Source of the DNA: Bacillus sp. es.034
GTDB lineage: Bacteria > Bacillota > Bacilli > Bacillales > Bacillaceae_B
Direction of reading: 5' to 3'
DNA length: 64,000 bases
Assembly: GCF_002563655.1 (NCBI RefSeq)
Contig: NZ_PDIY01000001.1
Coordinates: 1-64,000, forward strand
This document shows positions 1 through 64,000 of this stretch, one piece after another. Position 1 is the stretch's first letter. Every line of letters begins with the position of its first letter. The notes under the pieces are model-generated. The model saw nothing but the letters and a program-made list of their open reading frames with translations, made no database searches and was not told the DNA's origin. A program made the translations under genes and the position numbers.

Positions 1-932
1 TATTCCGAAAATGATGGATGCACCGATGATGATTTTTTGAATCGAAATGATTTCGCCTGTGATTTCAAAAGTCGGTACCCTCCCGACGATCAACCAGCCG
101 TTCCCGATCGGTTCCGTTACGCCATAATAAGGGATATCATCCTCTTCGTATTCGAATTTCCCGTTTATCAGAAAGGATATACTCCCGCATTTGCTTATTC
201 TGAACGGGATTATTCAGATTCTCTAAATCGTTATCGATCACCACTTCCGCTTGCTCATTCACAACAAAGAAGTGGCCGGTCTTCCCAAGCTTGATTTGGT
301 TGATTTTATCCAATATCGCTTTTCCGTCCAGGCTGACCTGGATATAGGCGATGTTCTCCATCGTATCAAAGTCTTTCAACACCCTGGTGATGGGCAGAAT
401 AAGATCGGTGTTTTCACCGGCTCCACTGAACCGGTCGTATTGAAGTCCACCCCACACCAGCTCTCCATCTCTTCGAACCGCTTCCTTGGCCCAATCCATT
501 CCATCAATATTCACCTTTGAGAGCTTATAAGGGGAAAAGGTCCCGCTTCCCCAGCTCATCCCGTCTTCCTTCAATACATAAATGATCCTCACAAATGAAC
601 TTGTATATATATTGAATTCAAATACGATGTCATATATTCTTGATTTTCTTCTGTGTCTGAGGAGCGATTGTCCAAGTCATCCTTCACGATCTCCTGTATT
701 CTTTCATTACTATAGATGAGATCTGACATATCACTTCCATTGGAGAAGATAAAGGACAGGGATTCCGCTGCCTGTCTCGCAATCTGCCTTGACGATTCCT
801 TACATTTTCTTTTACGACATCCGAGGCGGAATGGTAGAAGAACACACTATTAAAGACCGTAGGGATTAAACAAACGACTAATATGGTGAGAATGACCTTG
901 GCAGCCAGCCGTTTCTTTAGAAGCTGTATCAT
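1..932 (-). pseudogene. YesM-type sensor histidine kinase, N-terminal part, frameshifted and cut by window edge
   Basis: The start at 932 follows an AGAGGG ribosome site and encodes one membrane helix (about residues 10-30), then an extracellular sensor (Cache-like) domain. Near the left edge the sequence enters a second hydrophobic segment, so the HAMP and kinase parts would lie outside the window. Three single-base shifts break it: one base missing near 800, one missing near 604, and one extra near 165. Correcting them by eye restores a continuous Cache-like protein. The gene lies just downstream of a glycoside hydrolase and sugar ABC genes, where YesM/YesN-type two-component systems often sit. 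A role sensing oligosaccharide is inferred. Whether the shifts are real mutations or sequencing errors cannot be told from one sequence. Confidence 0.7.
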
Positions 933-1001
933 CTGCTAATCCCTCTTTCCGTTATTCTTGTTATCTATCATATCTCTCCTTCCCAGTAGGAGCAATAGGT
1001 C

Positions 1002-2795
1002 CTATTTATAGTCGATCACGACCAGATCCCAATACTTGAGGGATGGGACGGTGAACGTAATCGAGTCCCCTTTTTGCTTGAAGTCAATCTCCAGAGGGGA
1101 ACCTTGATAGGCATCAGGTGTTGCCACCCAGATCTTATCTGCCTTACCCCGGCCTTCACTTCCACTTCGATATCCTTTTCTTCCTCAGGCTCAGGCTGTA
1201 CTCCTTCATTATCCCGCCATTCCAGCGAGGAAGCATCAGTGAAATTGATCAGATGAATAAGCTCTTTATCCTCTTTCTTTTGGCAAATGACCAGATGGAA
1301 CCGAGCTTTGGCTGATCGGAGACGGTAAGATCCCCTTCTATCTTCACTTCTTTTTCCGCTTCCTCACCGCCATCACGTAGAAGATTCTGATAGGCTACCT
1401 GGAAGTCATAGTATCTTGTCAATTCGGTGTTCAGTTCATCACTCATGCTTAATTTCTTGTGAGGGAAATACTCTTTCGAAAGCATATTTTCGCCAAGTTC
1501 CAGGTGTGAACCTCCAGAAGCGAAAATGACCGCATTCGTCATCAAAACACCAGGCGTATTGAATTCTCCCATGGAGTCAGATAAATCATAGTTCATGTAG
1601 GCAGCCAGGACCGTATTCAGCTTGCCTTTGCTGTACTTACTATTCTGATCAATGACGCCTTTAAGACTCGAATACGTATTATGACCATCCCAAAGCTCCG
1701 AATAGAGGAAGTCCACCGGTGCCTGGGAAGCGATATATCCTTGTGCATACTGCGAAACGGCATTCATGACCAGGTCGACACCCAGTTCCTGTTTCGCTTC
1801 ATTCAAGAATGGAACATACGTAGTCGAAAGGTCTACCGTCTTCCCGTCACCATTCCAAAGTACGCCACGGTCACCAAGCTGATCGACGTGCCATCCGTCA
1901 AATCCAGATGATTAAACACTTGTTTTTCTTCATTTAGAATGAAGTCCTGCCATCCTTTATTGGAAGGATCCATCAGGTAAATATCACTCGCCCAATTATC
2001 AGGTAGGGGATGGTGATCCTGCTCTTCCGCATCCGGATCCTTGAATAGGCCCCATTCCTTCTTCACTCCCTCATCTTCAGCACCTTCATAGCTGCCGAAC
2101 AGGAGATTATAATTCATCGCCTTCATATTTTTTTCATGAGCAAGGGAAATGTAGCGTTCGATTGTATCCCGTGATACTTCCCTGTTGGCGATATCCGGCC
2201 AGGTTGAGGCAAGCTTACCATCTTCCATCTTGAGAGGTTTCTCATGTTTATACTGCCAGTCGTAAAATTGCAGCCCATTGATATGGAATCGATTTAATTG
2301 GTTGATCACATCTTCCTGCAGATCTGCTTCCATGTCGTAAAAATCGGCAAGATACCCGTATCTCGGAAATTTGGCCCAATCGGAGGATACATCAACACCT
2401 ATGTTCTGGTGATCAATGACCTCATCTCCTTGTTTTACATACACTTCCACCATATACCCCTTAAAATCATCTTCTTCCGGTTTCCAAGACCACGATATCT
2501 CTTCGTCTTTCAGATTGATTTCTTCCTCTTTCACTGTTTCTGCCAAGTGTTTATACTGAACCAGTATTTTTCCTTCTTTTACTTTTTCCTTCAATGATAA
2601 TGAAAGCTTCACGGATTCCCCCGGTTCATAGGCGGCTTGATCCGTGCTCAGTTCATCCACCCATTTCCCTTGTTGAATCGTCTCCGCTTGAAAGACAGGT
2701 TCAGAACTTGAATTCACACAACCTAAGAGCATCACTGCTGTAAGTGACATGCTTGCCAGAACGGCCAGGCTTTTCTTTTTCCCCATTACTCTCAC
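1002..2795 (-). pseudogene. GH66 dextranase / cycloisomaltooligosaccharide glucanotransferase-type enzyme, three frameshifts
   Basis: The protein starts with a lipoprotein signal peptide (Cys near residue 26, LLGC). A beta-rich N-terminal domain follows, then the GH66 barrel beginning near FPRYGYLADF and NGLQFYDWQYKHE. After mental correction it reads FDGWHVDQLGDRG, which holds the expected Asp nucleophile, then FLYSELWDG with the probable acid/base Glu. A small C-terminal beta domain ends at 1002. Corrected length is about 598 residues. One base is missing near 1901, near 1278 and near 1144, all in short A/T runs; the first lies just before the nucleophile motif, so no fragment would be active. 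Dextran or isomaltooligosaccharide cleavage at the cell surface is the family role. It lies downstream of matching ABC importer genes. Confidence 0.8.
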
Positions 2796-2813
2796 CCTAT
2801 TCTTCTATATGAG

Positions 2814-3646
2814 TTATCCTTTGACCGCTCCTTCTGAATGTCCGCTCTGTACAAACTTCTTCTGGAAGATGATATAGATGATGATCACCGGCAGAATCGC
2901 AATCAAGGAAGCACCAAATATCCAAGACCAGTTACTCGCATATTTACCCTGGAACATCATTAGCGCGATCGGCAAGGTTCTCATCGCTTCATCCTTGATG
3001 ATCGTCAACGCAACGAAATATTCATCCATGTCCCCGAGAATGAGAAAATGGCCATTGTACCGAGGGCAGGCTTCGAAAGAGGCAGATAGATCCTTCTGAA
3101 AATGGTCCAGTTCCCTCCTCCATCCATCAAAATGGATTCTTCCAATTCCTTCGGTACGGTCTCAAAGAACCCTCTCAGGAAGAAAGTAGAACCGACCACA
3201 CCACCGCCAATATAAAGTAACCACAAGCCCCAGTAAGTGTTCACAAGTCCAAGGTTCTTAATGACGGTAAATTGAGGAACGATGGCAAGCACAAGTGGAA
3301 TCATCATCGTGAATAAAAAGATCCTGAATAACAGTTCCTTACCTGGAAACGTAAACCGGACAAAGGCATAAGCCGTCAACGCTCCAAGGAAAACACTTCC
3401 CACCGTGGCGACACCTGCTACCAGCAAGCTGTTTAAGAAATAACGAAAGAAGTTATTCTTGTTCCAGACAATTTCATAGTTTTCAAAATTGGGGACTGCC
3501 GTGAACACTTCCTGCGGCTTTGGAAGTGAGTAAGCCCCGTTAATGAATGTCGTCATCACCATATAGATAAAAGGTGTAATAAAGACGATGACCCCTAATA
3601 TGAGAAACAAATAAACAATCAATTTACTAAAAAAGTTCCCATTCAT
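2814..3646 (-). pseudogene. Sugar ABC transporter permease, MalG type, one frameshift
   Basis: This is a six-helix inner permease of the carbohydrate uptake-1 ABC family. It starts at 3646 after GAGGAGGGTAAACGT. The EAA loop is visible as KELEESILMDGGGNW, and the C-terminus SGHSEGAVKG is typical of MalG-like proteins. One G is missing near 3026, where SGTW-DEYFVAL should read through; this splits the gene after about 207 residues. The partner permease and binding protein upstream are intact. As written, the importer would lack its second permease unless the indel is a sequence error. Confidence 0.8.
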
Positions 3647-3667
3647 ACGTTTACCCTCCTCTTCTAT

Positions 3668-4627
3668 CTACATGAATTTCTGATTGCTCAATTTCTTCTG
3701 CTGCGTGAATGTAATCAGGAAGATCGTCAGGCCCATCATCACACCCAGCGCTGAAGAATACCCGAAGTTAAAGTTACTGAATGCCTGTTTGTAAATCATG
3801 CTCTGGAGCACTTCTGTCTGCCCCATCGGTCCGCCGTTCGTGATGAAATACACCTGTGGGAAGAAGTTAAAGGCACCCATGATTAAATTAATGATGACAA
3901 ATGCCGTAATCGGACGCAGCATCGGTATCGTGACAAACTTGAAAGCCTTTATTCCGCTTGCCCCGTCGATTGCTGCCGCTTCATAAAGATTCTTCGGAAT
4001 CCCCTGAAGGGCCGCTAAATAGATGACCACTGTCCACCCCACCGTTTTCCAAATGTGGAACAGCCAGATGACGATCATCGCCGTCCACTGGTTCTGTAGC
4101 CAGCTGATCGGCTTATCCACGATCCCCAGATGGACGAGGACAAAGTTGATCAACCCATTATCACCATCTGCAAACAGATAACGAAAAAGGAATGCAACGA
4201 CAATCCAAGACGTAATAATCGGAAGATAATACAACGTCCTGAACGTAATCTTGTACTTAACAAATTGAATATTGATCAACACAGCAAAAAACAGTCCTAA
4301 AAACCAGTTGATCGGTACCGTCACGACTGTATTGAGAAATGTATTCCTGACGGCGTACGCAAAAGCCGGGTCCGAAAAAGCCTTTTTATAATTCTCTAAA
4401 CCGACAAAAGGACTTTCCGCACCGGGGATGATGTTATAATCCTGGAAGCTCATCACAATCCCCTTAATGAGGGGATAAATGACAAATATAGTGGCCCCGG
4501 CAAGCCCGATTAGAAGAAAAGGGGATACTGCCAGCCATTGCCTTGCCCCTTTTTTGAACCTCTGGGAAAATGGTTTTTTTTCAGAAAGAATAATATCACT
4601 GTGATTATTATTTAGATTCGGGTCCAT
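3668..4627 (-). CDS. Sugar ABC transporter permease, MalF type
   Basis: This is an intact membrane permease of about 319 residues with six predicted helices. The EAA motif is YEAAAIDGASGIKAF. The start at 4627 (MDPNLNN) was chosen over upstream in-frame starts because AAGGAGGGATCAAG precedes it at ideal spacing. It pairs with the frameshifted MalG-type permease downstream and the binding protein upstream. No ATPase gene is present; Bacillus sugar importers of this class usually share MsmX. Neighbouring GH66 enzyme suggests isomaltooligosaccharides as substrate (inference). Confidence 0.88.
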   Translation of the reverse strand: MDPNLNNNHSDIILSEKKPFSQRFKKGARQWLAVSPFLLIGLAGATIFVIYPLIKGIVMSFQDYNIIPGAESPFVGLENYKKAFSDPAFAYAVRNTFLNTVVTVPINWFLGLFFAVLINIQFVKYKITFRTLYYLPIITSWIVVAFLFRYLFADGDNGLINFVLVHLGIVDKPISWLQNQWTAMIVIWLFHIWKTVGWTVVIYLAALQGIPKNLYEAAAIDGASGIKAFKFVTIPMLRPITAFVIINLIMGAFNFFPQVYFITNGGPMGQTEVLQSMIYKQAFSNFNFGYSSALGVMMGLTIFLITFTQQKKLSNQKFM

Positions 4628-4702
4628 CTTGATCCCTCCTTGTATCCATATGAATGAAAGAAGATACTGCACCAAATCGGTGAGTACCTTCTCTTGTCAA
4701 CA

Positions 4703-5980
4703 TTACTGTTGTAGAATGGCATCCGCTTTCTTCGCTGCATCATCCATTGCTTCTTTCGGTTTCATCTTCCCGCGCATCACTTTCTCAAAGTTCAAGTTGA
4801 TGACCTCTTCAATTTCCGACCACTCAGCAATCGGAGTACGCGGCAGCGCTGTTTCCAGCTGCTTTACATATTTCTCGACAATTGGATTCTCAATCACTTT
4901 TGGATCATTCGCAGCGTTCTTATTCGTCGGAATCAATCCTGCTTCAGCCATCAATTTCTGCGGCTCTTCTGTCAACATCCATTTCGCAAACGTCCATGCT
5001 TCCTCAGGGTGTTCGGAACCTGCAAATGTGACAAGGTTCTCACCGCCGATAACAGAACGGCTTCCACCCGGACCTTCAGGAATCAAACCGCTGACCGTTT
5101 GTTCTTCCGGATTGAACTTGCTCCCTTCTTCATTCCCAAGAATGCTGTAGAACCAAGGGCCGTCATCAATCATCAGATATTGACCTGCTTTCATTCCGTC
5201 CCATGCGCCAGGTTCACCGCCAAGAATGGTGGGAGAAAGCAGCTTATTCTTCTGCCATGAAGCCATTTCTTCAACCGCAGCAACGCTTTCCTTACTATTT
5301 AGGTAGCCATCGAACTTTGTATAATCATCATTCGTCAACTTACCTCCGAGACTCCAGAAATATGGAAGGAATCCCCACGTATTGCTTCCGCCGATGCCGA
5401 TTCCACCTTTAGCGCCGGCATCCACTGCCTTCTTCGCTGCATCTTTCAACTCATCCATCGTCTTAGGCGCTTCCGTGTATCCAGCTTTTTCAAGCAAGCC
5501 TTTATTATAAATGGCTATTTTCGTATTCGTATTCACCGGTACTCCATAATACTTCCCATCAAAAATGTTCGTTGCCATCGGAGCTTCAAAGACACTGTTC
5601 TTAACATCCTCGAACCCATCCATCCCACTAACTTCTTGAAGGGCACCCATCTTGGCAAACTCAGAAACCCACACAATATCCATACGCATCAAATCAGGTG
5701 CTTCCCCACCGGAAACCCCGGCGATCACCTGCTGTTTCAATCCTTCATAAGGCATCCTCGTAAGCTTCAACTCAATATCAGGATGTTCTTTTTCAAACAA
5801 TGGTTTGATCTTCTCATTAAGAATGACTTCTTCCTGATCACTATACGTATGCCAATAATCCAACACAACCTTATCGCCACTACTCTTAGATCCAGTCTCA
5901 CTCGATCCCCCGCTGCAGCCCCCGGCAAATAACATCGTGGATATCGCTGCACCTGTCATAAACTTCTTCCAAGCCTTCAT
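4703..5980 (-). CDS. Extracellular sugar-binding lipoprotein of ABC importer
   Basis: This family-1 solute-binding protein has about 425 residues. The signal peptide ends in the lipobox FAGGC, so the mature protein is membrane anchored. The start at 5980 (MKAWKKF) follows a GGGAGGGG ribosome site; an upstream in-frame ATG at 6019 overlaps a cre box and lacks a site. The body shows VVLDYWHTYSDQEE and the pattern of alternating domains typical of oligosaccharide binders. It is the first gene of the GH66 locus, followed by two permeases, GH66 and a sensor kinase. Alpha-glucan oligosaccharide binding is inferred from neighbours only. Confidence 0.87.
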   Translation of the reverse strand: MKAWKKFMTGAAISTMLFAGGCSGGSSETGSKSSGDKVVLDYWHTYSDQEEVILNEKIKPLFEKEHPDIELKLTRMPYEGLKQQVIAGVSGGEAPDLMRMDIVWVSEFAKMGALQEVSGMDGFEDVKNSVFEAPMATNIFDGKYYGVPVNTNTKIAIYNKGLLEKAGYTEAPKTMDELKDAAKKAVDAGAKGGIGIGGSNTWGFLPYFWSLGGKLTNDDYTKFDGYLNSKESVAAVEEMASWQKNKLLSPTILGGEPGAWDGMKAGQYLMIDDGPWFYSILGNEEGSKFNPEEQTVSGLIPEGPGGSRSVIGGENLVTFAGSEHPEEAWTFAKWMLTEEPQKLMAEAGLIPTNKNAANDPKVIENPIVEKYVKQLETALPRTPIAEWSEIEEVINLNFEKVMRGKMKPKEAMDDAAKKADAILQQ

Positions 5981-6018
5981 ATCCTTAACCCCTCCCTTTT
6001 CTATACCTCCATTTTCCA

Positions 6019-6032
6019 TGAAAGCGCTTTAC
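6019..6032 (-). promoter_or_regulatory. cre box (CcpA site) upstream of the alpha-glucan locus
   Basis: The plus strand reads TGAAAGCGCTTTAC, a near-perfect match to the cre consensus TGNAANCGNTNNCA. It sits 39-52 bases upstream of the binding-protein start. Catabolite repression of the operon by CcpA is the likely role. Confidence 0.75.
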
Positions 6033-6106
6033 TATAAAACCGCTTACATTCTTGTGATGGTGTTATATATTTGATTGTTTTTGGTGGTAGTTATGATGTG
6101 GAATTG

Positions 6107-6152
6107 AAAAAAGTGTCATATTTCTCTGTTTTAGAGAGATATGACACTTTTT
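6107..6152 (-). terminator. Strong hairpin between PAS-STAS gene and sugar operon
   Basis: Arms AAAGTGTCATAT and ATATGACACTTT form a long, almost perfect stem with a short loop. It is flanked by A-rich sequence on the left and T-rich on the right, so it could work in both directions. It sits downstream of the leftward PAS-STAS gene. Confidence 0.7.
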
Positions 6153-6157
6153 AGGGG

Positions 6158-6229
6158 AAGCATGGGGACGGTTCTGTTGCTTCTCTTATAATAGAAAAAG
6201 GAAGCACGAGAACCGTCCCCTTGCTTCCT
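6158..6229. repeat. Dispersed palindromic repeat, full copy
   Basis: Two arms in inverted orientation, GAAGCATGGGGACGGTTC and GAACCGTCCCCTTGCTTC, are joined by a short AT-rich spacer. The same arms recur near 21834, 25278, 28503, 41983, 42410 and 60252. This is a REP-like family, always found between genes here. Confidence 0.85.
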
Positions 6230-6280
6230 TGCTCAATGCTTCTATTCACAAAAGTAGAGTCGCAACCGTCCCTAGTTAAC

Positions 6281-7039
6281 CTACTTCCCTTGAAGCTTCA
6301 TAATATCCTTTAAGCCCGCGCTCGCGCTGGGGAAAGTTCGCACGTTGAAGACATCTTTAATATTCAATGCCAGTTCTGGTGTTATCTCTACAAGAATGAG
6401 TTCTACCCCTATTAATCGTAAACAATCATGCAACGATTGAATTGTGTAGGTGAAATGATTAACAACCTGTTTCACTCCCCCTAATGATAATAAAACAAAT
6501 TCTATCCGTTTGGATGTACACTCCTCTAGAAGTATAGAGATCAAGTGATCTCCTCGATCTATGTCTATATCTCCTAAAAGAGGCAGGGCAATGGTGTTCT
6601 TCCAAATATGAATAATCGGTACCTGCAGTTCCTTTATCATCTGGTCTTTTCGTTTCTGTTCCTCAGCTTGTGACGTCACGTCCATCAACATAACCATATA
6701 TCCTTCTATCTCGCCAGTATCTTCCATTGGATAAATCGGCGTAATCACAATATCCGCAGCAATTTTTTCTGCAATCATAATTCTTGCTCTGTGCCCCTCT
6801 CCCAGCTCCTTCATCATACCCCTTTGATAGTCAGGAGAACGATGAAAGTGGTCCATATTTAACCCAATCATGTCTTCCGCTCTTGATAATCCATAATAAG
6901 GAGCAATGGTCTGCAGTGACTGGATGGCTTTGCGATTCATCCAAGTGATCTTGAAATCTGTGTCGGCTATAAGAATATTTTCTCCAATACTATTTAACGT
7001 ATTTGTAGCTGTAATATCAATAGGAAGCTGATTACTCAT
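6281..7039 (-). CDS. PAS-STAS protein, RsbR-like
   Basis: This 252-residue protein has a PAS domain at about residues 12-125 (NILIADTDFKITWMN) and a STAS domain at about 140-245 (VPIIHIWKNTIALPLLGDID). That is the layout of RsbR-type co-antagonists in stressosomes. The STAS loop that normally reads D-[ILV]-[ST]-G-V is SLGGV here, so the usual phosphorylated Thr/Ser is replaced by Gly. No RsbS or RsbT gene is adjacent, so it is an orphan. A sensory role in stress signalling without phosphorylation at that site is inferred. The start at 7039 has GGTGGAGG upstream. Confidence 0.8.
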   Translation of the reverse strand: MSNQLPIDITATNTLNSIGENILIADTDFKITWMNRKAIQSLQTIAPYYGLSRAEDMIGLNMDHFHRSPDYQRGMMKELGEGHRARIMIAEKIAADIVITPIYPMEDTGEIEGYMVMLMDVTSQAEEQKRKDQMIKELQVPIIHIWKNTIALPLLGDIDIDRGDHLISILLEECTSKRIEFVLLSLGGVKQVVNHFTYTIQSLHDCLRLIGVELILVEITPELALNIKDVFNVRTFPSASAGLKDIMKLQGK

Positions 7040-7852
7040 GATCCTCCACCTCGTAATGAAATTTATCTCTTTCTCTATAGTATAGTGCTACTTTATAAAC
7101 GTAAATACATTAATTAAGAAAATAGTTCCTCATTTAAGAGTTCATGTAACTAGAAAAAGGGGGCTGACCCTGGCAAGCTGAGTGACCTCTCGTCCATTTA
7201 TCATGCCTTCTTAATGGCCAATATTTACTGATCTAAAAGTTAGAGAAGAACATAAACAGGCATTGAAGGAACCTGAAAAAAAGACCAGTCCCTCTTCTAA
7301 TTGTGCCGTTTGCAAAAAGACTGTTTCTGATAAAGTTAGGGCGTATTGCTTATCAAATCCTCTTTTAATAGGGGAGATTTATTGTTATGAGCATCAGAAA
7401 ACCGGTGCAAAATAGTTTACCCTTTTATGTAGAAAGTCCCCTATATGAAAGCATTCAACAATAAAAGGGACAAGGTCTCCCCCTGGTCCCCTGCTCCTCA
7501 ATATATGGCCGCTCCCTCAAATGACTCGTCCGCTTCCATCAAATAAAAATAACTATACTCAACCTAGCACAACGGAACCTTCATCGTGAGAACATTCTCT
7601 TTATTGTAAACACTATAATCTGCTTCTCTTCATAAGTCACTTTTTTCAAGTACAGGATAGTTCTGGTGATTCCTAGTTATTATTACATTTAGTGGTTAAA
7701 CCTATCGAATTGATACAAATATTCAATGAAAAAACAAAAAAGTAAAATAAATACCAATTTATAGTATTTATTACGATCCATAGATTCATGTAATGTTTTT
7801 GTTATATTATTGTAATGAATTAGAAAGAAAGAAAGATAGAAAGGGAGTTCAC
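7040..7852. other. Non-coding stretch with remnants
   Basis: No intact gene is visible. It holds a GGGGGCTGACCC repeat-like fragment near 7157, the gene fragment at 7215-7415, and a GGGACAAGG...CCTGGTCCC inverted motif near 7468-7491. An AT-rich stretch precedes the lipoprotein gene at 7853. Confidence 0.5.
7215..7415 (+). pseudogene. Zinc-finger-like C-terminal gene fragment
   Basis: An open frame without a start codon, ending at TAG 7413-7415, encodes a Cys-rich tail: NCAVCKKTVSDKVRAYC, then IYCYEHQKTG. The C-x2-C, C and C-x2-H spacing suggests a zinc ribbon. I recall similar tails on Bacillus NERD-domain nuclease-related proteins, but this is from memory. The rest of the gene is absent, so it is a remnant. 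Confidence 0.4.
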
Positions 7853-8458
7853 ATGAAAAAAGTAATAATGTTTTTATTAGCTCTAACACTTTTAAGTGCT
7901 TGCTCTTCAGAAGATACCAATCAGAAAGAGAGTAACAAGGATTCTGGAAAGAAAGAAGAGAGCGTTGAAGTAGATAAAAAGTTATTCAACGTGGAAATTA
8001 CTCTGCCCGCCTCCATGTTCGAAGATAAAAACCTTGAAACGATCCAGGCTGATGCAAAAGAAAACGGCATTAAGGAAGTAACAAAAAATGAAGATGGATC
8101 CATCACATATAAAATGTCTAAATCCGTTCATAAAGAACTAATGAAAGACATTGCTACAAGTATTGAAGAATCGGTTGAAGAAATGAAGACAAGTGAAGAC
8201 TATGTGTCCATTAAAGACATTACTCATAATGATTCTTTCTCCATTTTTACGGTAGTAGTAGATCAAGCTGCCTATGAAAATAGCATGGACGGTTTTGCCA
8301 CTTTAACGCTTGGTATGTCCGGAATGATGTATCAACTCTATGACGGGGTAAGCGAGGATGATTACTCTGTCAAGATTAAAATGGAAGATAAAACTTCTGG
8401 TAAGACATTCGATGAAGTTGTCTATCCAGATGCCCTTGAAGAGACAGAAGAAGGTTAA
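7853..8458 (+). CDS. Small lipoprotein of unknown function
   Basis: This predicted lipoprotein has 201 residues. The signal peptide MKKVIMFLLALTLLSAC ends in a lipobox with Cys 17. A charged linker (residues 20-45) leads into a folded domain of about 150 residues with no recognised catalytic motif. The start at 7853 was chosen because AAAGGGAG lies at normal spacing and gives a proper signal peptide; the frame also extends upstream to 7793. It is followed at 80 bases by a membrane protein read in the same direction, so the two are probably co-expressed. Function unknown. Confidence 0.75.
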   Translation: MKKVIMFLLALTLLSACSSEDTNQKESNKDSGKKEESVEVDKKLFNVEITLPASMFEDKNLETIQADAKENGIKEVTKNEDGSITYKMSKSVHKELMKDIATSIEESVEEMKTSEDYVSIKDITHNDSFSIFTVVVDQAAYENSMDGFATLTLGMSGMMYQLYDGVSEDDYSVKIKMEDKTSGKTFDEVVYPDALEETEEG

Positions 8459-8537
8459 AAAATTCTTCTAAAAGGAACCAGATGCACCTAACGTTTTGCA
8501 TTCATTATTATATAAAAATTATATGGGGGTTAACAGT

Positions 8538-9356
8538 ATGTTGGATTTTATAGCTTTTATTAGTTTATTAGCGGTTTTAGTATTTTTGGTTTTAGCCGTT
8601 ATTTCATTAATCAAGAAAAAAGGAAAGGCAAAGAGAAATTTCTTGTTCGCCGTGACAGCTTTTGTTTTGTTTATGGTATGTATCATAAACGCGCCTTCCT
8701 CTACCAGCGAAACAGCAAACACCACTCCGGAGGAAGAAGTGTCTGCTCAAGAAAGCAACAATGACGATAATGCCAAAGAAGAAGCAGCTAAGAAAAAGGC
8801 TGAAGAAGAGGTCAAAAAGACTCCACAACAAGAAATGATTAGTAAGATCCAGGAATTAATTAGTTCAAATCACGCTTATGATTCAGGTTCATATATAAAA
8901 GGAGATATTGCAGAGGGTGAATATGCATTTATTCCTTTTGATGGCAGTGGTCAATATTACGCTGAAAAAGATGGTGCTGGGAACATAATTGATAACGAAA
9001 ACTTTGATAGTTTTGGATATGTATACGTTCATGGTGCTGGAAATATTGATACTGGTGGTGTATTGATCAGTCCTGCTTCATTTGAAACGTTAGGCGTAAA
9101 AAGCGCAAAAGAAATCTATCAAGTTGTGAATCAAGTAGAAGGTGAGTATAAAGAATCTGCTTGGTACAAAGTAGGAGTCGACATTCCAGCGGGGCAATAT
9201 GTAATTGAAAGTTATGGAGAAGGTTACGTTGCGGTTATGAGCGGACCAGTCGGAAACAACGATATAGTAGATAATGAAATTTTTAACGGAAGATACCAGC
9301 TTAGTGTAAGCGATGGGCAGTATTTGAAAATATCTCAAGGGGTTATTTCGGAATAA
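8538..9356 (+). CDS. Membrane protein with coiled-coil linker and two repeated extracellular modules
   Basis: The protein has 272 residues when started at MLDFIAF (8538), after a GGGGGTT site. Two hydrophobic helices occupy about residues 1-55. A Glu/Lys/Ala-rich coiled coil follows at about 65-100, then two copies of a module of roughly 60 residues. Each begins with a pattern like G-x-Y-I-K-G-D-I-x-E-G-E-Y or Y-K-V-G-V-D-I-P-A-G-Q-Y. These modules occur in surface proteins of Firmicutes with unknown function. It lies downstream of a lipoprotein and is closed by a strong terminator. Confidence 0.7.
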   Translation: MLDFIAFISLLAVLVFLVLAVISLIKKKGKAKRNFLFAVTAFVLFMVCIINAPSSTSETANTTPEEEVSAQESNNDDNAKEEAAKKKAEEEVKKTPQQEMISKIQELISSNHAYDSGSYIKGDIAEGEYAFIPFDGSGQYYAEKDGAGNIIDNENFDSFGYVYVHGAGNIDTGGVLISPASFETLGVKSAKEIYQVVNQVEGEYKESAWYKVGVDIPAGQYVIESYGEGYVAVMSGPVGNNDIVDNEIFNGRYQLSVSDGQYLKISQGVISE

Positions 9357-9374
9357 TATGAAGTAATCGGTAGC

Positions 9375-9410
9375 AAAGCTCAGAGATTAGTATTCTCTGA
9401 GCTTTTTTTT
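9375..9410 (+). terminator. Rho-independent terminator
   Basis: AAAGCTCAGAGA and TCTCTGAGCTTT form a perfect stem followed by eight T. It sits 19 bases after the membrane protein gene. Confidence 0.92.
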
Positions 9411-9547
9411 GAGGGATTTTTTATTTTTTTTATAAAGTTAGATTGCATGCTAGCTGAGTATAAAAGGTATACACGGAATATACGACAGAGATTTTTTTCA
9501 GAAAAGATATTTGAAGCATATTGGCGTTTCTGATGCTTCTTCACAAA

Positions 9548-9678
9548 TCATAACCACCAACGACCTCTTCCCATTAGCATACCGGGGTGACCTGATCCGG
9601 CGTTTTCAATTGCATCAATTGATAGTGTTCTAATGGTTTGAATAGAAAGGCGATCAATACTTATTTTTTCTTATGCAA
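9548..9678 (-). pseudogene. Transketolase N-terminal remnant
   Basis: Leftward of glpX, a GGAGGAAG ribosome site precedes a TTG at 9678. One base is missing in the A run near 9666. The frame then reads IDRLSIQTIRTLSIDAIENA and GSGHPGML, the highly conserved start of transketolase. It departs from the family after GMLMG and stops at 9548. About 600 residues that should follow are missing, so a large deletion or rearrangement occurred. Transketolase next to glpX would fit disposal of erythrose 4-phosphate made by the operon at 12.9-20.5 kb. Confidence 0.7.
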
Positions 9679-9723
9679 CTTACTTCCTCCTACTATTTAA
9701 GTAATACATTTATTGGTACCATC

Positions 9724-10687
9724 CTATATATGGCTTGAACTAATAAATTGCATCCTCATCCCTTTTCGGTAGGATGTAATAAGGGAATGTGTCTCTAATT
9801 TCCCATCACCTTTTTTCTCTACACCTCTTAATAATTGACCATTCGTAATTCCGGTGGCTACAAAAAAACAATTATCTGTTTTGACGATATCATTGATTGT
9901 TAAAGTCTTTTCTGGATTTGACATTCCCATCTGTGAACAGCGCTCAAATTCTTTTTGATTTTGAGGAACAAGTCTACCTTGGAAATCCCCACCCAGGCAC
10001 TTCAAAGCAACAGCGGCTATCACACCTTCTGGAGCCCCACCGGTTCCAACCAACATATCTACATTTTGATGATCTATTGCTGTTGAAATTGCTCCAGTTA
10101 TATCAACGTCAGAAAATAATTTTACTCGTGCCCCAGCCGCAAACACCTGTCTTTTCAGGTAATCATGGCGTGGACGGTCCTGCATCATGATGGTAAGCTC
10201 TGATACTTCCTTCCCCAGCCTCTTTGCAACAGCTGTCATATTTTCTGTTAAAGGGGCATTGATATCGATGCAACCTTTTGCTTTAGGACCGACAGCTATT
10301 TTTCCATATACATATCAGGAGCATGAAGTAAACTTCCATGTTCTGATACAGCGATGACCGCTAATGAATTATCTTGGCCGTTAGCCATGAGTGTCGTCCC
10401 CTCTACAGGATCCACAGCGATGTCTATATGCGGACCCGTTCCAGTTCCTAATTTCTCTCCGATATATAACATTGGCGCTTCATCCATTTCACCTTCACCG
10501 ATCACAATATGTGCATTCATATTAATTTGTTCAGTTGATCTCGCATCGCTTCGGTTGCTACCCCATCTGATTGGATTTTATTCCCTTTACCAATCCAGGG
10601 AAAGGAAGCCACAGCTGCCCTTTGAGTCACTAAAAGAAATTCTTCTGTTAATCCCTGAATGTAATTTACCTTTTGAATAGCCAACAT
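9724..10687 (-). pseudogene. glpX: Class II fructose-1,6-bisphosphatase (GlpX), two frameshifts
   Basis: The reconstructed protein has about 321 residues. Family hallmarks are [23 protein letters not shown] and the C-terminal VATGITNGQLL. It hydrolyses fructose 1,6-bisphosphate; some members also act on sedoheptulose 1,7-bisphosphate. The start at 10687 follows GGAGGGG. One base is missing in A runs near 10527 and near 10300, so three fragments result. The transketolase remnant lies directly downstream, and a DeoR-type operator motif lies upstream. A second, housekeeping glpX probably exists elsewhere in the genome (inference). Confidence 0.85.
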
Positions 10688-10825
10688 AACCCCTCCAATA
10701 AATCAGATTAATACACTAACTCCATCTGCACTAAACCCAAAAGTATTCTTGGAAAATTCATCAAAAACTTTTTCTTTTCGATTACTATTATTTTATTATA
10801 TATATTTGTTAAAATCCATCTTTTT

Positions 10826-10839
10826 CTTTCGTTTATTTT
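10826..10839 (+). promoter_or_regulatory. Candidate DeoR operator upstream of glpX
   Basis: CTTTCGTTTATTTT occurs here and, exactly, on the minus strand at 11824-11837 upstream of the DeoR gene. TTTTCGATTA at 10777 is a weaker neighbour. T/A-rich repeats around TTTCGTTT are typical of DeoR-family operators in Gram-positive bacteria. The link is inferred. Confidence 0.45.
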
Positions 10840-10871
10840 CATTAATTTTATTTTTAGTTATTTATACATGC

Positions 10872-10918
10872 AAAAGGGCTAAGAAAAGGTTTCAATTCGA
10901 AAGCTTTCTTAGCCCTTA
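10872..10918 (-). terminator. Terminator after DeoR gene
   Basis: GGGCTAAGAAA and TTTCTTAGCCC form the stem around a loop of about 18 bases. On the minus strand a short T run follows. It lies 70 bases downstream of the DeoR stop codon. Confidence 0.65.
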
Positions 10919-10987
10919 TCTTGGTCTATTTAGTTTATACCTTTTTGCAAGATCTGCAGATTCACCTTTATATTCTACAAGAACTAC

Positions 10988-11752
10988 TCAACTATAGTTA
11001 ATATTACATACCTTTAATTTTTCAATATCTTCCTTTGACATATGATCATCCGTTATGATCATATCAATTTCATCAAGCGCCGCAAAAGATGCAATTGATT
11101 TTTTATTTAATTTGGTATGATCCAGAAGCGCCACTACACGGTTTGAAGCCTGTACCATCTTCTTCTTCAGTTCCACTTCATACATATTAAAGTCAGTCAG
11201 CCCGTTCTCAAAGTCAAAACCGCTTGCTGAAGTAAACATAATGTCTATGTTTATTTTATTTAGTATATCACCTGAGATCGTACTTTCTAATGCACTGGAA
11301 CCCGCTCTTAAAATCCCGCCGATCAATATGACGATGAACTCAGGATTGTCCCGAAGTTCTAATGCAGTATATATGCCGTTGGTCACAATTGTTAACCGCT
11401 TTGAAGAATGTTTTATTTTTCTCGCAAGCTCAAGCCCTGTCGAACTGGCATCAAGTAAAATACATTGATTATTTTCAATTAATTGCTCGGCCTTCATACT
11501 AATAATATGCTTTTCTTCTTTATTCACTTTCTCCCTATCTGAGAAATTCACCTTATTATCTTCAATATCGTTTAATACAGCCCCACCATGGGTCCGTTTC
11601 AAGAATCCTTCTTTTTCCATATCTTTTAAATCATTTCTCAATGTAGCCTCAGAGACTTCTAATTCTTTCGATAATTCTTTCACTGTAATTCGCTGATGGT
11701 TATCTAATAGTTCAAGAATCTTATTGCGCCTTTCTTCCATAAACATTTTCAC
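10988..11752 (-). CDS. DeoR/GlpR-family transcriptional regulator
   Basis: This 254-residue regulator begins with the DeoR winged helix-turn-helix (about residues 6-60): ERRNKILELLDNH, then VSEATLRNDLKDMEKEGFLKRTHGG. The effector domain of the DeoR sugar-phosphate sensor fold follows (ILLDASSTGLELARKI, LIGGILRAGSSALES). It starts at GTG 11752 after GAAGGTGG. Such proteins usually repress sugar operons and release on a phosphorylated sugar. Shared CTTTCGTTTATTTT motifs upstream of itself and of glpX suggest autoregulation and control of the neighbouring four-carbon-sugar genes. Confidence 0.88.
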   Translation of the reverse strand: MKMFMEERRNKILELLDNHQRITVKELSKELEVSEATLRNDLKDMEKEGFLKRTHGGAVLNDIEDNKVNFSDREKVNKEEKHIISMKAEQLIENNQCILLDASSTGLELARKIKHSSKRLTIVTNGIYTALELRDNPEFIVILIGGILRAGSSALESTISGDILNKINIDIMFTSASGFDFENGLTDFNMYEVELKKKMVQASNRVVALLDHTKLNKKSIASFAALDEIDMIITDDHMSKEDIEKLKVCNINYS

Positions 11753-11823
11753 CGGAGTACCACCTTCTTGTCCATATCATTCTCTAATAGTATCATAAGC
11801 TAAACTGTTTATGAAAGTAAATA

Positions 11824-11837
11824 AAAATAAACGAAAG
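11824..11837 (-). promoter_or_regulatory. Candidate DeoR operator upstream of its own gene
   Basis: The minus strand carries the same 14-mer as 10826-10839, about 70 bases upstream of the DeoR start. A second TACTTTCAT half-site lies beside it at 11812-11820. Autoregulation is inferred. Confidence 0.45.
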
Positions 11838-11876
11838 TATATAATCTCATCTTTCCATCGTTCCAAAGATAACAAT

Positions 11877-12776
11877 CTAGCTGACAAGGTTCAATAACAC
11901 AGTGATAGAAATGACACTTACCAGGGTAGACACCAACGTTATACTGGATACTAATTCTGGTTCTGTTTTATATTGCAATGCATATAAAACGGTCGTTGCA
12001 GCAGAAGGCATGGCACTCGCGACAATCAGAACATTTCTCAGTAAGGGGTCTAAATCCATTAAAGTAATCGTAATAATATAGGCTATAATCGGCGAAAGAA
12101 TCATCCGCGTCATAATTCCATACGAGATTTCAGCCCATTGAAAATTTCCTAATTTAAGGTTAGCCAACTGCATCCCTAAAATAATCATTACTAGTGGAAT
12201 AGCTGCATTTCCTACTATCTCAATTACAGAAAGTAAATTTCCAGAAACAGAAACATTGCTCAAATTTAGTATCAAAGCACCGATCAATGCATAGGTCGGC
12301 GGCATTTCAAACACCGATTTAATTGCAACCTTTATTCCATCTTTTCCCCTCGCCGCATAATAAACCCCAAAAAAATTCATGATTATCTGTTGTAAAACCA
12401 TAAAGGTAACCGCTAAGGCGAAAGCTTTTTCTCCAAATGCGAAAAGGATGATTGGTGCCCCATAATTACCTGAATTCATAAATGCCGTTGAGAGGATCAA
12501 TCCATTTTCAACAGATGTTGGATGCTTTTTTAGACGAGCGTATATCTTATTGATGATAACGAGTGAAGCCAATAAAATAGATGAAAAAATAATCATTTGG
12601 ACATAGGTATGGTCCAATTCAGCTTTATAGATCGTATTAAAAACCAAACATGGGATTAATACATACAATGCTACAGTCGATACCGATGTAATATTTAATT
12701 TTTTCCACTTTTGAATGCTATACCCAAATCCAAATATAAGTAAGACTGGCAGCATCACCGTTATGAAAATGTCCAT
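11877..12776 (-). CDS. AEC-family membrane transporter
   Basis: This 299-residue membrane protein has about ten helices and matches the auxin efflux carrier family. Its N-terminus reads MLPVLLIFGFGYSIQKWKKL. The central ALILNLSNV and C-terminal MPSAATTVLYALQ segments fit the two inverted halves of the fold. AEC members move malate, other organic acids and similar anions. It lies between the catabolic operon and the DeoR gene, but a strong terminator at 12803-12840 separates it from the operon, so it probably has its own promoter. Substrate unknown; an acid sugar is possible. Confidence 0.8.
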   Translation of the reverse strand: MDIFITVMLPVLLIFGFGYSIQKWKKLNITSVSTVALYVLIPCLVFNTIYKAELDHTYVQMIIFSSILLASLVIINKIYARLKKHPTSVENGLILSTAFMNSGNYGAPIILFAFGEKAFALAVTFMVLQQIIMNFFGVYYAARGKDGIKVAIKSVFEMPPTYALIGALILNLSNVSVSGNLLSVIEIVGNAAIPLVMIILGMQLANLKLGNFQWAEISYGIMTRMILSPIIAYIITITLMDLDPLLRNVLIVASAMPSAATTVLYALQYKTEPELVSSITLVSTLVSVISITVLLNLVS

Positions 12777-12802
12777 ATCGAAACTCCTTTAAAAAAGCTT
12801 AT

Positions 12803-12840
12803 AAAAAAAAATGTACAGCAATAAAATATAGCTGTACATT
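12803..12840 (-). terminator. Rho-independent terminator at the end of the acid-sugar operon
   Basis: On the minus strand, ATGTACAGC and GCTGTACAT form a stem followed by a run of eight or more T. It lies 23 bases after the dehydrogenase stop and marks the operon end. Confidence 0.88.
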
Positions 12841-12862
12841 GATTGGGATTTAGTTAAAGTTC

Positions 12863-13699
12863 TTATGCCTGTTGCAGCATTTTCTTAAGAACTTTGTCTA
12901 ATTCTTCTTTCTCAAATACATCTTTCCAATCAGGCTTGAAAATCATTTCCTTCCCATAATCGATGGCAATTTGACATGCATCAGAGAATGGATTTGTACC
13001 CCTGAAGGCTACTGCTAAGCCAATTTGAATATGACCTAACAAGAATGCCCTTGCCGCCGGTTCTGGAACACCCATTTTCACTACTTCGTCTAATGTTTCT
13101 TTTAAGATAACAGCTGTTGTACAAGCTACAACTTCCGCAGCTGTTGGTTCCAAGATCGCCATTTGCTCAACCGTAATACGGTGACAGGTTTCGACTGGGG
13201 CATACATATCGATGGCAACCTGTTCTCCTATACTATATTTATCTTCTTCTCCATAAAACAAAGCAGCAACGATATCTTGCTTTGCAGCAACACCTCCAAA
13301 AGCATCCTCGTGCTCTTCACGAGTGAACTTTTCCACAAACACAGAAGGATGACATGGGTGTGCAACTACATAAGTCAATTCATTTCTTAACTTTAATTCA
13401 TTGGAGTATGCAGCAGCGGGGTCTAAAGTTAAAAGTACTGCACCACTTTTCATCATTGAAACCACATCACTTGAAATTTTACCTAATAACACATCAGGAA
13501 CAGCAAGAATCACGACATCGCTTTTCTTTACTGCTTCATCAGTATCTGTTACCTCATACCCACGTTCTTTGATAGATTGAATCCCCAACTCAGATTTTTC
13601 GCAAAATAATAAGTCGTAATGATCATGTTTTGCTAAATTCGTTGTTACTCTTGTTCCCATTTTCCCGCCTGCACCAATAACTGAAACTGTTAAACTCAT
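12863..13699 (-). CDS. apnO: PGDH_C-type NAD dehydrogenase, probable D-apionate oxidoisomerase
   Basis: This 278-residue protein has a Rossmann NAD site at the N-terminus (VSVIGAGGKMGTRV) and a helical C-terminal domain (about 190-275) of the phosphogluconate-dehydrogenase C-terminal type. D-apionate oxidoisomerase, which makes 3-oxo-isoapionate, is as I recall in this family. The start at 13699 (MSLTVSV) was chosen for the GAGGAGGAAG site; its ATG shares a base with the TAA of the upstream TIM-barrel gene, so translation is coupled. With TRAP transporter, TIM-barrel protein, DhaKL, TPI-like and RpiB genes it completes a route from D-apionate to erythrose 4-phosphate. The family is well supported, the exact substrate is inferred. 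Confidence 0.65.
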   Translation of the reverse strand: MSLTVSVIGAGGKMGTRVTTNLAKHDHYDLLFCEKSELGIQSIKERGYEVTDTDEAVKKSDVVILAVPDVLLGKISSDVVSMMKSGAVLLTLDPAAAYSNELKLRNELTYVVAHPCHPSVFVEKFTREEHEDAFGGVAAKQDIVAALFYGEEDKYSIGEQVAIDMYAPVETCHRITVEQMAILEPTAAEVVACTTAVILKETLDEVVKMGVPEPAARAFLLGHIQIGLAVAFRGTNPFSDACQIAIDYGKEMIFKPDWKDVFEKEELDKVLKKMLQQA

Positions 13700-14502
13700 T
13701 AAATCTTCCTCCTCAAGTAGTCCATACTCTTTTTGGTCCACTCTTTCTCTTTTTGAATCGTCTTTTCGATTGTTTCATCGAAACTAACCCATAATTCAAT
13801 GATTGCGTTAAATTCCTTCTTCTTATTTCTTTGAACGCTATTATACAAATAGTCGAAATTCAATTGACCTTCACCTAATGGCGCGCCACTGTAATAAAAA
13901 CCAACCCATCCTTGATTACGCTTAAAGGCGAAATCCTTAACATGGAGATTAACTACATATGGGGCCGTTTTGTCAATTACTTCTTCAGGCAGTTCCAGTG
14001 AAGCCACTGTATTCCCCGGATCTAAGCAAATACCTATATATGGACTATCAATCATATCCATTAACTCTACTAATTGATCTGTTTTTATTTGTTCATAAGT
14101 TTCCAGGCCAAGGGTTACTCCCGCTTTTTGAAAATCTTCCAATACTCCTTCAATCCACTCAACAGCCTGCTCATTATCAGCAGGAGAATATTCTTTACTG
14201 TAAAACATCGACCGTACGAATTTGACATTTAATTTAGTTGCCAGATCAAGATATTTTTTCAATAAAGTAGGATGGATCCCTCTAGTACCCAGCTCTAATT
14301 CCAAATCTAATTTTTTCGCATATGAAACGATGTCTGCCAACTCTTCATCATTCATTTCTTCGATCAATGGGTAATCACAAATTTGAAATACTTCTCCACC
14401 ATAATCAGTTGTTTTTTTCATCATTTCCTTTAGAGATAATTTATCGTCAGCTATATCTGACCACTGCCAAAAAAAAGCATAGGTACTTATTCCAATTTTC
14501 AT
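13699..14502 (-). CDS. oiaC: Sugar isomerase/epimerase-fold TIM barrel, candidate 3-oxo-isoapionate decarboxylase
   Basis: This 267-residue protein is of the xylose-isomerase-like TIM-barrel family. Conserved metal-site residues are visible in GVTLGLETYEQ (Glu), YIGICLDPGN (Asp), VVNLHVKDF (His) and FNAIIELWV (Glu). The start at 14502 (MKIGIST) follows GAAAGAGGTG. It overlaps the dehydrogenase start by one base (TAATG). In one described D-apionate route, 3-oxo-isoapionate is decarboxylated to L-erythrulose by such a protein, and the downstream kinase and isomerases here act on L-erythrulose phosphates. An isomerase on another acid sugar is the alternative. Confidence 0.55.
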   Translation of the reverse strand: MKIGISTYAFFWQWSDIADDKLSLKEMMKKTTDYGGEVFQICDYPLIEEMNDEELADIVSYAKKLDLELELGTRGIHPTLLKKYLDLATKLNVKFVRSMFYSKEYSPADNEQAVEWIEGVLEDFQKAGVTLGLETYEQIKTDQLVELMDMIDSPYIGICLDPGNTVASLELPEEVIDKTAPYVVNLHVKDFAFKRNQGWVGFYYSGAPLGEGQLNFDYLYNSVQRNKKKEFNAIIELWVSFDETIEKTIQKEKEWTKKSMDYLRRKI

Positions 14503-14546
14503 ATATTCACCTCTTTCACTTAGCACGCACTATAAATATTCAATGC

Positions 14547-15809
14547 CTAAAGAAATAGCAATGTAATTTGAGGAATAAAGCTTATCAATAATAAGTCGAT
14601 AATCAATACGACAAAGAACCAAACTAAAGCCTTTGCTAACCTTTCCAACTTAACATTTGCAATTTGCGCTGCAATGAACAGATTGACACCTACAGGCGGT
14701 GTACACATTCCTAAAGCAAGGTTTACGACCATAATGATTCCAAAATGAACGGGGTCCACACCAATACTGACAGCAACCGGTGTTAATATTGGAGCTAAGA
14801 TAATAATAGATGCGCTAGTCTCCATAAACATGCCCACAATGATTAATAAGATGTTAATCAAGAGTAAGAATATAATCGGATTGGTACTTAGGCCGATAAA
14901 GAAATCTGTTACTTGTGCCGGAATTCCTTCTCTGCTAAGAATTAAACCAAATAGACCCGCATTCGCAATAATGATCATAACGATCGATGTTGTGACTGCT
15001 GATTCACTCAAAGCCTTCATCAACACTTTTGGGGTGACTTTCCGGTAAACAAATGCACCTATGATAAATGCGTAAACAACAGCGACTGCAGCTGCTTCTG
15101 TTGGTGTAAATATCCCACCATAGATTCCGCCAAGGATAATAATTGGCATCAATAATGCTAATGCTGCACTCTTGAAGCCGGACCATCTTTCTATAAATGT
15201 AGCTTTATCATCGCTCGGGTAACCTCTGCGTACGGCAATAAAGTAAACTAATAACAACAAACTTACAGCAATTAATACACCAGGCAATATTCCAGCGATG
15301 AATAAATCGCCAATTGATGTTCCTGTTGCTACACCAAAGACGATTAAAGGAACACTTGGTGGAATGATTACACCCAATTCACCTGAAACTGCAGAAATAG
15401 ATCCTGCAAAATTTCGATCATATCCTTTTTTAATCATCGCAGGAATAAGTATTCCACCAATCGCAGCCGTGGTAGCAGCACTCGATCCCGATATCGCTGA
15501 GAAAAACATCGCAGTTACAACAGCTACCATCCCGAGGCCGCCTTTAAAATGACCTGTCAATGTATTAGCAAACCTTATTAACCTTTCAGAAATACCTCCT
15601 ACTTCCATCAACTTACCCGCTAATACAAAGAACGGGACTGCCATTAATGGAAAGGAGTCAATCGAAGTAAACGCTCGTTGGACTAATATTAAAAGCGGAA
15701 TATCACCTGTCCACCAAACAGCAGCAGCAGATGCCAACCCTAATGAAATGGCAATTGGGACACCGATAAGAAAAAAAATCAGGAGTGAACCGAATAATAA
15801 ACTAGCCAT
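14547..15809 (-). CDS. dctM: TRAP transporter large permease, DctM type
   Basis: This 420-residue membrane protein has about 12 helices and the DctM signature (GVPIAISLGLASA, SGSSAATTAAIGGILIP, TPTEAAAVAVVYA). It forms the ion-coupled translocating subunit of a TRAP importer. It overlaps the small permease gene by eight bases. TRAP systems take up carboxylates and sugar acids rather than neutral sugars. That favours an acid such as D-apionate as the substrate of the operon. Confidence 0.92.
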   Translation of the reverse strand: MASLLFGSLLIFFLIGVPIAISLGLASAAAVWWTGDIPLLILVQRAFTSIDSFPLMAVPFFVLAGKLMEVGGISERLIRFANTLTGHFKGGLGMVAVVTAMFFSAISGSSAATTAAIGGILIPAMIKKGYDRNFAGSISAVSGELGVIIPPSVPLIVFGVATGTSIGDLFIAGILPGVLIAVSLLLLVYFIAVRRGYPSDDKATFIERWSGFKSAALALLMPIIILGGIYGGIFTPTEAAAVAVVYAFIIGAFVYRKVTPKVLMKALSESAVTTSIVMIIIANAGLFGLILSREGIPAQVTDFFIGLSTNPIIFLLLINILLIIVGMFMETSASIIILAPILTPVAVSIGVDPVHFGIIMVVNLALGMCTPPVGVNLFIAAQIANVKLERLAKALVWFFVVLIIDLLLISFIPQITLLFL

Positions 15810-16287
15810 GTTTATTCACCCCTTTAATCAATTCAATAATGACGACAAGTCCGTTTAATGCCATTAATAATGAGCCAATTGGAATGGATGCATAAGGAAT
15901 TGACATCGGTATTTGCATTGCAGGTGAACTCTGGATTTGAACCCTATCCATCATTTCAATACCTTCAACGATTAATATGATAGAGAATATAATACAAATG
16001 ATATTTACGATTATCTTCAGCCATTTTGTTAATTCAGCAGGGATAAACTCATGCAAAACCTCAACAGAGATCAAACCCTGTTTTCGTAAAGCAACAGCTG
16101 CCCCTAGAAATACGGCATATATGGATAAATATCTAGCTAACTCTTCTGACCAGGATAAAGAGGTACTCAAAACAAACCTCGAAAAAACTTGGGTTATAAT
16201 TACAGCGGCCATTACACCTGTTAATAACCCAATAAAGATAAGTACGGCCTTATTCACGTGATCCATTAGCTTAACAAAAGATAGCAT
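15802..16287 (-). CDS. dctQ: TRAP transporter small permease, DctQ type
   Basis: This 161-residue protein has four membrane helices and the DctQ motif SLSWSEELARYLSIYAVFLGA. It partners DctM, whose gene overlaps its 3' end. The start at 16287 has AAGAGGTG upstream. A perfect hairpin separates it from the binding-protein gene. Confidence 0.9.
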   Translation of the reverse strand: MLSFVKLMDHVNKAVLIFIGLLTGVMAAVIITQVFSRFVLSTSLSWSEELARYLSIYAVFLGAAVALRKQGLISVEVLHEFIPAELTKWLKIIVNIICIIFSIILIVEGIEMMDRVQIQSSPAMQIPMSIPYASIPIGSLLMALNGLVVIIELIKGVNKHG

Positions 16288-16301
16288 AAGTCACCTCTTA
16301 C

Positions 16302-16328
16302 AAAAGGGTAGAGAATCTCTACCCTTTT
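16302..16328 (-). terminator. Intra-operon hairpin between dctP and dctQ
   Basis: AAAAGGGTAGAGA and TCTCTACCCTTTT form a perfect stem. It lies 17 bases after the dctP stop. Such hairpins often act as partial terminators or mRNA stabilisers that raise binding-protein output over permease output. Confidence 0.7.
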
Positions 16329-16344
16329 CCTTATTCCAATATAA

Positions 16345-17367
16345 TTACTTACTTTCAACGATTTTATTATATAGGTCTTCTACACTCTTTTTATGTTCGT
16401 CAACAACCGGTTGAACAGCTTTCATAAATGCTTCTTTATCTACTTCGTTAAATTCCATTCCTGCTTCTTTAAGTTCTTCAATATACTTTTCTTCGTTTGC
16501 ATCCCCAACAGTGTAGTTTTCTTCTTGTGCGGCTTTTGCTGCATCAAGTAAAATTTGTTGATCTTCTTCAGATAATCCGTTCCAGATATCGTTATTGATC
16601 ATCAAGGCTGTTGGAGAATATACATGACCCGTTAAAGAAACATATTTCTGTACTTCATTTAACTTTGATGAATAAATGATAGATGTCGGGTTTTCCTGAC
16701 CATCGATAACACCTTGTTGAAGTGATGTAAACACTTCACCCCATGCCATCGGAGTAGCTTCTGCCCCTAGTGCATTAAATGCGTCTTGATGAGATTTCAC
16801 TTCCATAGTTCTAATTTTCAACCCTTCTAAATCCTCAGGTTTTACAATTGGGTGCTTACTGTTCGTAATATGGCGGAAACCATTTTCGCCCCAAGTAAGA
16901 AGCTTGAAATTTTGAGTACTTAATTTCCCTGCTAATTCTTCCCCGACTTCGCCATTCATAACATTTCTAGCATGCTCTTTATCTTTGAAAATAAATGGTA
17001 AGTCTACTACAGAAATTTCAGGAACAAAGTTCGCAATAACACCAGTAGATGTCCAAACGCCTTCTAACGTCCCAATATTAACTGCCTCAACCATTTCTCT
17101 TTCACCACCCATTTCGCTGTTAAAGTGCAGGTGAATCTCAACATTATCCGTGTTCGCTTCAACTTCTGACTTGAATTTATTTAACGCAGCTGCGAAAACC
17201 GAGTCTTCTGTTTGGGTTGTTCCAATATTAATCGTTTTTGCTTCACTACTTGCAGATCCTGAATCGCCACTATCAGAAGATGCCTGGTTTCCTCCTCCGC
17301 CACCACAAGCAACTAATACAAACAGAATCAACACTAGCAAAAAAGCTGACTTAAGGAACTTACTCAT
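16345..17367 (-). CDS. dctP: TRAP transporter solute-binding lipoprotein, DctP type
   Basis: This 340-residue protein has a signal peptide with lipobox VLVAC and a Gly-rich linker. The DctP body shows IRTMEVKSHQDAF, EATPMAWGEVFTSL and QQGVIDGQENP, where the Arg and the following segment bind the substrate carboxylate. A cre box and DeoR-like TTTTCGTT motifs lie upstream. Together with DctQ and DctM it forms a complete TRAP importer. The substrate is inferred to be a C4-C5 sugar acid from the operon's enzymes. Confidence 0.92.
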   Translation of the reverse strand: MSKFLKSAFLLVLILFVLVACGGGGGNQASSDSGDSGSASSEAKTINIGTTQTEDSVFAAALNKFKSEVEANTDNVEIHLHFNSEMGGEREMVEAVNIGTLEGVWTSTGVIANFVPEISVVDLPFIFKDKEHARNVMNGEVGEELAGKLSTQNFKLLTWGENGFRHITNSKHPIVKPEDLEGLKIRTMEVKSHQDAFNALGAEATPMAWGEVFTSLQQGVIDGQENPTSIIYSSKLNEVQKYVSLTGHVYSPTALMINNDIWNGLSEEDQQILLDAAKAAQEENYTVGDANEEKYIEELKEAGMEFNEVDKEAFMKAVQPVVDEHKKSVEDLYNKIVESK

Positions 17368-17390
17368 CTTATTACCCCCTATAATTTTGT

Positions 17391-17404
17391 GGAATACGCT
17401 TACA
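17391..17404 (-). promoter_or_regulatory. cre box upstream of dctP
   Basis: The minus strand reads TGTAAGCGTATTCC, close to the cre consensus. It is 24 bases before the dctP start, so CcpA repression of the TRAP genes is likely. Confidence 0.6.
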
Positions 17405-17452
17405 AAACTGAAAATTAAGTCTTTTTTTATTATTATAATCTTATAATAAATA

Positions 17453-17512
17453 TTTTCGTTTGGTCAATACTTTATTTTTGTTTATTCACTTTTGTTTTCG
17501 TTGATTAATCAA
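17453..17512. promoter_or_regulatory. Candidate operator cluster between tpi-like gene and dctP
   Basis: Two TTTTCGTT motifs occur at 17453 and 17495, and the second is followed by the perfect palindrome TTGATTAATCAA (17501-17512). TTTTCGTTT-type boxes match those beside the DeoR and glpX genes. The 198-base gap between dctP and the tpi-like gene therefore probably holds a promoter with its own control. Confidence 0.45.
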
Positions 17513-17565
17513 ACGTTGTCGTTTGTTTTGGTTTTCTTAATCTACCTATTACTAGATTGATCCTT

Positions 17566-18336
17566 TTACAACATAGAATTACAGAATGTTAGAATCTTTT
17601 CGAAAGACTTTGTATTCCATGCTGCACGCCCGATAAATAAACCGTTTACATTTTCATCTTTAAAATAATCCAGATAATTGTCTACGTTCACACTTCCACC
17701 ATATAAAATAGGTACTTCTTTTCCCTCTTCCTTAAATAATCCCATTAAAATTTTGCGAATTTCAGCATGAATATACGACACATAACCGGCATCAGCAGGA
17801 ATTCCGTTTTCACCAATTGCCCAAACAGGTTCGTATGCCAGCAGAATATCCGACAGCTGTTCTTTCTTTAAACCCTTCAGACAGATTTTTATCTGTTTAG
17901 ACAATGTTTCAACAGAAATATTATTTTCTTTTTCATCTAGTCTTTCACCAATGCAGATAAGCGGTTTTAAATCAAAGTTTAAAGCAGCATGTATTTTTTT
18001 ATTAATATCTTCATCGTTTTCATTGAAATACTGTCTTCGTTCAGAATGACCAAGTTCAATGATATCAATGCCTATTTCTTGTAACATCAAGGGTGAAATC
18101 TCACCGGTATATGCTCCTCTATCCTTCCAATGCATATTCTGTGCGCCTATGCGTATTTGAGAGCCTCCTAACTCACTTTTAACGGGTATAAGAGATACGT
18201 GGGAAGGAATAATAAAAAGTTCAATTTTAGATAGATCTAGTTGTTCACTTATCTTTCTTAACTCTCTGGTGTATATCAGACCCTCTTCTAACGTTTTTGT
18301 CATTTTCCAGTTTGTACCGATATAAAATTTGCTCAT
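17566..18336 (-). CDS. Triosephosphate-isomerase homologue, probable L-erythrulose 1-phosphate isomerase
   Basis: This 256-residue TIM-barrel protein keeps the TPI active site: GTNWKM (Asn, Lys), ELGHSERR (His), AYEPVWAIG (Glu) and phosphate loop YGGSVN. Each genome normally has a glycolytic tpiA elsewhere. Paralogues beside a DhaK-type kinase and RpiB convert L-erythrulose 1-phosphate to D-erythrulose 4-phosphate (the LerI activity). The start at 18336 was chosen for its ATGA overlap with the dhaL stop. The special substrate is inferred from the neighbours. Confidence 0.75.
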   Translation of the reverse strand: MSKFYIGTNWKMTKTLEEGLIYTRELRKISEQLDLSKIELFIIPSHVSLIPVKSELGGSQIRIGAQNMHWKDRGAYTGEISPLMLQEIGIDIIELGHSERRQYFNENDEDINKKIHAALNFDLKPLICIGERLDEKENNISVETLSKQIKICLKGLKKEQLSDILLAYEPVWAIGENGIPADAGYVSYIHAEIRKILMGLFKEEGKEVPILYGGSVNVDNYLDYFKDENVNGLFIGRAAWNTKSFEKILTFCNSML

Positions 18337-18980
18337 CCCGCGTTCTCCTGAACCCAATCATGCATTGAATTAAAGATAATTGAAACTGAGGTAGCCCCAG
18401 CATCCTGATGACCAATGGCCCGTTCACCAAGTGACTTGGCTCTGCCCAATCTCCCAAGATAACCCTTTGTTGCTTCTACTCCTTCTTTTGCACCTTCGAC
18501 TGCATTTGCAAGTCCTTCCAGCAATGTATGGTTTTTACTCACACTTTCCCGTAACCTCTCAACTGCAGGGGTAAGTCCATCAACCATCGTTTTGTCTCCC
18601 GAATTTGCTTTCCCACGTTTTTTTATGGCTTCGAGAGAAATTTCAAATGCATCTGCAAGTGTCTCAAGGTGTAGTTTATCTACACTCTCACGTTTGTTAA
18701 ATCCACTTAAAAACATTGTACCGAAGATGACCCCTGAAGCTCCCCCCATCGTCATAATCATAGATTTTCCTGTTTCTGTAAATACTTCGTTGACTGTCGA
18801 GAATTCTTGGTTATTCAACTCATTGATTGCCGCTTTAAATCCTACTTCCATGCCGATACCATGATCTCCATCACCTATGGCACTATCAATTTCAGTTAGC
18901 AAAGGTTTGCTCTCAATGATTTTCTGTCCAGCGTATTTTATCATTTCAACCGTTTGGTTTACTGTTAAATAATTTTGCAT
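18333..18980 (-). CDS. dhaL: Dihydroxyacetone-kinase-like subunit L
   Basis: This 215-residue all-helical protein binds the nucleotide. The Asp cluster DSAIGDGDHGIGM holds the magnesium ions, MGGASGVIFG and DAGATSVSIIF fit the DhaL barrel. It is split from DhaK as in PTS-linked dihydroxyacetone kinases, yet no DhaM phosphoryl donor gene is present. It may therefore use ATP directly. In this operon the likely substrate is L-erythrulose (or D-erythrulose/apulose). It overlaps the tpi-like gene by four bases. Confidence 0.88.
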   Translation of the reverse strand: MQNYLTVNQTVEMIKYAGQKIIESKPLLTEIDSAIGDGDHGIGMEVGFKAAINELNNQEFSTVNEVFTETGKSMIMTMGGASGVIFGTMFLSGFNKRESVDKLHLETLADAFEISLEAIKKRGKANSGDKTMVDGLTPAVERLRESVSKNHTLLEGLANAVEGAKEGVEATKGYLGRLGRAKSLGERAIGHQDAGATSVSIIFNSMHDWVQENAG

Positions 18981-19035
18981 GTGATAATCCCCTTTCCACC
19001 ATTTTTCTGTTTACTAAATATCAAGCTATGAATTA

Positions 19036-20028
19036 TTATTTTTTAGTAAAGTAAGGGGAATAAGCAGGCTGATCATAATATTTTTTCAATTCATTATCTA
19101 ATAATAATAGAGAAATAGAGACTCCCCCCATTTCCTGCGAAGTGCAATAACTGTTCACATCATTATGATGAATCACAATTCCCTTATCTTTTAACACCTG
19201 GTTAACCCGACGGTTGACAATCATTAATTCTAATTGAGTTGTGGACCCTAACCCATTGACCAAAACACAGACTTCGTGACCTTTTTTATAGTCGAAATCC
19301 TTAAATAGAGAATCAAGCATACGATCTGTTAGATCATCAGCCTTCATCATTTTAGTCCTTTCAATTCCAGGTTCACCGTGGATTCCCATTCCAAATTCAA
19401 TTTCATCTTCAGCTAAGCTAAATGTTGGTTTTTCCAGTCCCGGTATCATTCCCGGGGTTAAAGCAACCCCGATTGAGCGCGTATGATCCGCCGCTTTTTG
19501 CGTGACCCTCGCTACTTCTTCCAATGACAGCCCTTGATCTGATGCAGCGCCAGCAATTTTAATCACAAAGACATCTCCTGCAATTCCTCTACGGTCTTCA
19601 TACCTTTTTAATGGTGCGGAAGCGACATCATCCCGCACGATTACCGTTTTACACTCAATACCTTCCATCTCCGCTAACTCAGCAGCCATGTCAAAGTTTA
19701 AAATATCCCCAGCATAGTTCCCATAAACGTGCAAGACACCTTTACCAGAATCAATCGCTTTTGTAACTTCTAATACGTTGTAAGGAGGCGGTGCGGCAAA
19801 TACATTCCCAACTGCCGCTCCATCAGCCAAACCTTCTCCGACAAAACCTATAAAAAGAGGTTCATGTCCACTTCCTCCACCAATTAAAATGCCAACTTTA
19901 TCTTTACGATCCCTTATGACAATGCCATTTGTTGTTTCAAGTTTTTTGTAAACATTACCATGAGCATAAAGAAACCCTTCAAGCATTTCTGTAATAATAT
20001 TCTCATTTTCATTGATGATTTTTTTCAA
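19036..20028 (-). CDS. dhaK: Dihydroxyacetone-kinase-like subunit K, probable L-erythrulose kinase
   Basis: This 330-residue protein carries the substrate-binding DhaK fold. GILIGGGSGHEPLFIGFVG is the family opening; the covalent-substrate His is in MGIHGEPG. Homologues in four-carbon sugar operons phosphorylate L-erythrulose rather than dihydroxyacetone. It pairs with the separate DhaL gene 55 bases downstream. Start at 20028 after GGAGGAAG. Its neighbours TPI-like and RpiB match the L-erythrulose route known from Mycobacterium smegmatis. Confidence 0.88.
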   Translation of the reverse strand: MKKIINENENIITEMLEGFLYAHGNVYKKLETTNGIVIRDRKDKVGILIGGGSGHEPLFIGFVGEGLADGAAVGNVFAAPPPYNVLEVTKAIDSGKGVLHVYGNYAGDILNFDMAAELAEMEGIECKTVIVRDDVASAPLKRYEDRRGIAGDVFVIKIAGAASDQGLSLEEVARVTQKAADHTRSIGVALTPGMIPGLEKPTFSLAEDEIEFGMGIHGEPGIERTKMMKADDLTDRMLDSLFKDFDYKKGHEVCVLVNGLGSTTQLELMIVNRRVNQVLKDKGIVIHHNDVNSYCTSQEMGGVSISLLLLDNELKKYYDQPAYSPYFTKK

Positions 20029-20099
20029 GCTACCTTCCTCCTGACAGCCTCACACTACCCTAAAATTTTCACTGTAGATCGACTATTCTTAAGCAGTTA

Positions 20100-20546
20100 T
20101 CATCTATTTAATATTTCATTTTCTTTATCAATAATCTGTTGAACTTTATGACTAGATTTAAATTCAACATCCAAATATGATTTTACAATTTTCTTGCCTG
20201 CCTCAGGACCAATCACTTGTGCACCCATCGTTAGAACTTGAGCATTGTTGCTCAGTTGTGCCCGCTCTGCTGAATATACATCATGGCATGTTGCTGCACG
20301 AATACCAGGAATTTTGTTAGCTGCTATTGCTACTCCAAGGCCAGTGCCACAAATTATTATGCCTCTTTCTATTTTACCTTCATTAATGGCATGCCCTATT
20401 TCAAATGATACTTCAGGATAATCAACCGCAACACAGCTGTGACAACCGAAATCAATCACCTCAACCTTCAATGTTTTTTCGAGGAATGTTTTAATTTCTT
20501 CTTTAAACTCAAAACCATTATGGTCAGCACCTAATCCAACTTTCAT
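20100..20546 (-). CDS. rpiB: RpiB-family isomerase, probable D-erythrulose 4-phosphate isomerase
   Basis: This 148-residue protein is of the RpiB/LacAB family: VGLGADHNGFEFKE at the start and IICGTGLGVAIAANK at the phosphate site. In related operons it turns D-erythrulose 4-phosphate into D-erythrose 4-phosphate. The start at 20546 (MKVGLGA) has CGGAGGGG upstream; an in-frame start at 20627 has no site and overlaps the promoter region. It is the first gene of the leftward operon, behind a promoter carrying a 16-base palindrome. Ribose 5-phosphate or galactose 6-phosphate isomerase are less likely here. Confidence 0.82.
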   Translation of the reverse strand: MKVGLGADHNGFEFKEEIKTFLEKTLKVEVIDFGCHSCVAVDYPEVSFEIGHAINEGKIERGIIICGTGLGVAIAANKIPGIRAATCHDVYSAERAQLSNNAQVLTMGAQVIGPEAGKKIVKSYLDVEFKSSHKVQQIIDKENEILNR

Positions 20547-20653
20547 CAATTTTCCCCTCCGTTGACTCCTTTTTGTATGAAATAACCCTGAACCTTGAAA
20601 AGGAGTTGAATTTTTTATAGACATCATTAAATGAAAGGGTTATCATAATTAAA

Positions 20654-20683
20654 AGTATACAACTGGCATGCCAGTTTACGCAA
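20654..20683 (-). promoter_or_regulatory. Promoter with GntR-type operator for rpiB operon
   Basis: The minus strand shows TTGCGT, an 18-base spacer, then TATACT. The spacer holds the perfect 16-base palindrome AACTGGCATGCCAGTT (20661-20676). A repressor bound there would block RNA polymerase. The divergent GntR gene is the obvious candidate regulator. Confidence 0.65.
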
Positions 20684-20852
20684 TACTAAATTTTAGAAAA
20701 TTCATAAAACAACACAGGTATTGAGGGAACTATAATTTTTATTTCGTAAATTTATTTAGTAATATGATTAAGAGTCTTACTTTTATACAAAATATTAAAT
20801 TAAAAAGATTAATTTGATACATGTCTAGATTTGAATTTAAGGAGCGATTTTT

Positions 20853-21503
20853 TTGAGCCAATTAACCTTGAAAGAAAAAGCGTATCAAGAAATACGAAGG
20901 CTGATCATTACAGGGGAAATAAAACCTGGTGAATTTTTATCGGAACGTTCTTTAGTAGAGCGTTTAGAAATGAGCCGAACCCCCATTCGCTCTGCGTTAG
21001 ATCGGTTAGAAATTGAAGGATTCATCAAGCAATCACCTAAACAAGGGGTAGTCGTCGAAGAAATATCAATAAATAGAGCATTTGATATTTATGAATTACG
21101 GATGGCAATTGAATCTTATGTTGTAAATAAATTATCATTAAGAACGATCCAAGATTCTGAAATTAAACGCCTTCAAGAAAATTTAAACCAACAAAAATTA
21201 CTTATTGACACTGAAATGTATGATAATGCTTCCTTTTTAGCTTTCCTATCTCTTGATTTGGAATTTCACAATGAATTAATAAAAATTGTGGAAAATAAAG
21301 AATTTATTCAAATTATGGATCAAATTCAAGATAAATTATTATTAATTGCAAGCAATGTTTTCCGTAAACAAGAAAATCGAATGATGGTTTCCTATGAAGA
21401 TCACATGCGAATATTTAACTACATTTTGAACGGGCAAAACAAAGAGGCCGTCGATGAAATGATTAAACACTTAGAATACGGAAAACAAATTTTGATTTCA
21501 TAA
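20853..21503 (+). CDS. GntR-family (FadR/FCD type) regulator
   Basis: This 216-residue regulator has an N-terminal winged helix (AYQEIRRLIITGEIKPGEFL, MSRTPIRSALDRLEIEGFI) and a helical FCD effector domain (about 85-210; FDIYELRMAIESYVV, LEFHNELIKI). It starts at TTG 20853 after AAGGAGCG. It is divergent from the rpiB operon. The palindrome AACTGGCATGCCAGTT between them is the probable binding site. FCD-type GntR proteins usually respond to organic or sugar acids, which suits an acid-sugar operon. Confidence 0.9.
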   Translation: MSQLTLKEKAYQEIRRLIITGEIKPGEFLSERSLVERLEMSRTPIRSALDRLEIEGFIKQSPKQGVVVEEISINRAFDIYELRMAIESYVVNKLSLRTIQDSEIKRLQENLNQQKLLIDTEMYDNASFLAFLSLDLEFHNELIKIVENKEFIQIMDQIQDKLLLIASNVFRKQENRMMVSYEDHMRIFNYILNGQNKEAVDEMIKHLEYGKQILIS

Positions 21504-21751
21504 CAACAGAGCAACGGGACGTTCCCTCCGGCTCTTAATAGGACTGAAGTGAAAAGTGATTCTGTTTTTATTCGTTTGGGGTAAGGAAAGCATATATATA
21601 TCTTTTTGTACGACGGAATAGGAAATCATTGGAACGGTGCCATTAATTACTTGGTTAACTCTAGATTTGTGAAGGAGGCATCCTTGTTGCTCTATTTACA
21701 AAAGTTGAGTTGTAGTTAAACAACGGAAGATACCATCTTATAGAAGACCAC

Positions 21752-21807
21752 AAAAAAAGGCTATCCAAAAAGTCAGTAATCACTGACTTTTTGAATGCCT
21801 TTTTTTA
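21752..21807. terminator. Bidirectional terminator between gntR and vanZ
   Basis: AAAAAGTCAGT and ACTGACTTTTT form the inner stem around AATC, extended by AAAAAAAGGC and GCCTTTTTTT. A-rich and T-rich flanks let it stop both the rightward gntR and the leftward vanZ transcripts. Confidence 0.85.
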
Positions 21808-21833
21808 AATTTTTTATAAAATTGCCCTATTTA

Positions 21834-21872
21834 GAAGCACGAGAACCGTCCCCTCGCTTCCCCCATGCTTCC
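21834..21872. repeat. Dispersed palindromic repeat, half copy
   Basis: GAAGCACGAGAACCGTCCCC is followed by CGCTTCCCCCATGCTTCC. Only the right arm of the element is present, ending at the vanZ stop codon. Confidence 0.75.
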
Positions 21873-22358
21873 CTAAGAATATTTAATTACCAAATGACTA
21901 CGATAATATACCAACAATACAAGCAAAAATATACCTAACAAAAGAATAACCCAGTCCAATTTCTTATTATTCATAAACCTATTGCACACTCCATACAATT
22001 CCAGCCCAAGCAACCCACCAACAGTATTGGTAATGACATCGGTTATGTCTGTCGCTCCAATAGCGAATATCAATTGAATGAATTCAAAAGTAAGACTTAG
22101 AGCCAATATAAGGGCAACCTTAGGTGAAAAGCCCACTTTTTTGAAATTGACATCCAAAAGCAGACCGAATGGAATGAAGATAAGGATATTATCTACCATC
22201 TCTCTGGTACTTCCAGGTGCAGCGAATGGGATCAAGTTTAAACTAGTATAGTGATAATGAAATACTGAGAAAATATTGTATTGTAATTTGAATAGGACTA
22301 GCCAGGTTAGTATGACTAAATAGAAAGCCAGCAATCCTCTAGATATTATTTTTTCCAT
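21873..22358 (-). CDS. vanZ: VanZ-family membrane protein
   Basis: This 161-residue membrane protein has about five helices and the VanZ core (YTSLNLIPFA, VDNILIFIPFGLLL, FEFIQL, TDITDVITNTVGG). VanZ proteins can reduce teicoplanin susceptibility by an unresolved mechanism. The start at 22358 follows GAGAGGAG. It is the last gene of the vanRSYZ-type set, 34 bases after vanY. Confidence 0.85.
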   Translation of the reverse strand: MEKIISRGLLAFYLVILTWLVLFKLQYNIFSVFHYHYTSLNLIPFAAPGSTREMVDNILIFIPFGLLLDVNFKKVGFSPKVALILALSLTFEFIQLIFAIGATDITDVITNTVGGLLGLELYGVCNRFMNNKKLDWVILLLGIFLLVLLVYYRSHLVIKYS

Positions 22359-22392
22359 GTTATCTCCTCTCATTTATATGTATCCAATGAAT

Positions 22393-23259
22393 TTAGGGAA
22401 ACACCGTTACAATGACACCATCCATGTTGTTGCCTGATATCTCATAATGAAGATTGGAAGGCACACGAATGGTCGTATCTTTGGTGACTTGGTAATATGA
22501 GATCTCATATGTTTCACCCTGTATCGTCGTTGAAATCGATTTTTGTTCTTTTAGGAATGCTAAGTATTCTTCTAAAGCGAAGTTCTTTTCTTCCATAATC
22601 ACACTGTGGGGCAATCCAACATAGCGAATATGCCATGGTTCGTATTGGATTCCCGTAACGTCTGTTTTATCCTTTGGATACCGTAATATAAAGCCGTATT
22701 TCCACGCGTTTTCTTCGATCCACTTTCCTTCTGATGCCAGCTCCATCTTCCTTTGAGTGGATCCTACATCAAGTGATAGCCCCAAGTTGTGTTCGCTGTA
22801 GCCTGCAGGCAAGGCATAGTCGGACCCCATTTCCTGGTAAAGTGCAAGTTGCTCTTCAAAGCCCCGATAGCCGCTATTGATGATGAAATGTCTAACCCCA
22901 TCTTTACCGGCAGCAACGGTCATCTCGGAGAATTTATGTGCCACATCCTCTGACAATGTTATGTTGGTATCAAACAATCCGTATCCCTTTGTCAGTTCTT
23001 CATGCGTAAATAGATTGACAACGTCTGATGTTATACTCTCCTGCTGAACCGGATATTCATTATTCACCAAAAGTAAATTCCCTTGAAAGACTTGTTCTTT
23101 TTTTATCTCGATCGTTTGAAAGTGTTCTGACGTCCCGCTATTTTCTACATGAGCATCGTTACGATGAATCTCTACTTGATCTTGAAACGTTGATTCCTTA
23201 TAAACAAATGTGAAACCCAAACATAATGCCAATAACAATAAAAATCCCCACTTCTTCAT
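22393..23259 (-). CDS. vanY: VanY-type D,D-carboxypeptidase
   Basis: This 288-residue M15B peptidase has an N-terminal signal or anchor helix (FLLLLALCLGFTFVY). The zinc-site motifs are SEHNLGLSLDVG (His, Asp) and EPWHIRYVG (Glu, His). It removes the terminal D-Ala of peptidoglycan stem peptides on the outer face. It is followed by vanZ and preceded by vanS/vanR. No ligase (vanA type), vanH or vanX lies near, so alone it would only trim precursors. Confidence 0.9.
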   Translation of the reverse strand: MKKWGFLLLLALCLGFTFVYKESTFQDQVEIHRNDAHVENSGTSEHFQTIEIKKEQVFQGNLLLVNNEYPVQQESITSDVVNLFTHEELTKGYGLFDTNITLSEDVAHKFSEMTVAAGKDGVRHFIINSGYRGFEEQLALYQEMGSDYALPAGYSEHNLGLSLDVGSTQRKMELASEGKWIEENAWKYGFILRYPKDKTDVTGIQYEPWHIRYVGLPHSVIMEEKNFALEEYLAFLKEQKSISTTIQGETYEISYYQVTKDTTIRVPSNLHYEISGNNMDGVIVTVFP

Positions 23260-23345
23260 TTCACGTTCCTCCTTATTCTTACTATAGAATAGGAAAAACT
23301 GTTTAAAAAAAGAGTGGGGTAAAATTTAAATTTTTCTTAAATCCT

Positions 23346-24467
23346 TTATGAAATGGAATCTTGATCAGGTTCAATACCTTCCTGGGGTAAACGAACTTCA
23401 AATACCGTCCGTATGAGACTGCTTTCCACCGTAATCGTCCCATTATGTTGCTCCACGATATTTTTTGCAATAAATAAACCAAGCCCTGTGCCATCTTCTT
23501 GATGAGTTCGGGCTTTGTCACCGGTATAAAACATATCAAAAAGATAGGGAAGTTCATTCGGAGGAATCCGGTCTCCATAATTCATAACCTGAACGACCAC
23601 CTCTCCTCCATCGACAAACCCGTTAATATCTACAAACTGACCATCATATCCGTATCGATTAGCATTGGTTAAAAGATTTTCAAACACACGGGCCAATAGC
23701 TCACCGTCAGCCCAAATAGGTAATTGGGGCGGAATCGTCATTCGGGCGATCAAATGATTTTTTTCGAAAACAGGATACAATTCTTCCTTCAATTGATTAA
23801 GAAGATTCGATAAATTAATCTGCTTCTTATCTAAAGGCAGCATGCCATAATTCATTCGCGTTATTTCAAATAATTCGTCAATAAGCCGTTCCAATCGCTG
23901 AGACTTCGTAAAGGTAATCGTTAAATAATGTCTGACCTGTTCTTTGGTCAGCTTCTCATCCTTAAGGATCAAATCTAAATAACCTAAAACAGACGTGAGG
24001 GGCGTACGCAAATCATGAGCCAAATTCACCACTAACTGTTCTTTACTGTTTTCTGAGAAATCGCCTCTTTGTATCGCTTCTTCCAGTTTTTCACTTGCGA
24101 GATTAATGGCTTGAGCAATATCACCAAATTCATCATTTGACTCGATATTCACCCGATGTTTAAAGTCGCCACTGGCGAGATACTGAATTCCCGTTGATAG
24201 ATCACTGAAATAGGTAGAAATCGGCTTCGTAAGCATATAGAAAAATAAGAGCGAAAGGGAAATAAACAGGATAAAAAAGACGTTAAAATCTCCAATGCTG
24301 TCAATGAATTGACGGAGTTGGGCCAATGGTTCTCCACGACGGACCACCGTATGATAATAAAGCTGTAATCCTCTAAAAAGGATGTAAGTGATCACACCGC
24401 CGAGAAGCATACTTAAACCAAATAATACGAGGACTTTGGCGCGAAAACTGTGTATAAATTTAGCCAT
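23346..24467 (-). CDS. vanS: VanS-like sensor histidine kinase
   Basis: This 373-residue kinase has two membrane helices (about 12-30 and 60-80), a HAMP segment, the H-box NLAHDLRTPLTSVLGYL, an N-box around LLTNANRYGYDG and the G-box DGTGLGLFIAKNI. It overlaps vanR by eight bases. Domain order and spacing match VanS/VanSB-like kinases in van clusters without a large sensor domain. It likely senses cell-wall damage or a glycopeptide and phosphorylates the regulator; the signal is inferred. Confidence 0.88.
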   Translation of the reverse strand: MAKFIHSFRAKVLVLFGLSMLLGGVITYILFRGLQLYYHTVVRRGEPLAQLRQFIDSIGDFNVFFILFISLSLLFFYMLTKPISTYFSDLSTGIQYLASGDFKHRVNIESNDEFGDIAQAINLASEKLEEAIQRGDFSENSKEQLVVNLAHDLRTPLTSVLGYLDLILKDEKLTKEQVRHYLTITFTKSQRLERLIDELFEITRMNYGMLPLDKKQINLSNLLNQLKEELYPVFEKNHLIARMTIPPQLPIWADGELLARVFENLLTNANRYGYDGQFVDINGFVDGGEVVVQVMNYGDRIPPNELPYLFDMFYTGDKARTHQEDGTGLGLFIAKNIVEQHNGTITVESSLIRTVFEVRLPQEGIEPDQDSIS

Positions 24468-25158
24468 TAAATGTATACCCCACTCCCCAGACCGTTTTGA
24501 TTAACTTGTTCTTTCTCTTATCTTCCCCAAGTTTCTTCCGTAACGTACGAATATGCACCATTACCGTGTTGCCGCCTTCAAAGTATGCATCTTCCCATAC
24601 GTGCTGAAAAATATTTTCTACACTATAAACCTTCTTTGGATGACTGGCCAATAAATACAAAATATCAAACTCTTTCGGCGTCAGCTCAATATTTTCACCA
24701 TAAAGGAAAACCGTACGCTGATCAGGAGAAATCACGATTTCACCAAATTCCAACGTCGCTTTCTTACCAGAAGCCTTAGGTTGATTCAACTTCATAAACC
24801 TTCGCAAATGCGCATTCACACGCGCAACCAATTCAATGGGAGTAAACGGCTTTGTTATATAATCATCCGCTCCTATCACCAGCCCATGGACCTTATCAAA
24901 ATCAGACGTTTTCGCACTCAAAAAAATAATCGGCATATTATACCGTTCCCGAATCAAACGAGTGGCATCATACCCATCCATCTCCGGCATCATAATATCC
25001 AAAATCAACAAATCAATCGAGCGAGTCTCGATCACACGTATGGCTTCCTGCCCATTATGTACTTTCACAACATCGTATCCTTCTTTTTCCAGATGGATGG
25101 CAACCAGGTCCGCTATTTCCTCCTCATCATCCGCAACCAGAATCGAAATACTCTTCAT
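24460..25158 (-). CDS. vanR: VanR-like response regulator
   Basis: This 232-residue OmpR/PhoB-type regulator has a receiver domain with the phospho-acceptor Asp in LILDIMMPEMDGYD and Lys in DDYITKPFTP. Its C-terminal winged helix ends with HIRTLRKKLGEDK and TVWGVGYTF. It heads the leftward set vanR-vanS-vanY-vanZ. Start at 25158 after a GTGGGATAGATG stretch. Direct control of vanYZ is inferred. Confidence 0.9.
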   Translation of the reverse strand: MKSISILVADDEEEIADLVAIHLEKEGYDVVKVHNGQEAIRVIETRSIDLLILDIMMPEMDGYDATRLIRERYNMPIIFLSAKTSDFDKVHGLVIGADDYITKPFTPIELVARVNAHLRRFMKLNQPKASGKKATLEFGEIVISPDQRTVFLYGENIELTPKEFDILYLLASHPKKVYSVENIFQHVWEDAYFEGGNTVMVHIRTLRKKLGEDKRKNKLIKTVWGVGYTFNG

Positions 25159-25277
25159 CTATCCCACTCCTATATCAAGTCACCTTCGACTATCATAGCC
25201 CCATTTCTTGATGGGGAACACCGCATAATGTAAAACCTGTACTTTATTCTCTACTATTTCCTTTGATTATTCAAGGT

Positions 25278-25347
25278 AAGCATGGGGACGGTTCTGTTGC
25301 TTCTTTTATATAGAAAAAGGAAGCATGAGAACCGTCCCCATGCTTCC
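25278..25347. repeat. Dispersed palindromic repeat, full copy
   Basis: Arms AAGCATGGGGACGGTTCT and AGAACCGTCCCCATGCTT are almost perfect inverted copies joined by a short AT spacer. It lies between vanR and the YxjI-like gene, where it could also act as a terminator. Confidence 0.88.
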
Positions 25348-25351
25348 TTCT

Positions 25352-25849
25352 TTAAACCGACGCTCCCGAAGAAGCAGCCGCCTGATCAGCCTTCACACAA
25401 TCAATCGCAATCACAAGGGCAATGATAATCGTTTCCATCTTTTCATCCAGTATCTGAACCCTATAGCTGTCGCCCCAACTGAACCACTCCTTGCCCACTT
25501 CGCCTACGACTCTCCCATTGTGTAAAACCTGAAAGTCCATATCCAGCCAGTTTCCCTGCACTTCAATGCCTGCCGCATCAATCGAATAGCGTGCTTTTAA
25601 AAAGGAGAATTCCTTCTTGATCGTCAATACCTCTTGACCATTCACCTCAACAAAAAACTTCGGTAAAAAGCTGAATACCTTCTTCGTAATAAGGGCCACT
25701 TCTTCCCTGCTTGTATTCATGATGGAGAACGTCTTCGGGACCCTCATAAAGCTTCCTTCGACATAATACGTGTCCTTTTCCTCCTGATCCTTCACCGTGA
25801 ATTTTTCACTGAGACTGAATACCTTTTGTTTGATATAAAGCTGCCTCAT
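25352..25849 (-). CDS. LURP-one-related protein, YxjI type
   Basis: This 165-residue protein has the Tubby-like LURP-one fold: MRQLYIKQKVFSLSEKFTV at the start, YYVEGSFMRVPKTFSI and DCVKAD near the end. It is the size of Bacillus subtilis YxjI. Its function is unknown; the fold can bind phospholipid. The start at 25849 follows AGGAATCATC. It is a single gene, followed directly by a dispersed palindrome. Confidence 0.85.
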   Translation of the reverse strand: MRQLYIKQKVFSLSEKFTVKDQEEKDTYYVEGSFMRVPKTFSIMNTSREEVALITKKVFSFLPKFFVEVNGQEVLTIKKEFSFLKARYSIDAAGIEVQGNWLDMDFQVLHNGRVVGEVGKEWFSWGDSYRVQILDEKMETIIIALVIAIDCVKADQAAASSGASV

Positions 25850-25975
25850 GATGATTCCTCCCTTGGCATACTTAGGTCTTTCTTTTATTTACGTTTGAGG
25901 AGGGTATTTGGTTTCAGTATTATTCCAAAAGTACGGGGACGGTTCTTAAAGGGGTCAATTGGAAGTTTTGCGCGC

Positions 25976-26014
25976 AAAAAGATCCAACTAGGGTAATAAT
26001 CTAGTTGGATCTTT
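25976..26014 (-). terminator. Terminator between IS91-like element and YxjI gene
   Basis: AAAAAGATCCAACTAG and CTAGTTGGATCTTTT form a perfect stem. A fragment of the dispersed palindrome (GGGGACGGTTCT) lies just left of it near 25935. It could end leftward transcription from the mobile element. Confidence 0.75.
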
Positions 26015-26245
26015 TCACTTTATATTTGTAATAAGAATGCACGCAAAATTTTTGATTGCCAGGAAGAAGGAAGTCGCGGTCCCCGGCTATGGAATTTCAA
26101 TCGGCTGATCGGTAACGAAATCCTTCTGTTTTTTGATGTTTTTCCGGGAAAAGAGTCAGCTAAATCCCTTCCGGGACTGTAAAGAATATAGTTTCCCCCT
26201 CCCCACTTAAGAGGCTTTTCAAAGAAAATATTCGGTTGTTGACGA
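26015..26245. other. Non-coding end region of the IS91-like element
   Basis: I see no gene. This should contain one end of the mobile element, but I cannot place the tip by eye. Confidence 0.4.
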
Positions 26246-27373
26246 TCATGGTATAGCCTCTGTTAAATGCGATTTTTTACAGGAAGGACAGAGGGAAACA
26301 TCCTTTTTGATAAGAATAGAAAGAATCTCAATCTTGTTTAATCCTTCAAACAATGGTTTGTACGTAGGGCTTTTCGTTAGCTTTCGACAGAGTTTCAGCT
26401 TGGACTTTTTATTCCGGTTCGCCAGGAGACCATAGTGTCTAATCTTCACAAACCCCTTCGGTAGGATATGCATGAGAAAGCGACGGAGAAATTCTACACC
26501 CTTCAGGGTTACGGTCTTTTTTTGATTACGTTTATAATCCTTCACTTTAATCGTGACGGATTGCTTGTCAGCGGAAACAATCCGATTGTTAGAGATGGCA
26601 ATTCGATGAGTGTAACGGCCAAGGTACTCCATGACGGCGATAGGTCCTGAGAAGGTCCTTTTCGTATAGCTATACCAATCTTTTTTGTAACACTCATCAA
26701 TCAATGCTTGAAAAGACTTCGCATTTTGATATTTCTTGGACTCGTTAAAGAATCTCAATTGTTTCTGTTGATAGTATTGTTTCAGGTAATAGAGGTACTT
26801 TCCCCGAAACTTTTTAGACAGTACCTTCACTGGAATAAAGAATTTCTCACTTGAACGGCGCCACTGATTTCGATCATTTAGTCCACCGGCCAATACAACG
26901 GTATGGATGTGAGGGTGATAATGAAGGTTTTGCCCCCAGGTGTGTAAAACCGAGAAAAATCCAATCTGTGCTCCCAAGTACTTTTTATCACCTGCCAGTT
27001 CGGTTAGCGTTTCGGCGACAGCTTTGTACATTAAATCATAAAGGAGTTTCTGATTATGATAGATCAACATATGCAGCTGTTCTGGCATCGTAAACACGAC
27101 ATGAAAATAAGGGGCATCGAGAATATCTTTTTTTCGTTGATCGACCCAAATATCCTTATTTACTCCCTGGCATAGGGTACAATGCCGATTTCGGCAGGAA
27201 TTATACCGTACTAAGGAATGGTTACAGGACCCACATTCGTAAGAATGTCCACCCATTGCGGCAGTCCTGCAGTTCATCATGTTTGTGGCTGCCTTTGCTT
27301 GTTCCATAGAGCGTTTGTATGTTTCTTTGTAAGTGGGATAGAAGGTATGAAACAGTTCTTGAACTGTACTCAT
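26246..27373 (-). CDS. IS91-family HUH transposase
   Basis: This 375-residue protein begins with a Cys-rich zinc finger (about residues 34-70; C-x2-C and HCTLC). The HUH nickase motif is HYHPHIHTVV, and YLGRYTHR carries the paired tyrosines of a Y2 enzyme. It would drive rolling-circle-type transposition. Start at 27373 overlaps the recombinase stop. No frameshift is seen, so the element may be active. Confidence 0.9.
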   Translation of the reverse strand: MSTVQELFHTFYPTYKETYKRSMEQAKAATNMMNCRTAAMGGHSYECGSCNHSLVRYNSCRNRHCTLCQGVNKDIWVDQRKKDILDAPYFHVVFTMPEQLHMLIYHNQKLLYDLMYKAVAETLTELAGDKKYLGAQIGFFSVLHTWGQNLHYHPHIHTVVLAGGLNDRNQWRRSSEKFFIPVKVLSKKFRGKYLYYLKQYYQQKQLRFFNESKKYQNAKSFQALIDECYKKDWYSYTKRTFSGPIAVMEYLGRYTHRIAISNNRIVSADKQSVTIKVKDYKRNQKKTVTLKGVEFLRRFLMHILPKGFVKIRHYGLLANRNKKSKLKLCRKLTKSPTYKPLFEGLNKIEILSILIKKDVSLCPSCKKSHLTEAIP

Positions 27374-28242
27374 CGTTGGTCTTTTCCCAGATTATCTAAA
27401 GGACTTTTCACGCCCATCAAACTTTTTGAGGTCATGTGTAAATAGCCAAGTGTCGTATTAAGGTTTTTATGACCAAGCATCTGTTGAATGTATACAGGGT
27501 CAATCCCATCTTCCAATGAGTGGGTCGAAAAACAATGTCTTAACGTGTGAGCTGAAATAGTAGTCTCTAACTCCAGTTTATTCCGGAGTCTAATCATCGT
27601 ATTTTTAATCGTTTTAATATGGATATGTCCCGATGGATTTTTATTACTAGGGAATAACCAATCGTCCGGTTTGTAGGGTCTCCCTTTGAAAGAGGCTTTG
27701 AAATACTCTCGAAGCACGATAAGTGCTGATTCGGATAGTATGGTATATCGATTGGTATTATGTTTGGCCTGATCCACACGAATCCTCATGGATTTACTAC
27801 AGATATCCCTAATCTTCAATCGGGCGACTTCGCTTACACGAAGCCCACTACTATAGATTAAATAAAAAATAGCTTTATGCTTGATGTTTCGAAAGGAGTT
27901 GAGAATAGTAAGGACGTCTTCCCTGGGTGGGATGACAGGAAACTTCTTTACTCTTTTCATCCTCGGAAGTTTGTATGGGTTCCATTCTTTTTCTAACACG
28001 TAAGTGTAGAAGAATTTAATTGAAGAAATGTAGGTGTTAATCGTCCCCGGGGTGAGTCCTTTCACTTGTTTCAGAAAAAGGATGTATTGTTGAATGTCCT
28101 CTTCTGTCGTGTCAGAGATTTTTTTATTTTGCTTTTCCATAAACGAAACAAATGCCTTCATTCTCCGCCTATAGGACTCCCTCGAGGAGTCTGGTGTTCC
28201 TTTAAGTTCGAAATAAAGTTCAATTTTTTGATGATAATCCAC
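27370..28242 (-). CDS. Tyrosine recombinase of the IS91-like element
   Basis: This 290-residue phage-integrase-family protein has an N-terminal SAM-like core-binding domain (about 1-85) and a catalytic domain. The Arg is in YSSGLRVSEVARL, the His-x-x-Arg in SAHTLRHCFSTH, a second His in MLGHKNLNTT and the nucleophile Tyr in TTLGYLHM. It has the length of XerC/XerD but a distinct context, directly fused by overlap to the HUH transposase gene. It may resolve or circularise the element (inference). Confidence 0.88.
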   Translation of the reverse strand: MDYHQKIELYFELKGTPDSSRESYRRRMKAFVSFMEKQNKKISDTTEEDIQQYILFLKQVKGLTPGTINTYISSIKFFYTYVLEKEWNPYKLPRMKRVKKFPVIPPREDVLTILNSFRNIKHKAIFYLIYSSGLRVSEVARLKIRDICSKSMRIRVDQAKHNTNRYTILSESALIVLREYFKASFKGRPYKPDDWLFPSNKNPSGHIHIKTIKNTMIRLRNKLELETTISAHTLRHCFSTHSLEDGIDPVYIQQMLGHKNLNTTLGYLHMTSKSLMGVKSPLDNLGKDQR

Positions 28243-28361
28243 GCAAATAGCCTCCTAGAATAATAGATAAATAATGTCTATCTACTCTTTGGAGGTGGTC
28301 GATTTTTGGTAATAAGAATAAGGGTATACAAATACGAGGAATACGATGATATAATAGGCAT

Positions 28362-28437
28362 ATGAAAAAGTACGTTCTTTCTACGGTTTGTTTTGTTTGG
28401 CGATTAAACAATACCACAAAAGAATATACTTTTTCAT
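28362..28437. repeat. Imperfect 19-base inverted repeat
   Basis: Arms ATGAAAAAGTACGTTCTTT and AAAGAATATACTTTTTCAT flank about 38 bases. They match at 17 of 19 positions by eye. It could be a miniature element or a terminator. Confidence 0.5.
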
Positions 28438-28502
28438 TTTTTTTTGCCTTTTTTAGTTGGAAGGAATCTTTTAAGCCATCGCGATAGCGATTTCGTTCTT
28501 CT

Positions 28503-28548
28503 GCTGCTTCCAATTTTTTAAAAAAAGAAGCACGAGAACCCATGCTCC
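28503..28548. repeat. Dispersed palindromic repeat, deleted copy
   Basis: GCTGCTTCC...GAAGCACGAGAACC is followed by CATGCTCC, so the central CGTCCC is missing from the right arm. Confidence 0.65.
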
Positions 28549-28590
28549 TAGTCTAAATTTTTGAATATCTCGATGATGGTTCCATGTACA

Positions 28591-29736
28591 CTAAAAAGAC
28601 ATTTCACCCTTTAACATCATCACTCTGGTAATCTGTTCTGCCGTGATTTCAAGCTGGAGTCGAGATACATGAGGATCCAATGCTTCTTCTAAGCTGCGGC
28701 ATTCGGTTTGAATGGAAAAGACACCATTAAAGTAGTTATTTACTTCTTTAAGGTCGGTATCGATCCTGCCAGCAATGCCAATGACGGGTTTTCCATATTC
28801 CTTAGCTAGTTTGGCAATTCCAAAAGGAACTTTCCCCATGATGGACTGATTATCCAAACTTCCCTCACCGGTTATCAAAACATCCGCCGACTTTATTTTT
28901 TCCTTGATAGCCGTAACCTCCATGACAAGTTCAACACCTGATTGAATAGATCCTTTTAATGGACCGACAATGGCACCACCTAAGCCTCCAGCGGCGCCAG
29001 CACCAGCGATTTCTTGAACTCTGACACCATAGGATGTCTCTATCAAATCCGCAAACCGACTCAACGCTGCATCCAATTCAAGAATCTGCCTTTCGTTTGC
29101 CCCTTTTTGCTTGGCAAAAATATGAGCCGCTCCGTTTGGTCCAAAAAACGGATGCGTGACATCACTGGCAGCAATAAAGGTACATTCCTCTATCTCCGGC
29201 AGTACATTTCCATCCGAAATGGACGCAACCTTTAATAACGGGTTTCCTTCATGATACAATAAAGCCCCTTTGTCATCAAAAAATTCCCAGCCTAGTGCCT
29301 GGAGCATTCCAATACCGCCATCATTCGTTGCACTTCCTCCTAGAGACAGGATGAAATGGCGATACCCTTTTCCTATTGCATCCTTAATCTGTTCACCAAA
29401 TCCATAAGTATTAGTAACCATTGGGTTTCGTAATTCAAGGGGAACTAATGGCAAACCACTGCTCTTTGCACATTCAATAAAAACAATATGATCTTTCATA
29501 ACGGCATATTGGGTCAGTATCTTATCCATTAGAGGTCCGTGTACCTCTACCTCAACTTTCCAACCTTCACTGTCGTGGAGAAGGGCGTCAATGGTACCCT
29601 CCCCCCCGTCGGCCATGGGGGAGATGACGACCTCGGCATCAGGAATCGCCCGTAAAATGCCTTTCTTAACACACTCTCCTACTTCAATGGAAGAAAGCGA
29701 ACCCTTAAAAGAATCTGATGCAACTAATACGTTCAT
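28591..29736 (-). CDS. glxK: Glycerate kinase, GlxK/GarK type
   Basis: This 381-residue protein is of the glycerate kinase 1 family: VLVASDSFKGSLSS at the start, MADGGEGTIDALL and LGGSATNDGGIGML. It makes 2- or 3-phosphoglycerate from glycerate. The start at 29736 follows AAGGTGAGG, five bases after the phosphorylase stop. A phosphorylase acting on glucosylglycerate would release glycerate, so the pair forms a short route into glycolysis. It is an addition relative to the E. coli ycj cluster. Confidence 0.88.
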   Translation of the reverse strand: MNVLVASDSFKGSLSSIEVGECVKKGILRAIPDAEVVISPMADGGEGTIDALLHDSEGWKVEVEVHGPLMDKILTQYAVMKDHIVFIECAKSSGLPLVPLELRNPMVTNTYGFGEQIKDAIGKGYRHFILSLGGSATNDGGIGMLQALGWEFFDDKGALLYHEGNPLLKVASISDGNVLPEIEECTFIAASDVTHPFFGPNGAAHIFAKQKGANERQILELDAALSRFADLIETSYGVRVQEIAGAGAAGGLGGAIVGPLKGSIQSGVELVMEVTAIKEKIKSADVLITGEGSLDNQSIMGKVPFGIAKLAKEYGKPVIGIAGRIDTDLKEVNNYFNGVFSIQTECRSLEEALDPHVSRLQLEITAEQITRVMMLKGEMSF

Positions 29737-29741
29737 GTTCC

Positions 29742-31421
29742 TCACCTTACCCACAAGTATTGATATGGATCAAGAGTCACCATTGGACCAACCTCATTAC
29801 CTGTTAAGAGGTCAGAACCCTTCATCCCGATATCTGTCACTACAGGTTTTGCATCAACATTGAGAACAAAGAACACTTCTTCTCCAGTGACTTGATTATG
29901 CCGCTTCAAAGCAAATATGTTTGAACCTAAATCAACAACCAATTGCTGTGCATAAGGAGAGAACCCACTTTGCTCCTTGCGTACCTTTATCATCTTCCGT
30001 AAACCTTGGAAAATTCCTTTTCGGCGTGAATTTTCTTCTAACTCACTTGTAATCTTTTCTAACTCAAATTTCTGACGGTTGATACGGCGGTTGATTCCAG
30101 AAGCTTCAAGTCCTTCGTAATCATTTTCAGAACCTAGAAGGCTGTGATAATAAATTGCCGGAACACCCATCACTGACAACAGGATGGAATGAGCAGCCAA
30201 CATCTTTTTCACTGCCAACTCTTCAGTATCATCTTCTCCTTTATTGACCAACGCTTCGGAGTAATTAATATTCATTTCATAAACAGACTGACTGCCGTCG
30301 GTATTCGTTTTATACGAAATCCGCCCACCGTTTTCAACTACTTTATCTACCAGCCTTTGTTTCTCTTCTTCTGTTAAAATTCCCTCTGTTGGACGCATCC
30401 CAATTCCATCGTGACTGGCAAGGAAATTAAAATAGGTAGCCTCATCAGAAACCTTGCCAATGGTCTTTGCCCATGAAGACAATTTAGAAGCATCGTGTGT
30501 TGTCATCGTATGAAGGACTAATGGCGGGAGGGAAAACTGGTACACCATATGCGCTTCATTGGTACCGTTACCAAAATAGCTGATATTTTCCTCATGTGGG
30601 ACATTCGTTTCTGTAATAATCTGTGTGTTCGGTTTAAAATAATGTAACACATCTCTCCACAATTGAATGATCTCATGCGCTTCCGGCAAATGCATGGAGG
30701 AAGTACCCGATTCCTTCCAAATAAAGCCGATGGCATCCAAGCGGATGCTTGAAGCACCTTTATGGGCATAAGACAGAAGGATCTCCGTTGTCTCAAGTAG
30801 TACAGGGAAATGGCGGAAGTTCAAATCCACTTGATCTTCACTAAAGGTTGTCCAAGCGGTTTTCACTTTATCCTTGCCCGCATACTCATGGTAAAGGGGA
30901 GAAGTTCTTGGTCGTACCACATGCTCAGTGTTAAACTCAGGATCTCTCGGAATGAAATATTCCTGATATTTCGCTTCACCGTTAAGATAACCCTGGAACC
31001 ATTCACTCGATTTAGAAATATGGTTCGCAACAAAGTCATACATTAATCTGTAATCACCGGACATCCTTGTAACATCATCCCAATTCCCTAATTCAGAATT
31101 AATTTCGTTGTAATCAACTACTGAGAAACCATCATCAGAAGTATAAGGGAACATTGGCAATAGATGCACATCTGTAATCGTATCTTGAACTTCCTGTTTT
31201 AAAAAGTGATGCAACGTTTCTAACGTTGGTTTTCCTTGTTCAAAAATACTGTCACCATACGTGATTAAGTAGATATTTTCTTCAGAAGGGGCATCTATTG
31301 CCTCCCACGGTCGCTTCTTCCACTCTTCGAGCAATGCTTTGAATTGCTCTAAATAGTTTTCCTGATAAGCTTCTTTATAAATACTCTTTAATTTCTCTTC
31401 GATTATATGAATGATAGACAT
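29742..31421 (-). CDS. ycjM: GH13_18 phosphorylase, probable glucosylglycerate phosphorylase (YcjM-like)
   Basis: This 559-residue protein resembles sucrose phosphorylase. LLPMFPYTSDDGFSVVDY is the family entry; the nucleophile Asp lies in IRLDAIGFIWKESG, the acid/base Glu in IITETNVPHEEN and the stabilising Asp in NFLASHDGIGMR. In E. coli, YcjM acts on glucosylglycerate. The linked glycerate kinase supports that substrate here. The start at 31421 follows AGGAGATGAGG. The position after pgmB differs from E. coli, where ycjM is first. Confidence 0.8.
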   Translation of the reverse strand: MSIIHIIEEKLKSIYKEAYQENYLEQFKALLEEWKKRPWEAIDAPSEENIYLITYGDSIFEQGKPTLETLHHFLKQEVQDTITDVHLLPMFPYTSDDGFSVVDYNEINSELGNWDDVTRMSGDYRLMYDFVANHISKSSEWFQGYLNGEAKYQEYFIPRDPEFNTEHVVRPRTSPLYHEYAGKDKVKTAWTTFSEDQVDLNFRHFPVLLETTEILLSYAHKGASSIRLDAIGFIWKESGTSSMHLPEAHEIIQLWRDVLHYFKPNTQIITETNVPHEENISYFGNGTNEAHMVYQFSLPPLVLHTMTTHDASKLSSWAKTIGKVSDEATYFNFLASHDGIGMRPTEGILTEEEKQRLVDKVVENGGRISYKTNTDGSQSVYEMNINYSEALVNKGEDDTEELAVKKMLAAHSILLSVMGVPAIYYHSLLGSENDYEGLEASGINRRINRQKFELEKITSELEENSRRKGIFQGLRKMIKVRKEQSGFSPYAQQLVVDLGSNIFALKRHNQVTGEEVFFVLNVDAKPVVTDIGMKGSDLLTGNEVGPMVTLDPYQYLWVR

Positions 31422-31500
31422 ATCCTCATCTCCTAAAAAAACTGTAGATATATTCAATAGTATGAGAATGTGTCTACAGCCAATTTGCTAAATCTTTTAA

Positions 31501-32163
31501 TTAATAATATACTGCTTTTATTTTTCCCCAATCCAGTTCAGTGGTTCTCGTTACTTTATAATCAGTGTTCACAAGGGTTTCACCGACACCTACAGCAAAC
31601 ATGCCACTAGCGTTGATCGCTTCAACACCAGCCTGAGCATCTTCAATTCCGATTGAATGTTCCGGGTCAGCTCCTAGTCCTTTGCAAGCAGTAAGAAAAA
31701 TTTCAGGATCCGGCTTTGATTTGCTGATCTTTGCCGCATCAGCGCAATAATCGAACATCTCTTCAAGATGTAATGCTTTTAATACAGTTCCCGCATTCTT
31801 TGAAACAGAAGCAAGACCAATCAGAATACCTTCTTTCTTCAATGCGTCCATTAACTTTGGGATTCCCGGCAAGATATCGTCTGGTGTTAAATCCTTTAAG
31901 AATTCACAGTAGTGGGCATTCTTCTTGGCTGCCATTTCTTCTTTTTCTGAAAGGCTAAAGTCGTTTTCCCGGCCACCCTCCTGCAATATGAGCTCAAGTG
32001 AGTCCATGCGACTCACTCCTTTTAACCGTTCATTAAACTCTTCATTAATGACAATGCCCAACTCTTCTGCCAACTGTTTCCAGGCAAGATAATGATAATG
32101 AGCTGTATCCGTGATCACTCCATCTAAATCAAATACAACGGCTTCAATCGTTTGATTCTTCAT
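31501..32163 (-). CDS. pgmB: Beta-phosphoglucomutase (YcjU-like)
   Basis: This 220-residue HAD protein has the nucleophile Asp in VVFDLDGVITDTAHYHYLAW, the helical cap (residues 15-90) and KPDPEIFLTA and GIEDAQAGVEA for motifs III-IV. It converts beta-glucose 1-phosphate to glucose 6-phosphate. The start at 32163 follows AAAAGAGGGG. It is the natural partner of the GH65 phosphorylase directly upstream, which releases beta-glucose 1-phosphate. Confidence 0.9.
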   Translation of the reverse strand: MKNQTIEAVVFDLDGVITDTAHYHYLAWKQLAEELGIVINEEFNERLKGVSRMDSLELILQEGGRENDFSLSEKEEMAAKKNAHYCEFLKDLTPDDILPGIPKLMDALKKEGILIGLASVSKNAGTVLKALHLEEMFDYCADAAKISKSKPDPEIFLTACKGLGADPEHSIGIEDAQAGVEAINASGMFAVGVGETLVNTDYKVTRTTELDWGKIKAVYY

Positions 32164-32177
32164 TCTTACCCCTCTTT

Positions 32178-34400
32178 TCAATCCTTAACGGTTACTTCAA
32201 GTTGATCACTCAACTTATATTCACTGCCATTTATCTCAATCATTAAATCTAGTCCTGAACGTTTTGTAATCACACAAGTATCATGCGTCAACTTGAATTC
32301 CAGCTTTCTACCTTGATAGGTTAGCGGATAACTTAATTCAACCCAATTTGCAGGCAACTTCGGATGCACTGCGATACGATCTGCACTCATGGTCATATTT
32401 GCGAAACCAAAAAGTGCCGAAAGCCAAATGGATCCTAAAGAAGCTGCATGGACTCCTTCGTCTGATGAACGAGGATTTGTCCCTAAATCGATTAAGCATG
32501 CTTCCTTGAAAAAGCGGTATGCATTCTCTCCATCGTCACAACGTGCGGACACAATCGCGTGAATCGCTTTGCTTAATGAGGAATCATGAATCGTGTGCTC
32601 TTCATAATAGAAGAGGTTTTTCATTACAACCTCTCTTGGAAATAAGTCAGGTAACAAATACATCAGCATGACAACATCAGCCTGTTTGAGAATCTGCATT
32701 TCATTAACTTCCTGTCTTGAATAATCAAGTAAAATGGCTTGGCTTCCTTGCTTCTGTTTATATGCAGTCAAGTCGATTGCTGGTTTACCTAAGAATGTAT
32801 CGTCCTGCGGAATGATTAGCTCATCGTTCGGTTTTGGCAGATACAAACGCTTTAGGAAATCCTCACCCTTCTCAACGAAGGAAGGATCCGCATCTTGGTA
32901 CTTTTCCATAAAATGAAGGGCTTGCTTGACATTCTCATAAGCCATGTAATTCGTGTATGCGTTATTGTTGATGTGCTCCGTATATTCGTCAGGTCCTATC
33001 ACATCCAGGATGGAAAGTACGCCGCCTTCATCTGACGTCCGGCTGATCCAGAAACGGGCTGTTTCTTTCAAGAGAGCTAGTCCTTCATGTTTCATAAAGA
33101 CTTCATCTAACGTATTTTCATAGTATTTCACAACGGCAAAGGCAATGTCAGCCACAATGTGGTGCTCTGCAAGGGCGGAAGCAACCTTCTGTCGTGTTCC
33201 AGTCCGAATGTTAATCGCCGCGAACTCCGGTGTTTCTTCCTTTCCGGTAAATGCGCTTTCCCATGGGAATAGTGCACCCTCATAACCATTTTGTGCCGCC
33301 TTTTCTTGTGCCTCTTGTAAACGCATAAAACGATATGTTAATAGTTTTTTCATCGTTTCAGGATTCGTATACAGATGGAATGGTGCTAGGAAGATTTCCG
33401 TATCCCAAAATACATGTGCTTTGTACCCTTCACCGGTCAGTCCCTTGGCACCGATACTAAAGCGTTCGTCATGTGCTGGAGTCATGATTTCAATGTGATA
33501 CAAGGCAAAGTCCATTGCGGTTTGATCGAATTCATTGTCAGATTGAATTCGAACCCGATTCCGTTCCCAGAATTTCTGCCACTCAGAAGCTGATTGCTCA
33601 AGTAAACGGTCGTACCCGAATGCCTTTTGTGCTTGAACAGAATCCAGGCTCATTTTCTCCGGCTCCTCACACTCATATGAAGTGTAGATCGACCCGATTT
33701 TTTCCAGAATGAATGGTTCGTTCGGAGTCAATTCATTGGTTATAACCGCCATAAGTTGGCGATTTTTAGACGACATTGACAGTTGACTATGTTCAGGCAC
33801 AGCTAAGCTTGCGGCAATGGCTACCTTCACGTCGGATTCTGTTGTTGTATAAACCCCTTGGATGATTTCTTCGTCATAAACCCGGACACTCTCTTCTATT
33901 ACATGCTGTCTTCCGGAGTTCGTCTGCTGAGCATCAATCCCCGTAACTAGTTTAATAGAACTCGCTTGATCTAAACTGGTAATGGTGACCTTCGACGCCA
34001 CCACATGCAAATCATCTTTACTCACAAATCGCTGAAAGAGAAACTGATAACGCGCTCCCGTTCTGCTCTTCCAAGTAATGTTCTTCCTTAATTCACCTGT
34101 TTCAAAATGAATCGCCCGCTCATACGAAACAATTTCTCCATTTAGTAGAGAAAACGGCTGACCATCGATTTCAATTGTCATCCCGATGATGTCTGGTAAA
34201 TTAACAATTTCAGATGGTTCATTGGCCGTTGCATTATTGAAAACACCTGCGACATACATTCCGCGCGTTTGACTTGTATAATCTTCCTCATGAGTGCCAC
34301 GAATCCCTAAATAACCATTTCCTAACGTGAGCAAACTCCCATACTTGTTTAGATAATGTGTATCAAAACCATGTTCATAGATTCCTCGTTTTTTCATCAT
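32178..34400 (-). CDS. ycjT: GH65 disaccharide phosphorylase, probable kojibiose phosphorylase (YcjT-like)
   Basis: This 740-residue protein has the GH65 layout: N-terminal beta-sandwich (LLTLGNGYLGIRGTHEED), helical linker, (alpha/alpha)6 barrel (KAHVFWDTEIFLAPFHL) and a C-terminal beta sheet. The general acid Glu is in VIGPDEYTEHINNNAYTN. It splits an alpha-linked diglucoside with phosphate, giving beta-glucose 1-phosphate. Context identical to E. coli YcjT points to kojibiose; maltose and trehalose phosphorylases are close relatives. It starts at 34400, overlapping the YcjS-like stop (ATGA), with no clear ribosome site, so coupling is likely. Confidence 0.82.
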   Translation of the reverse strand: MMKKRGIYEHGFDTHYLNKYGSLLTLGNGYLGIRGTHEEDYTSQTRGMYVAGVFNNATANEPSEIVNLPDIIGMTIEIDGQPFSLLNGEIVSYERAIHFETGELRKNITWKSRTGARYQFLFQRFVSKDDLHVVASKVTITSLDQASSIKLVTGIDAQQTNSGRQHVIEESVRVYDEEIIQGVYTTTESDVKVAIAASLAVPEHSQLSMSSKNRQLMAVITNELTPNEPFILEKIGSIYTSYECEEPEKMSLDSVQAQKAFGYDRLLEQSASEWQKFWERNRVRIQSDNEFDQTAMDFALYHIEIMTPAHDERFSIGAKGLTGEGYKAHVFWDTEIFLAPFHLYTNPETMKKLLTYRFMRLQEAQEKAAQNGYEGALFPWESAFTGKEETPEFAAINIRTGTRQKVASALAEHHIVADIAFAVVKYYENTLDEVFMKHEGLALLKETARFWISRTSDEGGVLSILDVIGPDEYTEHINNNAYTNYMAYENVKQALHFMEKYQDADPSFVEKGEDFLKRLYLPKPNDELIIPQDDTFLGKPAIDLTAYKQKQGSQAILLDYSRQEVNEMQILKQADVVMLMYLLPDLFPREVVMKNLFYYEEHTIHDSSLSKAIHAIVSARCDDGENAYRFFKEACLIDLGTNPRSSDEGVHAASLGSIWLSALFGFANMTMSADRIAVHPKLPANWVELSYPLTYQGRKLEFKLTHDTCVITKRSGLDLMIEINGSEYKLSDQLEVTVKD

Positions 34401-35431
34401 AGGCTCACACTTTCACATTTTTCTGCAGATTGATACAATGCTTCAATCAATTGCTGGATGATGTAACCTTGGTGTCCGTCAGCTACCATTACTTCTTCCC
34501 CCAAGCATCGATCGACAAATGCATCCATACTTTTCTGCTGGCGGTCAGGGTCAGCTGTTTCCTTGTCTATTTGGTAAACAAGCTCACCGTCACGATCCTT
34601 GTAGACCTGAGCTGGGAAAAGAGTTGCACCCGCTTCGGCACCGCAAAATTCCACGTTCATAATCGAAGTATCTTTTATATTTAACGCAAACGACGTTTCA
34701 ACCTGAAGTAACGCTCCACCTTCAAGCTCAATAAATCCAAATAAACTGTCCTCAACTTCATACTTATTCGGATCCCATTCTCCCAACGTTCCAGAGGATT
34801 TCTTCGTGCCGATCTTTTGATACATCTTCGCAGTGACCTTTTCAATTTTCGGGAACCCAAGGACGTAAAGGGCCGCATCCAGCATGTGCGATCCGAGATC
34901 AATCAATGGTCCCCCACCCTGCAGTTCCTTGTCGGTAAAACTTCCCCAGCCCGGAATACCGCAGCGGCGTAATGCCTTAACCTTCGTCACATACACATCG
35001 CCTAACTCACCGTTTTTTACCTTTTCACGAAGAATGGAAACATCTTCTGCAAACCGGTGGTGAAAGTTATAGGCCAAGATACGGTTACTTGCCTCAGCTG
35101 CATCCCTCATTTCCTTCGCTTCCATAGATGAAATGGCTGGTGGTTTCTCACATAGCACGTGACAACCATGCGCAAGTGCAAGAAGAGCACTCTCATTATG
35201 AAACCGGTTTGGGGTACAAATACTGACGATATCCGGTTTGATCGTCGTATACATCTTTTCTGCATCGGTAAAATAATGAGGAATGCCATTTCGCTCCGCA
35301 AAGCTTTTGACACCTTCTGGATTAGGGCTGACGACAGCAACCACTTCTACTTCTTCACGTGATTGGTAATAAGCAACATGAACTTTCTCCGCCACTTGTC
35401 CTGCTCCAATTATGGCTACCTTCTTTTTCAC
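34397..35431 (-). CDS. ycjS: Gfo/Idh/MocA oxidoreductase (YcjS-like glucoside 3-dehydrogenase)
   Basis: This 344-residue protein has a Rossmann N-terminus (AIIGAGQVAEKVHV), the active-site Lys in LCEKPPAISSMEA and the C-terminal beta domain after about residue 125. E. coli YcjS oxidises C3 of D-glucosides. GTG codons at 35437 and 35431 are both possible; 35431 is favoured because AAAGGGAGG sits nine bases upstream. It acts with YcjR and YcjQ homologues to change glucosides into gulosides or the reverse (from the E. coli system). Confidence 0.8.
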   Translation of the reverse strand: MKKKVAIIGAGQVAEKVHVAYYQSREEVEVVAVVSPNPEGVKSFAERNGIPHYFTDAEKMYTTIKPDIVSICTPNRFHNESALLALAHGCHVLCEKPPAISSMEAKEMRDAAEASNRILAYNFHHRFAEDVSILREKVKNGELGDVYVTKVKALRRCGIPGWGSFTDKELQGGGPLIDLGSHMLDAALYVLGFPKIEKVTAKMYQKIGTKKSSGTLGEWDPNKYEVEDSLFGFIELEGGALLQVETSFALNIKDTSIMNVEFCGAEAGATLFPAQVYKDRDGELVYQIDKETADPDRQQKSMDAFVDRCLGEEVMVADGHQGYIIQQLIEALYQSAEKCESVSL

Positions 35432-35447
35432 GAACACCAGCCTCCCT

Positions 35448-36242
35448 TTATGCTAACGATTCTCTTAGATGTTCCAATGCCTGCTTGTATTCAGCTTCAG
35501 GATCATTTCCACGAACACGGCATTCAATCGTAAGAAAACCTTCATAGCCATCTTGCTTTAACTGATCGAAATGTTTCTTGAAGTCGATTGATCCGCTTCC
35601 AGGCTGATAGCGATGGTTATCCGCTAAATGGATATGGCCGATCTGGTCACGATTTGCGTGAACCGCTTCTGAAATTCCATCTTCTTCTATGTTCATATGG
35701 TAAAAATCAGCAATGATTTTAACATTTTTCAAATCAAATTCTTCAATATAACGACGGGCATCTGCCAACGTATTGATCATGTGGTCCTGATAACGATTTA
35801 ACGGTTCTAGGAAAATCGTTGTCCCTGTTTCTTCCGCAATCTTGTCTAAGTACAGAAGAGAATCTGATACCACTTTACGGTCACCGGCCTCGCTTCTTGG
35901 AGATTGCATAGGGGGAAGTCGATATGTAAACATTCCCCATGCTGCCGGTACAACAATTCCCTTGCCACCAACCTCAGCAAGAGCTTCAAGGATTAGCTTG
36001 ATTTCTGCTAAGCCGTTTTCTCTGCGTTCTTCAATGAAATCACCAATCCAGCCTGAGTAACCTCCACAAGCTGTTGTAACAGGAATGCCTGTTTCAGCAA
36101 TGGCTTCTTTAACCTCTTCCAAATGGTCGACCAACAGCTTTCCGTCGATTTCAAAGCCTTCAAACCCTACTTCTTTGAGGTAACGGAACTTTTCTTTAAT
36201 AGTTTCTGGAAAAAACGCCTGGTTCTGTGTGCCAATCTTCAT
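35448..36242 (-). CDS. ycjR: Sugar epimerase-type TIM barrel (YcjR-like)
   Basis: This 264-residue xylose-isomerase-like barrel keeps the metal-site set: Glu in TTIFLEPLNRY, Asp in KIIADFYHMN, His in HIHLADNHR and Glu in FLTIECR. E. coli YcjR epimerises C4 of 3-keto-glucosides. Start at 36242 after GTAGGAGGAAT. Its place between YcjQ and YcjS homologues is as in E. coli. Confidence 0.82.
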   Translation of the reverse strand: MKIGTQNQAFFPETIKEKFRYLKEVGFEGFEIDGKLLVDHLEEVKEAIAETGIPVTTACGGYSGWIGDFIEERRENGLAEIKLILEALAEVGGKGIVVPAAWGMFTYRLPPMQSPRSEAGDRKVVSDSLLYLDKIAEETGTTIFLEPLNRYQDHMINTLADARRYIEEFDLKNVKIIADFYHMNIEEDGISEAVHANRDQIGHIHLADNHRYQPGSGSIDFKKHFDQLKQDGYEGFLTIECRVRGNDPEAEYKQALEHLRESLA

Positions 36243-36302
36243 GACTTATTCCTCCTACGTTCATTCAGAAGCCGCCCTATAAGGACGGCTGAGAACGGGT
36301 GA

Positions 36303-37358
36303 TTAGTTGTATTGAATTCCCATCTTAATACTTAATTCTGGATGCTTATCTACGTATTCCATATAGGCTTCAGCACATTCCTCAAAACGGACAACTGGAT
36401 CAATGATGTCCACACAGTTTAGATAGCCATTCATTAATAACTCCCAGCAAGTGTCCTCGATTCGCTTGCGATTCCAGCGTGGATAATCTGGATTTGGCTC
36501 GCTGGCTGCACGGGAAAAGACGATCTTGGCGTTGTTAAAATGCGCTTCACGTCCTAGATTCAACCCTTCTGGGAATGGCTTTGTAAATGCCACATAAGAG
36601 ATAATCCCACCATACGCTATTCCTTTTAATGCATCTTGCAGGGCTGCTGCATTTCCGCTTGTTTCAATAATGGAATCCGCGCCAAGCTTGTCCGTCAGCT
36701 TTTTCACTTCATACCCAACATCAGTGGAAATTGGATCCAGGCAATAATCTGCCCCATTCTTCAGAGCGATGTCACGGCGTCTTTCAATCGGATCCACCCC
36801 AATGACGATGCTCGCGCCTGCTTTTTTCGCAAGCTGAATCGCAATTTGACCAATGGCACCTAAGCCGACAACCACTACATAATCACCGGCACGAACATTT
36901 GCATCACGCACGCCACTAAAAGCAAACTGGGCTGGATCATAGCAAACGGCATTCTGCCATTTAGCCCCTTCCGGCATTTTGCGTAAACGATGGTTATCAA
37001 CCGCATTTACAATAACGGTTTCCATAATCGGACCATACGTACAAACCGTTTCACCAATCTCATACTCGCTCACTTTTGCTCCCTTTTCGACAATGTTCCC
37101 AACGATCATGTTGCCTAGTTGGAATTCGCCAAAAACGATTCCAGGAGCTGTCCCTTCCTGACGAGGCATAAACATGCGCCATTCTTCATCAAAGTATTCG
37201 TCCATGAATGGAGTCATCCCACGGAAGTCAATTACTTCTGTCCCATGCTTAGGAGAAGCGAATTCGCACTTAATCCTGACTTCATTTTCTTGAAGCGGTT
37301 GATCTTCATATACCACTAAACTAGCTACTCTAGGTGCTGCTGCAATAAGTTTTTTCAT
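36303..37358 (-). CDS. ycjQ: Zinc-type medium-chain dehydrogenase (YcjQ-like)
   Basis: This 351-residue protein of the alcohol-dehydrogenase superfamily has the nucleotide-binding segment VVVVGLGAIGQIAIQLAKKA and KHGTEVIDFRG near the N-terminus. The classical catalytic Cys-His zinc set is only partly seen. E. coli YcjQ reduces 3-keto-gulosides. The start at 37358 (MKKLIAA) is preferred over 37364 since AAAGAGG lies at proper distance. It lies between the permease and epimerase genes as in E. coli. Confidence 0.78.
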   Translation of the reverse strand: MKKLIAAAPRVASLVVYEDQPLQENEVRIKCEFASPKHGTEVIDFRGMTPFMDEYFDEEWRMFMPRQEGTAPGIVFGEFQLGNMIVGNIVEKGAKVSEYEIGETVCTYGPIMETVIVNAVDNHRLRKMPEGAKWQNAVCYDPAQFAFSGVRDANVRAGDYVVVVGLGAIGQIAIQLAKKAGASIVIGVDPIERRRDIALKNGADYCLDPISTDVGYEVKKLTDKLGADSIIETSGNAAALQDALKGIAYGGIISYVAFTKPFPEGLNLGREAHFNNAKIVFSRAASEPNPDYPRWNRKRIEDTCWELLMNGYLNCVDIIDPVVRFEECAEAYMEYVDKHPELSIKMGIQYN

Positions 37359-37407
37359 TGTCATAACCTCTTTATCGTTTAGTATTTTTCTCTCCTCAGG
37401 CATTCCT

Positions 37408-38262
37408 TTATCCTTTTACTCCACCTTCTGTTGCTCCACCCTTGATCAAGTGGTCACTTAGAGCATACATAATGACAACGGGTAGTGCTGTAACAAGGGA
37501 AGCTGCCATCATACGTCCCCATATATAATCAGGCGTACTGAACAGGGTGTTTAATCCAATTGGTAATGTAAAATTCGCAGAATCCGATAAGAAAATCGCT
37601 GCAAATAAGAAATCATTCCACGAAACCATAAAGGAGTATACAAACACAGAGACAATACCTGATATTGATAACGGAATAATAATATAGAAGATAATTTGAA
37701 TCCGGGTTAGGCCGTCAATCGTAGCCGCTTCCTCCAAATCATCCGGTATCGTATCAAAGTAACTTTTTAACATAAAAATCGAAGTAGGTAGTGTCTGAAC
37801 AATCATCGTAATGACAAGAGCCGTTTTCGTATCATATAAGCCAAGCCCTGAAATGATTTTGAACAACGGAACAACGAGCAAAATTCCAGAAAACATGTAA
37901 ACCGTGTAGAAACTTGCATTGATCGTGGTTCTTCCCATAAACTTCAAACGTGATAACGCATAAGCCCCGAAGATCCCAATGGTGACTGAGATGGCTGATG
38001 CTGTAAGGGAAACGGCTAAACTGTTCTTAAAATAAGCAAGGTACGGAAAGATATCCGGATTGAAAATATCAATATAATGGATGAACGTCCAATCTATCGG
38101 TAGAACCGTCGGACTGGTTGATACCGCTTCCTTTGATGATTTAAAGGACGTCATCAACATGATTAAAAATGGAAACAATGATACGGTCAACAATGCAATA
38201 AGACCAGAATAAAACCCAACCTTCTTGATGACTTTATTTCTTTGATTACTCGCCATTGCCAT
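37408..38262 (-). CDS. ycjP: Sugar ABC permease, MalG type (YcjP-like)
   Basis: This 284-residue six-helix permease has the EAA loop DDLEEAATIDGLTRIQIF-like segment and ends in GGATEGGVKG. Its ATG shares a base with the TAA of the preceding permease (TAATG), so the two are coupled. No ATPase gene lies in the operon, unlike E. coli ycjV; a shared MsmX-type ATPase is likely. Confidence 0.88.
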   Translation of the reverse strand: MAMASNQRNKVIKKVGFYSGLIALLTVSLFPFLIMLMTSFKSSKEAVSTSPTVLPIDWTFIHYIDIFNPDIFPYLAYFKNSLAVSLTASAISVTIGIFGAYALSRLKFMGRTTINASFYTVYMFSGILLVVPLFKIISGLGLYDTKTALVITMIVQTLPTSIFMLKSYFDTIPDDLEEAATIDGLTRIQIIFYIIIPLSISGIVSVFVYSFMVSWNDFLFAAIFLSDSANFTLPIGLNTLFSTPDYIWGRMMAASLVTALPVVIMYALSDHLIKGGATEGGVKG

Positions 38263-39131
38263 TAATATTTCACCCGCTTTCGTGTTGCTATAATCACAAT
38301 AGAAAGAAAAATAAACAGAATCACTGAAATGGAAGCTGCTTTACCAAGATCATTAAAAGCAAACGCTGTTTCATATAAGTAAATACCTAGGATGTCCACT
38401 TTGTTTGTGAGTAGATAAACGTCCGTAAACATATAGAACAACCAAATCGCACGAAGCGTAACGACCGTTATCAACACCGGCATAATTGCTGGAAGCGTTA
38501 CAACCTTAAACTTCTGCCATGCATTTGCACCATCAATTTCTGCCGCTTCGTATTGTGTGGTATCAATTGTCTGTAGAATTGCTAAGAATGAAATGAAAGC
38601 ATAAGGGAAATATCTCCAAATGGCATATAACACAACTAAGATAAAACTGCTAACAGGCTTATCGAACCAAAGTGGAGCGGTTTTAAAAAAGCCGAAAACA
38701 TCTACTCCCAAGTAATTGATTATTCCGTAACTATTATTGAACATATATTTCCATGCAAACACCAATGAAATGGAAGGTGTAACATAAGAAAGGATAATGA
38801 GGGAACGGGCAAGCTTACGGAACTTGAATGGACGGTTAAAGAAAATTGCCACAGCCAAGCCAAAAGCTGTACTTCCCCCAACAGAGAGAACCATGTACAA
38901 TGTTGTAATACCAAGGGACGCATAAAACGACCGATCTGTTAGAATATCCATGTAATTTTCTAAGCCAACAAAAACGGAACTTAGTCTAGGATTGATCGGT
39001 TGTTGAAAAAAGCTAATTTGAATATTGGAAAGCATCGGATAGGCGACCAAGAGCAGAATTAAAAACATACTCGGAAACAGCAGGACAGCAGCCAACTTCA
39101 AATCCGATCTTTCTTTTTTTTGTACCTTCAT
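38262..39131 (-). CDS. ycjO: Sugar ABC permease, MalF type (YcjO-like)
   Basis: This 289-residue permease has six helices and the EAA loop YEAAEIDGANAWQKF. Start at 39131 after AAGGAGGTAAAAC. It pairs with the next permease and the binding protein upstream. The likely cargo is a glucoside disaccharide such as kojibiose or glucosylglycerate, inferred from the enzymes. Confidence 0.9.
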   Translation of the reverse strand: MKVQKKERSDLKLAAVLLFPSMFLILLLVAYPMLSNIQISFFQQPINPRLSSVFVGLENYMDILTDRSFYASLGITTLYMVLSVGGSTAFGLAVAIFFNRPFKFRKLARSLIILSYVTPSISLVFAWKYMFNNSYGIINYLGVDVFGFFKTAPLWFDKPVSSFILVVLYAIWRYFPYAFISFLAILQTIDTTQYEAAEIDGANAWQKFKVVTLPAIMPVLITVVTLRAIWLFYMFTDVYLLTNKVDILGIYLYETAFAFNDLGKAASISVILFIFLSIVIIATRKRVKY

Positions 39132-39168
39132 GTTTTACCTCCTTATCAATAAAAATGAATCTATTCCA

Positions 39169-40464
39169 TCATTTCTCTTCTATAATTTCTTGAATGGACT
39201 TTTCAGCTTTTTTCAACTCACTGTCAATACTCTTGCCACCAACCGTGATGGCGTTAATCATTTGGGGTATGGTACCAGAGTTTGTAATATCACCCATTTT
39301 CAAGAAGTTCTTTCCTTCCACTAAGCCGAACACTTGAATATCGTTATAGGACGATGCAATCTCTGCAGGAAGTTCTCCAAATGCCTTCACTACCTCGTTC
39401 GATTGATACGCTTCATTCTCAAGAACTAGCTTATTAACAGGTTGTGCTCCCCCTGGAGACATCAAGATCCAGTCCGTCATATTTTCAGGCTGAGCCATAA
39501 ACTCCACAAATTTTTGTGCAGCCTCTTTTTTCTCTTTTTCTAAATCAGTTGAAATCGTTAGTGCTGAGACCGTTCCGAATACCGCTTTTGTTTCCTGAGT
39601 CGGAATGGCAAATCCAATATTCTCTGCCTCACCTTCTTCAAAAACAGATGGAAGAATGTACGTAGAATAGACAGCCATTGGGGTCGATCCACTCATAAAT
39701 GCATCCTTTACTTCCGTAACATCATTTGAACCCGGCATCGTGTAATTTGATAACTCTTTATAAAAAGTCAACGATTCCTTCATTTCTTTAGAATCCATAT
39801 TTAACTTTCCTTTTTCATCAAGCACGTTGGCATTAGTTGAAAGAGCAAATTGAGAAAATGCCTGCTCAGAAAAACCACCTTCTACAGTCGGTATTCCAAT
39901 TCCATACTGTTTGTTACCCGGATCTGTAAACGCTTTAGCAATAGTCAATACATCGTCCCAGTTCTTCGGTTCTTCAAACCCTTTTGATGCAAGCATTTCT
40001 TTGTTATACCAAATACCTTGTACCCATCCACTGATCGGTACTCCGGTATAGTTTTTTCCATTTTCAGTCTTGACTAGTTTCAAGGCACCATCATAAAAAT
40101 TCTCTTTACCAGTCTTATCTAACACTGTATTAACCGAATCCCGGTCAATTAATTGCTCTTTATCTAACACTTTAGCAAAGTCTTGCCCCACCTCTAGAAC
40201 GGCAGGAAGTTTCCATGCACTTGCAAGCGTCACCATTTTTGTGTTGTACGAGTCTTCCTGTACAGGAACCTGCTTTATCTTAATATCAGGGTTTTCTGCT
40301 TCAAATTTAGCTATTAGTTTATTTATGACAGCCAAACGTTCTTCTTCTACCGAAGAATGCATGAACTCAATGGTTGTCTTTCCACTATCGGCTTCGTCCC
40401 CGCAGGCTGTTAAGGTAATGGCCAATAACCCCATCATCAGTGTATAGAGTGCTTTTTTAATCAT
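39169..40464 (-). CDS. ycjN: Sugar-binding lipoprotein (YcjN-like)
   Basis: This 431-residue extracellular binding protein has a signal peptide ending in the lipobox ITLTAC. The body begins with TTIEFMHSSVEEERL and has the usual two-lobed periplasmic-binding pattern. The start at 40464 (MIKKALY) follows AATGAGGGG. It is the first structural gene of the operon. Upstream lie a sigma-A-like promoter and GGTACC operators. Confidence 0.88.
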   Translation of the reverse strand: MIKKALYTLMMGLLAITLTACGDEADSGKTTIEFMHSSVEEERLAVINKLIAKFEAENPDIKIKQVPVQEDSYNTKMVTLASAWKLPAVLEVGQDFAKVLDKEQLIDRDSVNTVLDKTGKENFYDGALKLVKTENGKNYTGVPISGWVQGIWYNKEMLASKGFEEPKNWDDVLTIAKAFTDPGNKQYGIGIPTVEGGFSEQAFSQFALSTNANVLDEKGKLNMDSKEMKESLTFYKELSNYTMPGSNDVTEVKDAFMSGSTPMAVYSTYILPSVFEEGEAENIGFAIPTQETKAVFGTVSALTISTDLEKEKKEAAQKFVEFMAQPENMTDWILMSPGGAQPVNKLVLENEAYQSNEVVKAFGELPAEIASSYNDIQVFGLVEGKNFLKMGDITNSGTIPQMINAITVGGKSIDSELKKAEKSIQEIIEEK

Positions 40465-40520
40465 TTTTTTCCCCCTCATTACCCGAATCCTTTATTCAGA
40501 ATGAATAGGATTAGAATGTT

Positions 40521-40530
40521 TTGGTACCCG
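40521..40530. promoter_or_regulatory. Candidate LacI operator 1
   Basis: TTGGTACCCG lies between the ycjN start and its promoter. The GGTACC core is shared by four sites in this region. Confidence 0.45.
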
Positions 40531-40594
40531 TCAAAGTTGTCCGTTCATAAGTTCCTATTTCTCTATAAATGAAAAAAAGTTATTACCTCCTCTT

Positions 40595-40612
40595 TGTGGT
40601 ACCCTTTCCACA
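40595..40612. promoter_or_regulatory. Candidate LacI operator 2
   Basis: TGTGGTACCCTTTCCACA has inverted TGTGG and CCACA half-sites. It lies in the leader of the ycjN transcript. Confidence 0.5.
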
Positions 40613-40659
40613 GATAAGAAAAAATATAAATTACCGTAAAAATCCAGTAACCGTTCATT

Positions 40660-40676
40660 ATGGTACCGGTCCCACG
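40660..40676. promoter_or_regulatory. Candidate LacI operator 3 at the ycjN start point
   Basis: ATGGTACCGGTCCCACG overlaps the expected transcription start of the leftward promoter at 40682-40710. Binding there would block initiation. Confidence 0.55.
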
Positions 40677-40681
40677 AGGTA

Positions 40682-40710
40682 AAGATATTACAAATAGTGA
40701 TAGATGTCAA
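40682..40710 (-). promoter_or_regulatory. Sigma-A-type promoter for ycjN operon
   Basis: On the minus strand TTGACA, a 17-base spacer, then TATCTT. The -35 is perfect and the -10 matches four of six. Confidence 0.6.
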
Positions 40711-40782
40711 TCAATTTTGAAATTTTATTTCAACCGATATATAGACAGTAGGACAGGAAAATATTCACTTCAAAAAAATTAG

Positions 40783-40811
40783 TTGATGAATGTAACGATC
40801 CTCTCTATAAT
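40783..40811 (+). promoter_or_regulatory. Sigma-A-type promoter for lacI gene
   Basis: TTGATG, a 17-base spacer, then a perfect TATAAT. It points rightward to the LacI gene, whose CTG start is about 100 bases downstream. Confidence 0.75.
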
Positions 40812-40819
40812 GAGACCTG

Positions 40820-40834
40820 TATTGGTACCACAAT
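40820..40834. promoter_or_regulatory. Candidate LacI operator 4 at the lacI start point
   Basis: The core TTGGTACCA is a palindrome extended by CAA. It begins nine bases after the -10 of the lacI promoter, so autorepression is likely. Confidence 0.55.
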
Positions 40835-40861
40835 TAACATTTTACGTATTTACGAAATTTC

Positions 40862-40875
40862 TAAAAGCGCTTGCA
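40862..40875 (+). promoter_or_regulatory. cre box upstream of lacI
   Basis: The minus strand reads TGCAAGCGCTTTTA, a good cre match. It lies between the lacI promoter and gene, so CcpA may act as a roadblock. Confidence 0.65.
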
Positions 40876-40916
40876 CATATTAAGAACAAATCAATATATA
40901 GAGGGGAGCGTTTTTC

Positions 40917-41924
40917 CTGAGTTACACCATTTATGATATAGCCCGGGTTGCAAACGTTTCAAAGTCCACCGTTTCCCGAGTGCTCAATAATCAGACCAAC
41001 ATTTCCGATGCGGCACGAGAACGTGTCATGCTAGCAATTGAACAACTGAATTACCAGCCCAGTAAGCGAGCTAGAGCCCTTTCCTCTGGTCTAGAAGCCA
41101 TCATGGTACTATCTCGTTCTGCCAAGACGACCGTAAACAACCCGTTTTTCGCGGATATCCTTCAAACCATTGCAGAAAAAGCAGAAGAAGAAAATTTTGA
41201 TGTCATCTTACAAACGGCGAAAAACAATACGGACGAACTGAACAAATGCATCACCAAAATTAGAGATAAAATGATTAAAGGCATCATTATGTTAAGCTCC
41301 CCAACGGATGAAGACTTTTTTAAACAACTTGATGTTTTTAATATACCCATTGTTGTGATTGGAAAAGTGGAAGGGGACTATCACAATATATACTCGGTGG
41401 ATACCGATAACTATCAGGACAGCTATCGATTAACGAAACTGTTGATTGATCATGGACATAAGGACATAGCCTGTCTCCACTCTCCCTTAGACTATCATGT
41501 CTCCATTGACAGGCTCGATGGGTTCAAGAAGTGTATGGAGGACCATGACCTGCCATTATACAAAGGATGGCTCGTGGATAGCGGATATACCGTCGACTCT
41601 GGCAATCAAGCTGCGAATCAACTGCTCTCTTTACCTAAACGGCCTTCCGCTGTATTGGCGACGGACGATTTAAAAGTCATCGGTGTCTTTAAAGCCGCGA
41701 CCGATTTAAATATAATGATACCGCAGGAACTATCGGTTGTCGGCTACAGCAATACGAGCCATCCACCTTTTCTTACTCCGGCATTGACGAGTATTGAAAT
41801 CCCAGTCAAAAAGCTAGGAGAAGCTGGTGCTCATTTTCTTTTTTCAAAAATCAAAGACAATGAACCTATCCCTGCCCGGACGATAATTGAAACGGAAGAA
41901 ATCATCGGGGAATCTGTTTCGTAG
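40917..41924 (+). CDS. LacI-family regulator with probable CTG start
   Basis: The LacI helix-turn-helix reads YTIYDIARVANVSKSTVSRV and needs the frame to begin at about 40917. In that frame a TAG stop lies at 40899-40901 and no ATG, GTG or TTG follows until GTG 40980, which would delete the DNA-binding helix. CTG at 40917 has AGGGGAG upstream at good spacing, so it is the likely start, giving 335 residues, the usual family length. The effector domain continues to 41924 (PSAVLATDDLKVIGVFK). It is divergent from the ycj-like operon. The E. coli counterpart YcjW plays the same role. A base error turning TTG into CTG is possible. Confidence 0.82.
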   Translation: MSYTIYDIARVANVSKSTVSRVLNNQTNISDAARERVMLAIEQLNYQPSKRARALSSGLEAIMVLSRSAKTTVNNPFFADILQTIAEKAEEENFDVILQTAKNNTDELNKCITKIRDKMIKGIIMLSSPTDEDFFKQLDVFNIPIVVIGKVEGDYHNIYSVDTDNYQDSYRLTKLLIDHGHKDIACLHSPLDYHVSIDRLDGFKKCMEDHDLPLYKGWLVDSGYTVDSGNQAANQLLSLPKRPSAVLATDDLKVIGVFKAATDLNIMIPQELSVVGYSNTSHPPFLTPALTSIEIPVKKLGEAGAHFLFSKIKDNEPIPARTIIETEEIIGESVS

Positions 41925-41982
41925 AACCGGTATTTTAGCGATTGTTTTGTTATTGCTGGTGTTACAAGAAGCTGTTTTTTTT

Positions 41983-42021
41983 GAAGCATGGGTGAAGCAT
42001 GGGGACGGTTCCGCTGCTTCC
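41983..42021. repeat. Dispersed palindromic repeat, half copy
   Basis: GAAGCATGGGTGAAGCATGG is followed by GGACGGTTCCGCTGCTTCC. The GAAGCATGGG motif is doubled. Confidence 0.75.
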
Positions 42022-42220
42022 TGGATATATGCTGGAATAGGCGCCTCCGCAAATCCCGACGAAAATCACAGCTTTTTTTACTGAAAAGTTATTAACAGAT
42101 GGCCGAAGTGTGTTTATTCGTGCAGAAAAACCGTACCTTTCCATGTTACTGGCCGCTTTCAAGAGTTCCCCCCATCAATATATACACCCAAAAAGGACCA
42201 TAACCAGGGGATTCATGCGA

Positions 42221-42320
42221 GAATAATCATTTTCGTGCAGGGTTGAAGATAATCGTGCGGCCTTCAGAATAATCGTGCGTAGATTCAGATAAATCATGCG
42301 ATATATTCCATAATCATGCC
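42221..42320. repeat. Five-unit tandem repeat of 20 bases
   Basis: Five units of exactly 20 bases each have a variable first half and a conserved second half close to ATAATCGTGCG. Unit ends read TTTTCGTGCAG, ATAATCGTGCGG, ATAATCGTGCGT, AAATCATGCG and ATAATCATGCC. A lone TTATTCGTGCAG lies near 42114. Confidence 0.75.
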
Positions 42321-42409
42321 GTCCTGTCGAATTTTCTTTATTTGGAGGCACATAAAGAACGGTGCGTATCCCCAGGTTTCGGGCAATCCCAGCGGGAAAC
42401 AGGAGAACT

Positions 42410-42474
42410 GTCGGACGGTTCCGCTGCTTCTTATTTTTATAAAAAAAGAAGCACGAGAACCGTCCCCGTGCTTC
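42410..42474. repeat. Dispersed palindromic repeat, near-full copy
   Basis: GGACGGTTCCGCTGCTTC and GAAGCACGAGAACCGTCCCC flank an AT spacer. It lies directly after the permease gene and may serve as its terminator. Confidence 0.8.
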
Positions 42475-42475
42475 G

Positions 42476-43819
42476 TCATATCCAATTCAAAACATACACA
42501 TACACAAACGCCAATCCCGTTATCGAAAGAAAATACACCCCATTCCACTTAAAAGCAACGGTGACCCCATTCCTCTGAACACACTGACTGATGATAATAT
42601 TCATAGCATTCAACGGAGAGATCGCAGATGACAGCATCCACGTAAAAATACACATAAATGCTACACTGGCAACCGCTACATTAGGCATGGCTGTAAAGTC
42701 GAGAGAGGTTAATATCAACGGTGTGACGATAATCTGATGCACTCCGAGAAACGCCATAAAGGTCACCAATAGGATGATGAAGAGAAACAAAACGCCAATG
42801 GATTGTGTGGCCGACCACTGTATGGACCTCTCCAATAGTTCCTTGACGGGTGTATGGGAAACAGCATTCCCGAACAGCCCTGCACTTAAGAAGAGGCAGA
42901 TCTCCATTTTCTGTGATTGGAGCTTGTTCTTATAGAGAATGATTTCTTCTTTAACGATTGATTTCCTTTTCCGAAAGATTACCCAGGCTACAGGAACCAG
43001 GAAACAAATGATGCTGACCAGGAGCAGCATGGACTTCTCGAAGACCTGCTCCATGATAATCAACAGCACAACCAATCCGAGGACAAAACCAAAGAGGAGG
43101 TAAATATCCTTCTTTGGCCCTTTTTCATGTGAAATTATCTCGTTTCTTTCCTCGGCCGCAGCAGTCTCTTCTACTATCCTAGGTCGAAAAAGAACGATAC
43201 CCATCATCATTTGAATAACCGCAAACATGACTCCGACGGCGACATATGAAAGATAAGTAATATCTAAATAGAATAGGACAATCCCCACTGAAGCAAAAAA
43301 TGGCGACCATATGACCGCCGGGGTAAATCCTACATAATAGGATCTTGATAGTAACTTGGACGGTAGATGTATACTTTCCACAAACCCGTGAACAATCCTT
43401 AAGGCACCCATATTCAAGATTGGTGCCAGGGTCAGCATAAACGTGCTTATGCCATAAAATGTTTTTCGTGGGTTGTGCTTCAACTCATTCAAATAAAGGA
43501 TAACAGAATCAATGATCCCTTCTCTTCTCAGTGGCACGGATAGAAGTGGAGCTAAAATGAGAATCGATAACAGGGGCATATTCTGCGTGATTCCCTGGAC
43601 CAGATCAAAGCCTGTATCTCCAACTGTATAGTGAATGATTCCCCCTGCAGTAAACAGGCCCAGTGTAAATATCCGGCCTTTCCATTCTAATAAAGGAAGG
43701 AATAGCAAAAATACGGCCGTGGCCACTATGTTAAAAACCAAACCAATATAAACGTTCGGCATAAAAGCTTCAACAATATAAAGAAAACACATACTCATGA
43801 TGAGAGAAAAACGTAACAT
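42476..43819 (-). CDS. Membrane permease of ion-transporter type (DUF401-like)
   Basis: This 447-residue protein has about ten to twelve hydrophobic helices and a central charged loop near residues 205-225. It looks like a carboxylate or ion transporter of the IT/ArsB-like group (NMPLLSILILAPLLSVPLRR, GFTPAVIWSPFFASVGI). Start at 43819 after GAGAAGGG. It is the last gene of the sigma-54 operon, 63 bases behind the dehydrogenase. Uptake or export of an organic acid used or made by the operon is inferred. Confidence 0.65.
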   Translation of the reverse strand: MLRFSLIMSMCFLYIVEAFMPNVYIGLVFNIVATAVFLLFLPLLEWKGRIFTLGLFTAGGIIHYTVGDTGFDLVQGITQNMPLLSILILAPLLSVPLRREGIIDSVILYLNELKHNPRKTFYGISTFMLTLAPILNMGALRIVHGFVESIHLPSKLLSRSYYVGFTPAVIWSPFFASVGIVLFYLDITYLSYVAVGVMFAVIQMMMGIVLFRPRIVEETAAAEERNEIISHEKGPKKDIYLLFGFVLGLVVLLIIMEQVFEKSMLLLVSIICFLVPVAWVIFRKRKSIVKEEIILYKNKLQSQKMEICLFLSAGLFGNAVSHTPVKELLERSIQWSATQSIGVLFLFIILLVTFMAFLGVHQIIVTPLILTSLDFTAMPNVAVASVAFMCIFTWMLSSAISPLNAMNIIISQCVQRNGVTVAFKWNGVYFLSITGLAFVYVYVLNWI

Positions 43820-43882
43820 GTTGTCCCTTCTCTCTTTAAGTCTCTAACAATCTACTGATACTATTCTGTTAGGAATGACTCC

Positions 43883-44980
43883 TCATCCCCTTTGTACTTT
43901 GTCAGGAAGAGGTGCATGATGCTTTAATAGATCCCTGAATTCATTCCCGAGTTGTTCTGTCGTTGCCTCTCCGCCTAAATCAGGGGTGAGAGCATCCTTC
44001 CGGGAAAGAATCTCCTGAATGGTCGACAGTATCGCATTCCCCCATGCTTCTTCACCAAAATGATCCAACATCTGACTGACAGACCATATGGCAGCAAGGG
44101 GATTGGCCAGTCCCTTGCCGGCAATATCAGGAGCAGAGCCGTGGATGGGTTCGAACATGGAAGGATACGTTCGTTCAGGGTTGATATTGGCACCTGCCGC
44201 CAAACCAAGACCACCTGTAATCGCAGCACCCAAGTCCGTCAGGATATCCCCGAATAAATTGGATGTCACCACAATTTCGAATCTTTCCGGCTGAAGGACG
44301 AAATAGAGGCTAGCCGCGTCCACTAGGTAAGAATACGTTTGGACATCAGGATATTCTTTGCCTACTTCGTTAAATACTTCATCCCAGAATACCATGGAAT
44401 AATTAAGGGCATTCGCTTTGCTGATGCTCGTCAGCGTCTTCTTCTGTTTTCGTGCCTCTTCATAAGCATAGCGGATAATCCGTTCCGTCCCTTTCCGGGA
44501 AAAAACACCGGTCTGTAGTACCACTTCCTCCGCCTTTCCTTTAAAGAGCCAGTCACCCGCTCCGGCATATTCCCCTTCACTGTTCTCACGGATCACCAGG
44601 AAGTCTATTTCTTTTTCACTTTTATTCTTAAGAGGGGTTAAATCAGGATGCAGGAGTTTAATCGGCCTGAGGTTTACATACTGATCAAACTTCTTGCGTA
44701 TTTCCAATAGTAATTCCCATAGGGAGATGTGATCGGGGACCCCGGGATATCCTACCGCTCCCAAGTAGATGGCATCGAATTCCTTCAATTGATCGATCCC
44801 GTCGTCAGCCATCATCTTTCCCGTATCCACATAATACTCACATCCCCAAGGGAACTCCGTAAAGCTGAAAGAAAGTTGTGGATCGACTTCCTCAATCATT
44901 TTCAGGACCTTAACACCTTCTGCTACGACTTCAGGTCCTATCCCATCCCCTGGGATAAGGGCAATTTTCTTCTGTTTCAT
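43883..44980 (-). CDS. Tartrate/D-malate/isopropylmalate-type decarboxylating dehydrogenase
   Basis: This 365-residue protein is of the isocitrate/isopropylmalate dehydrogenase family: ALIPGDGIGPEVVAEG, VNLRPIKLLHP, ENSEGEYAGAGDW, VTSNLFGDILTDL and EPIHGSAPDIAGKGLANP. The length and ENSEGEYAG region resemble tartrate or D-malate dehydrogenase more than LeuB. It would oxidise and decarboxylate a 2-hydroxy-diacid. Start at 44980 after GGAGGTCAAGG. Its role in a beta-oxidation-like operon is unclear. Confidence 0.8.
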   Translation of the reverse strand: MKQKKIALIPGDGIGPEVVAEGVKVLKMIEEVDPQLSFSFTEFPWGCEYYVDTGKMMADDGIDQLKEFDAIYLGAVGYPGVPDHISLWELLLEIRKKFDQYVNLRPIKLLHPDLTPLKNKSEKEIDFLVIRENSEGEYAGAGDWLFKGKAEEVVLQTGVFSRKGTERIIRYAYEEARKQKKTLTSISKANALNYSMVFWDEVFNEVGKEYPDVQTYSYLVDAASLYFVLQPERFEIVVTSNLFGDILTDLGAAITGGLGLAAGANINPERTYPSMFEPIHGSAPDIAGKGLANPLAAIWSVSQMLDHFGEEAWGNAILSTIQEILSRKDALTPDLGGEATTEQLGNEFRDLLKHHAPLPDKVQRG

Positions 44981-44992
44981 TTCCTTGACCTC

Positions 44993-45754
44993 CTATGCTT
45001 TTGGTCCCCCGGCAACATATAAAACCTGACCGCTTATAAAGGAAGAATCCGGGCTTGCAAAAAAGCTCGCTGCCTGCGCGATGTCTTCCGGCGTACCAGC
45101 CCTGTTGACCGGGATTTGTTTGACTTTGGCTTCTATCAGTTCTTCAAAAGGGATTCCCAGCCGTTCTGCCACTGCTTTCGTCATGTCTGTCATGATAAAG
45201 CCGGGAGCAATCGCGTTCACCGTGATATGATATTTCCCAAGTTCAATGGCTAACGTCTTGGTAAAACCCTGTATGCCAGCCTTCGCTGCAGCGTAATTCG
45301 CTTGACCTCTGCTTCCGAGTGCTGAAACGGAAGATAGATTAATGATTCGTCCATACTGATTTTTCACCATTGATTTCTGGGCATATTTACTGCAAAGGAA
45401 CGTGCCTTTCAAATGAACATTCATTACATCATCCCAGTCGGTCGAGCTCATCTTATATAATAGATTGTCACGAATGATTCCGGCATTATTAATTAATATA
45501 TCTACCTTCCCATGATCCGCTTCCACCTCGGTGAATAGCTTTTCCACTTCCGCTTCGTTGGTGACATCGGCGGTTATGGCCATAACCGAAAGATTTTCTT
45601 CCATGAACTGATGATAGGTCTCCAATAAAGCCTGTTCCTGAATGTCCACTAAATAAACAGTGGCCCCATCCAAGGCAAGCTTTTGGGAAATCTCCCTGCC
45701 GATGCCCCTGCTGGCACCAGTCACTATGGCTATCTGATTCTCTAAGTGCGCCAT
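44993..45754 (-). CDS. Short-chain dehydrogenase, FabG/acetoacetyl-CoA-reductase type
   Basis: This 253-residue SDR has IVTGASRGIGREIS (cofactor site), LINNAGI and catalytic Tyr/Lys in QANYAAAKAG. FabG-like members reduce 3-oxoacyl-ACP or 3-oxoacyl-CoA. The start at 45754 (MAHLENQ) follows GAGGGGGGTGAGG. Inside a CoA-pathway operon it could oxidise a 3-hydroxyacyl intermediate; the specific substrate is unknown. Confidence 0.85.
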   Translation of the reverse strand: MAHLENQIAIVTGASRGIGREISQKLALDGATVYLVDIQEQALLETYHQFMEENLSVMAITADVTNEAEVEKLFTEVEADHGKVDILINNAGIIRDNLLYKMSSTDWDDVMNVHLKGTFLCSKYAQKSMVKNQYGRIINLSSVSALGSRGQANYAAAKAGIQGFTKTLAIELGKYHITVNAIAPGFIMTDMTKAVAERLGIPFEELIEAKVKQIPVNRAGTPEDIAQAASFFASPDSSFISGQVLYVAGGPKA

Positions 45755-45758
45755 GACC

Positions 45759-46724
45759 TCACCCCCCTCTATGATTCTGATATAATCGTTCAAGCTGCTG
45801 CTCGTATTCTCCCACGATATTCTGGATGATTTCTTTGGCACTTCTAATTTCGTTGATTAATCCGATTGTCTGGCCCAATGAAATCACGCCTGAATGGTCA
45901 TTTCCCGTAGTGAGTAATTCCTGATAAGCTTCACCGCTGATATAAGGAAAGATCTCTTCAAGGGTGGCTCCTCCTCTTTCCTTTTCAACAAGCTCCACCG
46001 CCCGCTCCGTTTTCATCACTCTCATGGCTTTTCCAATCGATTTTTTTACAATGATCGTATCTGTTTCCTGTAAATCTACTAATCTCTTTTTAATCGATTC
46101 ATGGAGGATGACTTCCTTTGAAGCTAGAAACCTTGTACCCATCTGGACGCCTTCTGCCCCTAAAGCAAAAGCAGCAAGAGCGGATTTCCCGGTTGAGAAC
46201 CCTCCTGCTGCAATGACTGGTATGGAAAGTTCCTCCACAGCCTTCTGTATCAACGTAAGACTGGTGACGTCTTCTCTTCCCGGGTGGCCTCCACACTCAT
46301 ATCCAACCACCACCACTGCATCACAGCCGATCGCTTCCGCCTTTTTGGCAAATCTGACGGATGGGACGACATGGACCACCTTTATTCCGTTTCCTTTCAG
46401 ACTGTCCATATATTTCTCAGGGTTGTTCCCTGAAGTAAAGACAACCGGTACACGGGCTTCTATGGCACCCTCAATAAATTCATCCATCGGTTTACGAATC
46501 CCGATGGCAATATTGACTCCAAATGGCTTAGAGGTGAGTCTTCTGGCAACTGCGATATCCTCCAGCATCTCTTCCTTGGACGAATAGCTCCCTGCTGTGA
46601 TGAGCCCGAGCCCCCCTGCTTCTGATACTGCGGAAACGAGAGGAGAGGTCCCAAGTCCCTGGAGACCGCCTTGGATAATAGGATAGCGAATGTTAAACAT
46701 CTTAGTTATGGCCGTATCCTTCAT
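45759..46724 (-). CDS. Nitronate monooxygenase / FabK-like flavoprotein
   Basis: This 321-residue FMN TIM-barrel protein shows IRYPIIQGGLQGLGT, VVVGYECGGHPGRED (the catalytic His), VIAAGGFSTGKSAL and GAEGVQMGTRF for the phosphate site. It belongs to the 2-nitropropane dioxygenase family, which includes nitronate monooxygenases and enoyl reductases. In an acyl-CoA operon an enoyl reductase or other flavin step is as plausible as nitronate oxidation. Its start overlaps the thioesterase stop by four bases. Confidence 0.82.
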   Translation of the reverse strand: MKDTAITKMFNIRYPIIQGGLQGLGTSPLVSAVSEAGGLGLITAGSYSSKEEMLEDIAVARRLTSKPFGVNIAIGIRKPMDEFIEGAIEARVPVVFTSGNNPEKYMDSLKGNGIKVVHVVPSVRFAKKAEAIGCDAVVVVGYECGGHPGREDVTSLTLIQKAVEELSIPVIAAGGFSTGKSALAAFALGAEGVQMGTRFLASKEVILHESIKKRLVDLQETDTIIVKKSIGKAMRVMKTERAVELVEKERGGATLEEIFPYISGEAYQELLTTGNDHSGVISLGQTIGLINEIRSAKEIIQNIVGEYEQQLERLYQNHRGG

Positions 46725-47134
46725 ATTCGTTCACCCTTAGAGAGCTTAAATGTTCCAGTACAGTGGCCAAGGAGTTCACCATCTTCATTTTTCAGCCTTC
46801 CTTCAATGAAGACCGTATTCCGGTTTTGATGAATAATCGATGCTTCTGAATAAACCGTCCCGTCTATGACTGACTTTAGATATTGAATATCTAAATGGAG
46901 TGTTGCTACTTCATCAAACCCCAGTGACCTCCCAGCCATGCCCATCGCTGTATCAAGTACCGACGCATAGATGCCTCCATGAACTGAATTCCTCACATTA
47001 ATAAACTCTTCCTGAATGGGAAGAGCCAGTAAAACGTGACCTTCTTCCAATTCTTTTAGCTCTAATCCGATAAAATTCCAGAACGGGCTATTTTCAAAAT
47101 CTGATCTTACTTTCTGCAAATGCTCTGATGTCAT
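46721..47134 (-). CDS. PaaI-type hotdog thioesterase
   Basis: This 137-residue hotdog-fold protein carries the motif NSVHGGIYASVLDTAMGMAG seen in PaaI/YdiI thioesterases (HGG and the catalytic Asp region). It probably frees CoA from stalled acyl-CoA intermediates. It overlaps the flavoprotein and hydroxyacid dehydrogenase genes by four bases on each side, so expression is tightly coupled. Confidence 0.85.
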   Translation of the reverse strand: MTSEHLQKVRSDFENSPFWNFIGLELKELEEGHVLLALPIQEEFINVRNSVHGGIYASVLDTAMGMAGRSLGFDEVATLHLDIQYLKSVIDGTVYSEASIIHQNRNTVFIEGRLKNEDGELLGHCTGTFKLSKGERI

Positions 47135-48141
47135 GAGAATGCACCCTTTCCGGCTTCTGAAAGTTCATCTTGATTGGCAATGACTGAAAGCTTTTCCCCA
47201 TTGATCACACGGATCAGATTCTCTGCAATCAGGATCGAGGTCTGACGGGCTGCCTCAAGGCTGATACCCCCGATATGCGGACTCATCGTCACTTGTTTCA
47301 ATTGAAAGAACGGATGGTCCTCAGGTGGCGGTTCATTGGAAAATACGTCAATTCCCGCTCCAAGAATCTGATTCCGTTTCAGAACATCTACTAAATCCGC
47401 CTCATTCACCACACCGCCCCGGGCTGTATTAATAAGGACGGCCGTTTCTTTCATAAGCGTCAGCAATCGATGATCAACAAGTTTATCTGTTTCTTTCGTC
47501 AGAGGGATATGTAAACTTACTGCATCACTTTCAGAGAATATTTTCTCCAGGGATGTGGTTAATTCCACCCCAATTTGATCAGCAGCCTGCTGTTTCACTT
47601 CGTCTATTTTCCTTACATACGCCATCGCTTTCATTCCGAAACCATGTACTAATATCTTAGCAACTTTTTGAGCTATGCTGCCGAATCCAACAATGCCTAA
47701 ATGTTTCCCTTCCAGTTCATGGGTATATTCTCCATCCCTCGACTGAAAGTTTCCTACTCTCGTTTCCCTGTCAAAGAAAGCTGTTTTTTTCATGACGGCC
47801 AAAAGCAGGCTCACCGCATGTTCAGCGGTTGCCGTACTATTCAGCTTTGGTGCATGTAAGACGGGAATCCTCTTGGTCGTTGCATATCGTACATCGATAT
47901 TATCAAGTCCCACACCTGCCCCGGAAATGGCCTTTACTTGCTGGCAACGATCCAAAATGGCAGATGTGATCCTGGCAGGGGCCCGGAGGATGATTCCATC
48001 CACATGATGATGGTGAAGGTAATCACATATTTCGGCTTCATTAAACTCCGTGAACTTCTTTACTTCGGCGTATTTGTTCAATCGCTCCTCTCCATCCGGA
48101 TGGTACATGGGCAGGATCTGAACGATATGTGGCTTATTCAT
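47131..48141 (-). CDS. D-2-hydroxyacid dehydrogenase, SerA/phosphoglycerate-dehydrogenase type
   Basis: This 336-residue NAD enzyme has the Rossmann motif LGIVGFGSIAQKVAKIL, the catalytic Arg in INTARGGVVNEADL, Glu in GIDVFSNEPPP and His in MSPHIGGIS. It interconverts a 2-oxo acid and D-2-hydroxy acid. The start at 48141 (MNKPHIV) follows AAAAGGGAG. Its presence with the tartrate-type dehydrogenase suggests that the substrate carries or gains a 2-hydroxy group. Confidence 0.87.
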   Translation of the reverse strand: MNKPHIVQILPMYHPDGEERLNKYAEVKKFTEFNEAEICDYLHHHHVDGIILRAPARITSAILDRCQQVKAISGAGVGLDNIDVRYATTKRIPVLHAPKLNSTATAEHAVSLLLAVMKKTAFFDRETRVGNFQSRDGEYTHELEGKHLGIVGFGSIAQKVAKILVHGFGMKAMAYVRKIDEVKQQAADQIGVELTTSLEKIFSESDAVSLHIPLTKETDKLVDHRLLTLMKETAVLINTARGGVVNEADLVDVLKRNQILGAGIDVFSNEPPPEDHPFFQLKQVTMSPHIGGISLEAARQTSILIAENLIRVINGEKLSVIANQDELSEAGKGAFS

Positions 48142-48170
48142 TTCAACACTCCCTTTTGACACGTCACCTC

Positions 48171-49361
48171 TTAGACTTGAAGATTCTCAATGATAGTCGA
48201 GATTCCCTGACCACCGCCAATACAAAGCGTGACTAACCCATATTTTTCACCCCTGCGTTCCATTTCGTGAAGAAGCTTCGTCATCAGGATCGCTCCAGTC
48301 GCTCCGATTGGATGACCCAACGCAATGGCCCCTCCATTGACATTCACTTTGTTGATATCCATCCCTGATTCACGGATCACTGACAGCGCCTGGGCAGCAA
48401 ATGCTTCGTTCAGCTCGATCAGACCCATATCATTGATCGATAGTCCGCATTGCTTTAAAGCCTTAAACGTAGAAGTCACTGGCCCGATTCCCATGATTTC
48501 AGGAGATACTCCGCTCACCGCCTGGGCGATGATTTTGGCTTTCGGCTTTATCCCATACTCTCTCACTTTATCTTCATTCATCATGAGGACCGCGGAAGCA
48601 CCATCATTCCTTCCACTCGCATTACCAGCAGTCACGGTGCCGTTTTCCTTAAAGACCGCCTTCAGCTTTGAGAGCTTTTCTATGGTCGTGCTCCGGGGAT
48701 GTTCATCTGTACTGAATTGAAGAGTGTTTCTTTTTTCCTTATATTCAACTGGAACGATTTCCTTTTCAAATCGTCCGGACTCGATGGCAGACTGTGCGAG
48801 TTCCTGGCTTCTGAGGGCAAACTCATCCTGCTCAGATCTGCTGATGTTGAATTTTTCAGCAAGGTTTTCTGCTGTCAGACCCATCGTCAGGTTGCCGTAC
48901 TTTTCGATTGGCTGGGAGCACGGTTGGCTTTCCGTATTCGGATCAAGTACCTGCGAATTACCGACTTGAAAACCATAACGTGCATTTCGAATATAATAGG
49001 GGGCTGTACTCATGCTTTCAGCTCCCCCGGCTACGACCACATCGGAATAACCAAGCCTGATTTGCATATCCGCATTATTTATCGCTTGAAGTCCCGAGCC
49101 GCACTGTCTATGGACGGTATAGCCTGTCACCTCAACCGGGAGCTCCGCCCGCAATGCAGCGAGACGGGCAAGATTTGAGGTATCTGCACTTTGCTTTGCC
49201 TGACCTAGAATGACTTCATCTACTTCCACTTCAGCTTGACTTCGATTCATTACTTCCCTAATGACTTTCTCGGCAAGATGGTCTACAGGAACACCTTTGA
49301 TCGTTCCACCCATTCTTCCAATCGCCGTCCGGACCGATTCAACGATATATGGCTGATTCAT
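48171..49361 (-). CDS. Thiolase, acetyl-CoA acetyltransferase type
   Basis: This 396-residue thiolase has the nucleophile Cys in HRQCGSGLQAI, GGAESMSTAPY, the His in NGGAIALGHPIGATGA and the second Cys in LCIGGGQG. It would cleave 3-oxoacyl-CoA with CoA to release acetyl-CoA. Start at 49361, three bases after the acyl-CoA dehydrogenase stop. It forms a full beta-oxidation set with its three upstream neighbours. Confidence 0.92.
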   Translation of the reverse strand: MNQPYIVESVRTAIGRMGGTIKGVPVDHLAEKVIREVMNRSQAEVEVDEVILGQAKQSADTSNLARLAALRAELPVEVTGYTVHRQCGSGLQAINNADMQIRLGYSDVVVAGGAESMSTAPYYIRNARYGFQVGNSQVLDPNTESQPCSQPIEKYGNLTMGLTAENLAEKFNISRSEQDEFALRSQELAQSAIESGRFEKEIVPVEYKEKRNTLQFSTDEHPRSTTIEKLSKLKAVFKENGTVTAGNASGRNDGASAVLMMNEDKVREYGIKPKAKIIAQAVSGVSPEIMGIGPVTSTFKALKQCGLSINDMGLIELNEAFAAQALSVIRESGMDINKVNVNGGAIALGHPIGATGAILMTKLLHEMERRGEKYGLVTLCIGGGQGISTIIENLQV

Positions 49362-49364
49362 TTC

Positions 49365-50525
49365 TTACACCCCCACGTATGAGGATTCGCGCTTCAGCTC
49401 ATTCGCAATGATATTGCGCTGAATTTCAGACGTACCTTCATAAATCTTTGTAATTCTCGCATCACGATAATAACGCTCAATTGGATAATCGCTCATATAT
49501 CCGATTCCACCATGGATTTGTACCGCTAAATCCGCCACCTTGTTATATACTTCCGATGCGAATAATTTTGCAATGGCCGCTTCTTTCACTACCCTCATCT
49601 TTTGATCGGTCATCCAGGCAACACGGTACGTCATCGATCGAAGAACCTCGATCTGCATACTTATTTCTGCAAGCATATGCTGAACGGCTTGTACTTCGAT
49701 GATCGGTTTGCCGAACTGTTCCCGTTCCTGTGTATATTGCAAGCAATGTTCAAGAAGCTTCTCACATGAACCAAGGTTTCTTGCCGCAAGACCGGCGCGA
49801 CCATTCGCCAGGATTTTCAACGCATTGATATAACCCTGCCCCTCTGTTCCTAGGACGTTTTCTGCAGGAACCTCCATATTTTCAAAGAAAAGCTCAGCTG
49901 AATGAGACCCTTTCAACCCCATTTTCTGTTCAACCTTTCCTAATACGAAGCCTGGGAAATCCTTTTCTACGATAAAGGAAGTGATCCCCTTCGCTCCTTT
50001 GGCACGATCTGTTACTGCCATTACGGTAAATACATGCCCATCGACTGCGTTGGTAATATAATGCTTGGAACCGTTCAGGATGTATTTATCGCCTTTTCTG
50101 ACCGCAGTCGTTTTCAACGCTGCTGCATTGGAGCCTGCACTTGGTTCGGTTAAGGCAAATGCACCAATCCATTCTCCAGTGGCCATTTTAGGCAAGTATT
50201 TCTGCTTTTGTGCTTCTGTCCCTAACTCGACGATTCCTACAGACCCAATCCCCGTATGAGCCCCGATCAGGGTTGTATAGCCATTATGTGTTTTACCAAG
50301 CTCCTCATATATGGCGCATTTCCCCACCATATCGAGTCCCAGGCCACCGTATTCTTCCGGGATACTCAAACCGAAGAGTCCCATTTCCTTCGACATGTCA
50401 ACCAGTTTCTCCGGTATCATATCCTTCTCTTCAATTTCCATCGCCAAAGGTTCCGCTGCTTCTTTCACAAACTTCCGTACATTATCCCTTAAAAATTTTA
50501 TGTCTTCTGAAAAATTAAAGTCCAT
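49365..50525 (-). CDS. Acyl-CoA dehydrogenase
   Basis: This 386-residue FAD enzyme shows [13 protein letters not shown] and, near the C-terminus, [14 protein letters not shown]; the catalytic base Glu lies near IYEGT as in short/medium-chain members. The start at 50525 (MDFNFSE) follows AAGGGAGAGG. It makes the 2,3-double bond in acyl-CoA and needs ETF as acceptor; no etf genes are in the window. It sits between the hydratase and thiolase. Confidence 0.92.
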
Positions 50526-50538
50526 CTGTACCTCTCCC

Positions 50539-51318
50539 TTATTGGTTAGTAAATTCCGCTGCTCGTTTTTCCAAAAATGCTGAAGTGCCTTCCTGTTTAT
50601 CCTCTGTCCCAAATGCTACCGCTTGTGAAAGCTTCTCCATCAGCATCGCTGTCTCGAGATCGATATCATAGCCTTTATGAACGACAAGCTTTGCCAGTTT
50701 GATAGCCACCGGACCTTTTTTATAAATCTGAGCGGTCACCTCTTCTACTTGCTTATCCAATTCATCGTCGGGAGCAAGATAGGAAACAAGGCCGATCCTT
50801 TCTGCTTCGGTTCCATCAATAATCTTACCCGTGAGAATCATATCAAGGGCCCGTCCCTTCCCAATGATCCTGGAAAGGTTCTGTGTTCCGCCTGCTCCTG
50901 GAATAATGCCAAGGTTCAGTTCCGGCAAACCGAATTTAGCCTTGCTTGTCGCAACCCGGATATCACATGCCAATGCAAGCTCGCATCCTCCACCCAGCGC
51001 ATAGCCCTCGACGGCTGCAATCGTCACTTTGCTGCATTGCTGTATTTTCTTATATAACCCCTGCATCCCTGGTATCAGGGCATCCAGCATGTTCTTTTGC
51101 TGAAGCTGTTTAATATCCGCTCCTGCAGCGAAGGACTTTTCCCCTGCCCCTTTCACCACGACGACCTTTACTTCATCGTTCGCCTCTGCCCATCCGAAAG
51201 CATCCTCCATCTCTTGAAGGGTTTCGAGGTTCAGGGCATTCCGGAATTCTGGGCGGTTGATCGTCAGCCACATCGCCCCCTGTTCGATTTGAACAAGCAA
51301 ATTCTCATATTGATGCAC
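50539..51318 (-). CDS. Enoyl-CoA hydratase
   Basis: This 259-residue crotonase-fold protein shows the oxyanion-hole segments [11 protein letters not shown] and [15 protein letters not shown], and the catalytic Glu pair region in [17 protein letters not shown]. It adds water to 2-enoyl-CoA. The GTG start at 51318 is set by AAGGGAGATGAG upstream. It is 13 bases after hbd. Confidence 0.92.
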
Positions 51319-51331
51319 GCTCTCATCTCCC

Positions 51332-52177
51332 TTACGAATAGTGATAGAAACCACTTCCGCTCTTTTTCCCAAACCGTCCCGCTTTTACGTATTTAAGTAA
51401 GATAGGACTAGGTCGATATTTTTCACCCAGTGTCTGATGTAAGTACTCCATATTCCTTAGCCGGGTATCCAAACCTACTAAATCAGCCAACTCAAGTGGC
51501 CCCATTGGATGATTGAGCCCCAGCTTCAATGCTTTATCAATATCTTCCGCCGATGCTACCCCTTCCATCAGCATATTCATGGCCTCATTTCCAATCAGGC
51601 AGTTCATCCTGGAAGTCACAAACCCGGGTAATTCATTTACTTCGACCGTTTCCTTCTTGAGTCTCTCACCGACTTCTTTCACAAGCTTTACGGTTTCATC
51701 TGACGTTTCCAAGCCCCGGATGACTTCAATCAGCTTCATTTTATGAACCGGATTAAAGAAATGCATCGCCACCACTTTATCAGGTCGTGACGTCTGAGCC
51801 CCAATCTCTGTCGGACTCATGGTGGACGTATTAGTGGCTAGAATGGTTTCTTCAGAACAGATACGATCCAACCTTTTGAATATATCAATCTTTAATTCCA
51901 TTTTTTCAAGCACTGCCTCAATGACGAGGTCTGCATCTCTTGCAGCCGATTCCAAATCTGTTTCAAAAAGAAGACGGTCTTTCGCTTTCCCATATTGATC
52001 ATCTGAGATAAATCCTTTTTGTAAGCTGCCTTCCAAAAGGCTGAAGATATCGTTCTTTGCTTTTTCCAGGATTTCTTCGTTTATATCATTCAAGTAAACA
52101 TTAAAACCCGAAACCGCACAGGTATACGCAATTCCTTTTCCCATGACTCCCGAGCCTACCACCGTAATATTTTGCAC
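51332..52177 (-). CDS. hbd: 3-hydroxybutyryl-CoA dehydrogenase
   Basis: This 281-residue protein has the NAD motif VVGSGVMGKGIAYTCA and the 3-hydroxyacyl-CoA dehydrogenase signatures MHFFNPVHKMKLIEVI and NELPGFVTSRMN. The C-terminal domain ends near GSGFYHY. It oxidises L-3-hydroxyacyl-CoA. It lies 12 bases after the TRAP permease. Confidence 0.9.
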   Translation of the reverse strand: MQNITVVGSGVMGKGIAYTCAVSGFNVYLNDINEEILEKAKNDIFSLLEGSLQKGFISDDQYGKAKDRLLFETDLESAARDADLVIEAVLEKMELKIDIFKRLDRICSEETILATNTSTMSPTEIGAQTSRPDKVVAMHFFNPVHKMKLIEVIRGLETSDETVKLVKEVGERLKKETVEVNELPGFVTSRMNCLIGNEAMNMLMEGVASAEDIDKALKLGLNHPMGPLELADLVGLDTRLRNMEYLHQTLGEKYRPSPILLKYVKAGRFGKKSGSGFYHYS

Positions 52178-52189
52178 CTAAAAGCCCCC

Positions 52190-54160
52190 TTAGCTGGATA
52201 TAGTATGTTCAACAGTCGTGCTTTTCGGATTGAATTTTTGATAGAAGAATACGAGTGCCAGAATGGCGAATCCAATTAGATCCGTTACAATCCCCGGATT
52301 GATCATGAGTATTGCCCCAATGAATAGGATGATTCTTTCATACCAAAGCGCATTCCTCAAAAGCCATCCTTCTGCCGCACAAGCAACCCCTATGATTCCA
52401 ATAATGGATGTGATCACTGATAGAATAATATGAGGAGCATCCCCTACCAGGAGCAATGTCTCTCCATAAACAAACATATACGGAACGATGAAGGCGGCAA
52501 GGCCCAGTCTGACAGCTGTCATCCCTGTTTTCATCGGATCTGACCCCGAAAGTCCTGCTGCAGCAAATGCAGCCAGTGCCACTGGTGGTGTAATCGCAGA
52601 TAAAGCGGCAAAGTAGAACACAAACATATGGGCCGCAAGCGGTGATACACCTAGTTCAATTAACGCTGGAATGGTCAGTGGTACTTGAACGATGTAAGCC
52701 GCAACCGTCGGAAGTCCCATCCCGAGGATAATGCTCGTAATCATCGTGAAAATAAGAGTGACTATTAAAATCCCACCTGAGATATCAATGATCATTCCAC
52801 TGAATTTCAGACCAATTCCAGTCAAACCGATAATCCCGATAATGAAACCTGACGCAGCACATGCAATGGCTGTTTCAATGGCAGCCCTTGCCCCTAAATC
52901 GAGAGCTTTATACATTTTTGAGAATGATAATCTAGTAGACTTCTTAAAAGCTGCCACCACAATCGTCACACCGATTGAAAATAAGCCAGCTCGCATAGGA
53001 GATGTTCCTGATGCCAGCATCACAACGATTACGACTAACGGTACAAAGAACATAAAGCCCGTCTTTAATACGGTTGAAACTTTTGGCAAATCTTCTTTCT
53101 TTAAGCCATTCAGTCCAAGTCGCTTCGCTCGTAGGTCGACTTGAAAGTATAAACAGCAGTAATAAAGAACCGCTGGTATAATGGCAGCAACTGCTATATC
53201 CATATAAGGAACCCCTAAATAGGAGGCAATGATAAAAGCGGAGGCTCCCATGATCGGAGGCATGATTTGCCCTCCTGTCGAGGAAACCGCTTCCACAGCA
53301 GCTGCAAAATGACTTCTATATCCCGTCTTCTTCATTAATGGAATCGTGAAGGCACCCGTTGTCACCGTGTTGGCTACAGCACTTCCAGAAATGGTTCCCA
53401 AGATAGAACTAGCCACAATGGCTGTTTTGGCAGGACCTCCGCGATACTTCCCCATACCTGCAACAGATAAATCAATGAAGAATTGTCCTGCTCCGGAAAC
53501 CTCCAGAAACTTCCCAAATAAGATAAACAGGAAGATAAACGTGGCTGATACTCCAAGAGGGACACTGAAAATGCCAGTCACTGTATAGAATAGATGATCC
53601 ACGATCCACATGGTGGTAAATTCACGATGGGAGAGTTCACCGGTGATGAGATGTCCAAATATCCCATACACCAAACAAATAAAGATAATCAGAACAAGCG
53701 TATTCCCTATCACACGCCGGGTCGCTTCGATTAACAATAATCCGGATACAATGCCGATTGTAATCTCAAGCATAGTCAGCGGTTCAATATAACTCATACG
53801 TGATGAGATCACCTGAGCGTTCATCACATAATAGGAATAACAAGCAATCGACAAAATCATAAACAGCCAGTCATACCAGGGAATGCTCTCATTTTTCACT
53901 GCTTTCTTGGTTGGTTTATAGATTGCAAATGTAAGGATCAAAGCAAACGCAAGATGGGCAGACCGCTGGAGAATCGACTCAAATACGCCAAAGAATGCCG
54001 TGTATAAGTGGAACAAAGACATAAGGACAGCGACAATGGAAATGATCTTGGCAGCTGCACCCTTTAAAGAGCGCAGCTTACTGTTAAGATTTCCATCTTC
54101 ATCATATTGAGTTACAATTTCCGATGCTTCTACTTCTGTTGACGAATCCTTTTTAGTCAT
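52190..54160 (-). CDS. TAXI-type TRAP transporter fused permease
   Basis: This 656-residue membrane protein joins the small and large TRAP permease parts, about 17 helices in total. The DctM-like half shows SGSAVANTVTTGAFTIPLMKK and VSSTGGQIMPPIMGA. Fused permeases of this kind work with TAXI binding proteins, and one lies 40 bases upstream. The cargo is a carboxylate feeding the CoA enzymes of the same operon. Confidence 0.9.
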   Translation of the reverse strand: MTKKDSSTEVEASEIVTQYDEDGNLNSKLRSLKGAAAKIISIVAVLMSLFHLYTAFFGVFESILQRSAHLAFALILTFAIYKPTKKAVKNESIPWYDWLFMILSIACYSYYVMNAQVISSRMSYIEPLTMLEITIGIVSGLLLIEATRRVIGNTLVLIIFICLVYGIFGHLITGELSHREFTTMWIVDHLFYTVTGIFSVPLGVSATFIFLFILFGKFLEVSGAGQFFIDLSVAGMGKYRGGPAKTAIVASSILGTISGSAVANTVTTGAFTIPLMKKTGYRSHFAAAVEAVSSTGGQIMPPIMGASAFIIASYLGVPYMDIAVAAIIPAVLYYCCLYFQVDLRAKRLGLNGLKKEDLPKVSTVLKTGFMFFVPLVVIVVMLASGTSPMRAGLFSIGVTIVVAAFKKSTRLSFSKMYKALDLGARAAIETAIACAASGFIIGIIGLTGIGLKFSGMIIDISGGILIVTLIFTMITSIILGMGLPTVAAYIVQVPLTIPALIELGVSPLAAHMFVFYFAALSAITPPVALAAFAAAGLSGSDPMKTGMTAVRLGLAAFIVPYMFVYGETLLLVGDAPHIILSVITSIIGIIGVACAAEGWLLRNALWYERIILFIGAILMINPGIVTDLIGFAILALVFFYQKFNPKSTTVEHTISS

Positions 54161-54200
54161 ACTTTCACCTTCTTTTTCATGGATATGGTGTGTATATCAC

Positions 54201-55190
54201 TTACTCGAGAGCCCCGACTTCCTTATAATACTTCTCTGCTCCAGGATGAAGCTTACCTACATTGTTTTTCACTGAATACTCTGCATCAAAGTCTTTCATA
54301 ATCGGTGATAACGTTGTCCACGTATCTTTTTCTTCTACCATCATTTTCGTCAGCTTGTATACCGTCTCTTCATCCATTAGGTCATCATTGACTAATAGAA
54401 CGGTATAACCGGCAACTGTGTTGACATCTTCTTTCACATTGGAATACGTGCCGCCTTCAACCGTATATTCCAAATATCCTTCATTCTTTTCATGCAGACC
54501 TTTAATCGTTTCATCATCCAAAGGAATCAAGCGGATTCCAAGTGTGGTATCAAGCTCCTGGAAGGTGGAGACAGGCGCCGCTACCATTCCTACAATGGCA
54601 TCGATATGACCGTCACGAAGAAGATCTGCTCCGTCAGCCGTACCAATATACTCAATTCCGCCAAGGTCATCGTAGGACATATCATTCAGCTTTAAAATAT
54701 CCTGAAAGGCAAGTTCTCCACTGTATCCTTTAATCCCAGGGCTTACTTTCTTCCCTTTTAAGTCCTTTACAGATTTGATATCAGAATCGGCACGAACGAC
54801 GATATGGAACACATTCGGATAAAGGGTTGCAACGGTGCTGACATTGTCCACTTTTTCTTTAAAAGCATTTTCTCCTTTTAAAGCTTCCGGGACCGTCTGA
54901 CCATTACTGAATCCAAGAGCAAATGTACCTTGACTTAGCCCCAATAGGTTGGAAACAGATCCACCTTCGACCACTGTTACAGATGAATCCGGGAAGACTT
55001 CACTCATTTTTTCCCCCATTGAACCTGATAATGTGTACCAGAAGCCACCCACTGTAGCCGACCCGAAAGCCATATCTTTAGGCGGGCCATCAGCGCTATC
55101 CTTTTTAGTACTGCCAGCTTCATCTGAAGAACATGCTGCTAATGTCATTAATAATAAGGTTACCAATACGATTAAATATTTTTTCATCAT
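54201..55190 (-). CDS. TAXI-family TRAP solute-binding lipoprotein
   Basis: This 329-residue protein has a signal peptide with lipobox MTLAAC. The mature part opens with MAFGSATVGGFWYTLSG, the TAXI family pattern, and has VKDLKGKKVSPG. ATGs at 55190 and 55187 are both possible after AAGGGGG. It binds the carboxylate imported by the fused permease next to it. Characterised TAXI systems take up glutamate or dicarboxylates, so the substrate here is open. Confidence 0.9.
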   Translation of the reverse strand: MMKKYLIVLVTLLLMTLAACSSDEAGSTKKDSADGPPKDMAFGSATVGGFWYTLSGSMGEKMSEVFPDSSVTVVEGGSVSNLLGLSQGTFALGFSNGQTVPEALKGENAFKEKVDNVSTVATLYPNVFHIVVRADSDIKSVKDLKGKKVSPGIKGYSGELAFQDILKLNDMSYDDLGGIEYIGTADGADLLRDGHIDAIVGMVAAPVSTFQELDTTLGIRLIPLDDETIKGLHEKNEGYLEYTVEGGTYSNVKEDVNTVAGYTVLLVNDDLMDEETVYKLTKMMVEEKDTWTTLSPIMKDFDAEYSVKNNVGKLHPGAEKYYKEVGALE

Positions 55191-55200
55191 TACGTCCCCC

Positions 55201-55857
55201 TTATTTTGCTTTGATTTTTGTTTTTTCTATTAAATGAAATGGTGCATCTGTTATTTCTCTTAATCCATCTACAGAAATGTCCGAGAGAATTTCAACCAAG
55301 AACATCTTTTCTTCCATAAACTTGAATACCGCTTGCTCTGTTACGATCATGTCCGCTTTTCTCACTCCGCTACTTGGATAAGAAAGCTTTTTTACAAGTT
55401 TTGGACTCCCATTTTTGGACAAATGCATCGAAGCGATGATCATGCGTTTCGCTCCTGCAACAAGGTCCATGGCTCCACCAACCCCCAGGATGGTTTCACC
55501 CGGTACTGCCCAGTTGGCAACTTCTCCGGTTTGATCAACCTGTAAAGCACCAAGAACTGCTGTATCAATATGCCCTCCCCGTATCATCAAGAAGGAGTCA
55601 GAGCTGTCAAATAAGGAAGAACCGATATCCATGGAAACAGGTTTTTTACTCGCACTGATCAAATCCATATCCACTTCCTCACCAGTTGGAGTAGGTCCCA
55701 TACCAAGCAACCCATTTTCTGATTGAAGGTAAACCTTTTTATCTCCAAGATAATCCGGAATGAGAGTAGGGATGCCGACTCCTAAATTAACGATTTCATC
55801 TTCGTTTAATTCTTGAGCAACCCTTTTGGCAATTGTGACTCTTTTAGAATGACTCAA
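55201..55857 (-). CDS. scoB: 3-oxoacid CoA-transferase subunit B
   Basis: This 218-residue subunit carries the catalytic Glu in YLQSENGLLGMGPTP and GGAMDLVAGAKRMI. With subunit A it moves CoA from succinyl- or acetyl-CoA to a free acid. It overlaps subunit A by 14 bases. It likely activates the imported acid at the entry of the pathway. Confidence 0.92.
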   Translation of the reverse strand: MSHSKRVTIAKRVAQELNEDEIVNLGVGIPTLIPDYLGDKKVYLQSENGLLGMGPTPTGEEVDMDLISASKKPVSMDIGSSLFDSSDSFLMIRGGHIDTAVLGALQVDQTGEVANWAVPGETILGVGGAMDLVAGAKRMIIASMHLSKNGSPKLVKKLSYPSSGVRKADMIVTEQAVFKFMEEKMFLVEILSDISVDGLREITDAPFHLIEKTKIKAK

Positions 55858-56530
55858 CGTATCTTCCCCCTTCCTTCACATAGCGGTTTTGAACGATAAA
55901 GTCCACGTATAAGTGAGGTGTCACGACTTCTTCGGGAGCAAATGACCCTGCTTCCACGATTTCATCCACCTCTGCTATGACGATCTTAGCTGCTGTTGCC
56001 ATCACTGGATTGAAATTCCTTGCTGTCTTGTCATAAATTAAGTTCCCCAGCGTATCAGCCTTCAGTGCCTTGATAATGGCTACATCTCCTTTGATTGCTT
56101 TTTCAAATATGTAGGATTCACCATCAATCACTTTTTCTTCCTTTCCTTCAGCTAGCTTCGTTCCCACACCAGTCTTTGTATAGAAACCACCGATTCCGGC
56201 CCCACCGCAGCGAATCGCTTCTGCTAATGTCCCCTGGGGAATGAGTTCAATTTCCAATTCACCCTTCGACCAGGCTTTGACTGCGTCACGGTTCGTCGTA
56301 AAGTATGATCCTTTTGCCTTTTTGAGCTTTCCGGCAATCAGGAGCTTCCCAAGGCCACGCCCTTCCTCTCCCAGGTTATTACTGATGATCGTTAGATTGT
56401 CTTTATCCGAATTCACCAGTTCATCAATCAGTGTGAGGGGTGTCCCGGAAAGGCCAAACCCCCCCACCAACAATGTGTCTCCACTATGAATGTGCAGCAG
56501 TGCGTCATCCAGACTTAATCGTTTCTTCAT
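55844..56530 (-). CDS. scoA: 3-oxoacid CoA-transferase subunit A
   Basis: This 228-residue subunit opens with the family CoA-site VGGFGLSGTPLTLIDELV and has GAGIGGFYTKTGVGT. The start at 56530 (MKKRLSL) lies inside the end of the upstream acyl-CoA synthetase gene, an overlap of 26 bases, with GGGGAGGAACAAA as ribosome site. It forms the heterodimer with subunit B. Confidence 0.92.
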   Translation of the reverse strand: MKKRLSLDDALLHIHSGDTLLVGGFGLSGTPLTLIDELVNSDKDNLTIISNNLGEEGRGLGKLLIAGKLKKAKGSYFTTNRDAVKAWSKGELEIELIPQGTLAEAIRCGGAGIGGFYTKTGVGTKLAEGKEEKVIDGESYIFEKAIKGDVAIIKALKADTLGNLIYDKTARNFNPVMATAAKIVIAEVDEIVEAGSFAPEEVVTPHLYVDFIVQNRYVKEGGRYVESF

Positions 56531-57923
56531 TTTGTTCCTCCCCTTGTTTTTGAGATGCCGAGTAATGTACATAGGCAGAAAATGATTTGATGGCTGTACT
56601 TTCCTGGAAGAAATATGGCTTCTTTGTCTTCTTCAAAATGTCGATCGCCAGCTCATCGTTATAACCCTGTGACATAAATATAGGTAAAAATATACAATTA
56701 CTCTCTTTCATCAACTGTTGGATTTGTCCTGATAAAATTTCATTTTGATAGTCTACTTGGAACGGAAATGGAACGATGATATTGTCATAGTCTCCTGATT
56801 CATGGAGTACTTCCAAGCATGAAGTCAACTTGGATAAATCGTCATAAACAATCGTGGTGACATCTAAAGGATTCATAAAGGCCTTCTCGATTCCCGTTAT
56901 GCGAATCATTTCTTTCTGCAAGCACTCAGATAGTGGCGGAAGATCAATTCCATATTTATCGCATAAGTCCGCCAAGTAAATGGAAGTAGCACCGGCCCAG
57001 GAAAAAATGACGGTTCGCCCTCCCTTTGCTTTCTTGTACGAGTCGAAAAGCCAGGAGATCGCCACCACTTCATCAATACTCTCTGCCTTTATTAACCCTG
57101 GATGATTGACCATCTCCCATGGAATGGCATAATCATTATTCCTACCCAGATGATGCTTCACCGCAATTCTCGATATCTTCGAGTGACCAATTGGAAGTAA
57201 GATAACAGGCTTACGCTGAAGATAAGCTTGATGAAGCAGACGAAAAAACCGCTCTTCTTCTGTAATCGACTCAATCACCAATAGAATCGTTTCTGTGTCA
57301 GGATCATGAATCAAAAACTCAAAGCAATCATTCATGTTGATATCCATCTCATTCCCCGGAGATAGCCAGTAGGAGAATCCAAGGCCTTTCTCGTTAGCAT
57401 CTAGTATGGCCCTACCAATGCTCCCTCCATGACTGATCAAACCAACGGAGCCTTTATGAAAATTTTTTGGTTCAAATCGAGGTGAAAACGAGATTCCCCA
57501 GTTGCCAATAAAATGATAGAAACCAGGTGAATTCGGTCCATAAACCCTTGTATTTGTGCCCCTTACAATCGCTTTAAGTTCTTCTTCCCTGGTGATTCCA
57601 TCAGGGCCGCTTTCAGAAAATCCTGAGCTTAGGATGATCACATTTTTCACTTGTTTTTCTACGCATTCTTTTAGTATTTTTGGGGTATGTATAAAAGGGA
57701 TGATTATACATGCCAAATCAATCTCTTCTTTGATCTCCAGTACACTTGGATAACAAGCCATGCCTGAAATCGAATCATAATTGGGATTAACAAGAAAGAT
57801 ATCCCCAGCAAATTTTGATTTTTGAAGATTGACCATCACACGTCCGGCATTCTGATGAAATCTCTCAGATGCACCTATGATTGCAATGCTTTTAGGGGAA
57901 ACGATGGGTTGTAATGTTCTCAT
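56505..57923 (-). CDS. NDP-forming acyl-CoA synthetase alpha-type protein, no ATP-grasp part
   Basis: This 472-residue protein has a CoA-binding Rossmann domain (SIAIIGASERFHQNAGRVMV) and two succinyl-CoA-ligase-like domains, with the probable phospho-His in LISHGGSIGRA. Full-length ADP-forming acetate-CoA ligases add an ATP-grasp beta domain of about 230 residues, which is absent. No separate beta gene lies in the operon. It might use a beta subunit encoded elsewhere or work with the CoA transferase. It overlaps the regulator gene by four bases. Confidence 0.78.
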   Translation of the reverse strand: MRTLQPIVSPKSIAIIGASERFHQNAGRVMVNLQKSKFAGDIFLVNPNYDSISGMACYPSVLEIKEEIDLACIIIPFIHTPKILKECVEKQVKNVIILSSGFSESGPDGITREEELKAIVRGTNTRVYGPNSPGFYHFIGNWGISFSPRFEPKNFHKGSVGLISHGGSIGRAILDANEKGLGFSYWLSPGNEMDINMNDCFEFLIHDPDTETILLVIESITEEERFFRLLHQAYLQRKPVILLPIGHSKISRIAVKHHLGRNNDYAIPWEMVNHPGLIKAESIDEVVAISWLFDSYKKAKGGRTVIFSWAGATSIYLADLCDKYGIDLPPLSECLQKEMIRITGIEKAFMNPLDVTTIVYDDLSKLTSCLEVLHESGDYDNIIVPFPFQVDYQNEILSGQIQQLMKESNCIFLPIFMSQGYNDELAIDILKKTKKPYFFQESTAIKSFSAYVHYSASQKQGEEQNEETIKSG

Positions 57924-59971
57924 GATTTTAATGATCCCCCTTCTAATTTTTTGACCTTCCTTACTATGGTAGAAGGATTCACCTTAAGAGCCCGGGCGAT
58001 GCCACGGTAAGACTTTTCTGTGAGCGACGCCTTATAAATAAGCTCTCTTTCCAGCTCTTCTATCGCTTCCTTCAGTGGTAATATTTCATTCACCACAATG
58101 GCCTTTTCAGTACCCGTTTTTCGTTCATCCGTTTTATTAAACAACGAAAGTACATCGCTCTCATTAACTTCTTGGTTGGTAGCTGTTACATATAATCTTT
58201 CAAGTATATTGACGAGCTCTCTCACATTCCCCGGCCATCTGTAGTTGCTGAGAACTTGTATGGCTTTCGTCGAAAATCTGAGGTGTTTATCATATTTAGA
58301 AGCAAACATTCTTGAATACGAATCGACCAGAAGTGGTATATCTTCCAATCTCTTTCTCAAAGGAGGGATGGCGATCGGTATAACATTCAACCTATAGAAT
58401 AAGTCTTCACGGAAGTTCCCTTCTTGGACCAGTTCTTGCAGGTCTTTATTGGTGGCAGCAATCACACGGACATCTATCTTTTTGGGAGCTGCTGAGCCTA
58501 CCCGGGTTATCTCCATTTCCTGAAGGACCCTTAACAGTTTCACTTGAAGATGGGTAGGGATCTCTCCAATTTCATCGAGAAAAATCGTTCCATTGTTTGC
58601 TTGTTCAAATAAACCGGCTTTTCCCTTTTTTAAAGCACCCGTAAATGCTCCTCCCTCATACCCAAACAACTCTGATTCCATAAGGGTTTCCGGTATCGCT
58701 CCGCAGTTCACTTTAATGAAAGGCTGCTCCATCCTTGGACTCGCCTCTTGAATTAATTTGGCTATCTCTTCTTTCCCCACTCCCGATTCTCCAGTTAGTA
58801 AAACGGTGACATCTACTTTAGCCACCTGTTCTACGGTTTCGATCAACCTCTTCATCTCTGAAGATTCCGCTATGAAGGAACCTGTTTTCTCAGATAAGTG
58901 TAATGTCTCCAATAGTGACTTTGCTTTCTCAAGCTCATTCCTCAACGCATCAAACTCAGACATATCTTTCACATAAATGACAATTCTCTCGATCATTTGA
59001 TTGCTACTATTTTTAATGGGGTTCGCGGTAATGATTAAAGAATTATCGCTGCCGACGCTTGTTTCCATGACATTATGTCGTTTGCCCTTCGCAATCACTT
59101 TGTTGACGATCTCTTTAATAAAGTCTGGTGTCTCATGTGTGTCGGAATCGAGATTAAAAAGAGAACAAAAGCTTTGATTACTTTTAATAATCATTCCTTC
59201 TCCATCTGTAATACAGATTCCATCGGTTGAGTTTTCCAGTACACTTTCCTGCTCCCTTAAGAGCTGTTTAACGGATTCAAGTTCATTCGAAACAAATTCT
59301 ATTTCTGAAATATCCTGAAAGACGCCTACTGCCCCAGTAAGGGTTTCACCATCATAGAGTGGTGTTCTATGCGTTAAATACATTCTTCTTCCCACACGAT
59401 ATTTTTCTGTGTGTCCTTTACCAGTTCGGATGACATTCAGCAATCCACTTGGTGTTACGACATCCGTCAAGAATTTACCGAGTGCTTTCTCTTTTGACGT
59501 CATGGCCATTTTTTCTGCAGGAGGGTTGATCGATGTGATTTTCCCTTCAAGATCAATCGAGAGAATACCATTGTGGGCCGACTTGAAAATCGCATCCCAA
59601 CGGCTGACTTCCAGTTGAGAGAACTTTGCATAGGTAGCCAAATACTGATCTTTCGTCAAAAATCCAGAAATCTGTCCGTTCTTATTGATTACCGGCCAAA
59701 TATCGTGATCAATTTCTGTTATATGTTTTAATTCATCCGTTTCTTTTAGAAAATGAATGTTCGTTTTATGAATGTCAGATAGTGTTCTTTTCTTTTTTAG
59801 TAATCCACTTAAAAGATCATTCTCTGTGAAACACCCCACCAGCTCATCCTTAATGTTATAAACCAACCCGCCCTTCACTCGAGATTCAAGTAAACGATTT
59901 GCAACAGCTTCAATGTAATCGTTTTCAAAATACTTTATAGAAGTACTAGTCATTGCATCTTTCACTAACAA
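57920..59971 (-). CDS. Sigma-54-dependent activator with CBS pair, PAS domains, AAA+ and HTH
   Basis: This protein has a CBS pair (about residues 1-120), two PAS domains (about 125-225 and 245-345), the AAA+ domain and a C-terminal helix-turn-helix (SYRGIARALKVNPSTIVRKV). AAA+ motifs are intact: TGESGVGKEEI (Walker A), ELFGYEGGAFTGALK (sigma-54 contact) and GTIFLDEIGE (Walker B). A GTG at 59998 would lie four to five bases from the predicted start point with no ribosome site. TTG 59971 has GAGGGAG eight bases upstream and is the better start (683 residues). The gene heads the operon and appears to be transcribed from its own sigma-54 promoter. The ligand sensed by CBS or PAS parts is unknown. 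Confidence 0.9.
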   Translation of the reverse strand: MLVKDAMTSTSIKYFENDYIEAVANRLLESRVKGGLVYNIKDELVGCFTENDLLSGLLKKKRTLSDIHKTNIHFLKETDELKHITEIDHDIWPVINKNGQISGFLTKDQYLATYAKFSQLEVSRWDAIFKSAHNGILSIDLEGKITSINPPAEKMAMTSKEKALGKFLTDVVTPSGLLNVIRTGKGHTEKYRVGRRMYLTHRTPLYDGETLTGAVGVFQDISEIEFVSNELESVKQLLREQESVLENSTDGICITDGEGMIIKSNQSFCSLFNLDSDTHETPDFIKEIVNKVIAKGKRHNVMETSVGSDNSLIITANPIKNSSNQMIERIVIYVKDMSEFDALRNELEKAKSLLETLHLSEKTGSFIAESSEMKRLIETVEQVAKVDVTVLLTGESGVGKEEIAKLIQEASPRMEQPFIKVNCGAIPETLMESELFGYEGGAFTGALKKGKAGLFEQANNGTIFLDEIGEIPTHLQVKLLRVLQEMEITRVGSAAPKKIDVRVIAATNKDLQELVQEGNFREDLFYRLNVIPIAIPPLRKRLEDIPLLVDSYSRMFASKYDKHLRFSTKAIQVLSNYRWPGNVRELVNILERLYVTATNQEVNESDVLSLFNKTDERKTGTEKAIVVNEILPLKEAIEELERELIYKASLTEKSYRGIARALKVNPSTIVRKVKKLEGGSLKS

Positions 59972-60012
59972 TGTGCTCGCTCCCTCTGAGTGATTCACTC
60001 ATTTATTTATAA

Positions 60013-60029
60013 TGCAAGAAGTGTGCCAA
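60013..60029 (-). promoter_or_regulatory. Sigma-54 (-24/-12) promoter of the 16-gene operon
   Basis: The minus strand reads TTGGCAC, five bases, then TTGCA. GG and GC elements have exact spacing and the match to YTGGCAC-N5-TTGCW is essentially complete. Transcription should begin near 60002. Confidence 0.88.
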
Positions 60030-60101
60030 CATTAAAAAGACCATAAAATACTGACTATTCTAATGTTTTACAATATTTCAACTATAAAACAGATCGGAAA
60101 A

Positions 60102-60127
60102 TGTTGCAATATCGCAACAAGTGTTGC
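60102..60127 (-). promoter_or_regulatory. Candidate enhancer (UAS) for the sigma-54 activator
   Basis: TGTTGC-AATATC-GCAACA is a perfect inverted repeat, followed by another TGTTGC at 60122-60127. It lies about 75-100 bases upstream of the -24 element, the usual place for an activator site. Confidence 0.65.
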
Positions 60128-60197
60128 ATGAGTGCCATTATTCAGCAGAGAATAAGGTCGAAAAATAGGAAAAAGACCTATATGTCTTTTATTCATT

Positions 60198-60226
60198 AAA
60201 AAAACGTTGCGTTTGAGCAACGTTTT
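60198..60226. terminator. Hairpin upstream of the sigma-54 operon
   Basis: AAAACGTTGC and GCAACGTTTT enclose GTTTGA. The arms contain the same GTTGC/GCAAC core as the UAS, so it could be a further activator site as well as a terminator. Confidence 0.6.
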
Positions 60227-60251
60227 ACTAATTTTATTCGTTAGAAGATTA

Positions 60252-60331
60252 GGAGTATGGAGACGGTGCTTCTACTTATTGCTAATAAAATAGAGCCAAG
60301 CAAGAAGCACGGGGACGGTTCCCGTGCTTCC
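60252..60331. repeat. Dispersed palindromic repeat, diverged copy
   Basis: GGAGACGGTGCTTC and GAAGCACGGGGACGGTTCCC are followed by GTGCTTCC. The arms have drifted more than in other copies. Confidence 0.7.
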
Positions 60332-60380
60332 TGAATAATGTTATAACTTTGTTGTGTTATTGAAGGTATGACAACAAATA

Positions 60381-60427
60381 GATTCCAGCACACACTCCAT
60401 CAGATAATGGTGTGTGTGCTGGAATCC
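60381..60427 (-). terminator. Terminator of the acid-sugar operon
   Basis: GATTCCAGCACACAC and GTGTGTGTGCTGGAATC form a long near-perfect stem. It lies 75 bases after the aldolase stop codon. Confidence 0.75.
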
Positions 60428-60501
60428 AATAGTTTTGCCAATTCAAATATGAAGCCAATTAGAAAACTCACAAAAAAAGCAATAAGCAATTTTGACTTCT
60501 G

Positions 60502-61092
60502 TTACTCTGTAGTAAGTTTTCGAAGCTCCCAAGCAATATGCGCACTTTCCTCTAATTCTTCTAATGCAAAAAATGCTTCCATGATGCCTTTTCCGGGTAC
60601 TACTGGGCCGTGATGGCTCAACAGCCATCCATCACTTGCATGTACACGTTTATCAAACACTTGAAACAACTCTTGGCTACCTGGTTGTTCATAAGGAACT
60701 AAGCCAACTGTACCCAACTTCATTTTCAAGTATGGAGTATGGTCCGGCATACAATCCGATTCATTCAGGCCAGGTAGACAACTCCATAGCACACTATACG
60801 TGCTGTGCACATGAAGAACTGCAGCAGCGTTAGGCTTTGCTTTGTATACTGACAAATGCAATGGCCATTCTTTGCTTGGTTTTATGTCCCCATATTGAAT
60901 TCCATCCATGTCCAATACAGCAAACTCCTCTGCTTTCAGAGTTCCAAAGCATGTTCCAGTGGCAGTCACATACATCTTTCCTTCATGAAGGAAACTTAGG
61001 TTCGCAACACTCCCCGTTGCCTTCCCGCGTTGAAAGAGGCTTTTGGCAACCCAATTCGCCTCTTTCATCTTCATCTCTACTGTTTGATCCAT
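60502..61092 (-). CDS. otnC: Class II aldolase, probable 3-oxo-tetronate 4-phosphate decarboxylase
   Basis: This 196-residue class II aldolase/adducin protein has the zinc ligands in VLHVHSTYSV (His-x-His) and WLLSHHGPVV. Beside a DUF1537 kinase it fits OtnC, which decarboxylates 3-oxo-tetronate 4-phosphate to dihydroxyacetone phosphate. ATG 61092 is preferred; a GTG at 61101 is possible but too close to the ribosome site. Fuculose or ribulose phosphate aldolases are less likely here. Confidence 0.82.
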   Translation of the reverse strand: MDQTVEMKMKEANWVAKSLFQRGKATGSVANLSFLHEGKMYVTATGTCFGTLKAEEFAVLDMDGIQYGDIKPSKEWPLHLSVYKAKPNAAAVLHVHSTYSVLWSCLPGLNESDCMPDHTPYLKMKLGTVGLVPYEQPGSQELFQVFDKRVHASDGWLLSHHGPVVPGKGIMEAFFALEELEESAHIAWELRKLTTE

Positions 61093-61108
61093 ATTTTCCA
61101 CTTCTCTC

Positions 61109-62344
61109 TTATGTTAAAGATAAGGCTTGAAGGAAAAAGTCAGATTGTCCAAAGTTTCCGCTTTTAAATACCATCCGAATCCGTTGATCTTCTATTGGGA
61201 TCATAGTGGGTACTCCTGGTGAAATGCTATCTCCAATATGATATCCATTGTACCCAAGTCGTTTGGCCACCGCCCCACTCGTTTCTCCGCCTGCTACGAT
61301 GATTCTGTGAAACCCGGCTTCAACAGCAAGTTCTGCCAGATCTGCGGTGGCTTTTTCTAATCTTCCGGCCACTTCTTCTTTGCCTTTTTGTTGAATATCC
61401 CGCACATTTTCAGGTGTGTCGCTGCTGTATACCAGGATGGATTCTTCTTTGTTTTGAGAAATCACATTCCAAATCTTCTGGACCGATTCTTCCCCTGACA
61501 TCAATTTAAGAGGATCCATGAAGTAGGTTTTACCACCTGATTGTTGATATTCTGTAATCTGGTTTCGAGTCGCTTCACTACAACTCCCTGCTAACAGTAA
61601 CGCTGGCGAATCAGATCGCGCAAAGTCATCCGCATCCGCTTGTTCCTTACGCATTTTTGCCAATGGATAGGCAAGGCCACTTCCACCTGTGATGAGTTTG
61701 AGTTCTCCAAATAATTCTACCAGCTTTTCCGCGTCTTCTTCTTTCTCGTAATCCGGTATGATATAAAAAGGCGAATCCTTATATTGTGCGGCTATTCCTG
61801 TCATCCATTCATTTACTTCTTCCTTGTCTAAAGCATCCGGCATTTTCACACTGGGAAATTTGCTCTGGGCGTCCATTAAACGAACCAGATCACAATCCCG
61901 CATGGGCGTAAGCGGATGATCCTTCATTGGGCTCTTATCGAGTGGAACTCCATTTACATATAAACATCCATTTTTAACAGCCCGTCCATTTACGGGAAGG
62001 GCAGGACAAAGAATCGTATAAGGAACGTCCAGCTCTTCCATTACTGCATCACAAATCGGGCCGATATTCCCCTCAGGTGTAGAATCAAATGTTGAGCAAT
62101 ATTTTATATAAAACTGTTGTGCCCCTTGCTCTTTTAACCAGGCGATCGCCTCGAGTGAATCGTTGACAGCGTCATTTGGATCTTGAGTACGTGTTTTCAA
62201 GGCAATGACACATACCTCTGCCTTTGGAACCTCATCCATTTCAGGTATTCCAGAGTATAAAACGGTACTGAGTCCGCCTTTCACGAAGAAAGAAGCGATG
62301 TCACTACCACCGGTAAAGTCATCTGCAATCACACCAAAGCGCAA
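61109..62344 (-). CDS. otnK: Four-carbon acid sugar kinase (DUF1537), OtnK type
   Basis: This 411-residue protein shows the DUF1537 opening RFGVIADDFTGGSDIASFF, the CPALPVNGRAVKNGCLYVNG segment and the C-terminal nucleotide site VAGGETSGAVAKRLGY. It phosphorylates 3-oxo-tetronate. TTG 62344 is the probable start because GGGGGTG lies six bases upstream; in-frame ATG 62359 and GTG 62353 have poorer spacing. The gene lies between the aldolase and dehydrogenase, as in known otn operons. Confidence 0.85.
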   Translation of the reverse strand: MRFGVIADDFTGGSDIASFFVKGGLSTVLYSGIPEMDEVPKAEVCVIALKTRTQDPNDAVNDSLEAIAWLKEQGAQQFYIKYCSTFDSTPEGNIGPICDAVMEELDVPYTILCPALPVNGRAVKNGCLYVNGVPLDKSPMKDHPLTPMRDCDLVRLMDAQSKFPSVKMPDALDKEEVNEWMTGIAAQYKDSPFYIIPDYEKEEDAEKLVELFGELKLITGGSGLAYPLAKMRKEQADADDFARSDSPALLLAGSCSEATRNQITEYQQSGGKTYFMDPLKLMSGEESVQKIWNVISQNKEESILVYSSDTPENVRDIQQKGKEEVAGRLEKATADLAELAVEAGFHRIIVAGGETSGAVAKRLGYNGYHIGDSISPGVPTMIPIEDQRIRMVFKSGNFGQSDFFLQALSLT

Positions 62345-62375
62345 TAAATTCACCCCCATCCTATGTTTTTATGTA

Positions 62376-63305
62376 CTACTTTACCAATTCAGCTTCTGTT
62401 TCTTGATAGCTCTTATTACGCACCTTTACACCCAACAAATCTTCAAAATAACATATCATGGCATGCTTGTAGAAATCACCTTGTCCGTTTTGTAATGCAA
62501 GTTGATACGTTTGCATCGTTCCACTCAACGTTGGCAGCGGAATCTGGTATTTCATTAATACTTCATTCATACTTTCCATGTCTTTATAAGCTCTTTCAAG
62601 TGAAAAACTATGTTCAAAATCCCCTTCTAACACCTTAGGAATCAATGTTTTTGAAGCAAAACTTGATCCAGTTGCCGTCATTAATACATCACCGAGTTTC
62701 TCTGGATCTAAACCAAGCTTCACTCCAACCGGTAATAATTCACTAAAGCTTGCACAACAAATATTTAATACACAGTTATTAATCATTTTCGTCAGCTGCC
62801 CAGCCCCGTTGTCACCCATGTAGAGGATCTGTTTCCCCATCCGGTCAAGCATTGGTTTCAGTGTGTGAAATAGTTCTTCATTCCCGCCGCACATGATCGT
62901 AAGTGTTCCTTCGACCGTTGTTCTGGGATGACCCGAAATGGGGCAATCCATATATTCGATACCATTCTCCCTGCAGGTTTCTGCGACTTCTACTGCTCCT
63001 AAATAACTGATGGTGCTAAAGTCGACAATGGTCTGACCCTGCTTCATATATTTCAGTAAACCGTTTTCCCCTACTACAACCTTCTTTACAATCTCTAAGT
63101 CTGGCAGACAAAGAAATAGATAATCACTATCCGCTGTCTCCAAAATATTCGTTGTGGTTTTAATCCCTTGTGCATTGAATTCTTCTAATGCCTGTGGATT
63201 TGCATCACACACAAGATAATCATACTCACCTTCTTTTTCACCTTTTGCCAGATTGAATGCCATACCTGTGCCCATGACGCCTAATCCAATAAAACTTACT
63301 TTCAT
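62376..63305 (-). CDS. ltnD: L-threonate-dehydrogenase-type beta-hydroxyacid dehydrogenase
   Basis: This 309-residue protein has FIGLGVMGTGMAFNLAKG (NAD site), the substrate-binding DCPISGHPRTTVEGTLTIMC and the catalytic Lys in LTKMINNCVLN. It belongs to the 3-hydroxyisobutyrate dehydrogenase family. With OtnK and OtnC neighbours, oxidation of L-threonate or a related acid at C2 is likely. The isomerase OtnI is not in the window; it could lie beyond the right edge. Start at 63305 after AAAGGAGAG. Confidence 0.82.
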   Translation of the reverse strand: MKVSFIGLGVMGTGMAFNLAKGEKEGEYDYLVCDANPQALEEFNAQGIKTTTNILETADSDYLFLCLPDLEIVKKVVVGENGLLKYMKQGQTIVDFSTISYLGAVEVAETCRENGIEYMDCPISGHPRTTVEGTLTIMCGGNEELFHTLKPMLDRMGKQILYMGDNGAGQLTKMINNCVLNICCASFSELLPVGVKLGLDPEKLGDVLMTATGSSFASKTLIPKVLEGDFEHSFSLERAYKDMESMNEVLMKYQIPLPTLSGTMQTYQLALQNGQGDFYKHAMICYFEDLLGVKVRNKSYQETEAELVK

Positions 63306-63361
63306 TGAAATCTCTCCTTTTTGTTTGAAATCATTTCAAGGGCTGAAGAACGGGGAAGTAC

Positions 63362-64000
63362 CTAAGCGTTTACTTTATCCCCTTCCAATGCACCGATGAC
63401 CGCTTTGACCGCTTCTTTTGGACTTGTTAACACCGGAAGTCCTAATGTGCTCGTTTCAACTTCTGCACATGCCTGCGTGATCTGGGCAAGAATGATGGCT
63501 TCGCATCCTCTTTTTTGCAATTCCGCTGCGGCAAGACGATTCAGATGATTATGTTCGTCCTCATGACCAGCCTTCAATTCTGTCATCGCCTGCGTAATAA
63601 TCTCCGTTTCAACTTCCACTTCCCTGCCCCATTCATTGGCAAGCTTCTCCAATTGGGCTTTTGTTGCGGGTCCGGACGGTGCAGTAGTCGCCACAACGCC
63701 GATTTTTGTATAATGAGTAACGGCCTTTTCTAACATTGGGCGATCCACCGCAAAGATCGGGACGGATATAAATGGCTTCACAGCATCCACTACAGGTGTC
63801 AGCACAGTGCATGCTACAATAATCGCGTCTACTCCCGCTTCCTGTGCTTTACTGGCCAAATGGACAAAATCCCGAAATGATTTGTCATCGATTCCATTCA
63901 TTTGGTTGGCATGATACTGGATATTCTCGTCAACAAAATTTAAGACCGTCACTTCTGGTGCCAATTGTTTGAAGGCTGCATTTAAAGGTGGTACAGCATT
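63362..64000 (-). CDS. Asp/Glu-racemase-family protein, 5' end outside the window
   Basis: The frame is open to the right edge: upstream of TTG 63964 it continues as NAVPPLNAAFKQ, so the true start lies past 64000. The first conserved Cys is in IIVACTVLTPV. At the second catalytic position, where the family has G-C-T, this protein reads LAQIT, so that Cys is replaced by Gln. A racemase with two cysteines is therefore unlikely; a decarboxylase or isomerase on an acid sugar is possible. It precedes the L-threonate-type dehydrogenase gene by 56 bases. Confidence 0.78.
   Translation of the reverse strand, partial: NAVPPLNAAFKQLAPEVTVLNFVDENIQYHANQMNGIDDKSFRDFVHLASKAQEAGVDAIIVACTVLTPVVDAVKPFISVPIFAVDRPMLEKAVTHYTKIGVVATTAPSGPATKAQLEKLANEWGREVEVETEIITQAMTELKAGHEDEHNHLNRLAAAELQKRGCEAIILAQITQACAEVETSTLGLPVLTSPKEAVKAVIGALEGDKVNA

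Follow-up and report, generated by a model that had tools for sequence, protein, structure and literature searches.

What does a run of sixteen leftward genes behind a single sigma-54-type promoter in Bacillus sp. es.034 do, and on which compound does it act? In the 64,000-nucleotide stretch of DNA analysed here (the window), the sequence supports a single predicted sigma-54 operon that would serve import and CoA-dependent oxidation of a carboxylate. The best explanation, to which we give a probability of about 0.6, is a sigma-54-dependent operon that controls its own expression and serves the breakdown of a short non-amino carboxylate of about C4-C6. Its regulatory features and boundaries are as follows.

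60206..60221, minus strand, far upstream inverted repeat GTTGCTCAAACGCAAC, candidate activator site with a conserved TTGC-N6-GCAA
60102..60127, minus strand, candidate activator-binding site GCAACACTTGTTGCGATATTGCAACA, two overlapping palindromes
60013..60029, minus strand, -24/-12 sigma-54 promoter TTGGCACACTTCTTGCA, 0 mismatches
57920..59971, minus strand, gene 1, sigma-54 activator with CBS, PAS, AAA+ and HTH domains (Pfam/NCBIfam) and a GAFTGA loop
42448..42474, minus strand, terminator-like hairpin of 12 pairs followed by TTTTTTT, directly 3' of the gene 16 stop; a copy of a dispersed repeat

The original prediction of a near-perfect -24/-12 promoter, followed by sixteen leftward genes (42476-59998) with gaps of at most 63 bases and many overlaps, was borne out: the promoter at 60013-60029 is exact, all sixteen ORFs lie on the minus strand within this span, and the 15 junctions, with likely starts, comprise 5 overlaps of 4-26 bases and 10 gaps of 3-63 bases. 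The likely start of gene 1 is TTG at 59971 behind AGAGGGAG, not GTG at 59998, to which the ORF extends, and likely starts were also corrected for the CoA-transferase A gene (gene 3, 56530), the hydratase (51318), the acyl-CoA dehydrogenase (50525), the 2-hydroxyacid dehydrogenase (48141) and the SDR (45754). The operon spans the DNA from the exact -24/-12 site to the hairpin right after the last stop.

In a pattern scan of the window, the promoter was the only match with fewer than two mismatches; at up to two mismatches there were 16 sites versus 9.9 expected in shuffles, and by our own estimate an exact match would occur by chance about 0.015 times per window. Promoter and upstream GCAACA/TGTTGC repeats are conserved across orthologous loci. 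Of the 17 upstream segments examined, 15 carry the -24/-12 site (13 with both boxes exact, 2 with TGGCAT), the other two being L067, which is cut inside the site, and L063, which is not an ortholog. All 16 orthologous segments keep GCAACA-N2-TGTTGC, allowing one changed base in L074, and in each of them a TTGC-N6-GCAA repeat lies some 90-110 bases further upstream. Searched without mismatches, TGTTGC-N6-GCAACA has two genome-wide matches, of which the operon site is one; the other, between asparagine-synthase-like and phytoene-desaturase-like genes, shows no clear link, and the one-mismatch genome matches are two copies of one sequence plus one inside a sugar-kinase-like gene. The genome contains one sigma-54 gene, which completes the set of promoter, GAFTGA-bearing AAA+ activator and upstream repeats that marks a sigma-54 operon. 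No receiver domain appears among the 15 Pfam hits of gene 1, whose N terminus consists of CBS and PAS domains.

The genes predicted to activate and oxidise the acid are the following.

56505..57923, minus strand, gene 2, AcdA-like alpha subunit of an NDP-forming acyl-CoA synthetase, with the phospho-His equivalent His258 kept
55844..56530, minus strand, gene 3, 3-oxoacid CoA-transferase subunit A (TIGR02429 above cut-off)
55201..55857, minus strand, gene 4, 3-oxoacid CoA-transferase subunit B (TIGR02428 above cut-off)
51332..52177, minus strand, gene 7, 3-hydroxyacyl-CoA dehydrogenase (NF006722 above cut-off)
50539..51318, minus strand, gene 8, enoyl-CoA hydratase (best model of short-chain type, below its cut-off)
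49365..50525, minus strand, gene 9, short-chain-type acyl-CoA dehydrogenase (family models, residue check)
48171..49361, minus strand, gene 10, thiolase (TIGR01930 above cut-off)

Solved relatives of gene 4 include acetate, butyrate-acetoacetate and succinyl-CoA:3-ketoacid transferases. The hydratase, acyl-CoA dehydrogenase and thiolase all stay below the NCBIfam equivalog cut-offs, so we infer the chain length from their relatives. Gene 2 poses a puzzle: besides its CoA-transferase, the operon encodes a lone alpha subunit of an acyl-CoA synthetase. Its His258 aligns with the SHTG His of 2csu and is invariant in 7/7 sequences, whereas a beta ATP-grasp partner was not detected in the genome, where the two PF13549 (ATP-grasp_5) hits read as SucC and PurD, which weakens the earlier reading of this gene as part of an acyl-CoA synthetase. 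The second structural match of gene 2 was 7cm9, and a role as a DMSP lyase was rejected because gene 2 has no beta half.

Three further genes would bring the acid into the cell.

54201..55190, minus strand, gene 5, TAXI solute-binding protein (TIGR02122 above cut-off)
52190..54160, minus strand, gene 6, fused TRAP permease (TIGR02123 above cut-off)
42476..43819, minus strand, gene 16, permease with an ion-transporter-superfamily fold (structure model; no Pfam/NCBIfam match)

Genes 5 and 6 together have the make-up of a TAXI-TRAP system, with a TAXI binding protein and a fused permease. They resemble VcGluP, a TAXI-TRAP glutamate system, in combining a TAXI binding protein with a TRAP membrane component, but the VcGluP ligand residues Y45, Q93 and E125 correspond to W, N and N in gene 5 (PMC11574862, available in part). 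These residues, W51/N96/N126, replace the Tyr/Gln/Glu of glutamate-binding TAXI proteins in all 12 sequences checked. With the TAXI profile at E 1e-70, only the host matched among 398 genomes of the phylum. For gene 16, Pfam searched up to E 10 gave no match, and neither did NCBIfam or PHROGs; its model shares the fold of ArsB, divalent-anion symporters and TRAP-M, but at about 8-15% identity among the matches listed. Relatives occur in 54 of the 398 Bacilli genomes searched. Twenty stretches were fetched around such permease hits (19 from other genomes, one own; only some neighbours named by family search); 3 contained the catabolic module and the remainder were other contexts. Family search placed organic-acid genes beside the homologs in L132, L136 and L148 and a mixture of oxidoreductase genes in L135; in L022 the scanned neighbouring gene encodes an MFS protein of efflux type, and around several homologs, e.g. 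L133, L134, L137 and L138, no organic-acid context was seen by eye. It is this genome context that bears on a predicted role of gene 16 in carboxylate transport.

Five accessory enzymes follow the thiolase.

47131..48141, minus strand, gene 11, D-2-hydroxyacid dehydrogenase family (family models)
46721..47134, minus strand, gene 12, hotdog thioesterase (TIGR00369, 4HBT)
45759..46724, minus strand, gene 13, NMO/FabK-type FMN enzyme (family models)
44993..45754, minus strand, gene 14, SDR, FabG-like (NF009466 above cut-off)
43883..44980, minus strand, gene 15, tartrate/D-malate-type decarboxylating dehydrogenase (TIGR02089 above cut-off)

Conserved synteny is found in other genera. The unit occurs in 17 close loci (Rossellomorea, Cytobacillus and relatives), 13 of which have all 16 genes, one of these sets being spread over two contigs and one having a frameshifted permease. 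Ten genes are present in 17/17, namely those for the activator, the AcdA-like protein, the CoA-transferase pair, TAXI, TRAP, genes 7-9 and the last permease, whereas the 2-hydroxyacid dehydrogenase is absent from two and the tartrate-type dehydrogenase and the thioesterase from three each (presence at 40% identity, 38% for the activator and 25% for permease and thioesterase; absence within the fetched stretches). dN/dS is low for all 16 genes, with NG86 dS saturated for 5 of them against L055. The gene set, promoter, repeats, hairpin, conservation, division into core and accessory genes and gene 16 fold are read from the sequence. Distant relatives keep the catabolic module and change the importer, and the module also occurs in other orders of Bacilli. 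Some distant versions adjoin aminotransferases, an amino-acid permease or an FAD-dependent oxidoreductase, which suggests that the module may serve different acids. Nine of the 12 distant loci were fetched because of their 2-hydroxyacid dehydrogenase, whose presence there is by selection; two of the nine (G832, G862) also have hits to the operon permease. A Niallia plasmid locus (75% for the acyl-CoA dehydrogenase) was rejected as the same unit, being a differently composed beta-oxidation cluster. Across the loci compared, gene names that did not come from a family search were assigned by eye.

In the best explanation, the CBS-PAS activator would respond to the acid or to a metabolite made from it and, attached to the GCAACA/TGTTGC repeats, would open the -24/-12 promoter for all 16 genes, its own included. 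The acid would enter via TAXI-TRAP, with high affinity, or via the ion-transporter-fold permease, and the CoA-transferase would load it with CoA taken from acetyl-CoA or from a different acyl-CoA. Beta-oxidation by the acyl-CoA dehydrogenase, hydratase, 3-hydroxyacyl-CoA dehydrogenase and thiolase would then yield acetyl-CoA, which would also supply the CoA donor, and the accessory enzymes may widen the range or handle side products. Pathway direction, sensing, substrate and each enzyme and transport activity are predictions here. Counting against this explanation, two dedicated importers are seldom needed for simple butyrate-like acids. The role of gene 2, despite its presence in 17/17 close loci, the permease homologs without a recognisable organic-acid context and the distant modules beside amino-acid-type genes or the oxidoreductase also fit it poorly.

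How far is such a system already described? The E. coli ato operon (atoSC-atoDAEB) likewise combines a sigma-54 activator, an AtoDA-type CoA-transferase, a transporter and a thiolase for short-chain acids, and the operon here has an AtoDA/ScoAB-family CoA-transferase and a thiolase (TIGR02429, TIGR02428 and TIGR01930 above cut-off). However, gene 1 is a CBS-PAS protein and not a two-component activator with a receiver domain, and the importers are TAXI-TRAP and an unclassified permease, with no AtoE-family match for gene 16 up to E 10 in Pfam and TRAP being another family. The operon here also encodes an acyl-CoA dehydrogenase, a hydratase and a 3-hydroxyacyl-CoA dehydrogenase of its own, five accessory enzymes and the AcdA-like protein. 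The original prediction knew of no described pathway with this set. For the class this goes too far, as published work already places beta-oxidation and CoA-transferase genes of Bacilli and Clostridia under sigma-54 control (excerpts of PMC12316311 and PMC6615313). In Clostridiales, the predicted sigma-54 regulons of the enhancer-binding proteins CrbR, XcgR, YctR and AhcR include crt, hbd, thl, bcd, CoA-transferase-like and permease genes, but in smaller units, three of four with etfAB, with no TRAP in the available excerpts and with butyrate/butanol synthesis predicted (PMC6615313). The other study places acyl-CoA and 3-hydroxyacyl-CoA dehydrogenase, thiolase, hydratase and CoA-transferase A/B COG classes under predicted sigma-54 control, but as COG-level statistics of enrichment in Bacilli and Clostridia, its available excerpts describing no such operon (PMC12316311). 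No homologous operon with an assigned substrate was found, and the literature search returned no description of this one. Thus, the general plan is known, whereas the gene combination, one transporter and the exact substrate appear to be without description in the literature searched. With one promoter, one activator and one binding protein, the operon is a self-contained, tractable unit whose inducer would indicate the compound handled by a TAXI type with changed ligand residues, by the gene 16 permease and by a catabolic module found in other Bacilli orders.

The original prediction favoured a hydroxylated or branched acid. The branched acid finds no specific support, as no operon gene has a branched-acid-specific model as its best hit. 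The hydroxy-acid clue is mixed: the 2-hydroxyacid dehydrogenase recurs in distant relatives, which makes a hydroxy acid possible, but the clue genes are missing from two and three close loci, and gene 15, besides TIGR02089, also passes the cut-off of NF002898 (3-isopropylmalate dehydrogenase). The substrate could be a 4-hydroxy acid (4-hydroxybutyrate or 4-hydroxyvalerate), an unlikely alternative in which beta-oxidation would end in acetyl-CoA plus glycolyl- or lactoyl-CoA, the 2-hydroxy acid would be released by the hotdog thioesterase and oxidised by the 2-hydroxyacid dehydrogenase, and the D-malate-type enzyme would handle a related 2-hydroxy acid. Against it stands the absence of the thioesterase from three and of the 2-hydroxyacid dehydrogenase from two of the 17 close loci. 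The dehydrogenase and hotdog genes adjoin here and in G1025 and G862, the former recurring in 15/17 close loci and all three distant module loci reached via permease hits (G1104, G1018, G1025). LUD-domain (L129), GlcD-like (L130) and CdaR-type (L130, L166) neighbours also suit such an acid. In the available excerpt on Pseudomonas putida, three routes are proposed for 4-hydroxybutyrate, among them beta-oxidation to glycolyl-CoA, but knockouts favoured direct oxidation (PMC7090098). A wider proposal remains speculative: a dedicated 4-hydroxy-acid pathway of Bacilli, joined to a TAXI protein of an uncharacterised ligand class and a permease of an undescribed ion-transporter-superfamily branch, as a catabolic cassette with exchangeable importers (TRAP, TTT or others).

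A C5-C6 dicarboxylate (glutarate, adipate), oxidised as its CoA ester, for which succinyl-CoA would donate the CoA, is a doubtful candidate. Gene 9 has Thr84 (Thr in 10/10 checked) at the position of Arg87 in the glutaryl-CoA dehydrogenase 3mpi, which we take to be the carboxylate-binding residue. The thiolase falls below the 3-oxoadipyl-CoA thiolase cut-off (411.7 versus 597 bits), which tells little since it misses all other listed equivalog cut-offs as well. What speaks for a dicarboxylate is the membership of the transferase in the 3-oxoacid (pcaI/scoA) subfamily, the gene 16 homologs in glucarate clusters, and known TAXI ligands that include glutamate and, in one system, 2-oxoglutarate and 2-hydroxyglutarate (PMC12344293, available in part).

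Synthesis of a butyrate-like product from acetyl-CoA, as proposed for Clostridiales sigma-54 units, is improbable. The presence in 17/17 close loci of two importers, one of them served by a binding protein of its own, fits uptake, and the host group is mainly aerobic. The point in its favour is the assignment of the CrbR, XcgR, YctR and AhcR genes to butyrate/butanol synthesis (PMC6615313, available in part).

That internal promoters and terminators split the sixteen genes, leaving the accessory genes after the thiolase in other units, is very improbable: there are 11 sigma-70-like sites on the coding strand (one matching 10/12 at 55610-55583) and 13 terminator-like sites within the operon, and accessory genes are lost in differing combinations in 4/17 close loci, but every junction is at most 63 bases, full-length loci keep the gene order, internal hairpins have at most 11 pairs (mostly 5-7), and on both strands promoter-like sites are rarer than in shuffles (28 versus 36.5 expected), with terminator-like sites at 22 versus 14.6 (sd 3.9). 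The sequence of the operon-end hairpin is itself a repeat with 10 copies in the window at up to 3 mismatches (0 expected), one of them just upstream of the operon, and it may thus terminate transcription without having arisen for this operon.

The simplest reading of the operon is an Ato-like unit that, once induced, would import a carboxylate, activate it by CoA transfer and degrade it by beta-oxidation to acetyl-CoA. Six-frame open reading frames and inspection of start codons place its 16 minus-strand genes from 59998 down to 42476; with the likely starts, five of the 15 junctions are overlaps of 4-26 bases and ten are gaps of 3-63 bases, which bears out the original prediction of 16 leftward genes with gaps of at most 63 bases and many overlaps. 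The promoter described there as near-perfect is in fact an exact match, and the host genome has a single sigma-54 gene.

60013-60029, minus strand, -24/-12 sigma-54 promoter (exact match)

This promoter is present in 15 of 17 upstream segments; of the other two, one (L067) stops within the site and one (L063) is a non-ortholog. Two further upstream repeats, a GTTGC-type palindrome and GCAACA-N2-TGTTGC, occur in all 16 orthologous segments, which are related and hence not independent. An exact-pattern search of the whole host genome found TGTTGC-N6-GCAACA in two places, one of them upstream of the operon, and thus no wider regulon for the repeat. In the non-orthologous stretch L063 (271-10264), an activator relative (41%) heads a cluster that also encodes an AcdA-type synthetase of full length, an FMN enzyme (56%), a further AcdA of alpha length, a CaiB-type transferase and an MFS transporter of the aromatic-acid type, so that an alpha-only AcdA subunit is again accompanied by activator and FMN enzyme.

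Sigma-54 control of these enzyme classes is already in the literature. A genome-wide study reports COGs of beta-oxidation and CoA transferases among the sigma-54-regulated genes of Bacilli and Clostridia (PMC12316311). For Clostridiales, sigma-54 regulons with the operon's enzyme classes have been predicted, and gel shifts showed that sigma-54 binds some of the promoters (PMC6615313). The main text of a B. thuringiensis sigma-54 paper contains none of the terms acyl-CoA, CoA transferase, butyrate, fatty acid or TRAP (PMC4428206). The 16-gene combination is a variant for which no published description was found in the literature searched, and its interest rests on a substrate to assign, an altered TAXI site, an unclassified permease and a lone alpha subunit.

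The conserved synteny elsewhere that the original prediction proposed to look for does exist, since the operon recurs in Rossellomorea, Cytobacillus, Calidifontibacillus and Bacillus species (13 loci from a scan of named genomes). Six other genomes of the host's GTDB family (36 genomes, one genus) have a close ortholog of the permease gene 16 (92-96%), and another three have just a distant ortholog; for the AcdA-like gene 2, orthologs reaching at least 68% were found in 8 of the order's 397 genomes, host counted. All 16 genes are found in 13 of the 17 close loci, window counted (one over two contigs, one with a frameshifted permease). Ten genes are present in all 17: activator, gene 2, both CoA-transferase subunits, TAXI, TRAP, 3-hydroxyacyl-CoA dehydrogenase, hydratase, acyl-CoA dehydrogenase and permease. 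The thiolase is found in 16 (split across two frames in one), the 2-hydroxyacid dehydrogenase and the FMN enzyme in 15 each, and the thioesterase, SDR and tartrate-type dehydrogenase in 14 each. Across the 16 genes, dN/dS is 0.024-0.093 in comparison with the orthologous locus L013. Because upstream genes vary from one group of loci to another, the operon moves or survives as a block. Decay or sequencing error may underlie the two-frame permease of C. oceanisediminis 13_TX (L096, 1132-2474) and thiolase of B. dakarensis (L095, 1666-2831).

Searches of 398 Bacilli genomes with gene 16 (54 genomes at E 1e-25) and the 2-hydroxyacid dehydrogenase (14 at E 1e-105), host counted in both, led to 12 further loci. 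Eleven carry both transferase subunits, the 2-hydroxyacid dehydrogenase and all four genes of beta-oxidation; of these, genome G966 has only the 2-hydroxyacid dehydrogenase. Nine of the 12 were fetched via this dehydrogenase, so its occurrence in them reflects how they were picked; it also occurs in G1104, G1018 and G1025, fetched around permease matches. The module of CoA-transferase and beta-oxidation genes is absent from the other 17 stretches fetched around permease matches. Importers differ: TAXI-TRAP is found in three of the 12 and is replaced by a tripartite tricarboxylate transporter in two (TctA in both; G1025 also shows TctB and TctC), and neither was matched in the remaining stretches. 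Four genomes (G1025, G862, G1087 and G1118) have an activator relative (41-57%); sigma-54-like sites were found near it in all but G1118, where the two gaps scanned gave none, and the site in G862 has one mismatch. Regulators of the KdgR/PcaR type occur in L129 and L167 and those of the CdaR type in L130 and L166, and ETF genes are joined in G832.

As to the substrate, the VcGluP study describes contacts of Q93 and E125 with the ligand amino group and the largest affinity losses from mutating Y45 and Q93 (PMC11574862). Whereas VcGluP has Y45, Q93 and E125, the operon TAXI protein has Trp51, Asn96 and Asn126 at the aligned positions (12 of 12 proteins checked), which argues, from alignment, against an alpha-amino acid as its ligand. 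Thr84 of the acyl-CoA dehydrogenase aligns, in 10 of 10 sequences checked, with Arg87 of glutaryl-CoA dehydrogenase 3mpi, which we take to be the residue binding the distal carboxylate. Homologs of gene 16 adjoin glucarate genes in L021 and L132, glycolate-oxidase-type genes in L136, and a CaiB-type transferase, a DctP TRAP and acyl-CoA dehydrogenases in L019; comparable organic-acid context is absent around others, e.g. L022, L133, L134, L137 and L138. The host's second, distant permease copy (23%; L148, 7756-9144; G000:C1 ~1225764) has DapA-like and PdxA-like genes around it, which hints at a further cluster for an organic acid. Taken together, the TAXI residues, Thr84 and the gene 16 contexts favour a non-amino carboxylate, the exact one not being fixed by them. 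The coupling of thioesterase and 2-hydroxyacid dehydrogenase would make sense for a 4-hydroxy acid, but neither is in every locus, and one abstract describes 4-hydroxy acids as poor substrates of mammalian beta-oxidation (PMC12440821). A dicarboxylate is weakened by the threonine opposite Arg87 of 3mpi. Synthesis rather than breakdown is weakened by the presence of two importers.

A 12-pair hairpin followed by TTTTTTT lies directly 3' of the last stop codon. It belongs to a dispersed, hairpin-forming repeat (variants of GAAGCACGGGGACGGTTC, this form included) that the window matches 10 times against 0 expected, at these positions and ranges:

60304-60330, dispersed hairpin repeat
42457-42474, dispersed hairpin repeat
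41994, dispersed hairpin repeat
25277-25945, dispersed hairpin repeat
21843, dispersed hairpin repeat
6157-6227, dispersed hairpin repeat

The hairpin likely acts as a terminator, though this role would not be specific to the operon, since copies of the repeat stand at both its flanks. By eye, a LacI-type regulator adjoins the operon end, together with a sugar ABC transporter cluster (35448-41924: binding protein, two permeases, dehydrogenase, isomerase-like gene). On the other side, the minus-strand cluster at 60502-64000, with a class II aldolase, an OtnK-type (SBD_N/NBD_C) kinase and, by eye, 3-hydroxyisobutyrate-dehydrogenase-like and Asp/Glu-racemase-like genes, looks like four-carbon sugar-acid catabolism. 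At 3-7654 in L069 and L070, a cluster that immediately precedes the operon in C. oceanisediminis 13_TX and, from matching open reading frames, in Bacillus sp. ZZV12-4809 encodes a split transketolase-like enzyme, an aldehyde dehydrogenase, a 69% tartrate-dehydrogenase paralog, and 3-hydroxyacyl-CoA-dehydrogenase-like, FAH-like and iron alcohol dehydrogenase proteins.
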